A stretch of 37,332 nucleotides of DNA. Origin: Zymomonas sp. Lineage in GTDB: Bacteria; Pseudomonadota; Alphaproteobacteria; Sphingomonadales; Sphingomonadaceae. Location of the stretch: assembly GCA_027489105.1 (NCBI GenBank), contig JAIYAJ010000536.1, forward strand, positions 1-37,332, given 5' to 3'. Position numbers and translations under genes: made by a program. Shown piece after piece: positions 1-37,332 of the stretch. Under the pieces are notes generated by a model, which worked only from the letters and a program-made list of their open reading frames with translations, was not told where the DNA came from and did no database searches. Within the stretch, counting starts at the first letter, position 1. Each line of letters starts with the position of its first letter.

Positions 1-119
1 CTTCTGCCACGATGGGATCGTCGTCGCCCACATCTGGGCATAGGTTTCGCGATACAGCGCCAGCCTGTAGACACGCACACCATTGCTGAGCAACGGCGGT
101 GTCGTGACAGCAGCATTCA
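1..119. repeat. Contig-end overlap, copy 1 (closes the circle)
   Basis: These 119 bases are identical to 37214-37332. The overlap runs through the middle of the terminase large subunit gene and keeps its frame, as expected when an assembler outputs a circular molecule with one k-mer of overlap. The unit genome would be 37,213 bp. A true terminal repeat is possible but unlikely inside a coding sequence at a size matching a common assembly k-mer. Confidence 0.93.
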
Positions 120-288
120 GAGCGCGCTTGATTGCAGCAGTCGTTTTGCCCGAGCCGACCGGGCCATTCAACAGGTCAGACGGGCCACGGCTCAGGATGA
201 ACGCATCCGACACCGGCCCCGCGCTCTGCAACAACCGCATGCCTTCGGGATAGGCTTTCAGCTTGTCATCGAGCGAGCCGAAGTTCAT
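1..288 (-). CDS. terL: Terminase large subunit, N-terminal part (continues at 37213 downward)
   Basis: This is the first 96 codons of the packaging ATPase/nuclease, split off by the contig break. The ATG at 288-286 overlaps the TGA of the small terminase gene (ATGA), which fixes the start. Residues 42-49 read GPVGSGKT, the Walker A loop that binds ATP during DNA translocation. That motif is missing from the fragment at the other end of the window. From residue 66 (base 93) on, the reading frame is the same as that of the right-end fragment, and 1-119 duplicates 37214-37332. The joined protein is 509 residues, a normal terminase length. Downstream come a small protein gene and the portal gene, the usual packaging module order. 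Confidence 0.93.
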   Translation of the reverse strand, partial: MNFGSLDDKLKAYPEGMRLLQSAGPVSDAFILSRGPSDLLNGPVGSGKTTAAIKRALNAAVTTPPLLSNGVRVYRLALYRETYAQMWATTIPSWQK

Positions 289-908
289 GGGGTGGTGCTC
301 CCGCCTTCAGCTGCTTGAGCGCGGGGCGCGGCTTCCGGCACGGCAGGCGCGTCGGCAGTGTTTTGGGCCTCCATGTCGATGATCTCGCCGTCCTCGGTGC
401 GGAAGGCGGCGGCCCAGGGCGGCAGGCCGCTGGCATCGGAATTGACGCTGTGACCGCCCATGATGATCGCCAGACCGGGAACGGCCTTGCCCTGATCATC
501 GACCGGGGCCTGATTGGCCACGTAGACCTTCTGCAGCTCGCCGGCGAGGCGGTCCCACCGGTCAAACGCTTCCAGCATGGTGCAGCCCAGCTCCGCCTTG
601 ATGCCCGCCGGGCCCAGCGCCAGCCAGCGCATGCGCTCGACGAACGGATGCTTGCCGCCTGACGCCTTGAGGCCGAATTCCTTCAGCTCGCGGGTGGCAA
701 GGTTTTGCGCGCCCTTGGGCCGGCCGACGCCGCGCCGCACCTCCTCGATCGCCGCCGCCTGGCGCGCGGCAAAGGCCGCCTCGTTCTCGCTGCCCTTGCG
801 CGTGATCGGCGGCACGAACAGATCCTCTTGCACCGGCTGGGGCACAGCCGGCAGCGGGGCGGCCAGAGCCTCCCGCACCAGACCGGCGGTGCCATCGGAA
901 CGGCTCAT
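285..908 (-). CDS. Terminase small subunit-like protein (TerS)
   Basis: A 207-residue protein directly upstream of the large terminase gene, overlapping it by ATGA. Small terminase subunits recognise the phage DNA and load the large subunit. Residues 60-70 contain GVGRPKGAQN, an AT-hook-like GRPKG motif suited to binding the DNA minor groove. The centre (WLALGPAG, AFDRWDRLAGEL) looks helical and the C-terminal 30 residues are Ala/Pro-rich and probably disordered. It is the first gene of the late operon, and a gene-poor stretch of about 1 kb lies upstream. Assignment rests on position, size and the DNA-binding motif, since no family signature is decisive. The C-terminal codons contain CTGCTTGAGC in antisense, similar to half of the dispersed 30-bp element, but not enough to call a copy. 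Confidence 0.7.
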   Translation of the reverse strand: MSRSDGTAGLVREALAAPLPAVPQPVQEDLFVPPITRKGSENEAAFAARQAAAIEEVRRGVGRPKGAQNLATRELKEFGLKASGGKHPFVERMRWLALGPAGIKAELGCTMLEAFDRWDRLAGELQKVYVANQAPVDDQGKAVPGLAIIMGGHSVNSDASGLPPWAAAFRTEDGEIIDMEAQNTADAPAVPEAAPRAQAAEGGSTTP

Positions 909-1052
909 GGCTGTGACCCCGTGCCCAGGCCCGCGACCGGGCCAGCCCCGCGACCCTGCGAACCCGGACCCCAGCCCACGCCCGCGCTCGACTGAACCAT
1001 CCGGAGCTTCGCGGGGTGTTTTCCGCCATGGCTCTGGAAAACCGCAGGGCGG

Positions 1053-1114
1053 TGGGCGGGGAGAGAGGGGTGGCCGGGCGGTTTGGGGGTGGGGGTGCCC
1101 CGGAGAGGGGGGGG
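1053..1114 (+). other. G-run tract with quadruplex potential
   Basis: The plus strand carries six or more runs of three to eight guanines within 62 bases, separated by short spacers, ending in a run of eight G at 1107-1114. Such tracts can form G-quadruplex DNA. It lies about 145-205 bases upstream of the small terminase start, on the non-transcribed side for that operon. A role in late promoter control or packaging is inference only. Confidence 0.45.
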
Positions 1115-1152
1115 CATGTCCGGCAGACCGAACGCGGCCCGGCCATGGCGAG

Positions 1153-1173
1153 CGCTAGTCGAATAGACTAGCG
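1153..1173. repeat. Perfect 8-bp inverted repeat (hairpin or operator)
   Basis: CGCTAGTC and GACTAGCG flank a 5-base GAATA centre. There is no T-run on either side, so a protein-binding operator is at least as likely as a terminator. CTAG is usually scarce in bacterial DNA, which makes two copies here more notable. Confidence 0.5.
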
Positions 1174-1525
1174 GATGGTGTGGCCCAACGTGTTGATATT
1201 GCTCACGATTTGCATCGGGTGCATCCAGCCCCGGTGCATCGTGACCAGCTGGATGCGCCAGCCCCATTGAAATCATTGACGAATTTCCAGCCGCCCCGAC
1301 ATCGCCAGCCAGGCCGATCGGCGAGCCATCGCCAGCCGCCCAGGACGCCGGTGACGCCGCCCAGGACGCCGCCGCAGAGCCCGCCGCACGCGCACGCCAC
1401 CCCGCAGATCGGGCCATCCGCGACCCTGCCCCGCACTGCCCGGCACCGGACCCGAGTTTCCGGCCATTGTTTATCGATCTGCCGGTCATGGCCATCAGGC
1501 TGATCAGGGCAGCCGCGCGGCCCTC

Positions 1526-1796
1526 GTTGCAGCCGTTGCAGCCCCGTTGCAGATTTAATGACCTATAACCTATTGATAAATAACATATATCTCTATTATG
1601 CAACACTGCAACAACTGCAACGGCACAGGCGCGCGCGATCATGTGCCCGTGCCCGCATCCGCACGCCCTCGTGTGTGCGCACGTCACGAGACAAGGCGTT
1701 GCAAGCGTTGCGGCGTTGCAGAACGCTGAAACCTCAGCAACATCAACGGCTTGCGCTTGCAACAACTTTGCAACGCCCCCCGGACCCCGCGTTGCA
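1526..1796. other. Probable replication origin: GTTGCA/TGCAAC iterons
   Basis: Eleven hexamers lie within 271 bases. Three GTTGCA (1526, 1535, 1546) are followed by an AT-rich stretch of about 47 bases (1552-1598) and then three TGCAAC in the opposite orientation (1599, 1607, 1616). A second set follows: GTTGCA at 1698 and 1715 with GTTGCG at 1707 between, TGCAAC at 1758 and 1769, and GTTGCA at 1791. Spacing inside clusters is 8-11 bases, about one helical turn. The array lies just past the 3' end of the primase-helicase gene. Iterons flanking an AT-rich unwinding zone next to the initiator/helicase gene is the standard layout of P4-type and plasmid origins. The binding protein is not proven. 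Confidence 0.68.
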
Positions 1797-1920
1797 AAAC
1801 CCCTGACCCCCATGGCGGATGGCCAAAAGCCGCGCGAAAACGACATCTTGCACCCCACGGTCACAGGGCGCGGGAATACTTCGCAAATACTCATCATCAT
1901 CTTGTCGCGCGCGTGGATCA

Positions 1921-4158
1921 TCAGAACGGCATGCCTCCGTCATCTTGGGCATCGAGGCCGGGCAGGTTGTGCGGCTGCGCTGCGGCCTCCTGCGCGCGCT
2001 GGCTGGTCGCAGGGCCGGTGGCCATGCCGCCGTCCAGCGTCTCGCCATCGGCCAGCATCAGGAAGGTGCGGATGTTGACGCGCCAGCCGCGCCCGTTGAA
2101 ACGCCGCGAGTTGACGGCCTCGGCCCCCTCGAGCCGCTCCATGGCCTGCGCCCAGCCGCCCTTGACGCCGGGCTCGCCGCGCCAGTGGGTGCCGTCGAAC
2201 AGGCGGCGCAGCCCCTCGCCGAGATAGGGCAGCACCACGGTGGCCCTGTCGCCCAGCCCGTCGACATGGATGTTCCAGGCCGTCAGCGCCTCTTGGCAGC
2301 TGCGATAGCTCTGCGCGCCCTTGTCGTCGGTGTCGATGCCGGCCGCGCGCGCCACCAGCTTGCCCACGGTCATGCGGTCGCCGCCACGGAAGACATCGAG
2401 CGGGATCGAGAGCAGGTGGTTCAGCATCGATTGCGTGTTGCTCGGCTGGTAATCTTCGGCCTTGCGCTGGCTGGCCACGGCGGCGCACAGGCTCATCACC
2501 GTGTCGGCATCGGGCAGGCCGTCAAAGCGCATCAGGTCGGCCATGGCCAGCAGCGTGCCCACCTGGTCAAGCCCGCGCGGGTTGTAGCCGTGCTCGGCCA
2601 GCCCGGCGCGATAGGCCTCGAAGGTCTCGGGCCAGCGCGGCCAGCCATCGACAAGGCGGCGGCGCAGGCCGGCGCCGACATGCTTCCACTGGTCGGCGTC
2701 GAGCTTCATGCGGGCCGATCCGGTCACCAGCGGCTTGAGCTTGAGCACCATGATGCGGCTGGCGTCGGCGGGCGGCAGGCTCGGCACGATGATCGAGCCG
2801 AACATGAAGGAGCTTTTGGCGTTGAAGGCGTGCGCCTGGTGGTCGGATGAGCCGCGCAGCTTGGAGCCGCCGGAGGCCGCCTGCCGCGCCAGCTTGATCA
2901 GCGCGTGCACGCGGCGGGTGTTGCCCTCGTCCTCGGCCTCGTCGAGCAGCACGGCCTTGGTGGAGTAGCCCAGCGTGGAGGACACGCCGCTTTCGGTCGC
3001 GTCAGAGGCGTGCACGAAGCCGCCGGAGAGCACCAGCTGCACCAGCTCGATCAGCGTGGTCTTGCCGTCGCCGGCGTCGCCGGTCAGCCACAGCACCGGG
3101 CGGAAGGCCAGCGCCGCGCCGGCAAGGCTCGAGGCCAGCCAGCCCAGCTTGAGGATCGAGGCCAGCGCATGGCCCGAGCCGTCCCAGTCGATGCGCTTGC
3201 CGTCCTCGCCGGCCTCGCCGCGCCAGTTCCAGCTGTCGAGCACGTCGAGCAGCTGCTTGGCCACGGTGCGCGGCGCGGGCTCCGGCGTCGGGCGCGGCAC
3301 GTCGTCATCGGCGGGGTAGATATAGCCGCCATGCTCGCCCGGCGGCAGCCACTGGCCGTCGATCAGCACGGCGTCGCCCGCGTGCAGGATCAGGCTGCCG
3401 GCATTGTCGCGCCAGCCGCCGACGCCACGGATCCGCGTCATCGGGTTGAACACGGGCTTGTCGCCGCAGGCCTTCATCAGGCTTTCGGCCAGCTCGTCGA
3501 CCTTCCAGCCGGTCTGCTGGAAATTGGCGTTGAACTTGGGGTAGTTGTTCCAGCACCAGGGCAGGGCCGGGCCGAACAGCTCGCGCAGGCACGGCGCGTT
3601 GTGGTCCTTGGCCTTCAGCCCGCGCAGCTCGCCCTTCGGGCACAGATACCAGCAAACGCCGCCCGATTTGCCGAGCGGGATCACCGGGCAGCTGTCAGGC
3701 AGCGGCTTGACGGGGTTCTTCTTTTTGGTCCAGCCCTCACCATCAGGATCAGATGACCCATCTGCGTCAGCTGGTGGCGGCTCACGGTCACCACCCCCGC
3801 CATCAGCAGCATCCGCCTCACGATGGGCATGCTCATAGCCATCAGCCGGGCGCGGCCCCTTGGCGGGCTTGGGCTTTGGGTTGATCGCCTCGAGAACATC
3901 ATCATCAGACCAGCCGAAAGCACGGCCCACCTGCAGCGCCTTGATGCGCCCGGCCTCTCCCCCGCCGGCGCGCTTGAACGCACCCTTGATCGACAGCCGG
4001 TCGGCATCGCGCTCGCGCTGCATGCGTTCTTGGTCAAAATCACGGTCTTTGTTTGGCCTATCGCCCTCTGGGCTGCTTGAGGCCTGCTGCGCAGCCAGCT
4101 GCGCCACCGCTTCCTGCATGGCGGCAGCGATCGGCAGCAGGGTTTGCGGCTCGGTCAT
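1921..4158 (-). CDS. DUF927-type AAA+ replicative helicase
   Basis: A 745-residue protein that probably unwinds the phage origin. Residues 1-150 are acidic and repetitive. Residues 154-290 form a conserved region with CWYLCPKGE. An ATPase domain follows, with Walker A GDAGDGKT at 360-367 and Walker B-like AVLLDEAE near residue 400. The ATPase region resembles the DUF927 superfamily helicases of alphaproteobacterial prophages. The ATG at 4158 overlaps the TGA of the TOPRIM gene (ATGA), so the two are translated together and may act as a split primase-helicase like the P4 alpha protein. Its 3' end faces the iteron array. Oddity: residues 25-35 (ASSSPEGDRP) are encoded by an inserted copy of the 30-bp palindromic element, in frame. 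Confidence 0.82.
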   Translation of the reverse strand: MTEPQTLLPIAAAMQEAVAQLAAQQASSSPEGDRPNKDRDFDQERMQRERDADRLSIKGAFKRAGGGEAGRIKALQVGRAFGWSDDDVLEAINPKPKPAKGPRPADGYEHAHREADAADGGGGDREPPPADADGSSDPDGEGWTKKKNPVKPLPDSCPVIPLGKSGGVCWYLCPKGELRGLKAKDHNAPCLRELFGPALPWCWNNYPKFNANFQQTGWKVDELAESLMKACGDKPVFNPMTRIRGVGGWRDNAGSLILHAGDAVLIDGQWLPPGEHGGYIYPADDDVPRPTPEPAPRTVAKQLLDVLDSWNWRGEAGEDGKRIDWDGSGHALASILKLGWLASSLAGAALAFRPVLWLTGDAGDGKTTLIELVQLVLSGGFVHASDATESGVSSTLGYSTKAVLLDEAEDEGNTRRVHALIKLARQAASGGSKLRGSSDHQAHAFNAKSSFMFGSIIVPSLPPADASRIMVLKLKPLVTGSARMKLDADQWKHVGAGLRRRLVDGWPRWPETFEAYRAGLAEHGYNPRGLDQVGTLLAMADLMRFDGLPDADTVMSLCAAVASQRKAEDYQPSNTQSMLNHLLSIPLDVFRGGDRMTVGKLVARAAGIDTDDKGAQSYRSCQEALTAWNIHVDGLGDRATVVLPYLGEGLRRLFDGTHWRGEPGVKGGWAQAMERLEGAEAVNSRRFNGRGWRVNIRTFLMLADGETLDGGMATGPATSQRAQEAAAQPHNLPGLDAQDDGGMPF
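4055..4084 (-). repeat. 30-bp palindromic element, copy 1 (in frame inside the helicase gene)
   Basis: Outer stem GGCCT/AGGCC, inner stem GCCC/GGGC, loop AGA, unpaired CAAGCA opposite GAT. Read with CAAGCA on the minus strand, which is the coding strand. It lies inside the helicase coding sequence near residue 30 and keeps the frame because 30 is a multiple of three. Confidence 0.85.
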
Positions 4159-5258
4159 GCCAATTCCTTGTCCGCCACAGGCGCTCCGGATGCGGCAAAC
4201 CGGATCAGGTCGGCCGCCTTGCGCGCCTCGTTGAAATCCTTGTGGCCGCCCGGCGCCCAGATCGGCACGATCGGCAGCTTGCTCAGGTTGGCCAGCCGCT
4301 GCACCTGCCGCTCGGCGGCGGCGGTGGCGTCCGGCCCGTCGCGGTGCCGGTGCCAGATCACGCCGCTGCACAGCTTCGGCAGGCCGATGCCGCCCATGTT
4401 GCTGAGGCTGATGCCGGCCCAGATGCGCAGGTGCGCGCATTCATAGGCGGCGCTCAGCGCGTCCTCGATGCCCTCGGTCAGGAGGATCGGCTCGGGCGCG
4501 GTCATCCTGCCATGCGGCACGCCTGAGGCCCCGCGCCAGATCGGGATATGCCCGCCCTTGATCGGCCCCAGCGACAGCTTGGCGTTGCTGACGCCGCCGA
4601 GCTTGCCGACAGAGCCGTCAGGCCGCACCTCGAGGAAGGTGCGGTGCAGGCCCTTGACGCTGCCATCGGCCGCCATCACCAGCGCCACCAGCGCCGGGTG
4701 ATGGGCCTTGGTCTCCGGGTGCATCATGCCGGGGTGGAATTTCAGCGCGCTTGGCGTGCGGCCCATCTCGCTCAGGCGGATGCCGCGCCCGTTGAGATAG
4801 CGCTCGGCCGGCGAGCCGGGCAGGGGCCGCGCCTCCTGCCCGAAGATCTTGATGGCGCTGTCATGCAGCCTGTCGGCCCGCTCGGCCTCGGCCCGTGCGG
4901 CGGCGGCCTGCGCCTGCAGCGCCTTGCGCTCGGCCCGGCGCACCTCGTCCGGCGTCAGGCTGCCTGATCCGGTCAGCTCGCGGGCGCGGGTGATCGCCGC
5001 GCCGATGTCGCCGCCGGTCAGCTGCGCCGCCACCAAGTCCAGCATCGAGCCGCGCTCGCCGCTGGCAAAATCGGTCCACAGGCCCTGATAGCGCCCGGTG
5101 CGGTTGATCGCCAGCGACTGGCCGCGCTCGCCGCCCAGCGAGCCGATGCGCCAGTGCGGCCCGTCGCGCATGGCCGCCGGATACAGCATCGGCACCAGGT
5201 CATCGACCCGCGCCGCCAGCCGGTGCTTGATCATGTCGAGCGAGACCAGATGGCTCAT
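4155..5258 (-). CDS. TOPRIM-domain primase-like protein
   Basis: A 367-residue protein likely to prime phage DNA synthesis with the helicase encoded next. Residues 30-80 keep the pattern of a CHC2-type primase N-terminus (GPHWRIG, GGERGQSLAI, DFASGERGSMLDLV) but the zinc-binding Cys/His residues are missing. Residues 110-130 are an Ala-rich charged helix. Residues 258-268 (ILLTEGIEDAL) match the start of a TOPRIM fold, with the conserved glutamate at 263. The usual second TOPRIM acidic motif appears only as IWHRHRDGPD (301-310), so catalysis cannot be taken for granted. Both gene ends overlap neighbours by ATGA. Assignment to the Toprim family is good; the primase role is inferred from context. 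Confidence 0.78.
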   Translation of the reverse strand: MSHLVSLDMIKHRLAARVDDLVPMLYPAAMRDGPHWRIGSLGGERGQSLAINRTGRYQGLWTDFASGERGSMLDLVAAQLTGGDIGAAITRARELTGSGSLTPDEVRRAERKALQAQAAAARAEAERADRLHDSAIKIFGQEARPLPGSPAERYLNGRGIRLSEMGRTPSALKFHPGMMHPETKAHHPALVALVMAADGSVKGLHRTFLEVRPDGSVGKLGGVSNAKLSLGPIKGGHIPIWRGASGVPHGRMTAPEPILLTEGIEDALSAAYECAHLRIWAGISLSNMGGIGLPKLCSGVIWHRHRDGPDATAAAERQVQRLANLSKLPIVPIWAPGGHKDFNEARKAADLIRFAASGAPVADKELA

Positions 5259-5548
5259 CGCGCCATCTCCTGCCCGATGGCCAGCGCCTTCTGCAGGCGC
5301 GGCAGGCACGGGTGATCCTTGCCATAGGTCTTGAGCAGTTCCTTGATCGCACGGTCTGCGCAAAGCTCGATCGCCACGGCCCGCGCCTTGGCTACGCCCA
5401 GTTTCTGGACAGTGTGCGGCGTCAGCAGGCCCTGATTGATCGGCGAGCGCCGGAACACATCAGCCACCGGCTTCGGCAGCACCTCAAGCCTGCGGAAATC
5501 TTCCTCGACCGTGATGCCGGTCTTTGGGACAGGGCGGTTGACGCTCAT
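5255..5548 (-). CDS. Small early protein, unknown function
   Basis: A 97-residue protein in the leftward replication operon, joined by ATGA overlaps to the genes on both sides. It is basic and predicted helical, with a central stretch TPHTVQKLGVAKARAVAIEL that could be a short helix-turn-helix-like fold. No family is recognised. Its position between the small 121-residue gene and the primase suggests an early replication or regulatory role, which is inference only. Confidence 0.7.
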   Translation of the reverse strand: MSVNRPVPKTGITVEEDFRRLEVLPKPVADVFRRSPINQGLLTPHTVQKLGVAKARAVAIELCADRAIKELLKTYGKDHPCLPRLQKALAIGQEMAR

Positions 5549-5910
5549 GCCGCCACCTTTTCGGTGCGCTTCATCCCGGCAAACCCAGCCGCATAGGCCT
5601 TCGGGTCCGCCAGCCAGAGCGCGATCAGCTCCGGCGTCAGCACGGCGATCAGGTCCGGCGATATCCGCACATGCAGCGTGGTGTCGGGGTGCTGCAGCGT
5701 CTCGAGCAGCGTCACGATGTTCTCGGCCTGCCCGATGCGGTAATCAGCTTCCTTTTTCGGCTTCACGCGGCTGCCATCGGGATTGAGCTTGTTGAGGAAA
5801 TTGCGCCGCATGCCGACCTCGCGCCGCATTTCGTCCTCGAGATTGGCCAGGTCCGCCCGCGCCAGCTTGTCAGGGCCGATGGCGGCTTTCAGGTCATCCA
5901 CCGCGCTCAT
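5545..5910 (-). CDS. Small early protein, unknown function
   Basis: A 121-residue protein of the replication operon. The first half (LEDEMRREVG, RRNFLNKLNPDGS) is charged and helical. The second half has VTLLETLQHPDTT and ends in KAYAAGFAGM. The ATG at 5910 overlaps the stop of the preceding gene (ATGA) and has a good ribosome site, AGGGG, 8 bases upstream. That same AGGGGCACAAT leader reappears before the ejection protein start at 21367. No known domain is recognised. Confidence 0.7.
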   Translation of the reverse strand: MSAVDDLKAAIGPDKLARADLANLEDEMRREVGMRRNFLNKLNPDGSRVKPKKEADYRIGQAENIVTLLETLQHPDTTLHVRISPDLIAVLTPELIALWLADPKAYAAGFAGMKRTEKVAA

Positions 5911-6308
5911 GATTGTGCCCCTGCCGCGCCGTCAGGCCGGGCTACCAGCCTCTGGCCTGCCTGAGCCCCGCCTGCCTGAGGGGCGATACTCGCGACCGGC
6001 CTGACCGCGTTGACCACCGCGCCCAGCGCCGCATCGAGCACCGCCGCACAGCGCGGATAGCTGGCCACCGCCATCACCGCCGCGTCGTCCTCGATGTCGC
6101 GGGCGCAGGCGATCAGCTGCACGGCAAACCGCAGCTTGCGCCAGTCGGCTGTGTCCATGTGCGTGCCAGCCTGCCAGGTGATCAGCGGCAGGCCGCCCTT
6201 GATCGGGCCAGAGACATGCAGCCTCATGCTCACCACGCCGAACGAGACCTTGGCAAAGGTCTGGAAGCGGTCGGACAGGGGCGGGAAGATAAAGCTTGGC
6301 GCGGCCAT
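5907..6308 (-). CDS. Small early protein with element-derived C-terminal tail
   Basis: A 133-residue protein of unknown function. Residues 1-95 look folded (FIFPPLSDRFQTFAK, WRKLRFAVQLIACARDIEDD). The tail after about residue 105 (QAGGAQAGQRLVARPDG) is encoded by a diverged copy of the 30-bp palindromic element and its flank, so the natural C-terminus has probably been replaced or extended. The start at 6308 was chosen because translation upstream would run through another decayed element copy and no conserved-looking sequence precedes it. The downstream gene overlaps by ATGA. Confidence 0.65.
   Translation of the reverse strand: MAAPSFIFPPLSDRFQTFAKVSFGVVSMRLHVSGPIKGGLPLITWQAGTHMDTADWRKLRFAVQLIACARDIEDDAAVMAVASYPRCAAVLDAALGAVVNAVRPVASIAPQAGGAQAGQRLVARPDGAAGAQS
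5939..5968 (-). repeat. 30-bp palindromic element, copy 2 (in frame, diverged)
   Basis: Outer stem GGGCT/AGCCC, inner stem GGCC/GGCT with one wobble pair, loop AGA, CAGGCA opposite GGT. It differs from the common form at many positions yet keeps the length of 30 and both stems. It encodes residues about 114-123 of the 133-residue early protein. GCCTGCCTGAG is repeated just beyond it (5969-5980), perhaps a remnant of a second copy. Confidence 0.72.
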
Positions 6309-6320
6309 GGCTGTCTCGCT

Positions 6321-6338
6321 TTTGGCCTGCTTGAGGCC
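6321..6338 (-). repeat. Possible decayed element copy
   Basis: The half GGCC-TGCTTG-AGGCC is intact but the other half no longer pairs. It lies just upstream of the ATG at 6308 in the early operon leader. Confidence 0.45.
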
Positions 6339-6454
6339 GGTGGGTTGATCATGCCCGGCGGCGGGTCTCGGGAGGGGGAAACGCCGCCGGGCACTCATCC
6401 GGCTGGTCTGCGCCACCAGCCGAAACGCAACACGCTACGCAGACAATGGCCGGC

Positions 6455-6757
6455 TCAGGCCGCCAGCCCGTTGACCACGCCGTCATGGCCGTCCCCGGAC
6501 TTGATCCGGGGATCAACCCGACCATCCACGTTTGCGCCGCGCAGCGGCTCAGGAGTGTGCAGCGCCAGCAGATGCGCCAGCACCCGCCGCTCCTCGGCTT
6601 CGAGGGTCGCCACAAGCGCGCTTTCGGATGTCCGCAGCACGTTGCGGTCTCCGCTCAGGACGCGGCCGACAGTGTGCTTGTCGAGGCCTGACAATTCCGC
6701 AAGCCGCACCTGCGACAGGCCGATAAACTTGGCGCGATCCGCAAGACTGATGCTCAT
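6455..6757 (-). CDS. Cro-like XRE-family HTH regulator
   Basis: A 100-residue DNA-binding protein divergent from the repressor. Residues 8-55 fit a helix-turn-helix of the Cro/CI/XRE class (KFIGLSQVRLAELSGLDKHTVGRVLSG). It leads the leftward replication operon and probably represses the repressor gene to favour lytic growth. The ATG at 6757 lies 20 bases from an operator (6778-6793) that abuts a CATAAT minus-10-like sequence on the same strand, so the gene is probably silenced in the lysogen. Residues from about 79 onward (GRVDPRIKSGDGHDG) are encoded by a palindromic repeat typical of alphaproteobacterial genomes and are unlikely to belong to the ancestral protein. Confidence 0.8.
   Translation of the reverse strand: MSISLADRAKFIGLSQVRLAELSGLDKHTVGRVLSGDRNVLRTSESALVATLEAEERRVLAHLLALHTPEPLRGANVDGRVDPRIKSGDGHDGVVNGLAA
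6493..6511. repeat. Alphaproteobacterial-type palindromic repeat
   Basis: CCCCGGA and TCCGGGG flank CTTGA, a perfect 7-bp stem. In translation it gives DPRIKSGDGHDG, a peptide seen very often in gene tails and spurious frames of alphaproteobacterial genomes. It is a different family from the 30-bp element and suggests host origin. It may also terminate or attenuate transcription leaving the Cro-like gene. Confidence 0.7.
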
Positions 6758-6777
6758 GATAGACGCAACCTCAATTA

Positions 6778-6793
6778 TGTGCTCTGGTGCACA
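6778..6793. promoter_or_regulatory. Repressor operator at the Cro/replication promoter
   Basis: TGTGC and GCACA flank TCTGGT. The same arms with TCTTGT between them appear at 7983-7998. On the minus strand the site abuts CATAAT, a good minus-10 sequence for the Cro-like gene, so a bound repressor would block that promoter. Confidence 0.7.
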
Positions 6794-6853
6794 CGAGCAT
6801 CTGATTTGCGTGGCGTAGTCAAGAGTGATGTTGCAGGTCGCACAGCGTTTTCA

Positions 6854-6864
6854 TGTGGAGCACA
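6854..6864. promoter_or_regulatory. Possible third operator (weaker)
   Basis: TGTG-GAG-CACA in the intergenic region just before the repressor gene. It shares the TGTG/CACA ends of the two stronger sites but is shorter. It could mediate autoregulation of the repressor or be the Cro site. Confidence 0.45.
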
Positions 6865-6867
6865 CAA

Positions 6868-6889
6868 GCGGGCGCATTTGTACGCCCGC
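6868..6889. repeat. 7-bp inverted repeat in repressor leader
   Basis: GCGGGCG and CGCCCGC are separated by CATTTGTA and end 13 bases before the repressor ATG. In mRNA it would form a stable hairpin near the ribosome site; as DNA it could be an operator. Confidence 0.5.
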
Positions 6890-6902
6890 AAAGTGTAGTT
6901 CG

Positions 6903-7556
6903 ATGACCGCGAAACCCAGATCAGCCCTCAAGAATGATGTCCGGCAGGCGCAGCTGCGCTACATCCAGCGCGTCATGAGCGAGACCGGCCTCAAGCTGTC
7001 GCAGATCGCGCGCATGGCAAAGCTCAGTCACACGGTGCTGACGCGCTTTTTCAATGATCCGGATTATGATGGCACGCTTGAGAACTTGACGATTGCTAGC
7101 ATTGCATCGGCCACCAGCATCCAGGCCCCGCGCGAGCTGCTCGGCGGCGCAGGCGCGGAGTTTCGCGAGCCTGATGCCGAGGTGTTTGACTATGATCTGC
7201 CCGGGCAGGACAGGGTTGTCAGCAACGCCATCCACATGCTGAGCGAGAACCAGCCGCATATTGTGCCGTGGCAGGTCAAGGGCCGGGCACTTGAGCATAT
7301 GGGCTGGCGCGCAGGCGACATTCTTTTGGTTGATCTGAATGCGACACCGGCAGCTGGCGATCTGGTCTGCGTGCAGATCTACGATCTGAGCGTCATGCGG
7401 GCCGAAACGGTGTTTCGCATCTACGAGCCGCCGTTTCTGGTGGCTGTCGGGCCTGATCCGTCAACGTGGAAGCCGCTTTCGGAGACTGACCGCGCCGTGG
7501 CCATAAAGGGCGTTGTGATCAGCACCATCCGACCACGAACGGCGCGCGCGGCCTGA
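6903..7556 (+). CDS. CI-like phage repressor, S24-type fold, probably not self-cleaving
   Basis: A 217-residue repressor divergent from the Cro-like gene. Residues 20-52 hold a helix-turn-helix (GLKLSQIARMAKLSHTVLTRF) and residues 120-215 an S24/LexA-like C-terminal domain (WRAGDILLVDLNATPAAGDLV). In cleavable repressors the segment before GD reads G-(D/N)-SM; here it is GRALEHMGWRAGD (127-139), without the nucleophilic serine, and no clear general-base lysine follows. RecA-driven autocleavage is therefore unlikely. The start at 6903 puts TGTG operators and a hairpin in the leader; an in-frame upstream start at 6825 would translate those sites and is less likely. The gene abuts the convergent lipoprotein gene end to end. 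Confidence 0.82.
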   Translation: MTAKPRSALKNDVRQAQLRYIQRVMSETGLKLSQIARMAKLSHTVLTRFFNDPDYDGTLENLTIASIASATSIQAPRELLGGAGAEFREPDAEVFDYDLPGQDRVVSNAIHMLSENQPHIVPWQVKGRALEHMGWRAGDILLVDLNATPAAGDLVCVQIYDLSVMRAETVFRIYEPPFLVAVGPDPSTWKPLSETDRAVAIKGVVISTIRPRTARAA

Positions 7557-7901
7557 TCAGCGTAGTCCGGCGCGTCTGTTGGTGAGGACTACAGCGACAA
7601 TATCGTCGGTAAACATTTTGTCTGCCGACAATTCAAACAATCGTCTGCGCTCCCCTGTGAGTGGTATGCCCATTGCCGCAACGATCCAGTCTGAATGATG
7701 AGCGCATTGGCTTTTGACGCCAATTGCTACGGTAAAGGCGTCTGACCGCCTGTCATCAACCAATGGCGCTTGCTGCACGACGCATTGTCGCCACTCTTCC
7801 CATCGGCGCGTCGTGTCGATAGGCGCAGGCATGCGGGGAACATCCCACAACGCGCAGCCGCCAACACAGGTCGCTATCGCCAAAACAGCAGACAATTTCA
7901 T
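7557..7901 (-). CDS. Small lipoprotein (possible lysogenic conversion gene)
   Basis: A 114-residue secreted protein. Residues 1-16 form a lipoprotein signal peptide (MKLSAVLAIATCVGGC) with lipobox VGGC. The mature part contains two more cysteines and is unrecognised. The second of two adjacent ATGs was chosen because AGGGA lies 4 bases before it. A plausible own promoter lies upstream on the minus strand (TTGACG near 7930, CTGATA about 18 bases on). It is a single gene facing the repressor gene inside the immunity region, the usual place for a moron expressed in the lysogen. Superinfection exclusion or an envelope change is a guess from location. Confidence 0.72.
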   Translation of the reverse strand: MKLSAVLAIATCVGGCALWDVPRMPAPIDTTRRWEEWRQCVVQQAPLVDDRRSDAFTVAIGVKSQCAHHSDWIVAAMGIPLTGERRRLFELSADKMFTDDIVAVVLTNRRAGLR

Positions 7902-7957
7902 CATTCCCTATCAGGAAGCACAGACCATTGGGCGTCAACGAACATCAAGACCCCAAA

Positions 7958-7973
7958 CGTTTCACGTGAAAAA
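7958..7973. promoter_or_regulatory. parS-like palindrome
   Basis: The core TTTCACGTGAAA (7960-7971) is a perfect 12-bp palindrome. The 16-base window matches the chromosomal ParB-binding consensus TGTTTCACGTGAAACA at 14 of 16 positions. It lies between the lipoprotein promoter and the operator of the rightward operon, which encodes a ParB-like protein 2.6 kb away. A generic operator is the alternative. Confidence 0.6.
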
Positions 7974-7982
7974 ACACCCGCA

Positions 7983-7998
7983 TGTGCTCTTGTGCACA
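7983..7998. promoter_or_regulatory. Repressor operator of the rightward operon
   Basis: TGTGC and GCACA flank TCTTGT, matching the site at 6778-6793 except in the centre. It lies about 60 bases upstream of the first gene of the integrase operon (ATG 8061), so that operon is probably under repressor control. A clear minus-10 box could not be assigned; TATGTT at 8009-8014 is a candidate. Confidence 0.68.
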
Positions 7999-8060
7999 TC
8001 AAGAGGTGTATGTTAGCTCTCTCACACACCGCTGATTTGCGGCCATGAGAGGAGCGCCAC

Positions 8061-8510
8061 ATGACCCACCACACCATCCGCGACGAAAGTCCGGCCAGCC
8101 CATCATCCACCCCATCGCTGACCCCGGCGACAGACAGCGCCCATCGCGTCATCGCCGCAGGCCAGCTGGCTTTGGCCGACAAGCTGGCGCTCAAGGGGAC
8201 CGATGGCTGCAAGGCGCGCGTCAGCATGGCGCTGCAGAATGCCTACCTGCTGGCCATAAGCGCCGAGGTCGATGCCGGCGCGGGCAAGACGGACCTGCAC
8301 ATCGCCTCGACCACGGCCATCGGCTGCATCATCAGCCAGAGCATCGGCATGATCTTCGCCGGCGCGCCCGAGGCGGTGAAGCAGGCCGCGCTGTTCAGCA
8401 CGATCGACGGGGCCGCGCGCTTTGCCGTCAATCAGGTGGCGGCCGGCCCAGCCGTCTTCGTCGATGGCTGCCACGAGACCGTGCGCCTGACCCAGACAGG
8501 TGCGGCATGA
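8061..8510 (+). CDS. First gene of the rightward operon, unknown function
   Basis: A 149-residue protein with a strong ribosome site (AGGAG at 8050-8054). The N-terminal 25 residues are Ser/Thr/Pro-rich. The rest is Ala-rich and helical (RVIAAGQLALADKLALKG, ASTTAIGCIISQSIG). It has no clear membrane segment and no recognised family. It overlaps the next gene by ATGA and lies just behind the repressor operator, so it is likely expressed early. Confidence 0.68.
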   Translation: MTHHTIRDESPASPSSTPSLTPATDSAHRVIAAGQLALADKLALKGTDGCKARVSMALQNAYLLAISAEVDAGAGKTDLHIASTTAIGCIISQSIGMIFAGAPEAVKQAALFSTIDGAARFAVNQVAAGPAVFVDGCHETVRLTQTGAA

Positions 8511-8758
8511 CCCGCCCCGCCATGTTCAGCCGCCTGATCGAGGCGGACCTTGTCGCCCTTGGCTATGTCATCGCCGGCGCCATCACCGGCGTGTTCACGG
8601 TGCTGTTCTGGCTGGGCGGCGTGCCGCTGGCGCTGGTGCTGCCCCATGGCGCGCTGGCCCTGCTGCTGATGGCCTGCGGCGTGCTGATCGAGGCCAGCGC
8701 CCGCCCCGGCTTTTTCGTCAGCGTCGATGACGGCGTCGAAGGCGAGAGGGTCGGTTGA
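8507..8758 (+). CDS. Small two-helix membrane protein
   Basis: An 83-residue protein with two predicted transmembrane helices, about residues 15-38 (ALGYVIAGAITGVFTVLFWL) and 40-62 (LALVLPHGALALLLMACGVL). The C-terminus is acidic. ATGA links it to the previous gene and TGATG to the excisionase-like gene. The function is unknown; early-expressed phage membrane proteins can act in host takeover or exclusion. Confidence 0.7.
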   Translation: MTRPAMFSRLIEADLVALGYVIAGAITGVFTVLFWLGGVPLALVLPHGALALLLMACGVLIEASARPGFFVSVDDGVEGERVG

Positions 8759-9039
8759 TGCTGCACCATTTCCGCATCCTGGCCGACGACGGCGCGGCGC
8801 GCTTTCCCAAGCCAGCGCCAGCGCCGGGATTACTTCCCGATCCATCCGCCCCGACATGGACCGTGCAGGATCTGGCGCAGCTGTTCGGGCGGCCGGCCAT
8901 TGCCGGCGTTCTGCGCGAGTGGCGGCGCGACCACGGCTTTCCCAGCCCGCTGCCCTTCTCGCGCCGGCCGCTGCGCTGGAACCCCGACGCCGTGCTGCGC
9001 TGGAAGGCCGAGCGCGAGCAGCAGGCGGGAAGTCTCTGA
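8758..9039 (+). CDS. Excisionase-like winged-helix protein
   Basis: A 93-residue protein directly upstream of the integrase gene. Residues 33-80 (WTVQDLAQLFGRPAIAGVLREWRRDHGFP, then WNPDAVLRWK) have the pattern of an AlpA/MerR-type DNA-binding protein: a target-recognition helix followed by a typical V-x-x-W end. Proteins of this type next to tyrosine integrases direct excision. The family-level call is moderate. Three tandem copies of the 30-bp element start at its stop codon and fill the gap to the integrase gene. Confidence 0.65.
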   Translation: MLHHFRILADDGAARFPKPAPAPGLLPDPSAPTWTVQDLAQLFGRPAIAGVLREWRRDHGFPSPLPFSRRPLRWNPDAVLRWKAEREQQAGSL

Positions 9040-9069
9040 CGCCTCAAGCAGCCCGAAGGGCGATAGGCG
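9040..9069 (+). repeat. 30-bp palindromic element, copy 3 (tandem 1 of 3)
   Basis: Outer stem CGCCT/AGGCG, inner stem GCCC/GGGC, loop GAA, CAAGCA opposite GAT. It overlaps or abuts the stop codon of the excisionase-like gene. Confidence 0.88.
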
Positions 9070-9078
9070 CACCATCAC

Positions 9079-9108
9079 CGCCTCAAGCAGCCCGAAGGGC
9101 GATAGGCC
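9079..9108 (+). repeat. 30-bp palindromic element, copy 4 (tandem 2 of 3)
   Basis: CGCCT/AGGCC outer stem with one terminal mismatch, inner GCCC/GGGC, loop GAA. Nine bases separate it from copy 3. Confidence 0.88.
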
Positions 9109-9116
9109 AACACAAC

Positions 9117-9146
9117 CGCCTCAAGCAGCGCGAAGCGCGATAGGCC
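9117..9146 (+). repeat. 30-bp palindromic element, copy 5 (tandem 3 of 3)
   Basis: CGCCT/AGGCC outer stem with one terminal mismatch, inner stem switched to GCGC/GCGC, loop GAA. It ends 18 bases before the integrase ATG. Confidence 0.88.
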
Positions 9147-9164
9147 AACATAAAGACCCCTTCC

Positions 9165-10406
9165 ATGCCCCGCACGCTCAACCCGCATCGCTACCTCGTC
9201 CGCAAGTCCGGCAGCCGCAACTGGTACTGGCGGCCGCCCGTCTGGCTCAAGGGCCATTTCAGGGATCAGGCGCTGGGCACGGACAGGATCAGCGCCGAGG
9301 ACGAGGCCCGCCGCCTCAACCGCATGGTCGACAACTGGCTGAAGGAGGGCGGCCAGCAGAAGCTGAGCGAGGGCAGGCTCGCCAAGGCCAAACCCGTGGC
9401 GCTGAACAGCGTCGGCGAGATGCTGGCGCTGTATCGCCAGGGCGGCAGCGTCAGGACCATGCGCGACAGCACAGCCACGGCGGCGCGGCCCATCCTGGCC
9501 ATGATCGAGGCGCGCTTCGCCCACGAGCCGCTCTATGCCGTGCGCCGCCCGGTGGTGCGCGCCTGGCTGGACGGGATCAGGGCGCGCGCCCCCGGCACGG
9601 CGCGGCAGGTCGGCATCCGCTTCCGCGCCGTCTGGAACTGGGCGCTTGAGCAGGAGCTGACCGCGCTGCCCAATCCGCTGGTCAAGCTTCGCTCCGCCGG
9701 CGGCAAGGCGCTGATCGGCTCCGGCGGCAAGCGCAAGGCGCTGATGAGCTGGGCCGACATCACCGCGCTGGTCGCGGCCGCAGATGCGCTGGCAAGGGCC
9801 GCGCGCGGCGGCATGCCTCACAACCGCGGCGGCGCGGTCGCAGCCGACAGGCCGGGCGACTTCATCCGGCTCGGCCATCTCATCCTGCTGGCCAGCCTCT
9901 GCGTCATGCGCAAGTCCGATGCGGTCATGGCGCGGCGCAGCTGGTTCCGCTGGCACGGCCCGCTCGACACAGGCCACTGGCGGCTCAGCTATCGCCAGTC
10001 GAAAAGCATGGTCAAGGGGCGCGGCGGCCAGCTCGAGGGCGGCCGCCACATCGACATGGCCCTGCCGGCCGAGCTGGCCACGCGGCTGGCTGTCTGGCTG
10101 GCCGAGACCGCGCACGATCCCGAGGCGCGGCTCTATCCTTTCGGCGATGACCACGCCGCCCGCCTGTTCGGCATGGTCCGCCGGCAGGCGCGGCTGACCA
10201 GGCCGGCCATCGATCCGGCGGTCACCCTGCGCGACGCCCGCCGCTCCGGCTTCGTCATCTATGCGCTCAGCGGCGTCACGGTCGAGAACATCTGCTCGAT
10301 GAGCGGCCACACCATCAAGGAAGGCTACGACATCGTCGAACACTACCTGCCGCGCACAGCCGCCCAGGCCGACAAGGCCGTCAGCATGCTGAGGCTGGCG
10401 GGGTAG
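9165..10406 (+). CDS. int: Tyrosine recombinase (phage integrase)
   Basis: A 413-residue integrase that inserts the phage at a tRNA gene. Residues 1-60 are a basic arm-binding region (RKSGSRNWYW), 75-180 a SAM-like core-binding domain and 195-405 the catalytic domain. Catalytic residues visible are Arg249 (CVMRKSDAV), Arg359 in LRDARRSG (the box usually HxxR, with its histidine replaced), His382 in SGHTIKEG and the nucleophile Tyr394 (EHYLP). The ribosome site is weak, and three hairpin elements lie in the leader, so translation may be controlled. Its likely attP is 2.5 kb downstream at 12872-12916, at the end of the operon rather than beside the gene. The 30-bp element copy 6 follows its stop codon. 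Confidence 0.93.
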   Translation: MPRTLNPHRYLVRKSGSRNWYWRPPVWLKGHFRDQALGTDRISAEDEARRLNRMVDNWLKEGGQQKLSEGRLAKAKPVALNSVGEMLALYRQGGSVRTMRDSTATAARPILAMIEARFAHEPLYAVRRPVVRAWLDGIRARAPGTARQVGIRFRAVWNWALEQELTALPNPLVKLRSAGGKALIGSGGKRKALMSWADITALVAAADALARAARGGMPHNRGGAVAADRPGDFIRLGHLILLASLCVMRKSDAVMARRSWFRWHGPLDTGHWRLSYRQSKSMVKGRGGQLEGGRHIDMALPAELATRLAVWLAETAHDPEARLYPFGDDHAARLFGMVRRQARLTRPAIDPAVTLRDARRSGFVIYALSGVTVENICSMSGHTIKEGYDIVEHYLPRTAAQADKAVSMLRLAG

Positions 10407-10408
10407 TT

Positions 10409-10438
10409 GGCCTACCGCCCTTCGGGCTGCTTGAGGCC
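10409..10438 (-). repeat. 30-bp palindromic element, copy 6
   Basis: GGCCT/AGGCC outer stem, GCCC/GGGC inner stem, loop GAA, CAAGCA opposite GGT. It begins two bases after the integrase stop. The outer flank (10439-10451) carries GCGCGAAGCGGCT on the minus strand, shared with copies 13 and 14. Confidence 0.88.
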
Positions 10439-10535
10439 AGCCGCTTCGCGCTCTCCGAGAGCCAACCATTCCATCATCCACCCACCCGTTGCGTGTTGCG
10501 TCCCGCGTCTCACCCCTCACCAGAAGGATCAGCCC

Positions 10536-11360
10536 ATGCGCGGCATTGACCTCAGACACATCAAGCCGCTTGACAAGGCGGAGATCGGCAGCCCGGGGCC
10601 AGCGCCGCAGCTCGAATGGCTGCCGGTGTCGCAGCTCAAGTTCGATGACAGCTACCAGCGCAGGATTGCCAAACTTGGCGAGAAGCATGTGCGCCAGATC
10701 GCGCGCGCGTTCGACTGGCGCTTGTTCGCCCCGGTCATTGTCGCGCCCATCGAGGGGGGGGGCTTTGCAGTGATTGACGGGCAGCATCGCAGCCACGCCG
10801 CCGCCCTGCGCGGCATCGACAAGGTGCCCTGCCAGATCGTCATGGCCGACCGTGCTATGCAGGCCCGCGCCTTTGCCGGGATGAACGGTAATCAGGCCAT
10901 CCGCCTTGCGCCTTATCAGGTGCACCGCGCCGCGCTGGCGGCTGGTGATCCCAAGGCCAAGGCACTGGCCGATGTCTGCGAGCAAGCCGGTGCGGTCATC
11001 GTCGCCAACAAGACGGCAGCCAAGATGGAACGCGGCGACACCATTGCCGTCAACACGATCTACCGCATGATTGCCGAGCACGGACCGCAGGTCACGACGG
11101 CCGCGCTCGAGGCCATCATCAAGACGGCAGACGGCCACCCCGGTCTCGTCATCGCCCTGGCCATCACCGCCTATGCCGCCCTGTTCCGGCGCAGGCCGGA
11201 CCTGCCCGATTTTGATGGCCTGCTTGACGCGCTCGACGACTTCGACCTGCCCGCCGCGATGGCCGAGGCGCAGGCGGCTTCGGTCAAGAGCGCCCAGCAG
11301 CGCGACGTGCTGGCCGACAAGATCGAGCAGTTCCTCGACCATGGCAGGATTGGCAAATGA
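10536..11360 (+). CDS. ParB/Srx-fold protein
   Basis: A 274-residue protein with an N-terminal ParB-like domain. Residues 27-60 carry LPVSQLKFDDSYQRRI and residues 81-85 DGQHR followed by SHAAA, the G-x-H-R nucleotide-binding box of ParB-type CTPases and ParB-like nucleases. Residues 105-250 are helical with no clear second HTH, and no ParA gene is present, so it is not a full partition system. Phage proteins of this type may act as nucleases, regulators or ParB mimics. The start has AAGGA 8 bases upstream. A near-consensus parS site is present at 7958-7973, which makes a DNA-binding role worth testing. Overlap with the next gene is ATGA. Confidence 0.75.
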   Translation: MRGIDLRHIKPLDKAEIGSPGPAPQLEWLPVSQLKFDDSYQRRIAKLGEKHVRQIARAFDWRLFAPVIVAPIEGGGFAVIDGQHRSHAAALRGIDKVPCQIVMADRAMQARAFAGMNGNQAIRLAPYQVHRAALAAGDPKAKALADVCEQAGAVIVANKTAAKMERGDTIAVNTIYRMIAEHGPQVTTAALEAIIKTADGHPGLVIALAITAYAALFRRRPDLPDFDGLLDALDDFDLPAAMAEAQAASVKSAQQRDVLADKIEQFLDHGRIGK

Positions 11361-11653
11361 CCACGGACGCCGCCACGCTCCACCAGCACCGCCAGACATG
11401 GCGGCGTATGAATGGCAAGCACAGAAGGGCGCTTGAGATGCTGGCCGATGCACCGGCTGTTGCCGAAGGGCCATTCCAGCACAACCGCTTCTGGACGCTC
11501 TACCGCGCCCCGATCAGCCGCCCCACGCTCGAAGCCCTCGATCGCGCCTTCGCGGTCGAGATCACCCGCACCGGCAGCTGCGAAGCCGCCCGCATCAGCC
11601 CCCACGGCCTGGCCATCCTGGCTGCCGCAAACCACAACACCGGAGCACCATGA
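11357..11653 (+). CDS. Small protein, unknown function
   Basis: A 98-residue basic protein of the rightward operon, linked by ATGA overlaps on both sides. The sequence RRALEMLADAP followed by HNRFWTLYRAP and ISPHGLAIL suggests a small winged-helix fold in which a helix pair precedes a wing, but this is only a pattern reading. No family is recognised. Confidence 0.65.
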   Translation: MTTDAATLHQHRQTWRRMNGKHRRALEMLADAPAVAEGPFQHNRFWTLYRAPISRPTLEALDRAFAVEITRTGSCEAARISPHGLAILAAANHNTGAP

Positions 11654-11985
11654 TGGACCAAGACGACAGGATCATGCAGGCCGCCAAACGCAACCGAGAG
11701 ACCAACATCAGCGACATGCTTGATCTGGTCGCGGCCGAGCTGACGCGCGCCTATCACAAGCATCCGAAGCCGCAGACAAGCCTGCATGAGGGCTATGCCG
11801 TGCTGCTCGAGGAAGTCGACGAACTTTGGGACAGCATCAAGATGAACGAGAACGGCAACGCCCTGATCGAGGCCCTGCAGGTGGCTGCCATGGCCGTCAG
11901 GCTGATCATTGACCACGGCGGTGAGTACGCCGTCGATCAGCTGCGCACGCGCGATCGCATCAAGCAGATGGGAGGCGGTTTGTGA
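11650..11985 (+). CDS. MazG-like nucleotide pyrophosphohydrolase
   Basis: A 111-residue all-helical protein. Residues 54-58 read EEVDE, the metal-binding EExxE signature of MazG/dUTPase-2 type NTP pyrophosphohydrolases, followed after about 17 residues by ALIEALQVAAMA, matching the second helix of that fold although the usual E-x-x-D pair is only partly kept. Such enzymes hydrolyse NTPs or dNTPs, and phage versions alter nucleotide or alarmone pools. Two ATGs are adjacent (11650, 11653). The gene ends in a GTGA overlap with its neighbour. Confidence 0.62.
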   Translation: MMDQDDRIMQAAKRNRETNISDMLDLVAAELTRAYHKHPKPQTSLHEGYAVLLEEVDELWDSIKMNENGNALIEALQVAAMAVRLIIDHGGEYAVDQLRTRDRIKQMGGGL

Positions 11986-12188
11986 GCACACCACCCCAGA
12001 CCATCTCCGCCCAGCTCGAGGCCTTCGCCGCGCAGCTGTTGGCCGACGCGAAGGCGCAGGGCCTGACCATGGAGACCCTGACAGACGGCTCTGTCGTCAC
12101 GCAGGGCACCAGCGAACCCCTCCGCCTCGCCCGCGTCGCGCGCCTGGTCGAGATCGCAGCCGAGATCATGAAGGAGGTCGGACGATGA
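11982..12188 (+). CDS. Small protein, unknown function (GTG start)
   Basis: A 68-residue helical protein. The GTG at 11982 overlaps the previous stop (GTGA) and has GGAGG about 8 bases upstream, which decides the start. The sequence AQLEAFAAQLLADAKAQGL suggests an amphipathic helix or coiled coil. No family is recognised. Confidence 0.66.
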   Translation: MSTPPQTISAQLEAFAAQLLADAKAQGLTMETLTDGSVVTQGTSEPLRLARVARLVEIAAEIMKEVGR

Positions 12189-12385
12189 AATGCGGAAGCT
12201 GCCGCTGGTTTCAGCGTGCCATTCACGATGGCTGGTGTCTCTACAAACCACCTATGCCCCAGCACTGGCAAGAGCGCATCGGGACGGGCCATCTGCCAAC
12301 AGTGAACCATCTCATGGGTTGCCACCACCACAGCCCGCGCCATCTGGCATGGAGATTGCCATCACGGAAGGAGGTCGGACGGTGA
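12185..12385 (+). CDS. Small Cys-rich (zinc ribbon-like) protein
   Basis: A 66-residue protein opening with MKCGSCRWF, a CxxC knuckle, with further cysteines in DGWCLY and MGCHHH. Four cysteines in this spacing suggest a zinc-binding mini-domain, as in many short proteins of alphaproteobacterial prophages. It overlaps both neighbours (ATGA, GTGA). The function is unknown. Confidence 0.66.
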   Translation: MKCGSCRWFQRAIHDGWCLYKPPMPQHWQERIGTGHLPTVNHLMGCHHHSPRHLAWRLPSRKEVGR

Positions 12386-12603
12386 AGCAAATTCCTGTTG
12401 AAGCTGAGGACGAGGTAAAGCAAGTTCCTTGGCAGATTGGCGCGCTGGTGCGCCTTAAAAGTGGTGGACCGCTGATGACGATCATGAACGCCGACTGTGT
12501 CGACGTTGAATGCTGGTGGTTTGACGGTCCAAAGTGCAACCGACGAGAATTTCACAGGAAAATAATTGAGCCTGGCGAAAAGGGAGATGACATCCCGTAC
12601 TGA
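12382..12603 (+). CDS. DUF2158-like small protein (GTG start)
   Basis: A 73-residue protein. The core GALVRLKSGGPLMTIMN, then VECWWFDG and REFHRKIIEPG, follows the DUF2158 (YodC-type) pattern of a small SH3-like barrel. The start is GTG at 12382, with AAGGAGGT just upstream and a GTGA overlap. Its role is unknown in both phage and bacteria; the family is common in prophage operons. Confidence 0.75.
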   Translation: MKQIPVEAEDEVKQVPWQIGALVRLKSGGPLMTIMNADCVDVECWWFDGPKCNRREFHRKIIEPGEKGDDIPY

Positions 12604-12604
12604 C

Positions 12605-12859
12605 ATGTTGAATGCTAAGGTGACCTTCCCCTACATCTTCCGCTGGAACCGCCTCGGCCGAGGCGGCCAGCTCTGCACCGTCACAGCGCGCGGCAGCCTC
12701 AACAGCTGCCGCGTTGTCTTTTGTGATGGCCACGTGATGATCACCAGCCGCAACGCCCTGCGCAGGGCCGCTCCGGACCAAAATGCACCGGCAGATGCAC
12801 GATGCACCGGAAGCACGGTTTGTTCTGGTCATGAAAAAGCCGCCAAGCCCTTGACCTGA
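12605..12859 (+). CDS. Small basic protein at the operon end, unknown function
   Basis: An 84-residue protein with the N-terminal block KVTFPYIFRWNRLGR, a sequence found in short proteins at the integration end of many proteobacterial prophages, followed by VTARGSLNSCRVVFCDGHVMITSRNALRR. The start could also be ATG 12587, which has AGGGAG close by. The C-terminal codons run over a cluster of ATGCAC repeats that may be integrase arm sites, so the gene tail and the attP arm overlap. Confidence 0.65.
   Translation: MLNAKVTFPYIFRWNRLGRGGQLCTVTARGSLNSCRVVFCDGHVMITSRNALRRAAPDQNAPADARCTGSTVCSGHEKAAKPLT
12780..12807 (+). promoter_or_regulatory. Candidate integrase arm-binding repeats (left of attP)
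   Basis: ATGCAC occurs three times (12783, 12795, 12802), two of them as ATGCACCGG; the first is within AAAATGCAC. AAAATGCAC recurs in the same direction at 12950-12958 on the other side of the attP core. Direct repeats on both sides of the core are what arm-type sites of tyrosine integrases look like. Confidence 0.5.
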
Positions 12860-12868
12860 CGGCGTTTT
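12834..12868. terminator. Terminator-like sequence between converging operons
   Basis: AAAAAGCCGCC on the left and GACGGCGTTTT on the right can form a short GCCG/CGGC or CGCC/GGCG stem with A and T runs outside, so it could act in either direction. The stem is only 4 bp with a long loop, so the call is weak. Its place, between the last rightward gene and attP, is right for a terminator. Confidence 0.4.
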
Positions 12869-12871
12869 ATG

Positions 12872-12916
<45 letters not shown>

Positions 12917-12949
12917 CGTAAGCCAAGTTGTTTGTTATCAATGCCTTGC

Positions 12950-12958
12950 AAAATGCAC
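12950..12958 (+). promoter_or_regulatory. Candidate integrase arm site (right of attP)
   Basis: AAAATGCAC, identical to 12780-12788 and in the same orientation, 33 bases beyond the attP core. Confidence 0.42.
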
Positions 12959-12993
12959 GCATATCAAGAACAGCGATGCTCAACATTGATGGT

Positions 12994-13290
12994 TCATGAT
13001 TGCGGCAGCTTCAGGCCCGCTGCCTTGAGGCCCACCACGATCAGCGCGATCAGGCCGGTGATCAGCGCGCCGACGATGGCCTTGCCGACCCAGCCCGACA
13101 CCACATCGAACCGCCCGCGCATCGAGCGCACGAAGTCGAAATCCTTGCGGGCCAGCATGCGGTCTTCCGGTTCGTGCAGCATCAGCCCTGCGTCGAACAG
13201 CTCGGCGCGCACGGCCGTGCGCACATTCTCGCGGATGATCTCCGCAAGGCGTTCTTCGGTGATGGTGATGGTCTTGGCCCGCGCTGTCAT
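12994..13290 (-). CDS. Small membrane protein at the end of the late operon (holin candidate)
   Basis: A 98-residue protein with a charged helical N-terminus (ERLAEIIRENVRTAVRAEL) and one C-terminal transmembrane helix, about residues 69-90 (IVGALITGLIALIVVGL). The order long charged helix, RGRFDVVSGW, then membrane helix resembles DUF6127-type phage proteins. It is the last gene of the leftward late operon, 78 bases from attP. A holin-like role is possible because no other holin is evident except the endolysin tail, but the topology is not decisive. Confidence 0.6.
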   Translation of the reverse strand: MTARAKTITITEERLAEIIRENVRTAVRAELFDAGLMLHEPEDRMLARKDFDFVRSMRGRFDVVSGWVGKAIVGALITGLIALIVVGLKAAGLKLPQS

Positions 13291-13308
13291 GTGAGGCTAT
13301 CCATTCAA

Positions 13309-14709
13309 TCAGGGAAAAATGGCCGCATGGTTGGTCCAGATGTCTTCCATGCACCAATCGACCAGCGTGCCCATGATGCCGTGCCCGGTCGCGTTCGGGT
13401 GGATGCCGTCGGTCGTGGTATTGGCAAACCAGCGGTCGGTCGCCGTCGCGCTCTGCACACGCACCGTGTTGGTGCCCGCGTCGATATCCTGCCAGGTGGC
13501 GTTGTCGCGCAGGCCGATGCGGCCAAGGTTCGGGTCGATCAGCATGTCGATCTCGCCCGCTTGCCAGCGAGCGATCAGGGCGGCGTTGACCGTGTCACGG
13601 TTGGCACCCGCCGCGAAGTTGGCCACGGGCGTCTGGCCAGCATCATCGGCATAGGTGCCTGTGCAGCGCGGCGTCACCAGCGTCACGATCTTGAACAGGC
13701 CATGGGCATCGGCGCGGGCGCGGATTAGATCCCATGACGCCATGATCGCGGTTGGGCTGATCGATGACGACAGATCGTTGGTCGGGCCATCCAGGATGAA
13801 GATGCGCGCATGCCGCCACGCACGTTCGCGGCGCGTGTTGGTCGCGCCGATCTCGGCCCACATGCCGGAGCCCTTGCCGTAGTTGGCCAAAGGCAGCTTG
13901 CGGGCAGGCGAGCCGACTGCCTGCGAACCGCGCAGGGTGAAGCCGCCCGATGTGGCCGAGCCGGTATAGGCGCTGTCGCCCGCCCCTTCGGTGAAGGACG
14001 ATCCCTGCACGATCACGCCCATGTCGGGGGTGACAGTGCCATCCGGCAGACCCACGGCAAGGATCGGGCCATAGCCGTAGTTGACGGCCTGACCATCTGC
14101 AAAAGCTGCAGCGGTCACATCGCCAATGTCATCGACGAGCGCCCGAATGGCGGTTGCGTCACTCGATGTCCCGAGAACGCCTTGTTCCCGGAATGTGGCG
14201 GTCAGCGACGTGGCCAGATTGATGTGCCGGACGACCGTACCAGCAGGCCCAACGTCAATCGCGACGCGGGCGTACAGTGTGCCGTTCGCGCCCATGGCGA
14301 ACCCAACGTTCGAGATTGGGTCGCACCAAACCTCGCTGTCGCCGTCAGCAAGCGTCACGCTGCGCTGCCCGCCGAACAGGATCGGTATCGTCTCAAACGC
14401 CGGGGCCGAGAACGTGCGCCGCTCGATGGCTGCGCCGACAATGGTGAAGCCTTGCGGCCCGGCCTGCTCCTTGTTGCTGGTCACGGCGCTGGACGTGTGG
14501 AACCACGAGGCGAACTTGAGGCGAAGCTGAGCCCATGCCTGATGTCCACCCAGAAGCTGCAGCCGCGTCAGCACGATGTTTCGGCCAGCCGTGAGCGCAA
14601 TACCGTTGCTCAGGGGGCGGGTGTGCATGTAGGCCAGCCGCTCTGACGACTGGATGATGCCACCCCCCAACGGCCGGCGCGTCAGGTCAATCAGGCCACG
14701 GGTCAGCAT
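13309..14709 (-). CDS. SGNH/GDSL-family hydrolase
   Basis: A 466-residue protein. Residues 1-200 look like a beta-rich virion domain. From about 230 the SGNH blocks appear: GSSFTEG (236-242, block I with the nucleophile Ser), DGPTNDL (307-313, the N block) and DGIHPNATGHG (about 440, the catalytic Asp-His). Phage SGNH proteins usually remove acetyl or other esters from capsule or O-antigen. The gene is downstream of the lysis cassette in the late operon, so it may be a virion decoration enzyme. GTG 14712 or ATG 14709 could start it; both overlap the previous stop. Host surface polysaccharide is the likely substrate. Confidence 0.75.
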   Translation of the reverse strand: MLTRGLIDLTRRPLGGGIIQSSERLAYMHTRPLSNGIALTAGRNIVLTRLQLLGGHQAWAQLRLKFASWFHTSSAVTSNKEQAGPQGFTIVGAAIERRTFSAPAFETIPILFGGQRSVTLADGDSEVWCDPISNVGFAMGANGTLYARVAIDVGPAGTVVRHINLATSLTATFREQGVLGTSSDATAIRALVDDIGDVTAAAFADGQAVNYGYGPILAVGLPDGTVTPDMGVIVQGSSFTEGAGDSAYTGSATSGGFTLRGSQAVGSPARKLPLANYGKGSGMWAEIGATNTRRERAWRHARIFILDGPTNDLSSSISPTAIMASWDLIRARADAHGLFKIVTLVTPRCTGTYADDAGQTPVANFAAGANRDTVNAALIARWQAGEIDMLIDPNLGRIGLRDNATWQDIDAGTNTVRVQSATATDRWFANTTTDGIHPNATGHGIMGTLVDWCMEDIWTNHAAIFP

Positions 14710-15011
14710 CACGGCGTCCTGATGCAGATCACATCGCCGGCGGCGACGAACAGGACGTCGCGCGCGCCGGCCGGGTAATTGTAGCCCTCGAGCGGATCTC
14801 CGCCTGCCAGCGCCGCAGGCTTGATGGCCACGCGCAGGGCTTCGGTCGCGTCGATCGCCAGCGCCAGCCCGCCAGACGGGATCGCTGGCGTGCCGGCCAG
14901 CTCGGCCCAGCTGGTGGTCGGCGTCTGGTCGATCGAGGCGGTGTAGCGCCCGCGCAGGATCGGCGACAGCGGCTGGGCATTGGCCTGGGCCGTGAAAGTG
15001 AATGTGCTCAT
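14709..15011 (-). CDS. Small late protein, unknown function
   Basis: A 100-residue beta-rich protein (STFTFTAQANAQPLSPILRG, TSWAELAGTPAIPSGG, ARDVLFVAAGDVICIRTP). The ribosome site GAGGAG precedes the ATG at 15011. It links the Rz1-like gene and the SGNH hydrolase gene by stop/start overlaps. Small proteins of this composition next to tail enzymes are often adhesion or tip proteins, but no family is recognised. Confidence 0.66.
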   Translation of the reverse strand: MSTFTFTAQANAQPLSPILRGRYTASIDQTPTTSWAELAGTPAIPSGGLALAIDATEALRVAIKPAALAGGDPLEGYNYPAGARDVLFVAAGDVICIRTP

Positions 15012-15214
15012 CGTGGTCTCCTCACGCATCCGGCGCGGATTGCGCCCTCGGTCAGTTCGATCCGCCGCAGCGGATCAGCTTCGGAAATGATCTGGCCCAG
15101 CAGCAGGCGGCACTCAGGGCTTCCCGTCACACTTGCCCGTGGCGAGGTTCCACAGCCCGCCAGAAGCATGGCAGGCGCGAGCAGCCAGACGGCCGGCTTC
15201 AGCGCGGTCAGCAT
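15008..15214 (-). CDS. Rz1-like outer-membrane spanin lipoprotein
   Basis: A 68-residue lipoprotein starting inside the upstream Rz-like gene in a different frame and running 106 bases past it. The signal peptide (LKPAVWLLAPAMLLAGC) ends in lipobox LAGC. Ribosome site AAGGAA precedes the ATG at 15214. A short lipoprotein overlapping a small inner-membrane protein in the lysis cassette is the Rz/Rz1 arrangement; together they disrupt the outer membrane. Compared with lambda Rz1 the mature part is less Pro-rich. Confidence 0.7.
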   Translation of the reverse strand: MLTALKPAVWLLAPAMLLAGCGTSPRASVTGSPECRLLLGQIISEADPLRRIELTEGAIRAGCVRRPR

Positions 15215-15377
15215 TGTCAGTTCCTTCCTTGTTGATGGTGGCTGCGGCCTTGCCGGTCGCGGCGGCATGGATGTCATTGCGCACGGCGAGGATGGCCCAG
15301 CCGGCAACGGTGATGGCCCCGATCAGCGCGGCGATGATGAGGCCGGTCTTGTAGGGTGCGAGGAATGACAGCATCAT
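15114..15377 (-). CDS. Rz-like inner-membrane spanin
   Basis: An 87-residue protein with an N-terminal membrane helix at residues 10-31 (TGLIIAALIGAITVAGWAILAV) followed by a periplasmic Ala-rich helical region (AAATINKEGTDNADRAEAGRLAA) and two cysteines near the C-terminus. Position after endolysin and partial overlap with a lipoprotein gene fit an i-spanin. It is shorter than lambda Rz (153 residues), so the coiled coil is short. Two ATGs are adjacent (15377, 15374). Confidence 0.68.
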   Translation of the reverse strand: MMLSFLAPYKTGLIIAALIGAITVAGWAILAVRNDIHAAATGKAAATINKEGTDNADRAEAGRLAARACHASGGLWNLATGKCDGKP

Positions 15378-15658
15378 TCTTCATCCCCTTCCGGCCAGTC
15401 CGGCAGGGCGACAGTCTGCCCGGCAAGCGCATGGGTGCTTTCAGCCGCAAACGCGATCATGCCATCCGTGACGACAGCATGGCAGACCATCGGCACGACA
15501 AGCGCCGGCGTGATCGTCGGCTTGTCGCCGTCGCCGTTCCATGACCATCCCGGCGAGCCGCGCAGGCCCGCGCCATGATTGGCCGCGCACCCAGGACATT
15601 TGAACAGGATGAAGCCTGGCACGGGCTGATAGATTTTCGATCCGATACGGGTTCCCAT
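15374..15658 (-). CDS. DUF6527 protein in the lysis cassette
   Basis: A 94-residue protein with FKCPGCAANHG near residue 20 (CxxC), WSWNGDGDKPTITPALV and ESTHALAGQTVALPDWPE, the typical pattern of DUF6527. The family is frequent between phage endolysin and spanin genes, and relatives occur in bacterial ubiquitin-like (Bub) operons. The cysteines may bind zinc. The biochemical role in phages is unknown. ATGA and ATGATG overlaps join it to both neighbours. Confidence 0.78.
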   Translation of the reverse strand: MGTRIGSKIYQPVPGFILFKCPGCAANHGAGLRGSPGWSWNGDGDKPTITPALVVPMVCHAVVTDGMIAFAAESTHALAGQTVALPDWPEGDEE

Positions 15659-16581
15659 CACTTCACCGCCTTGGTCTGATACCGGATCGCGTACATCGCC
15701 ACCGCCGCGCCGACGATCGACAGCACGGCGATGACCTTCCAGTCCACCGCCAGCAGGGCCGAGCCGCCAGCCGCGATCCATGCGCCAAGCTGCGTCAGCG
15801 AGCGGATGACGGGTGACTTCTCCCACCATGGCCTGTCGGGCACGGCAGCGGGTTCGGGCTCGGCCGCGCTGGCGTCCGGCGCTGGCGCAGCGGGCTTCGG
15901 CCTTGGCTTCGGCGCCGGCTTGGGCCTTGGCGCCGGCACGGCCTCTTCCGTGCCGTCTCCGGCCGCACGCAGCGCCAGGGCGAAGGCCCGATGCGACGCC
16001 GCCACCTCCGCGTCAGACCCGTCATTGCCGTTGACGATCCGGCGCGGGTTCCTCGAGGGAGGGGCATCGAGCGCATCCGGGAAGCTGTAGTCAGAGAGCT
16101 TGCGGTTCCGGAACAATCCTTCCTTCATGCCGATGACGGCGATGTCGGCGCCGATGTTCCGGTCGAGGGCCAGCTCGGGGTTTGCGCGCAGCGGCACGCC
16201 GAGGCGCTTGCCGAACTTGACGTAATTGTCCCAATGCGTGATCTGGATCGGGCCGCGCCCGAACGCCCCGCCGCGCCAGTATGGCGTCCTGACGCCTTTC
16301 AGCTTTCCATCCGCAAAGGCCTTGTCCAGCCGGGCGATCACCACGGCGTCGGGCGGGTTCTTGTCCTTGTGGGACGGCATCACGGTTTCCTTGATGCCCA
16401 GCATGTGGCCGCCGGTCTCGCGCTTCACGTGGGCGAGGATGTGCGCGACGTGCTCGATGTCCGTCACATCGTGGCGCCCGCAGGCCTCGATGATGGCCTC
16501 GACGCCATCGATCTGGCTTTGCGTCATGCGCCCGCCAAACGGGGCGCGGCGGAGATGGCTGAATAATGTGGTGTCGTTCAT
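15658..16581 (-). CDS. Membrane-anchored endolysin (GH19-like)
   Basis: A 307-residue lysis enzyme. Residues 1-205 form the catalytic domain: HVKRETGGH with likely catalytic Glu55, then FGRGPIQITHWDNYVKFGKRLG (near 105-125), as in GH19-like phage endolysins that cut the glycan of peptidoglycan. Residues about 215-255 are a Pro/Ala/Lys-rich linker. Residues about 262-300 hold one or two membrane segments (LGAWIAAGGSALLAV, VIAVLSIVGAAVAMYAI). A C-terminal membrane tail suggests tethering to, or insertion in, the inner membrane, and could combine holin and endolysin roles. No secretion signal is seen at the N-terminus. The start at 16581 follows the spike gene end by 6 bases. Confidence 0.8.
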   Translation of the reverse strand: MNDTTLFSHLRRAPFGGRMTQSQIDGVEAIIEACGRHDVTDIEHVAHILAHVKRETGGHMLGIKETVMPSHKDKNPPDAVVIARLDKAFADGKLKGVRTPYWRGGAFGRGPIQITHWDNYVKFGKRLGVPLRANPELALDRNIGADIAVIGMKEGLFRNRKLSDYSFPDALDAPPSRNPRRIVNGNDGSDAEVAASHRAFALALRAAGDGTEEAVPAPRPKPAPKPRPKPAAPAPDASAAEPEPAAVPDRPWWEKSPVIRSLTQLGAWIAAGGSALLAVDWKVIAVLSIVGAAVAMYAIRYQTKAVK

Positions 16582-16586
16582 CGGTG

Positions 16587-18752
16587 TTACCCCGCAACCC
16601 AAGGTGAAACTTGGCTGAATGTCCCGCCCCGCAGCCGGAACAGGGCCGTGTTGCGCACGCCGGCTGCCGGCGACCCGAGCGCTGGACCTGCAGTCGTGAA
16701 CCCCGATGACAGGCCGATGGCGACAGCCGCACCGGTCGCGTTGCGCACGGTCAGCACCAGCTCGCTATTCTCCGGCACATCGGGCGTGATGGTCAGCGTC
16801 GTCCCGCCCGTGGCCGTGATGTCAACGCTCTGAACGAGATCGCGCCCCGGCAGGTTGACGACGCCCGCGCCTGCCAGCGTGATAACGGTGGCAGCGCCCC
16901 AGCATGCCGGCGAGACCACCCGTGGGCCGGTCGGCACATAGTCGAGATAGTTCGGATCGCGCAGGCTGGCCGCACCAGCAGCAACAGAGCCGCTGACATT
17001 GTACGGCGAGAAAGCGCCGCCAGCGGTGACGATCCACTGGTCTTGCTCAAATATGTTGTTGACGTGACTTCGCCCGGCACCACCTGCCAGCTCGTATCCC
17101 ACCGCGCCGACTTCCGTGGTGTTGCGCACGAAACGGTTGCCCCGGAAATGCCCGTTGATCAGGCATTCAATCTGCACCATGCCGGTGTTGCTACCAGCGT
17201 TGTTGCCAATCTCGTTGCCGACCGCGCGAATGTTCCTGTTCTGGAACGCGCCATTGTACCTGATCCAGAGATTGTAAAGCGTTTGCGTCACCAGCTTGTT
17301 GTCAATCAGATCGACCTGATCGACGCCCTCAAGCCGCATGCCGACATAGCCACCGTTGACGAAGTTCCGCACCAGATGCACATGCGCTGCGCTCAGTGCC
17401 GCCACGCCCTGCGTCTGCATGAAAATGCCGGCATTCGTATTGCCGCCGATGTAGTTCTCCGTGATGCTACAGTCGCCCAGCAGGTCGCTGTCGCCCGAGC
17501 CTTCGGCCACAAAGTGAATACCGTTGTAGGGGGCCTCGATAAACAGCCGGTGGATGTCGCAACGGTTGGCCCCGCGCATCTCGACGCCGGAGCGTTGTGT
17601 GCCGCCAGCCCGGCAGATCAGCCGGAAGTCGCGCAGCGACGTGCCCTCGGACAGCGCCGGAACGCCCGTCGGCGCGCCGCCCCAGAAGCGGATGGCGCTG
17701 GCATTGTCCACCGTGCTTTCGATGATCGAGGAGTTGACGCCCTCGCCAATGAGCTGCGGGCCGGGATACCAGAACGCGCCGGCAAGCCGCCCGATCTCGG
17801 TCCTGAAGTTCACATCGACCGGGCTTGAGAGCAGGTAGCGCCCGCGCCGCAGGAAGGCTGGCCTGCCGCCCGCGTGCAGCAGCATGGCCTTGATTGCGGC
17901 ATGGCGCGACACCGCTGCCGTGTCATCAAGCGGGATGCCGAACATGGTGGAGTAAAGCGCCTGGTCAGGATCCAGCTCGAACCACACGCCATCGACCTGC
18001 ACCTTGTGCGCATGCGTCGGCTCAACCGCAACGCGCCGGAACCATCCCTTGCGCCAGGCGCTTTCCGGATCCGTGATCAGGAACGCATTGCCGACCCGGG
18101 CCGCCGTCAGCGCCTGCACCTGCGTCAGGCTTTCGGCCCATGGCTCATAGCGCGCATCGGAGCCGAGCACGCCCAGCGCCGCAGCCGCATCCGTCGCGCC
18201 CAGCAGCGCCCGGCCCGTGGCCGTGCTGTCGCTGATCTGCGTCCGCACGATGGTCGCGCCGACCGTGCCGGAGGGCACGCCGACAATGTCGCCGTTGCCA
18301 TCCGCCGACAGCAGCTTGCCCGCCAGCGCCGTGCGGTCATAGACCGGCGGCGTCTGGCCGGGCAGCACCGTGATGGCCAGGTCCAGCCCCTCGCGCTGCT
18401 CGGCATCGCGCAGGGCGTCCAGGTCGAGCTGGCGCTCGAGAGCCTCCGGATCAAAATGGCCGGTCGAGAGCGCCAGCTCCTGCAGGCCGGGCGAGCGCCG
18501 CCGGATGATCAGCGTCTGCGGCGCGGCCGGCATGGCGAGCGGCAGGATCTCGACCGGCGCGGCCGTGCGCGCATTGGCGGGCACCAGCCGGGCGGCGTAG
18601 TGCACGCCTTCCACAAGCGCGACCTCGCCGGCCGGGCCCTCGTAGCTCACCTTGATGTGACTGGCCTTGACGGCTGGAAGCCCGGTGCTGATCACCGTTT
18701 CCACCCCCGTCCAGGAGCGCGTCACGCGGCTCAGTTCAGTGGAAACCGTCAT
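16587..18752 (-). CDS. Tail spike with T7-type N-terminal domain and beta-helix
   Basis: A 721-residue receptor-binding protein. Residues 1-120 resemble the T7 gp17 virion-attachment domain (SHIKVSYEG, GVHYAARLV, LIIRRRSPGLQELALSTGHFD, then EALERQLDLDALRDAEQREG). Residues about 300-600 contain many short Asn/Gly-rich turns (NYIGGNTNAGIF, VRNFVNGGYVGMRL, NKLVTQTLYNLWI), the signature of a right-handed parallel beta-helix as in pectate-lyase-like depolymerases. The last 120 residues are a beta-rich tip. It probably binds and may degrade host surface polysaccharide. The ATG at 18752 overlaps the previous stop. Specific enzymatic residues cannot be named. Confidence 0.85.
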   Translation of the reverse strand: MTVSTELSRVTRSWTGVETVISTGLPAVKASHIKVSYEGPAGEVALVEGVHYAARLVPANARTAAPVEILPLAMPAAPQTLIIRRRSPGLQELALSTGHFDPEALERQLDLDALRDAEQREGLDLAITVLPGQTPPVYDRTALAGKLLSADGNGDIVGVPSGTVGATIVRTQISDSTATGRALLGATDAAAALGVLGSDARYEPWAESLTQVQALTAARVGNAFLITDPESAWRKGWFRRVAVEPTHAHKVQVDGVWFELDPDQALYSTMFGIPLDDTAAVSRHAAIKAMLLHAGGRPAFLRRGRYLLSSPVDVNFRTEIGRLAGAFWYPGPQLIGEGVNSSIIESTVDNASAIRFWGGAPTGVPALSEGTSLRDFRLICRAGGTQRSGVEMRGANRCDIHRLFIEAPYNGIHFVAEGSGDSDLLGDCSITENYIGGNTNAGIFMQTQGVAALSAAHVHLVRNFVNGGYVGMRLEGVDQVDLIDNKLVTQTLYNLWIRYNGAFQNRNIRAVGNEIGNNAGSNTGMVQIECLINGHFRGNRFVRNTTEVGAVGYELAGGAGRSHVNNIFEQDQWIVTAGGAFSPYNVSGSVAAGAASLRDPNYLDYVPTGPRVVSPACWGAATVITLAGAGVVNLPGRDLVQSVDITATGGTTLTITPDVPENSELVLTVRNATGAAVAIGLSSGFTTAGPALGSPAAGVRNTALFRLRGGTFSQVSPWVAG

Positions 18753-21367
18753 GGTGCATTGCCTCCGATGGTCGAAAGGTCGGGCGCGCGGGCCGGGCCG
18801 CTGTCGCCGGGGCGATACCAGAAGCTCTGGCCCCAGTTTTTGGCGGCCTCCGCTTCCATGCGGGCGAAGCGGGCCGGGGCGCGCTCGTCGATCATCAGGG
18901 CCAGCTGGTCCATCACCTGGCGCTGGAAGGCCAGCCGCCCGAACCACAGCGAGGTGCCCGGCATGTAACGCCCGGCGACATAGAGCGCGTCGGCCCCGAA
19001 ATGCGTGTCCTCGCCCTTGAGGGCGCGGTTGATGTTGGCGCTGAGGAACTGGCCAAGCACCTGCTCGGCCGCCGCAAATTGCGGGCCTGCCAGCGCCGAG
19101 GCCCAGCTGTTGCCGAGCTTGGTCTTGTCGGCAAACATGATGTCGCCAAACATGCCGAGGCCGCCGCCCTGCAGCACGGCCTTGCCCCAGGCGCGCGCGC
19201 CCATGGCCGTGGTCGGATCGAGGCTCAGCGGGTCGCGGCCGTTGGCGATTTCCTTGGCCTGCATGGCGACCACGCCAAGCCCGGTCAGCGCCGCAAAGGT
19301 CAGCGCGGCATGGCCCATGCGGCTGCCATCCCAGCCGCGTGCGAAGGCGCGGGCGAAGTGCAGGTTCATGAAGGTGATCGGGAAGGCCTTGTACATGCCG
19401 ACCGCGCGGCGCACCTCGCCGCCCAGCGTGCCGGGCTGGCTCTGGCCACGGATGAAGGCCCGCGTCAGCGGGTCGCCCTCGATCACGGCATAGTCCATCT
19501 CGGTGTTGATCAGCTGGCTGAGCTTGCTGCCCAGCGCCTCGTCGGCCTTCGACACGTCCATGGGGCGCAGCAGTTTCACACCATCCACCGGCGTGTAGGC
19601 AGCTGCGCTGGCAATGCCTTTCCACTCGGCTTCGGTCACGCCGACGCGCTCGAGGCCCGCGCGGAAGGCCGGGTCCATGTCGGCAAAGGCGCGGCCCTGA
19701 TTGCGGGCCATCTCGGCCATGTATTCCAGCCCGAAGGACTGGCGCAGGATGGCGGTCCAGCGGCGCAGGCCCGAGGCGCGGATGATTGCGGTCGAGACCT
19801 GCGCCACCCGGCCGGACTGGATTTCCTGCCCCATGTGCCTGTCCACGCGGCGGGCGCTTTCGGCAATGCTGTCAGCCACCAGCCCCATCTGGGCGGCGGA
19901 GATCTCCGCGCCCGGTTTCGCCATGTCGGCCACGGCGCGGCTGATCACGTTCATGACGCTGAGGCCGTTGAAGCGGGCTGTCACAGACATCAGGGCCGGG
20001 TCGGTGATCGACGAGATGATGGCCGCGCCCATCTGGATGCCATGCAGCGCGCTGCGCATGGTGCCCATGGCCTTGGCCACCTCGACATTGACCGGCACCG
20101 AGTTGGCCCCGGTGGTCTCGGCCCACAGCGCCTCGAAGCCGTTGCGTGCCTGCCGGATCTCGCTTTCCAGCTTCTGGTTGCTGCGGATGGTGGCCGCCAC
20201 GGTCTTGGCGTCAGATCCCTTGGGCGCTTCCTTCTGCAGGCGCAGCAGCTCCTGGTCGAAGTAGCTCAGCATGTAGCGATAGGTAGCTTCCGGGTTCGGC
20301 CCCATCACGCGCATCAGGCCGATATCGTCGGACAGGTCGCGGATATGGGCCATCATCGCGTCATAGACGCCGCCGCCCGCGCCGAAGGCTTCCTTGTAGG
20401 CCATCCAGCTGTCGGCATCCTTGAACGCCAGAATGCGCGCCTCGCTGCGCTGGTTGGCCAGCGCGCCTCGCCCGGTGAACGCCGAGGAGGGCGCGTCATC
20501 GGCCCCGCGCGAGACGATGGCCGCATAGACCTTGTTGAGCACGATCTCGAGTTCGGCATCGTTGAGAGGGTTGGGCGGGCTGCTTGCACCCGGTGCGCGG
20601 CTTGACTGGGGAGGGTCGCGCCGCAGCATCTGGTCACGATCGAGCAGCGGGCGCACCAGGTCTTTCCAGTCGTCGCGGCTGACAGACGCCACCTTGGTGC
20701 TGTCATGGCTCTGCGGCAGCAGCCACTTGTCGCGCATGGCGATGTTGCCGCCGGCGGCGTTGTATTCGGTGCGCAGGAACTCGGCGGTTTTCAACCACGC
20801 CTGCCCGAACCGGCCTGATGCGTCCTGCGATGGCTCGCCGAACAGCGAGCGCAGGATGTCCAGCTCAAGCGCGGTCTCTTCCCTGAAGCCGAGCATCTTC
20901 GGGCGTGCCGCCTCGATCAGCTCTGCGATCATGGCGTGGGCCTGCCCGCGCACCTCCTGCCGCACATAGTTGACATTGGGCCCGGTGCCGATCTCGTGCG
21001 GGTCGCGGGTCAGCACGGAGCGCAGGGCAGCGCCAAGGCCGCTCTCGCGATACGTCCCGCCAGCCAGCGTCAGCGGTGCCCGCCTGTCGCCGCGCAGGGC
21101 TTCCAGCGTGGTCAGGTAGCTGTCGATGCGCTTGGCCTTGTCAAGCTGGGCATCGATCTGGCGATAGGCGTTCAGCTTGTCGCGGGCAGCGCCCTGGGCG
21201 CGCTCGGCAAGGAAATCGGCATAGCCACCAAGGATCGCATCAGCCTGCGCCCCGGCCTTGGCCAGCTCGCTTTCCAGCCGGGCAATCTCTGAGGCCAGCA
21301 CATTGCCAGCCTCGGGCTTGACGGTCCCGGCTGCGATCTTGGCGCTGAAGCAGTTGAGGATCGACAT
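18749..21367 (-). CDS. Internal virion/ejection protein (large)
   Basis: An 872-residue protein in the position of the T7 gp16-type internal core protein, between another internal protein gene and the tail spike gene. It is largely helical, with an N-terminal coiled coil (ARLESELAKAGAQADAIL) and hydrophobic stretches after residue 650 (AALTFAALTGLGVVAMQA) that may contact membranes when the protein is ejected with the DNA. No enzymatic motif is visible; the transglycosylase is in a neighbouring gene. The start overlaps the upstream gene by TAATG, and AGGGG from a 30-bp element lies 8 bases ahead of the ATG. Confidence 0.75.
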   Translation of the reverse strand: MSILNCFSAKIAAGTVKPEAGNVLASEIARLESELAKAGAQADAILGGYADFLAERAQGAARDKLNAYRQIDAQLDKAKRIDSYLTTLEALRGDRRAPLTLAGGTYRESGLGAALRSVLTRDPHEIGTGPNVNYVRQEVRGQAHAMIAELIEAARPKMLGFREETALELDILRSLFGEPSQDASGRFGQAWLKTAEFLRTEYNAAGGNIAMRDKWLLPQSHDSTKVASVSRDDWKDLVRPLLDRDQMLRRDPPQSSRAPGASSPPNPLNDAELEIVLNKVYAAIVSRGADDAPSSAFTGRGALANQRSEARILAFKDADSWMAYKEAFGAGGGVYDAMMAHIRDLSDDIGLMRVMGPNPEATYRYMLSYFDQELLRLQKEAPKGSDAKTVAATIRSNQKLESEIRQARNGFEALWAETTGANSVPVNVEVAKAMGTMRSALHGIQMGAAIISSITDPALMSVTARFNGLSVMNVISRAVADMAKPGAEISAAQMGLVADSIAESARRVDRHMGQEIQSGRVAQVSTAIIRASGLRRWTAILRQSFGLEYMAEMARNQGRAFADMDPAFRAGLERVGVTEAEWKGIASAAAYTPVDGVKLLRPMDVSKADEALGSKLSQLINTEMDYAVIEGDPLTRAFIRGQSQPGTLGGEVRRAVGMYKAFPITFMNLHFARAFARGWDGSRMGHAALTFAALTGLGVVAMQAKEIANGRDPLSLDPTTAMGARAWGKAVLQGGGLGMFGDIMFADKTKLGNSWASALAGPQFAAAEQVLGQFLSANINRALKGEDTHFGADALYVAGRYMPGTSLWFGRLAFQRQVMDQLALMIDERAPARFARMEAEAAKNWGQSFWYRPGDSGPARAPDLSTIGGNAP

Positions 21368-23964
21368 TATTGTGCCCCTACCGGCCCTTGGCCTGCTTGA
21401 GGGCCGATGCCGCCTTCAGCGCGCGTGCAGGCATCCAGCTCGGCCAGCGCCTGTTCGTTGTCGGCAAGGCGGGCCAGCTCGGCACGGGCAGAGGTGGCCT
21501 TTGTGCCGCCCTCCATCCAGACGGGCGCATCGCCGATCTCGGCCAGCTGCCGCTCGACGCTCTGGATGCGGAGCTTATCCTTGAGTGAGAGGGCAGGCGT
21601 TGACGCGGCCTCACCCTCGGTTTTGACACGCACCCTCACGGATGGCTCATTCGGCGCGCGTGGCACGGTCTGCTTCGGGGCTGGCAGCTGGCTGGCTGGC
21701 GTGTCGATCACCTGCGCCAGGCGCGCGATCGCCGCCACGGGCCAGCGCTCGCCGCCCATCAGCTCGGCCGAGACAGCGCGGTCAGCCGCGCGGGCAAGCC
21801 GGTCCTGCACGATGTCATCGGGCAGGCGGATGGTCAGGGCGTCATCAGCAAAAAAAGCCCGCGCCAGTGGCCCGTCAGGCCCGGCCTTGATCGCAGCGGC
21901 AAGATCGGGCCGGTTGCGCGTGACAATCTCAAGCCCGGTCAGGGCGGTGAAAGGTTCGGCCCGGGCGCTGACAGAAGTGGGCCGGAAGGCGAGAGGCTGC
22001 GGCGCGACGCGGCCCCGCTCCATGGCGGCAGCAGCCTCGTCGATGGCCTGCCCTTGTAGGAGGGCTGCTTCGTCTAGGCTTTGCGGGCGGCGGCTTTCGC
22101 CAGACGGCGCGTCGTTGCTGCCGCCTCCTCGAGGCGCAGTTTCCTGGCCGGGTCGGTCTCCCGGGAAGCTGCCGTCATCAGGGCCTGTGCGGCCTTCTCG
22201 TGCGCTTGGGCTGAAATCTGCATCGTCAAATCCCGGAACAAATTCCCTATACACTGGCGCAACGATTGGCGCAATTTCTGGATCGTTGAGCAGCCGCTCC
22301 ATCGACGCCCGGTCGAATGCGGCAATCGCATCCTCAAGGTCACCCCTTGCCAGCAGCTCGGCAGCGCGCGAGATGTCGCGTGGATCGAGGGCCGACAGGT
22401 CATCTTCAAACGATGACAGCGCACGGCGCACATCATCCTCGCGCGCAGCGATCTCGCTTTCCCAGCGGGCGTTCTCCACCTCAGCGCGCGAGCTGGTCGA
22501 GAACTCGGCAGCTGCTTCCTCGTCGGATCGGCGATAGCGCCGCTGCTTGAGCGTTCCTTCATCGCGCAGGGCGTTGCGGATGTCGTCATAGACGGCCAGA
22601 TCAGCGCGGGCATAACCGTCCGGCCCGGCGTCGAGATAGCCTTCCTCGGTCAGCTTGTTGATCCACCAATCGAGCGAGCGGCCAGACTTGCGCGCCACAG
22701 GTCCGCCGCGCGGAATGAATATGCGGTCCAGCCCCAGCGCCTTGGCGTCGCTGTCGAGCGCAAGGCCGCCATTGCGACCGATGAACTCGGCCATGCTGAC
22801 AGGCCGCCTGACCGTGGGTTGCGGCACGCGAGGCGCTGGCACAAGCACCCGCGCCTGCTCGTCAAGCACTGCGTTGCGCTCCTCGAGGAGCGCGATCGCG
22901 TCAAGGTCTTCCGGCTCAAGCCTTGTCGCCACCTCGCGCAGCTGCGGGCTTTGCTCGAAACGGCCAAATTCAACGCCTGAAGCAGGGGCGTTCAGTTCGG
23001 CACTGAAGCGGGCCTCACCTTGCGGCACTGACACAATGTCAGAAATCGTCCCAGCGCCTTTGCCTGCTTGAGGCGGAGGCGCGCGCCTGCCCATGTCGGC
23101 CACACCCGGCAGGTCCGGGATGACCGGCAGTTCGCCGGCGGCCAGATCGAGACGGCCGGAGCCATCGACGCCGGCGCCGAACGGGGTGGCGGCGCGCGGC
23201 GGTGTCATTTCGTTGGTCGAGAAATCGAACGCCGTGGTCTGGCTGGCGCGATAGTCGCGATATGAGCGCAGGCCAGCCGCCCCGGCGCGGAACACGCCGG
23301 CGAAGGCAGCCTGCCCCATGCGGGCCTGCACGATGTTCTCGATCGAAGTATTCTGCAGCCCGAGCTGCTCGCGGCCGGCGGCGATGAATGGTTCCTGCAC
23401 GGCCTGGCCAAGCATGCCGAAGCCGGCCTCGCGCGCCAGCATGCGCGGCACCGAGCCGGTCAGCGGCCCGCCCAATGGCATCAGCGCGATGTTGACCGGC
23501 GACACCATCTGGCGCGAGATGCCGGCGGCAAAGCTGGTGGCGTAGCCGGACAGTCCATAGGTCGCCGCGCCGACATCCTCGGCCCGCTTCTCGATCTCGC
23601 GGGCCCTGGTGCGGGCATTGCCGACGATATCGGCGAAGGGTTCGATCTGCTTGCGCTGGTCTTCCGGCAGCTTCGCGGCCAGCGCCGTGAAGGCATCGGA
23701 GGCGGCGCGCTCGCCACCTGGCCCGACCAGCCTGATGCCGGTGTCGCGCGACAGCTCGGCAAGGCTCTTGCCGGTGACGCTTTCCAGCCGCTCGAGCAGC
23801 TCGCGGCGCGCATCCAGCATGGGCTGGCCGACGCCGTCGAAGGTATCGAGGCCGGACGCGGCCCATTCCGCCTGCCAGACATCGCCCAGCGTCGAAGGCG
23901 GGCGGGCCTGCGGCATCTCGCTCAGCTGGCGCAGGCGGCCTGCATAGGCGGCATCGAGCGTCAT
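21367..23964 (-). CDS. Internal virion/ejection protein with element-derived tail
   Basis: An 865-residue protein of the T7-type internal core gene group. Residues 120-230 have Gly/Ala-rich hydrophobic segments (YATSFAAGISRQMVSPVNIALMP) and a long disordered middle rich in Pro, Arg and Glu. The last ten residues (GPQAGQGPVGAQ end) are encoded by a copy of the 30-bp palindromic element, in frame to the stop. A second half-copy near 23065-23075 encodes PPPQAGKGAG inside the protein. It starts at ATG 23964 overlapping the transglycosylase gene stop. No catalytic motif is recognised. Confidence 0.72.
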   Translation of the reverse strand: MTLDAAYAGRLRQLSEMPQARPPSTLGDVWQAEWAASGLDTFDGVGQPMLDARRELLERLESVTGKSLAELSRDTGIRLVGPGGERAASDAFTALAAKLPEDQRKQIEPFADIVGNARTRAREIEKRAEDVGAATYGLSGYATSFAAGISRQMVSPVNIALMPLGGPLTGSVPRMLAREAGFGMLGQAVQEPFIAAGREQLGLQNTSIENIVQARMGQAAFAGVFRAGAAGLRSYRDYRASQTTAFDFSTNEMTPPRAATPFGAGVDGSGRLDLAAGELPVIPDLPGVADMGRRAPPPQAGKGAGTISDIVSVPQGEARFSAELNAPASGVEFGRFEQSPQLREVATRLEPEDLDAIALLEERNAVLDEQARVLVPAPRVPQPTVRRPVSMAEFIGRNGGLALDSDAKALGLDRIFIPRGGPVARKSGRSLDWWINKLTEEGYLDAGPDGYARADLAVYDDIRNALRDEGTLKQRRYRRSDEEAAAEFSTSSRAEVENARWESEIAAREDDVRRALSSFEDDLSALDPRDISRAAELLARGDLEDAIAAFDRASMERLLNDPEIAPIVAPVYREFVPGFDDADFSPSAREGRTGPDDGSFPGDRPGQETAPRGGGSNDAPSGESRRPQSLDEAALLQGQAIDEAAAAMERGRVAPQPLAFRPTSVSARAEPFTALTGLEIVTRNRPDLAAAIKAGPDGPLARAFFADDALTIRLPDDIVQDRLARAADRAVSAELMGGERWPVAAIARLAQVIDTPASQLPAPKQTVPRAPNEPSVRVRVKTEGEAASTPALSLKDKLRIQSVERQLAEIGDAPVWMEGGTKATSARAELARLADNEQALAELDACTRAEGGIGPQAGQGPVGAQ
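21375..21404 (-). repeat. 30-bp palindromic element, copy 7 (at the end of a coding sequence)
   Basis: GCCCT/AGGGG outer strands (four pairs), inner stem GGCC/GGCC, loop AAG, CAAGCA opposite GGT. It supplies the last codons of the 865-residue protein and the AGGGG ribosome site of the next gene. Confidence 0.82.
23055..23075 (-). repeat. Possible decayed element copy (in frame)
   Basis: CGCCT-CAAGCA-GGC remains on the minus strand; the other arm is lost. It encodes PPQAGKG inside the 865-residue protein, similar to the PQAGQG peptide of copy 7. Confidence 0.45.
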
Positions 23965-26690
23965 GGCGCAATCCCCCGTGCGCGGCGGGCCGCTTCAAGC
24001 TCCTGCTGGCCCTGCTCGAAGGTCAGCATCCGGCCCGTGCGGGTCTGGCGGAACTGGAACTCGGCACGGCTGCCGACGCGCGGCGCTTCACCGGCAAGGC
24101 GCGGCAGGTCGAGGATGACCGGCAGGCCCATGGCATCGCTGACCACGCGCTCGCCTGTGCCTTGCGGGATGACAAGCGCATACTGCCCCGGCTCGGCACT
24201 GACCTGCCTGAGCCGCGCGTTGGCGCGCACGAAATCAGGCGACATGGCGGAGCCGCCGAGATGGTCAGGCTGCAGCTTCGTCATTGCCTGGCGGAACTGG
24301 GCCTCGCTCATGGCACGCGGCAGCACGGTCTGCGCGCCATTGTGCCGGATGATGGCGCCACCGGCCGCGCGCTCGATCGCCTTCTGCAATCCGGCGCGGT
24401 CACCGGCATCGTAAAGCTGCCAGTTCCTGCCGCGCTCGGCGGCGTAGATGGCCAGCGCGGCATCGATGACAGCGCCCTGTTGTTCGCCGGGGAACAGGTC
24501 GCCGCCGATCTTTTCCTTGAAGGCCTGCTTCAATTCAGCCGCGGCTGGCCCGGCATAGCCCTTGTCGGCCATCAGCGCCGTGCCGCGCAGGATGTCGCGG
24601 GCCGTGGTTTCATCGCTGCGCGCCATCCGGCCCGCCAGCTGCATCACGGGGGACGCGCCGGCGATCTCGCTGACAGCGGCCTCATAGGCGGCGGGCGTCG
24701 TGCCGCGCGCCAGCGCCTTGAGCATGTCCACCTTGCCCTCGTCATTCGCGGCCTCATAGGCGGCCTTGAAGGTCGGGCGCTCGGCAGCGGTGAAGAACTT
24801 CATGGCCCCGCCATAGACCTCTTGGCTGCGCTGGGCGGCGATCGAGCGGCGGGCGAAGGCATCGGAGAAGGACGGGTCTGCGGCCTGCTGCGGGGCTGGC
24901 AGCGAGGTGTTCGGCACGATGCCGGCGCGCACGCCGAGCGTCACCGGGTCATTGTCGCGGGCGGCCATCACCTCCTTCTGCACGCCCTCAAACAGGCGCA
25001 GGCGGCGCACCAGCGCTGGCGAGACATCCGGGGATGCAGCCATCTGCTGGCGCATCTGAGAGATGCCGCTGGCGAGCTGGTCAGGGCGCGTCTGGTAGGC
25101 TTCGCGGATGATCGGCGCGGCGGTCTCGGCCTCGTCCAGCTCGCGCAGCTTCTGGGCGGCGGAACCGTCGCCGCGCGATGCGCCGAGGTTAAGCAGGGCG
25201 CGCTGCTGCGCCACCACGTTCGGGTCGCGGGCATAGCCCTGATTGAAGTTCTGGACGGTTTCGCTGGCGCCGACGCTGGCCAGCGCAATCATCTGGTTTT
25301 CCTGCCGGGTGATGGCGGCAGCCTGCGATTGCAGCTCGCTGTTGACCGAGCTTTGCGTGCGCCAGGAGGCGGAGGGCGACAGGCCGCCGCCATTGGTTTC
25401 GCCACCCATGCGGCGGACCACATCGAGCAGATATTCGGAGGTGCGCTTGCCGCTGCCATCCTTCTTGCTGTCAGGGATCAGGCTGGCGAACTGCTCGGCC
25501 GAGTAGGTATCGCCGAACTGGGCCACGGCCTGCTTGTGGATGCCGGCAGCCCAGCCATTGCCGCCATGATAACCGGCGATGGCCGCGAATACCGAGCCGT
25601 TGGATTGCTGCAGCCCCTGCCTGAGATGCTCCATGCCAAGCGCGCGGTTGAGCGCCGTATTGGTGCGCAGCTCGTTCTCGAGCACGGCAATCGGCATGTC
25701 CTTCAGGTCAGGCCGGCCGATGGCCGCGCCAAGGTCGCGCGCGGTGCCGGGCATGATCTGCCCGATGCCCTGCGCGCCCTGCACGCTGACGGCATTGGGG
25801 TTGCCGCCGCTTTCCTGCGGCATGATGGCCCGGTCAAAGATGGCCCCGACCTGATCGGGGCTGCTCACGCGCCCGATGGTCGCGACGGCCGCCAGAGGGT
25901 TGAACCTCGCCTGCTGCGTGATGCGCTGGGCATTGGCCTCGTCAGAGGCCGCGCGCGCCTGCGCCCGGTAGCGCTCGCGCGTGGCCGGATCGAACCCGGC
26001 AAACTGCTTCGGGTCATCCAGCGCCGCCAGCGCCCGTTGCGGGCTGGTGGCGATGGCGCGCAGCATCAGGGCCTCGTCGCCGGACTTGTTCAGGCTCTGC
26101 TGATAGGCCGTGGCCCGCTGCGCGGTCATCACGCCGCGCGCCACGCCCTGCTGCAGGGTGTTGTTCCACTCGTTGCTGACAGCCTGCCGCTCGGTGTCGG
26201 AGCCAGCCGCGACATAGCGCTTCTGGAACGCATCATATTGCGTGTCCATGGTCGCGCCATACTGGTCGGCCTGCCGTGCCAGCGATTGCTGGCGCACGCC
26301 GCCGACGGACGAGAGGCCCATGCGGGTCAGCTTGAGGTTCAGCTCCGATTGATCCTCCGGGCGCAGGCCCGTGGTGGCATCGGCCTTGAGCTTCTCGGCC
26401 CGCTCGGCAAAGCGCTGCGGCGCGGTGGCCGGATCAGGATCGTTGCGGAACTCCTGCTCGAGCTGGTCCACGCCGGTGAGAAACCCCGTGGTGCGGTCGG
26501 CCAGCGTGGTGGCGCGGTTGGTCTGCTCGAACACGGCGTAGCGCTCCTGCGCCACCTGGGCCACGCCGCTCAGGGCCGCGCCGAAGCGGGCGATCGCGCC
26601 GGTGGTCTGCTCGTTGGCCACCTGCGGCATCACGGTCGAGATGCCGAGGCCGTCCGTGCTCAGGCGCTGGATATAGACGGGCGCGGCCAT
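23961..26690 (-). CDS. Internal virion protein with lytic transglycosylase domain
   Basis: A 909-residue ejection protein. Residues about 280-400 form an SLT-type (lysozyme-like) domain: IMPQESGGNPNAVS with catalytic Glu near residue 293, GAQGIGQIMPGTARDLG, and AAIAGYHGGNGW. It cuts peptidoglycan locally to let the DNA ejection channel pass. Long flanking regions are helical and Gln/Ala-rich. In T7 this domain is in gp16; here it is in the first large core gene, so the domain has moved. The ATG at 26690 overlaps the stop of the previous gene as TGATG. Confidence 0.88.
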   Translation of the reverse strand: MAAPVYIQRLSTDGLGISTVMPQVANEQTTGAIARFGAALSGVAQVAQERYAVFEQTNRATTLADRTTGFLTGVDQLEQEFRNDPDPATAPQRFAERAEKLKADATTGLRPEDQSELNLKLTRMGLSSVGGVRQQSLARQADQYGATMDTQYDAFQKRYVAAGSDTERQAVSNEWNNTLQQGVARGVMTAQRATAYQQSLNKSGDEALMLRAIATSPQRALAALDDPKQFAGFDPATRERYRAQARAASDEANAQRITQQARFNPLAAVATIGRVSSPDQVGAIFDRAIMPQESGGNPNAVSVQGAQGIGQIMPGTARDLGAAIGRPDLKDMPIAVLENELRTNTALNRALGMEHLRQGLQQSNGSVFAAIAGYHGGNGWAAGIHKQAVAQFGDTYSAEQFASLIPDSKKDGSGKRTSEYLLDVVRRMGGETNGGGLSPSASWRTQSSVNSELQSQAAAITRQENQMIALASVGASETVQNFNQGYARDPNVVAQQRALLNLGASRGDGSAAQKLRELDEAETAAPIIREAYQTRPDQLASGISQMRQQMAASPDVSPALVRRLRLFEGVQKEVMAARDNDPVTLGVRAGIVPNTSLPAPQQAADPSFSDAFARRSIAAQRSQEVYGGAMKFFTAAERPTFKAAYEAANDEGKVDMLKALARGTTPAAYEAAVSEIAGASPVMQLAGRMARSDETTARDILRGTALMADKGYAGPAAAELKQAFKEKIGGDLFPGEQQGAVIDAALAIYAAERGRNWQLYDAGDRAGLQKAIERAAGGAIIRHNGAQTVLPRAMSEAQFRQAMTKLQPDHLGGSAMSPDFVRANARLRQVSAEPGQYALVIPQGTGERVVSDAMGLPVILDLPRLAGEAPRVGSRAEFQFRQTRTGRMLTFEQGQQELEAARRARGIAP

Positions 26691-27274
26691 CAGTAGAGCC
26701 CTCCGGAGCCGGAGGCGATCTGATAAGGACTGCCTGACATGATGCGCGGCATGGCATAGCCGCCGGACATGCCGCCGCCGGTTGCGCCGCCCGGCGCGCT
26801 GCGCCAGGCCTGCGTGCCAAGCGAGGCCCAGCTTGACACGGTGTTGAGGAAGGCCGTGCCCGCGCCGATCCATGCGCCGCGCTGGGCGTCTGCCGTCTGC
26901 GCCGCCACATTGGCGATCTGGCCATAGGCATCGGCCCGGCCCTGCAGGCCGCGCGCCGTGGCGGCCATCACGTCAAGCTCGGCCTGCGCCGCAGACTGGG
27001 CCGCGAGGAAGGCGGGCGAGCCGGAGGACGGATCGATGTTGTTGGCCGCGAAATAGCCCGCCTGCGCGCCGGTGACATCATCGAGCGCATCGCGCACCCG
27101 GTTGGCCTGCCCGGTGGCGTTGAACATCTGCATGTCGGCATTGCTTTCCAGCATGCGGATGCGCTGGCGGTTGACCGCGCGGGTCTGGCCGGCGTTGACG
27201 AAGCCCATGGCGGCGTCAAGGATGCCTTTTCCGGTCTGGGCTGCGCCTGCGAGTGCGAGGAGGGCTGGGAACAT
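26690..27274 (-). CDS. Small internal virion protein (T7 gp14-like)
   Basis: A 194-residue protein with a hydrophobic N-terminus (FPALLALAGAAQTGKGI), a helical Ala/Gln-rich middle (NRQRIRMLESNADMQMFN, FLAAQSAAQAELDVMAATA) and a Gly-rich C-terminus. Size, composition and position directly after the tail nozzle and before the transglycosylase protein match T7 gp14, which forms an outer-membrane channel during ejection. Assignment is by position and composition. Confidence 0.75.
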   Translation of the reverse strand: MFPALLALAGAAQTGKGILDAAMGFVNAGQTRAVNRQRIRMLESNADMQMFNATGQANRVRDALDDVTGAQAGYFAANNIDPSSGSPAFLAAQSAAQAELDVMAATARGLQGRADAYGQIANVAAQTADAQRGAWIGAGTAFLNTVSSWASLGTQAWRSAPGGATGGGMSGGYAMPRIMSGSPYQIASGSGGLY

Positions 27275-27283
27275 GGCGCGCCC

Positions 27284-29464
27284 TCACATGCTGCCGGCAT
27301 CGACATCGGGATAGATGCCGAGCAAGGTGAAGGGGAGGGCGTCGTCGCCGGAGAATTCCAGCGCGGCGTCGCGGTCATTGGTCGGCTCGACCGTTGTGAC
27401 GACAACGCCGCTGGTGAGCTTGCGCGGCCCGCCGGCGAAGCTGCGGCCGAGCGGTGCGATGTCGGAGGCCGGCATGCCGCGCTGGGCGATCTGCCCGCCC
27501 GCGCTTTCGTGCAGGTGCAGGCCAATGCGGCCCGCAGCCTTGGGGCTGCCGGCGGTCGGCCCGGCCGGGGTCTGGGTGTCGAGTGGCAGCGTCCGGATCA
27601 GCCATGGCATCGGCAGGCCGACGACGATGTCGGAGGCGGGCGCATCCAGCGTGATCACGCCGGCCGTGACGACGCAGCGCGGGCGCTCGTCGCCATCGGC
27701 AAACACGGCGACGGTTTCGCCTTCGAGATGGTCAAGCCCGTCCAGCGTCGTCACCGGCGCGCCCTGATAGCGCAGGCCGCAATCGACGAACCAGGCGCCC
27801 GAAGCGTCAGGCGCATCCTCGTCCGCCGCCACGAAATAGGGCTGCAGCAGCTCGACATAGCGGCGCACCTGGCCGTTGATGGTGCGGCGCACGATCATCC
27901 ACAGCTCGGTCAGGGTCTCTGACGCCGACTGGACGCAGGCGATCTGCTCGATCACCGCGCCCGGCATGACCATGCGGTGCCAGCCGAGCACCTCCTGTTC
28001 GGGGATGAAGCTGAGGCCGCGCACCTCGCCGGTGTCGAGCCGGAACCAGATGGTGCGGTAAGGGTCGCGCTGGTCGGCGATCTGCTGGGCGCGGTCGAAC
28101 AATGCCCGGCGCGAATAGGCCGTGAGGTCAGTCACCTCGACGCGCTCGCCGAGGCTGTCGAAGCGGGCGAAATAGGCATCGCGGCGCGAGCGCCCGACAT
28201 AGATGGCGCCGCCCTCGGTCAGCACGGCGGCGGCGGCTGCGGAGCCGCGCGAGGATTGCGGCAGGGCGCGCAGCGTCGGCGTGGTCAGGCGCTCATAGGC
28301 TTCCTTGCCGCGCAGCACCCAGATGCCGGAGCGCGTGCCGACAATCAGCACGCCGGCGGGCTGCAGCCACTGGATCTGCACCAGCTTGCCATCCGGCGAC
28401 AGCAGCCTGACCGACCATGCCCCGTCCTCGGGCTTGGTTTCATCGAAGGAGCTGATATCGCTGGTCTTGGCGGCATAGACGTCATTGCCGCGCGCCCAGA
28501 CCACGGAGCCGTCGAACAGGCAGACCGTGCCGGGCCAGCCGCGCACGTCCGACCAGGCCGCCTCGTACCAGCGGAAGGTGCCCGGAGACTGCACGCTGTC
28601 CGGCAGGCGCTTGACCACCGTGGCCTGCACGGATGTCGCCGACAGATAAGCCGTGATGCGGCAGAAGCCGGATGTGGTGAACAGGTAGCGCCAGGTGGTG
28701 TTGCCGGCGCCGCTGGAAAAGTCGCCATCCTCATGCACAGGCGCGGTCGGGCCGGTGTCGGTTCCGGCCACGACAACCTCGTAGACGATGCCCCGGTTCC
28801 GGCGGCGCGCGCCGACCGTCACCACCTCGAGCGCCTTCCAGGCCGGAATGGTGCTCAGGTCGCCCTCGTCCAGCCGCCAGACCGAGCCGACATGGCCGGG
28901 CAGAAACGTGGATGTGCTGGCTGTCAGGACAATGTTGCCCGAGGTGCCCGAGGCGGTGATGGTCCGCGTCTTGTCGGTGTTCTGCAGCCGGACAGGGCCT
29001 TCGATCAGCTCATAGTCGGTCAGCGTCCAGTTGGTCGGGCTGAGCCTTGTCAGCACGCGCGGACGGCCAGCCCCGGCGATGAACACCTGATCGACCGACT
29101 GGGCCTGCTGGATCGAGGCGAGATCAGCCGCGCTGAAGCCGGTCTCCAGCTCATAGGGCGCGCCGGGGCTGCGCTCGACAAAGCCGCCATCCTTGAGCAC
29201 GCGCATGACGCCGTCATTGAACACCAGCATGTAGCTGTCATCGGCGCCGGCCTCGAAATCCATCAGCAGGCCGGGCTGGCTCTGGTCGCGCAGCGGCAGC
29301 ACGAAGCGCGTGCCCGAGCGGCGCTGCAAGGCCCCTTCCGGCAGCGACACGACATTGACCAGCCGCGCCTTGCCGGACTGCCAGCGCGCCAGATCGCGAC
29401 GGGCCGCCAGAAGCGCAGCAACCTCGCCGGATGCGCCGGAAACCTGATCGAGCCTGTATTTCAT
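27284..29464 (-). CDS. Tail tubular protein B-like nozzle (T7 gp12-like)
   Basis: A 726-residue beta-rich protein. The N-terminus (LVNVVSLPEGALQRRSGTRFV) and the following FEAGADDSYMLVFNDGVMRV have the repeated pattern of podovirus nozzle proteins that form the hexameric tail tip. It follows the gp11-like adaptor gene, the T7 order. The ATG at 29464 lies 3 bases from a 30-bp element whose TTGAGGGC end supplies GAGG at a spacing of 5 bases, the only visible ribosome site. Confidence 0.85.
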   Translation of the reverse strand: MKYRLDQVSGASGEVAALLAARRDLARWQSGKARLVNVVSLPEGALQRRSGTRFVLPLRDQSQPGLLMDFEAGADDSYMLVFNDGVMRVLKDGGFVERSPGAPYELETGFSAADLASIQQAQSVDQVFIAGAGRPRVLTRLSPTNWTLTDYELIEGPVRLQNTDKTRTITASGTSGNIVLTASTSTFLPGHVGSVWRLDEGDLSTIPAWKALEVVTVGARRRNRGIVYEVVVAGTDTGPTAPVHEDGDFSSGAGNTTWRYLFTTSGFCRITAYLSATSVQATVVKRLPDSVQSPGTFRWYEAAWSDVRGWPGTVCLFDGSVVWARGNDVYAAKTSDISSFDETKPEDGAWSVRLLSPDGKLVQIQWLQPAGVLIVGTRSGIWVLRGKEAYERLTTPTLRALPQSSRGSAAAAAVLTEGGAIYVGRSRRDAYFARFDSLGERVEVTDLTAYSRRALFDRAQQIADQRDPYRTIWFRLDTGEVRGLSFIPEQEVLGWHRMVMPGAVIEQIACVQSASETLTELWMIVRRTINGQVRRYVELLQPYFVAADEDAPDASGAWFVDCGLRYQGAPVTTLDGLDHLEGETVAVFADGDERPRCVVTAGVITLDAPASDIVVGLPMPWLIRTLPLDTQTPAGPTAGSPKAAGRIGLHLHESAGGQIAQRGMPASDIAPLGRSFAGGPRKLTSGVVVTTVEPTNDRDAALEFSGDDALPFTLLGIYPDVDAGSM

Positions 29465-29467
29465 GAG

Positions 29468-29497
29468 GCCCTCAAGCAGCGCGAAGCGCGATAGGGC
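29468..29497 (+). repeat. 30-bp palindromic element, copy 8
   Basis: GCCCT/AGGGC outer stem (a full compensating change relative to GGCCT/AGGCC), GCGC/GCGC inner stem, loop GAA. It fills most of the 43-base gap between the two tail tube genes and provides the ribosome site of the nozzle gene. Confidence 0.9.
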
Positions 29498-29507
29498 AAA
29501 AACAGGG

Positions 29508-30119
29508 CTACCATCGGCTCGTTACCCAGCTGGTGGAGCGCGTCACCTGGCTGCGGGCCGCCTCGCGGTTGTTGACGCGGCGGGCAGTGCCAAGCCTGCG
29601 CTCCGCGCGGGCGTCGAGATCGTCGGCGGCATCGGCCTGGCCGAGCAGCGGGGCAATGCGGGAGGCAAGGCGCAGGGCGAAGACTTCGAGGAACAGGGCG
29701 TCCCAGAGCCCCACCTCGCCGACGAGGCGGACATAGCGCACACGCGGCGCATCGACATCGGTGCACAGCACCGGCACGGCAGGGGCGGTGTCGTCATCGA
29801 CGCCGGCGCGGGTTTCGACCGTCCAGCTGTCCTCGTCCAGACCATCGACAGAGATGACGCGGACGCAATCGGCGGGCAGGGGGTAGATCTTGGAGAACGC
29901 GCCGGCGCTGGCGGCAGGGTCGCGCGCCGGAGAGGCTGGCGTCATGGCGAAGTTCCATGGGTGCGAGCGCAGCAGCGCATCGCGGATATCGGCAAAGTGT
30001 GCCTTGGCATGGCGCGCGGCGGGCCGGTTTTCGTCCAGCGAAGCGAGCGGGCCCTCCTTGAGGTGGGCCAGCGCCGCATTGGCTGCCGAGACTTCCGAAC
30101 CGCCGCGAGAGAGCGTCAT
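29508..30119 (-). CDS. Tail tubular protein A-like adaptor (T7 gp11-like)
   Basis: A 203-residue protein. HFADIRDALLRSHPWNFA near residue 45 and KIYPLPADCVRVISVDG near 78 follow the common pattern of gp11/gp4-type gatekeeper proteins that ring the portal and bind the nozzle. FLEVFALRLASRIAPLLGQ forms the closing helix. The ribosome site GAGGA, 6 bases before the ATG, comes from 30-bp element copy 9. Confidence 0.84.
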   Translation of the reverse strand: MTLSRGGSEVSAANAALAHLKEGPLASLDENRPAARHAKAHFADIRDALLRSHPWNFAMTPASPARDPAASAGAFSKIYPLPADCVRVISVDGLDEDSWTVETRAGVDDDTAPAVPVLCTDVDAPRVRYVRLVGEVGLWDALFLEVFALRLASRIAPLLGQADAADDLDARAERRLGTARRVNNREAARSQVTRSTSWVTSRW

Positions 30120-30124
30120 GGATG

Positions 30125-30154
30125 GTCCTCAAGTAGCGCGAAGCGCAATAGGAA
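30125..30154 (+). repeat. 30-bp palindromic element, copy 9
   Basis: GTCCT/AGGAA outer stem (four pairs), GCGC/GCGC inner stem, loop GAA, CAAGTA opposite AAT. It lies 5 bases upstream of the tail adaptor start. Confidence 0.84.
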
Positions 30155-30163
30155 AGAAATGCT

Positions 30164-30193
30164 GTCCTCAAGCAGGCCAAAGGCCGATAGGAC
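30164..30193 (+). repeat. 30-bp palindromic element, copy 10
   Basis: GTCCT/AGGAC outer stem and GGCC/GGCC inner stem, both different from the common type and both fully paired; loop AAA. It is nine bases from copy 9, as in the tandem ahead of the integrase gene. Confidence 0.9.
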
Positions 30194-30204
30194 AAAAATC
30201 CCGA

Positions 30205-30690
30205 TCACTGGTTGCTGAGGACGTAGTGCACTTCCGTGAACAGCGAGAATGCTGCCGTGACGTTGCCGCCCTGGACGCGGTGGCCGAGCTGCAGCCAGCG
30301 GTTCGGGTCGGCTGTCAGGCCCGCATGCTGCCAGACGCGGCGGCCAAGGTTTGGCACCGTGACCGAGGCCATGCCGGCCTTGGAGCCCGCCGCGACCACG
30401 GACTGCGCCGCTGCCAGGCAGTTGATCGCGCCGGCTGGCACCTCGTTGAGGAAGCCGAGATCGAGCGTGGTCGCGCCGGTGGCCGCCGTGTGGTCGAAGC
30501 GGCTGATCGGCAGGATGACGGCGCTCGAATGGATCTGGCCGAGGAAGATGAAATCGCCGATGACCGTGCTGGTCGGAATGCTGCCGAAGCCCATGATCGT
30601 GCGGACCACGGAGCCAAGGAACAGGTTGTCGGGCGTCTTGTTGAGGGCGGTGGCAGGATCTGGGGAACCCTGCAGGAAGACATTGGGCAT
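30205..30690 (-). CDS. Head-associated protein, unknown (capsid accessory candidate)
   Basis: A 161-residue, beta-rich protein with no charged tail (LGSVVRTIMGFGSIPTSTVI, GDFIFLGQIHSSAVILPIS, FSLFTEVHYVLSNQ). It lies between the capsid gene and the tail adaptor gene, a place for head completion or decoration proteins. The pattern resembles short proteins downstream of podovirus capsid genes. The function is not established. Confidence 0.68.
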   Translation of the reverse strand: MPNVFLQGSPDPATALNKTPDNLFLGSVVRTIMGFGSIPTSTVIGDFIFLGQIHSSAVILPISRFDHTAATGATTLDLGFLNEVPAGAINCLAAAQSVVAAGSKAGMASVTVPNLGRRVWQHAGLTADPNRWLQLGHRVQGGNVTAAFSLFTEVHYVLSNQ

Positions 30691-30787
30691 GGTGCACCTC
30701 TGTGCTGAATGATGAAGGGCAACCGCTGGCGCTCATGCGCCAGCGAAAACAGGAGAGATGGCGCCGCTGATGCGCCGCCATCCGGCA

Positions 30788-31705
30788 TCAGGCTTCGTTG
30801 CAGTGGACTTCAACGACCTTCACATCCTCGGAGCGGGTCGCGCCGAAGAACTGGACCGAATAGGCCTGGATGTTGAAATTCGAGGTCGGATCGCGGTCGA
30901 TCGTGGTCTGCAGCGGATGAAACTCGCCATAGTGCAGGCCGGACTTGAGCCAGAGCGGATTGCGGCGGCGCGTTGCCGTCGTGATGGTCGGGATCAGCGA
31001 GGCTGGCAGGCGCACGAACTCGACGCCCATGAACGACACAACGGTCTCGGTCAGTTTGTCGAGCACCATCTTGCTGCGGTAATCCGCCGAGGTGTACTGC
31101 ACCATGCGGTAGAGGTCTTCCATCTGCTGGTTGGTGATCGCCATCACCGCCTTGTCGCGCATCAGGTCGGCCTCGGAGATGCTGAGCAGCGAGATCGCGC
31201 GCACGATCTTGTCGAAGGTCAGGCGCGAGGCGGTTGCCGATCCGATCGGAACGTAGTCATGCGCCACGATGCCGTTCGGGTTGTTGTAGGCCTCGATCAC
31301 AAGCCCGTTCTTGCCGGTGCGGCGCGGGCCGAACCAGGCCTCGGCGATGATCGCATCCTTGCCACGCTCATGCGCGGCCGCCATGGCCTGCAGGTTCGGA
31401 TTGAGCAGGTCCGTGACCAGCTTGATGTCGTCTTCCTTTTCCTCGAGGAAGCCGTCATCCAGCTTTTCGGGTGTCACGTAGACCTCCTCGAGGCGGCCCT
31501 CGATGCGCGGGGTCGCAGCGCCGCGCGGGCTGTTGCGGCGGGCTGTGCGGGCCGCGACGATCTGGATCGCGCGGGCCATGTCGCCCTTGAGGTTCGGGTG
31601 GAACGTGCAGTAGTCGAGCAGCCGCGAACGGGTCTGCTGGCAGGCAAGGATGACGTTGTCCTGGAACGTCGCGCGATACATCGCGGGAATGGGCTCAAAA
31701 GCCAT
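30788..31705 (-). CDS. Major capsid protein
   Basis: A 305-residue protein, the size and place of the shell subunit (after the scaffold, before tail genes). N-terminal FEPIPAMYRATFQDNVILACQQ, a central helix-turn region KIVRAISLLSISEAD, and C-terminal NIQAYSVQFFGATRSEDVKVVEVHC fit a group of podovirus capsids with the HK97-type fold, as inferred from pattern. Arg-rich segments (AARTARRNSPRG) may line the inner shell. A 330-base gene-free leader with a head-to-head pair of 30-bp elements lies upstream. Confidence 0.8.
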   Translation of the reverse strand: MAFEPIPAMYRATFQDNVILACQQTRSRLLDYCTFHPNLKGDMARAIQIVAARTARRNSPRGAATPRIEGRLEEVYVTPEKLDDGFLEEKEDDIKLVTDLLNPNLQAMAAAHERGKDAIIAEAWFGPRRTGKNGLVIEAYNNPNGIVAHDYVPIGSATASRLTFDKIVRAISLLSISEADLMRDKAVMAITNQQMEDLYRMVQYTSADYRSKMVLDKLTETVVSFMGVEFVRLPASLIPTITTATRRRNPLWLKSGLHYGEFHPLQTTIDRDPTSNFNIQAYSVQFFGATRSEDVKVVEVHCNEA

Positions 31706-31964
31706 GGTGCTGATCCTTCGATCGAAACGGGAACGGGGAGAGGTTCGGGTTTCGGCGAAGGTGCGGCGCGGGGTGGTGGAGACCCCGGGCGGGCAACGCC
31801 TGTCGTTTAGCGTCCGCAGTCGACGGCTGACTTGACAGCTTGCAAGCGGGCCCAGTCCGGTCTGGGGTGCGGCTGGCTTCGCGCCTTGGCGGGCGCTCGC
31901 AGATCACCGGATAGTTGAGGCAGACGCTGCAATGATTTGGGGAGGGCTGTCAAGGGGGGTGTTT

Positions 31965-31994
31965 GGCCTACCGCGCGTCGCGCTGCTTGAGGCC
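31965..31994 (-). repeat. 30-bp palindromic element, copy 11 (head-to-head with copy 12)
   Basis: GGCCT/AGGCC outer stem, GCGC/GCGC inner stem, loop GAC, CAAGCA opposite GGT. Its last four bases are shared with copy 12. Confidence 0.88.
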
Positions 31995-32020
31995 TGAAGC
32001 AGCCCGAAGGGCGATAGGCC
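31991..32020 (+). repeat. 30-bp palindromic element, copy 12 (head-to-head with copy 11)
   Basis: GGCCT/AGGCC outer stem, GCCC/GGGC inner stem, loop GAA, GAAGCA opposite GAT. It faces copy 11, so the pair could also fold as one long imperfect hairpin. Confidence 0.88.
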
Positions 32021-32034
32021 CAGCGTGAGAAGCG

Positions 32035-32379
32035 TCAGGCGGCCTTGGCGGCTTCGGCCTCATCGAGCGCAGCTTGCCGCGCTGCTGCACTCTTTTCGGC
32101 TTCGGCGGCGTCGTAGCCGCCAGCCGAAACAGGCGGCACGCCGCTCGCCTCAAGGGCCTTGACCAGCCCGGCGGCTCTGGCCTGCACGGCGGCCTCGAAA
32201 TCCGCCTGCAGTTCGGCAACCTTGGCCTGCACGCGCTCATCGACGGCGGCGTTGAAGTTTTGCGTCATGTCGGCGGCGTCCTTGTGTGCGGCAGCCAGGC
32301 GAGCCTCAAAATCGGCGGTCAACGCGGCGATTGCATCCTCGGTCGGCGCGGTGGTGGTTTCACTGGTCTGCTCGGTCAT
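32035..32379 (-). CDS. Coiled-coil head-region protein, unknown
   Basis: A 114-residue, Ala/Glu-rich, helical protein (AIAALTADFEARLAAAHKDA, VQAKVAELQADFEAAVQARA). The composition suits a small scaffold-like or head assembly protein between the main scaffold and the capsid gene. The ATG at 32379 has AAGGA 8 bases upstream and is preferred over ATG 32403, which has none. No family is recognised. Confidence 0.66.
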   Translation of the reverse strand: MTEQTSETTTAPTEDAIAALTADFEARLAAAHKDAADMTQNFNAAVDERVQAKVAELQADFEAAVQARAAGLVKALEASGVPPVSAGGYDAAEAEKSAAARQAALDEAEAAKAA

Positions 32380-32491
32380 GGTCTTCGTCCTTTTGGTTGT
32401 CATGGGGTTTGTCTCGTCTGTTGGTGGGTACGCTACGCAAAGTTCTGGATTGCTTCGGTTTGCCTGCAATGACGGGGAGCGCGAAGCGGCT

Positions 32492-32521
32492 GGCCTCAAG
32501 CAGCCCGAAGGGCGATAGGCC
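32492..32521 (+). repeat. 30-bp palindromic element, copy 13
   Basis: GGCCT/AGGCC outer stem, GCCC/GGGC inner stem, loop GAA, CAAGCA opposite GAT; this is the commonest form. GCGCGAAGCGGCT lies directly before it (32479-32491). It lies between scaffold and coiled-coil protein genes. Confidence 0.9.
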
Positions 32522-32526
32522 AAAAA

Positions 32527-33420
32527 CTACGACGCGTTCGCAAAGATGATCTGCTGCAGGCGTTCGCGTTCGGCCTTGATCATGGCGTGCTGCGGGTGGG
32601 CGGCGTCGCGCAGGGCGGCCATCTTGGCCGGGTCAGCCTCGAGCGCGGCTTTGAGGGCCTTGGCGTTCTCGATGCCGCCGCCCTGTCCGCCCTTGGCCGT
32701 GACCAGCTTGTCCTCGCCCATCATCATGCCGAGCTTGTGGAACATCTTGACCATGCGCGGGCTGGTGACCAGCGCGTCCAGCTCGGCGGCATCGGCCTCG
32801 CCGAGGCCCATGGTCTGCATGGCGCGCCTGGCCATTTCCTTGTTCTGGTCATAGCTCTGGCCCCATTCGCGCCGGAGCCCGCCTTCAAGCTCCTGCTTCT
32901 CGCGCGCGATCGCGGCATCGGCCTCGGCGATGCTGGCCGTGTTGAAGCTGACGATCTCGGCCGCCAGCGCCTTGGCGGCGGAGAGCGGCACGCGGTTGGC
33001 GTGCATGGTCTTGACCAGGTGATCGTGGAACGGCTTGTAGCTTTCGGCGAGATCGCCCATGTCCTTGAGCTTGTCCGGCAAGCCGACATCGTACTTGGTG
33101 GCGTCCGGCGTCCAGCCGATATGCTCCCAGCCCTTCCAGCTGGCGAGATCGTTGGGGTTCGGCATGTCGAGCACGTTGCGCTCGCGGGCGATCTTGTCGG
33201 CGTGCATGCCGGCCTTCAGCGCATCGGCAAGGCTTGGAAACTGCTTGCCGGCCACGAAAGTCCTGATCTCGTCGTCAAGCCCGGCCGTGGCGTACCATGG
33301 TTCGGCCGAGCCGCCAGCGCCAGCGCCACCGGCACCAGCACCTGCACCGGCCTGAGTGTCCTGCCCGCCTGCGCCGGCTTGCGTATCGGAGCCGCCAGCC
33401 CCCGCTTGTGTGTCGCTCAT
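32527..33420 (-). CDS. Capsid scaffolding protein
   Basis: A 297-residue protein. Residues 1-36 are three repeats of DTQAGAGG plus a Gly/Ala tail, flexible. The body is helical and charged (KALAAEIVSFNTASIAEADA, REKQELEGGLRREWGQSYDQ) and the C-terminus is short and basic (MIKAERERLQQIIFANAS), as in podovirus scaffolds whose C-terminus grips the capsid. It is located between portal and capsid genes, the standard scaffold slot. The start overlaps the previous stop by ATGA. Confidence 0.82.
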   Translation of the reverse strand: MSDTQAGAGGSDTQAGAGGQDTQAGAGAGAGGAGAGGSAEPWYATAGLDDEIRTFVAGKQFPSLADALKAGMHADKIARERNVLDMPNPNDLASWKGWEHIGWTPDATKYDVGLPDKLKDMGDLAESYKPFHDHLVKTMHANRVPLSAAKALAAEIVSFNTASIAEADAAIAREKQELEGGLRREWGQSYDQNKEMARRAMQTMGLGEADAAELDALVTSPRMVKMFHKLGMMMGEDKLVTAKGGQGGGIENAKALKAALEADPAKMAALRDAAHPQHAMIKAERERLQQIIFANAS

Positions 33421-33719
33421 GACTTTTCTCCTCTGGGTGTGATCGCGTCGATGATCTCGCGCAGGCGGCGCGGGTCCATCTCGGCCAGTTCGATGATTTC
33501 GAGGGCCAGCGCGCGCCGCCCCTCGTTGAACGCGGTGTTGAGCGCATCGGGCTTCGCCGGATCATGGCTGGGCCGCCAGATGCCGCCACGGGCGGCGATG
33601 TCGGCCAGCACATGGGTGAAGCCCCTGAGGCGCTGGTACTCATAGGCGACCGCATCGACGCGGGCGCGGGTCTTCCAGACGGCAGCCAGCCAGGTGCCCA
33701 GACGGTCAACGGCGCTCAT
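33417..33719 (-). CDS. Small head-region protein, unknown
   Basis: A 100-residue helical protein (DRLGTWLAAVWKTRARVDAVAY, FNEGRRALALEIIELAEMDP). Short proteins of this type (with FNEGRRALALEI) are often next to portal and scaffold genes in podoviruses. It is coupled by ATGA to both neighbours. No function is known. Confidence 0.7.
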   Translation of the reverse strand: MSAVDRLGTWLAAVWKTRARVDAVAYEYQRLRGFTHVLADIAARGGIWRPSHDPAKPDALNTAFNEGRRALALEIIELAEMDPRRLREIIDAITPRGEKS

Positions 33720-33964
33720 GGTTCGGTCCGCGCTGACATCATGGCATCGGCTATTGCATACGCCACGCTGGCTATTTGTTCCGGCAGAACAGGGGGTGAA
33801 AGTGTCAGGGCTGCCATCAGGGCCTGCCCGGCAAACCAGTCGCGCAGGGACATGCCGCCCGTTGTCGTCGTGTAAGCGTCGATGACATCGCCATGTCCAT
33901 CCCGCTCACCGGCGACAACATCCAGTTGAGGAAAAGCCGGACCACCATCATCAATTTTTCTCAT
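33716..33964 (-). CDS. Small phage protein, unknown
   Basis: An 82-residue protein with DDGGPAFPQ near the start and GGMSLRDWFAGQALMAAL in the middle, a pattern common to short phage and prophage proteins of unknown role (often expressed with other genes rather than in virions). Its place between portal and scaffold genes is unusual for that family. The ribosome site is GGGGGTGAAAG. Confidence 0.74.
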   Translation of the reverse strand: MRKIDDGGPAFPQLDVVAGERDGHGDVIDAYTTTTGGMSLRDWFAGQALMAALTLSPPVLPEQIASVAYAIADAMMSARTEP

Positions 33965-33999
33965 CTTTCACCCCCAATGACCGAGCGCGCGAAGCGGCT

Positions 34000-34029
34000 G
34001 GCCTCAAGTAGCCCGAAGGGCGGTAGGCC
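34000..34029 (+). repeat. 30-bp palindromic element, copy 14
   Basis: GGCCT/AGGCC outer stem, GCCC/GGGC inner stem, loop GAA, CAAGTA opposite GGT, with GCGCGAAGCGGCT just ahead (33987-33999). It ends 5 bases from the portal stop. Confidence 0.9.
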
Positions 34030-34034
34030 CAACA

Positions 34035-35627
34035 TCACGCCGCCACCCTCTTGCTGGCCAGGCTCTGCGCCTGTTCGGCATGGCTGGCTTCGGCTGCGAT
34101 CTTGACGGCCTGCCCGGTCTGCTCGAGCTGCATGGCCTGCTGTTGCTGCTGGGCGCGGCCCTGCCGGATTTCCGCCACCCTGGCCGGGTCGCGCAGCACC
34201 TTGGCAGGCGGGCCGAAGGCATCGTGCAGCACGGCGCTGACGCCCTCGGTGTCGACCACGTCGAAGGCCTCCGGATCGATCTGCGCCATCTGGCCGACGG
34301 CGCCGACCCATTGCAGCGTGGCCCTGCCCTTGGCCGCGCTCTGGGCCTTGTCGAACGGCGAGACCGTGCCGACCGTCAGCATCTGGCCTTCCAGCTCCGG
34401 TGGCGGCGGCGGGAACTGCCCGGCCCGGTTGAGGATCTGGAAGCGGCGCTTGAGGAAGGGCACGTGGTGCGTGGTCTGGATCTTGACCAGGTTGTGGCCC
34501 ATCAGGCGCAGCGTCTCCTCCTGCCAGCCGAGAAACTCCGCCGCCGTCATCTGCGGGCGGTTGGCCAGCGCCATCATGCTGAAACGGAAGGCGTTGCGGA
34601 TCGACTGGCGGCGCTGCTCGCTCTGCTGCATCGACAGCTGCAGGTTGCCGCCGGTGTTGAGCACCTGCATCAGCTGCTTGCCCGCCTCGCTCATCGTGCC
34701 GTAGAGCAGCGCGTTCGGGTTGATGTCGGCGCTGGTGATGTCGCTGTCGCCGTGCAGCAGCTTCATCGGCTCGGCCGCGAACTGCGCCGCGACCACGTGG
34801 CTGCGCTCCATCTCGTTGAGCTGGCGCGCATCGGCCCGGCTGGTGTGGCCCGGCCCGCGCGGATAGACCCGGCCCGCCCGCTGGTCCCACATGGCCACAT
34901 GATAGGGCATCTCATGATAGCCGCCGGTCTGCATCCAGTGTTTGATATCGGTGCTGCAATAGCAGCTGGCCCATGGCTTGCCGCGCGGCCCAAGACGGCC
35001 CGGCTCATAGTCCATATTCGGATGGACCGCATGGATGATCTGGTAGCTGCGCTTCTCGTCCACGCCTTCGACCGTGCCAAACTTTCCAAGGATTTGGCGG
35101 CCATTGAGCATGAACTTGCGGTGAAACGTGTCAACATCGCCGTTGCCGTCAAGGTCGATATAGCCTTCCTTCAGCGGAATGGCGCGGTCGATGATGCGCT
35201 GGCGGCCCACATCCTCCTCCTGATGCTGCACGCCGATGCCGAAGCAGCCGACATCGCCATAGACCGGCGCGACCGAGGTGTAGAAGGTGCTGGCATTGGG
35301 GCTGAGGCTGGCGCGGACGATATGCGCCACCTTGTCGAACCAGAGCTTGACCGGCTGCCAGGCCATCAGATCCTCATCCGGCACGCCGAAGCCGAACCAG
35401 TCCACCGCGGGGCTCGACGACTGGCCGAACAGGCCGCCGACAAAATCGTCGTTGGCATAGATCGGCGAGCTGTCGAACACCTCGTCATAGCCGCGCGGGC
35501 TTTTCGGCCCGGCGAAGTCGGCCTCCTCGGGGCGGATCAGCTCGGCGCACTCGCGCCAGAGCTTCTCCTCGGGGAGCCTGAGCGCTTCCAGTTCCGACTG
35601 GCGCGCGATGATGGCCTGGCTGTCCAT
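34035..35627 (-). CDS. Portal (head-to-tail connector) protein
   Basis: A 530-residue protein close in length to the T7 gp8 connector (536). N-terminal RLPEEKLWRECAELIRPEEADF, then SPIYANDDFVGGLFGQSSSPAVDWFGF and later AQFAAEPMKLLHGD and WLGWQEETLRLMGHNLVKI fit the Bacteriophage head-to-tail connecting protein family. It forms the dodecameric DNA gate at the capsid vertex. The C-terminus has a Gln-run coiled coil (RAQQQQQAMQLEQTG). The ATG at 35627 follows AAAGG; an upstream in-frame extension would translate through the 30-bp element and is rejected. Confidence 0.92.
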   Translation of the reverse strand: MDSQAIIARQSELEALRLPEEKLWRECAELIRPEEADFAGPKSPRGYDEVFDSSPIYANDDFVGGLFGQSSSPAVDWFGFGVPDEDLMAWQPVKLWFDKVAHIVRASLSPNASTFYTSVAPVYGDVGCFGIGVQHQEEDVGRQRIIDRAIPLKEGYIDLDGNGDVDTFHRKFMLNGRQILGKFGTVEGVDEKRSYQIIHAVHPNMDYEPGRLGPRGKPWASCYCSTDIKHWMQTGGYHEMPYHVAMWDQRAGRVYPRGPGHTSRADARQLNEMERSHVVAAQFAAEPMKLLHGDSDITSADINPNALLYGTMSEAGKQLMQVLNTGGNLQLSMQQSEQRRQSIRNAFRFSMMALANRPQMTAAEFLGWQEETLRLMGHNLVKIQTTHHVPFLKRRFQILNRAGQFPPPPPELEGQMLTVGTVSPFDKAQSAAKGRATLQWVGAVGQMAQIDPEAFDVVDTEGVSAVLHDAFGPPAKVLRDPARVAEIRQGRAQQQQQAMQLEQTGQAVKIAAEASHAEQAQSLASKRVAA

Positions 35628-35663
35628 GGGTGGACCTTTCACATCAGAGGAAGGAGAACCCCG

Positions 35664-35693
35664 CGCCTCAAGCAGCGCGAAGCGCGGTAGGCG
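35664..35693 (+). repeat. 30-bp palindromic element, copy 15
   Basis: CGCCT/AGGCG outer stem extended by one more G-C pair, GCGC/GCGC inner stem, loop GAA, CAAGCA opposite GGT. It lies between the portal gene and the small gene upstream. Confidence 0.9.
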
Positions 35694-35699
35694 CACGTA

Positions 35700-35957
35700 T
35701 CAAGTCCCCATCAGCATCTTGTAGCCGACCGAGGCCGGGGCGCTGCGACCGCCCTTGTCGGTGCCGGCCAGGCCGCGCATGCGGGCCAGCTTGCGCAGCC
35801 GCTCGTCAGACGCCGAGCGCGCGCCCTCGCTGTCCGCCTCGTTTGTCGCGGCCGCCTGCGCCATGCGGGTGGCGCGCTCCTGCTCCTCCGCCGCCTTGAT
35901 CGCGTTGCGCTTGCCGCTTTTGGACGGCGTGAACGCCCGTGTTAACCAGTTGGCCAT
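35700..35957 (-). CDS. Small late protein between terminase and portal, unknown
   Basis: An 85-residue basic protein, helical and charged (GKRNAIKAAEEQERATRMAQ, DERLRKLARMRG), beginning MANWLTRAF and ending SVGYKMLMG. Proteins of this kind lie beside portal genes in several podovirus genomes, but no function is assigned. It starts 15 bases after the large terminase stop. Confidence 0.7.
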   Translation of the reverse strand: MANWLTRAFTPSKSGKRNAIKAAEEQERATRMAQAAATNEADSEGARSASDERLRKLARMRGLAGTDKGGRSAPASVGYKMLMGT

Positions 35958-35971
35958 GATCGTCTCCTGTG

Positions 35972-37332
35972 TCAGCCTGTGCGGCGGTTGAAAGGGTTGT
36001 AGCGCCCGGTCTGCCGAGCCTCGGTGCGGCGGCGCTTCTTGTCGGCTTCCTGCACGCTCTGGCGCTGGCGGGCAGCCGAGGTGCCGGTTTCGCCGGCGGC
36101 ATATTCCAGCGCCTCGCAGACATGGCTGTCAGGCGTCTTGGCGATCTTGCCGACCTCACCGCTGCGCTTGTCGGAATGATAGCGGAACGTGCCGTTGAGG
36201 CCCTTTCGAATTGTCGGGCAGTGCACACCATCGACCACGAAGCCGGGCCGGTCGCCCGACAGGTTGGTCTCGATCGCCTTGCGGATGGCGGCGTGGCGCA
36301 GCTCGGTGTCGTTGTTGTTCGACAGGCGCGGGCGGTGCGGCTTGAGCCCCAGTTCCTTGCCCAGCCGCGTCATGAAGCTGCCATTGGTGGTGTCATCGCC
36401 AGCCCACAGCGCCGGATCGCCCGTGAGATAGAACTCGCAGCCCTTGAAGCGCGGCGCGGCGATGATCGCCTTCAGCCCGCGCGCAAGATCGAACTCGTCG
36501 CCGCGCGCGAGTGCAACCTCGGCCAGCACCCTGATCTGGCCATCGGAGCCTTCCTGCAGCAGGGCAGCGGCGGGCGTGTTGCCGCCATCACAACCGATGA
36601 TGACCGGCACCTGGGGGAACACGTTCAGCTCGACATCCGAGACCATGCGCACATCGGAGAACTTGGGGTAGACCGTGGCCATCTCGCGGTTGAAGCCCGG
36701 CTCATTGTGTACCTTGATCTTGATCCACCATTCGCGATGGGCGTTCTTTTCCATCTGCTGGACATAGTATTGCCGGCCCACGGCCTTCAGGTTCTCAGCA
36801 TCCGGGTGCATGCCACCAGGTTGGCGGAACAGCTTGTAGCCGGGCGGCTTCTTCGGGCTCCACCAGTCGCGGTAAACCCAGCTTTCAGGCGAGGGCGCGT
36901 TGCAATCGCCGAAGATGCGACCGTGAATAATACCCGGATGATCCGGCAGGCCGATCTCGCCACGCGACGGATAGCGCCCGACCGAGCGGGCGAGGTTGAT
37001 GTAAAGATCCTCGCGCAGCTTGTCCTGCTCGTTCAGATAGGCGTCTGTAAACTCCGTGCCGCCCAGATCATCCGGATCGGCATCATCACCAAACGCCAGA
37101 AACAACGCCTCAAACTGAATAGGTCCGTAAGCGTCGTTGAAAATGATGGTGTGCTTTGCGGATCGTGGAGAAGCACCAACCCAATCACCAATACCCTTTT
37201 CATGGTCGAGAACCTTCTGCCACGATGGGATCGTCGTCGCCCACATCTGGGCATAGGTTTCGCGATACAGCGCCAGCCTGTAGACACGCACACCATTGCT
37301 GAGCAACGGCGGTGTCGTGACAGCAGCATTCA
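35972..37332 (-). CDS. terL: Terminase large subunit, main part (5' end is at 1-288)
   Basis: The body of the packaging motor, partial at the window edge. The part here includes YRETYAQMWATTIPSW near the start, TEFTDAYLNEQDKL (Walker B-like region) and the nuclease domain with VIIGCDGGNT (first metal-binding Asp) and TGDPALWAGDD. The C-terminal tail is basic (RRTEARQTGRYNPFN). The ATP-binding loop lies on the other fragment. The frame continues unbroken from 37332 into 119 and on to the ATG at 288 when the circle is closed, giving 509 residues. The next gene starts 15 bases downstream. Confidence 0.93.
   Translation of the reverse strand, partial: NAAVTTPPLLSNGVRVYRLALYRETYAQMWATTIPSWQKVLDHEKGIGDWVGASPRSAKHTIIFNDAYGPIQFEALFLAFGDDADPDDLGGTEFTDAYLNEQDKLREDLYINLARSVGRYPSRGEIGLPDHPGIIHGRIFGDCNAPSPESWVYRDWWSPKKPPGYKLFRQPGGMHPDAENLKAVGRQYYVQQMEKNAHREWWIKIKVHNEPGFNREMATVYPKFSDVRMVSDVELNVFPQVPVIIGCDGGNTPAAALLQEGSDGQIRVLAEVALARGDEFDLARGLKAIIAAPRFKGCEFYLTGDPALWAGDDTTNGSFMTRLGKELGLKPHRPRLSNNNDTELRHAAIRKAIETNLSGDRPGFVVDGVHCPTIRKGLNGTFRYHSDKRSGEVGKIAKTPDSHVCEALEYAAGETGTSAARQRQSVQEADKKRRRTEARQTGRYNPFNRRTG
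37214..37332. repeat. Contig-end overlap, copy 2
   Basis: Identical to bases 1-119. It should be counted once in the circular genome. Confidence 0.93.

Follow-up and report, generated by a model that had tools for sequence, protein, structure and literature searches.

What kind of element are the fifteen short hairpins that lie scattered over a phage genome, and what has kept them folded? The DNA in which they occur is a stretch of 37,332 nucleotides from Zymomonas sp. (the window). According to the preliminary description there are fifteen copies, each exactly 30 bp, and a pattern scan of the window recovers all of them; the scan returns 19 rows, and the four extra ones differ at 2 of 6 core positions and look like chance. 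The strict design is found 15 times in the window, whereas none of 200 first-order Markov sequences contains it. Exactly 15 matches at E ≤ 1e-3 are also given by a covariance model to which the window copies contributed. The states claimed for the outer stem (GGCCT/AGGCC in six copies, CGCCT/AGGCG, GCCCT/AGGGC, GTCCT/AGGAC and GGGCT/AGCCC) and for the inner stem (GCCC/GGGC, GCGC/GCGC and GGCC/GGCC) are all present, and the 3-base loop is indeed mostly GAA (10 of 15 copies). The facing strand, given as GAT or GGT, is so in general, but is AAT in the copy at 30125. The terminal base pair is unpaired in four of the fifteen copies (9079, 9117, 21375 and 30125), and the copy at 5939 has one G.T pair. 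Across the family the internal loop, CAAGYA/GRT, is nearly constant, while the stems vary in sequence and the inner stem also in length, there being short and long forms.

The copies lie on both strands. The one at 4055..4084 (minus strand) reads GGCCT, CAAGCA, GCCC, AGA, GGGC, GAT and AGGCC from end to end, is followed by an A-rich tail on the same strand (about 4046-4054), and lies in sense orientation 31 nt ahead of an in-frame ATG (4023) of a primase-like gene whose end is at 1921; should the start called at 4158 be correct, this copy is inside the gene. A degenerate copy at 5939..5968 (minus) falls within the C-terminal end of a predicted gene (5907-6308). Upstream of the integrase there is a head-to-tail array of three on the plus strand: 9040..9069, which abuts the stop codon of predicted gene 8758-9039; 9079..9108, 39 bp from the first; and 9117..9146, 38 bp from the second, with the integrase ATG (9165) 18 nt further on. 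The integrase stop codon is followed 2 nt later by an antisense copy at 10409..10438 (minus). The copy at 21375..21404 (minus) overlaps the C-terminal codons of gene 21367-23964 and lies, in sense, 7 nt ahead of the ATG of gene 18749-21367. Further along, an antisense copy at 29468..29497 (plus) sits in the 43-nt gap separating genes 27284-29464 and 29508-30119, and a head-to-tail pair, 30125..30154 and 30164..30193 (both plus and antisense, 39 bp apart), lies between genes 29508-30119 and 30205-30690. Downstream of gene 32035-32379, a sense copy at 31965..31994 (minus) overlaps by 4 bp an inverted, antisense one at 31991..32020 (plus). The last three are plus-strand and antisense, each just past a stop codon: 32492..32521 (5 nt past that of a gene ending at 32527, its tail AAAAA adjoining the stop codon), 34000..34029 (5 nt past that of the head-tail connector gene ending at 34035) and 35664..35693 (6 nt past that of gene 35700-35957). 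Both orientations, noted earlier for the window, are found alike in viral contigs and among host copies.

The stems keep pairing while their sequence changes. In the fifteen window copies, aligned alone and compared with 500 shuffles, 97.0% of pair cells are paired against 81.2% after shuffling, both-side changes number 15 against 4.0, and the covariation score is 0.366 against 0.087, with 0 of 500 shuffles as high in each case; the stems thus covary as the preliminary description held. Both-side changes affect 5 pairs, a count that 8 of the 500 shuffles also reach. Sliding the partners by 1-3 columns abolishes the signal. In 76 distinct sequences there are 85 both-side-changed cells against 23.5 shuffled and a covariation of 0.365 against 0.079 (0 of 500 shuffles as high for either), and the 5 pairs with a both-side change are reached by 157 of 500. 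The alignment has 81 rows, that is, 79 distinct sequences minus three doubtful ones (L134:7478, L148:4929 and L155:2755) plus five more window copies. In pattern-found copies, columns 3-11 and 23-28 were fixed by the search pattern, leaving the inner stem and two end pairs free, so that the loop constancy and the three outer pairs of those copies are not independent evidence. Covariation was looked for at loop positions 10 and 24, and none was seen. A kept hairpin with a nearly constant unpaired part is borne out by the 76 sequences. The further claim of selection on a folded RNA or single-stranded DNA is supported as to the hairpin and loop; the wobble counts, G.T 17 against A.C 20 across copies (14 against 11 without the terminal pair), do not separate RNA from single-stranded DNA.

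The repeating unit is larger than the hairpin. With an A-rich 3' tail the full unit is about 39 bp, in agreement with a tandem period of 39-40 bp. At +2..+9, A accounts for 397 of 672 bases, compared with 426 of 2184 at +15..+40 (p = 3e-81, sites from related genomes not being fully independent), and 44 copies that lack a sense start codon in the next 40 nt show the tail as well. Column statistics for the flanks give no more than 0.35 bits 5' of the hairpin and, 3' of it, chiefly an excess of A; they include doubtful rows from unrelated phyla, and most of their rows were found by a pattern in which the loop was fixed. Among the loci examined, related genomes included, 89 of 92 head-to-tail neighbors within 70 bp are spaced 35-42 bp apart (mode 39-40), and there are 5 inverted neighbor pairs within 120 bp. 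Arrays of 7 and 12 copies consist of 30-bp repeats with gaps of 8-10 nt. Absent from the preliminary description are the A-rich tail, the forms with a short or a long inner stem, the head-to-tail arrangement and the presence outside the phage, chromosomes included.

Several known structures can be set aside. In CRISPR arrays, unique spacers of 25-45 nt separate the repeats and cas genes lie nearby; here the gaps are 8-10 nt, and the proteins neighboring the 7- and 12-copy arrays show, by eye, no resemblance to Cas. An intrinsic terminator is rejected because the 3' flank is A-rich, not T-rich. The kink-turn and the 11-nt tetraloop receptor, to our knowledge, have letters that do not match the element loop and were likewise rejected. 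The window has no Rfam match above gathering score, and other Rfam searches bring up only AsdA (E 9.2), speF (E 1.4) and FuFi-1 (26.9 bits against 59.6, E 0.022, at one of eight loci), all below threshold. None of six element strings was found in the text of papers, and no description of the element was found in a literature search that left out most subscription journals.

A covariance-model search of genomes, as proposed earlier, shows that the element is not private to the window phage: matches are chromosomal as well as phage-borne. It was detected in 40 of the 41 genomes sampled from the genus to which Brevundimonas sp. G8 belongs, scattered between genes in 2-46 copies (E ≤ 1e-4). In a class sample 14 of 289 genomes carry it and in a phylum sample 13 of 299; in both, at least three of the carrying genomes (G001, G070 and G285) belong to the Brevundimonas genus. 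The density of the element is 0.40 per kb in the window (E ≤ 1e-3, 15 copies over 37.3 kb) and about 0.012 per kb in a Brevundimonas chromosome (41 in 3.32 Mb, E ≤ 0.01), which may not be that of the phage's host. Other viral contigs have 10 copies in 31 kb, 8 in 35 kb, 12 in 31 kb and 9 in 32 kb. Some element-bearing viral contigs are distant relatives of the window phage, others are without detected protein similarity in the pieces compared, and when 29 pieces of such contigs are compared with the window, the elements are all that matches at the DNA level. No near relative of the phage was found in a phage collection (window bases 1-25000; one 76-base match) or in a plasmid collection (window bases 12333-37332). 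Of 385 class genomes, 53 encode relatives of the connector protein, none more than 39% identical to it, and the 12 of those loci that were examined have no element. A homologue of the capsid protein, 89% identical, is encoded on a metagenome contig of 33,952 bases; a scan of viral contigs for it confirmed nothing. BLAST of two joined copies against phages and plasmids gives nothing at E ≤ 0.1, and one copy at E ≤ 10 gives weak matches, the best (E = 0.01) to an Acuticoccus plasmid having three matching places. The element is dispersed, with head-to-tail arrays, in Brevundimonas chromosomes and in several phage or prophage contigs.

Filled and empty sites have been compared at one rluB-like junction of Brevundimonas, read in 30 of 59 genomes with a match. 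Seventeen of these 30 loci have the element in sense and one in antisense, six are empty (tight stop/start junctions) and six have other upstream DNA; the states seen are filled, tripled, reversed and empty. Related genomes therefore differ in presence, copy number and orientation of the element at a single junction. The empty sites are nested among filled ones on the tree, so that losses are as possible as gains. Filled sites persist across Brevundimonas with compensatory stem changes, including a T.G intermediate. The covariation could have been lost once phylogeny was accounted for, as the preliminary description allowed, and at this one orthologous site compensatory change is seen on the gene tree, read by eye and with some forks weak. 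In phages, two contigs with 97.8% identity across the compared stretch differ at two sites, one by a 71-bp segment that holds a tandem pair and the other by a duplication of 34 bp, and a third, related contig has three copies at the first of those two sites.

These results point to a probable answer, namely a REP-like family of mobile palindromes, without a GTAG or CGTC tag, arranged head to tail and without a RAYT; the phage would be their carrier. When folded, most likely as a hairpin of single-stranded DNA, the element would be recognized through its unpaired loop and would serve as the substrate of a mobilizing activity of the host, and the tandem arrays might then be enlarged by slippage or unequal exchange. 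Copies would persist between a stop codon and the next start because they do little harm there. Some may have been co-opted as intercistronic leaders, the A-rich tail providing a spacer or even a start codon, and the phage would have acquired its copies from such a host. Against the mobile-palindrome reading, no mobilizing enzyme was found in the genomes searched. As stated earlier, the window encodes no RAYT-type transposase (no Y1/RAYT domain in its 30 proteins by Pfam). Of the 41 genomes of the Brevundimonas genus only one has Y1_Tnp. In a set of 7 genomes it is found in 2, namely none of four with 41-47 copies and two of three with 1-7 copies; the search does detect it in 5 of 14 controls, E. 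coli and Caulobacter among them. No element lies near Y1 in the three Y1 loci examined. With Y1_Tnp missing from the high-copy genomes, mobilization by a RAYT is unsupported. Nor is there a replication-strand bias on the one chromosome counted (19 against 15, p = 0.61; by hand, for 34 of the 41 positions, with the origin guessed from skew). Also against it, filled sites are kept with compensatory changes including T.G, as for a functional RNA, and sense copies are favored in same-direction gaps (21 to 9, p = 0.043; simple gene caller, arrays merged, orthologs clustered from 83 clusters to 56).

The last two observations bear on an alternative that we regard as unlikely, a cis-acting RNA of intercistronic or 5' leader regions, in which a transcribed hairpin, its loop bound by a host factor or the ribosome, sets the translation start or mRNA processing, and phages use what hosts read. 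It would work like the start-associated sequences of Cluster K phages or like processed intercistronic hairpins. In one group of related phage contigs all copies checked against called genes are sense, most within about 30 nt of a start, and 21 nonredundant same-direction sense copies of hosts lie a median of 16 nt ahead of the next start. Copies are also sense, and close before the start codon, at the Lon-, Trm112- and gshB-like junctions read in 11 genomes (no Lon- or Trm112-like neighbors were found at 20 further loci), and the compensation via T.G at an orthologous site fits an RNA as well. However, 7 of 9 copies in the window's late operon are antisense, as are all seven at viral loci L465, L471, L472 and L475, which represent three phages (L471 and L475 are 99.3% identical over 4.4 kb). 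The tail is present where no start is near, and the downstream genes look unrelated by eye, so that a regulon is not supported either. Since both orientations occur and G.T is no commoner than A.C, there is no strand-specific tolerance of wobble and no support for a strand-specific RNA function; as the sole function it is disfavored by the wobble counts and the antisense viral loci.

Rather doubtful is a separate class of mobile elements, A-tailed hairpins that spread without a RAYT, with temperate phages as the main carriers, and that insert between overlapping stop and start codons, donating a leader or start codon. These might be small structured RNAs with a heterogeneous A-rich tail that are reverse-transcribed and inserted, as bacterial analogues of SINEs, or the work of a single-strand nuclease of unrecognized kind. 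A palindrome-correcting mutation process could by itself be the source of the covariation: recent copies would drift, and template-switch (quasi-palindrome) correction would keep them palindromic in the absence of selection. Most stem changes are G-C to C-G flips, mismatches are most often C.C (21), and there is no enrichment of wobbles, as such correction would have it. It cannot act on the loop, however, and the loop stays recognizable where no pattern constrained it (tandem neighbors and orthologous rluB-like copies) and in short and long inner-stem forms too, which makes this account quite improbable. Least probable is a double-stranded binding site for repression, partition or recombination, stoperator- or parS-like, as the ParB-like protein beside the integrase (10407-11357) and the spread of copies from 4055 to 35693 might suggest: covariation largely refutes a fixed site, since stem bases are free to change if pairing is kept and a duplex-binding protein would not follow, and the element is also found in chromosomes and in phage contigs whose compared pieces show no detected similarity to window proteins.

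As a REP-like mobile palindrome, the element adds a family without the tag and the transposase typical of the best-known REPs, and it shows that a phage genome can be far more crowded with such elements than a chromosome; their abundance in phages is the surprise. With presence/absence pairs available both in near-identical phages and among species of Brevundimonas, one can test directly what the insertion unit is, where it ends and how it affects the start of the next gene.

The suggestion that REP-like sequences are the nearest analogues holds among known kinds, and the element looks like an undescribed relative of the REP repeats. It is, like them, a short dispersed extragenic palindrome. 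REP copy numbers are usually over 100, by the account in PMC2817692, and the 2-46 copies here are lower; the flank columns show no unpaired GTAG-like tetranucleotide at either end, the last two bases of an internal TAG are paired, and no cognate RAYT was found in the high-copy genomes. The GTAG superfamily, as far as excerpts of PMC3733652 describe it, includes families GTAG-3 (enterobacteria and others) and GTAG-14 (Bradyrhizobium/Rhodopseudomonas). These share with the element a length of 20-40 bp, an extragenic position mostly between same-direction or convergent genes, covarying stems and, in some, interruptions of two or three nucleotides and an inner stem that varies; the element differs in having no unpaired terminal GTAG, in its A-rich tail, in that no RAYT was found in its high-copy genomes and in its density in phages. 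The CGTC REPs of the same excerpts, mostly alphaproteobacterial, are also extragenic and apparently without a dedicated transposase, but the flanks and stem plan of the element have no terminal CGTC, no CCA tail and no stem of 8-9 bp starting with a complementary A/T. The SAS/ESAS of Cluster K mycobacteriophages resemble it in being dispersed in phages near translation starts, about half with inverted repeats, according to portions of PMC3203893. In that account SAS is a fixed 13-bp sequence, uncommon beyond Cluster K phages and without exact copies in two named host genomes, whereas the element covaries, is also chromosomal and has no fixed orientation; a single orientation just upstream of starts is not seen in the window's late operon or at the four viral loci of three phages, and is largely seen in one group of phage contigs. 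Finally, the 17-bp dyad repeats of Cluster O mycobacteriophages, as sketched in sections of PMC4351075, are palindromes present at more than 30 per genome, many of them intergenic, for which orientation has little meaning, as with the element described here.

The temperate phage genome that makes up the window was annotated from PHROGs and Pfam matches, which identify primase-like proteins (1921-5258), an integrase (9165-10406), a ParB-like protein (10407-11357), an endolysin (15658-16602), a capsid protein (Phage_capsid_2, 30788-31705), a head-tail connector (34035-35696) and, by a weaker match, a terminase (35972-37105). To judge from its connector protein, the phage is probably podovirus-like. 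The window has no tRNA and no Rfam family above threshold. The 15 copies of a 30-bp hairpin reported in the preliminary description are present where it placed them, against none in 200 Markov sequences, and a covariance model, of the kind it proposed, finds exactly 15 elements in the window. Twelve lie between predicted genes; the copy at 4055 may do so too, with an in-frame ATG downstream at 4023, and those at 5939 and 21375 overlap gene 3' ends. Two inverted copies at 31965-32020 overlap by 4 bp. The copies at 10409-10438, 32492-32521 and 34000-34029 have the upstream sequence GCGCGAAGCGGCT in common outside the hairpin; flanking sequence may therefore be copied along with the unit at times.

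The paired bases do change together, as had been claimed. Within the window's 15 copies taken by themselves, pairing holds in 97.0% of pair cells and both-side changes occur in 15 cells, compared to 4.0 in shuffles. A broad alignment from many genomes (81 rows, 76 distinct) has 96.6% of pair cells paired and both-side changes in 85 cells, compared to 23.5 when shuffled, and the signal disappears when partners are slid along the alignment. The number of pairs with a both-side change in the 81 rows, five, is not above shuffles (157/500 reach five). In copies found by pattern, columns 3-11 and 23-28 are fixed by the search pattern, leaving the inner stem and two end pairs free. The near-constant part is the internal loop, CAAGYA facing GRT, with the adjoining T-A and A-G positions; the outer and inner stems are both variable. 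Some copies are 26 nt long, with an inner stem of just 2 bp; this form is frequent in a small alphaproteobacterial genome (26 matches, E <= 1e-4) and also occurs in phages. Forms with longer inner stems were seen by eye upstream of two gshB-like genes. Absent from the preliminary description is a tail: positions +2 to +9 3' of the hairpin are 59% A, compared to 20% further on, also in 44 copies without a sense start codon within 40 nt. The full unit is thus about 39 bp, equal to the tandem-array period. Head-to-tail neighbours are spaced 35-42 bp in 89 of 92 cases, inverted pairs within 120 bp number five, and the largest arrays hold 12 near-identical copies.

Pattern and covariance-model searches show that the element is not private to the window phage. 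The pattern CCTCAAGCA-N11-GRTAGG was found in 58 viral stretches, 11 with clear copies by structural scan; genome stretches with it number at least 120, with Brevundimonas a frequent source. By covariance model, 40 of 41 genomes of that genus carry 2 to 46 copies (E <= 1e-4), as compared to 14/289 genomes of the class sample and 13/299 of the phylum sample with the element. Element-dense viral contigs (10 copies in 30.6 kb, 8 in 35.3 kb, 12 in 31.3 kb and 9 in 32.4 kb) form at least two sets by protein similarity to the window: seven loci (L005, L016, L044, L055, L471, L472, L475) encode distant homologues, 22-36% identical, and the L294/L469 group has no protein match among the contig pieces compared. 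A DNA comparison of the window with 29 viral pieces gave 13 matches, every one of them on an element. Comparison of copy density between phage and Brevundimonas, which need not be this phage's host, is only indicative. In the Brevundimonas-genus genome G001, none of 34 listed positions lies at 2.32-3.03 Mb, near the terminus inferred from skew, and the listed copies crowd toward the other half. A Hyphomicrobiaceae MAG (L223, 11788-11895) has three head-to-tail copies between two genes that, by eye, look dnaG-like and rpoD-like. Roseobacter sp. SK209-2-6 (G007), whose inner hairpin variant is GCCGAATAGGC, has five copies of equal score (at L062, L103 and other sites), two with common flanks, which suggests a larger repeated unit carrying the element.

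Matching sites differ in occupancy. Where compared, two phage contigs share 97.8% identity and are distinguished by 71 bp containing a tandem pair, as well as by a duplication of 34 bp. In a related contig, three copies occupy the site of the tandem pair. At Lon-, Trm112- and gshB-like junctions (11 genomes read) some species carry the element and others lack it, every copy being sense and shortly upstream of a start. At a junction we take to be rluB-like from its sequence, we read 30 of the 59 genomes with a match: 17 have sense copies (one with three), 1 has an antisense copy, 6 are empty, the stop codon overlapping or adjoining the start, and 6 have other upstream DNA. Outer stems there are GCGCT/AGCGC, GCCCT/AGGGC and GTCCT/AGGAC. 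One pair of the inner stem is C-G, T.G (L439, L441) or T-A (L456, L464 and, separately, L458). This is compensatory stem change within a single site; the tree behind it has 27 inner forks, 10 of them weak. In several of the filled sites, as we read them, the tail now supplies the start ATG and lysine codons. In three (L452, L453, L457) the frame appears to extend across the element, which seems to be translated as the N-terminus of the rluB-like protein, resembling the coding palindromes of Rickettsia. At seven loci upstream of gshB- and rluB-like genes (L301, L302, L305, L308, L440, L443, L444) other Brevundimonas intergenic palindromes occupy the element's place; they have arms like GGGGACCCAGCGGCGCC and TCATCCCCGCGAAAGCGGGGACCCAG and are apparently different repeat families.

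Both orientations, noted earlier in the window, recur in phages and Brevundimonas. In the window's late operon 7 of 9 copies are antisense, as are those at four viral loci from three phages; another phage group has sense copies. The 56 nonredundant Brevundimonas sites comprise 17 convergent, 7 divergent, 2 inside genes and, between genes of the same direction, 21 sense and 9 antisense (sense favoured, p = 0.043). Genes downstream appear to be housekeeping genes of unrelated kinds. A structure under selection as the RNA of one strand would be expected to tolerate G.U pairs more. Among 182 distinct hairpins, 17 G.T pairs stand against 20 A.C mismatches (p = 0.74). This lack of excess, together with the use of both orientations, points to a structure acting at the DNA level or with weak strand preference; use as RNA could occur at particular sites. 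For the two copies whose folding was predicted, the structure beats shuffles only moderately, whichever strand is used (z between -0.7 and -2.1).

Mobilisation by RAYT is not supported: its Pfam domain, Y1_Tnp, was detected in none of the four genomes with 41-47 copies, and the element at none of three Y1 loci examined. On the proposed check, hits are both chromosomal and viral, with none near Y1 at those loci. The domain was detected in E. coli and Caulobacter controls, in 2 of 3 genomes with 1-7 copies and in 1 of 41 of the Brevundimonas genus. The window, said to lack such a transposase, gives no Y1_Tnp match among the 30 proteins scanned (E <= 0.001). No substitute enzyme was found, nor were transposase-like neighbours seen, by eye, beside the arrays read.

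A REP-like palindrome had been named as the nearest analogue, and the comparison holds for the architecture. GTAG-3 and GTAG-14 REPs, as described (PMC3733652), have the same stem, short interruption and variable inner stem, but differ in end tag, dimer orientation and transposase; for these reasons the element is classed as REP-like and not as a REP. Phage-dispersed analogues are the SAS/ESAS of Cluster K (PMC3203893) and the dyads of Cluster O (PMC4351075).
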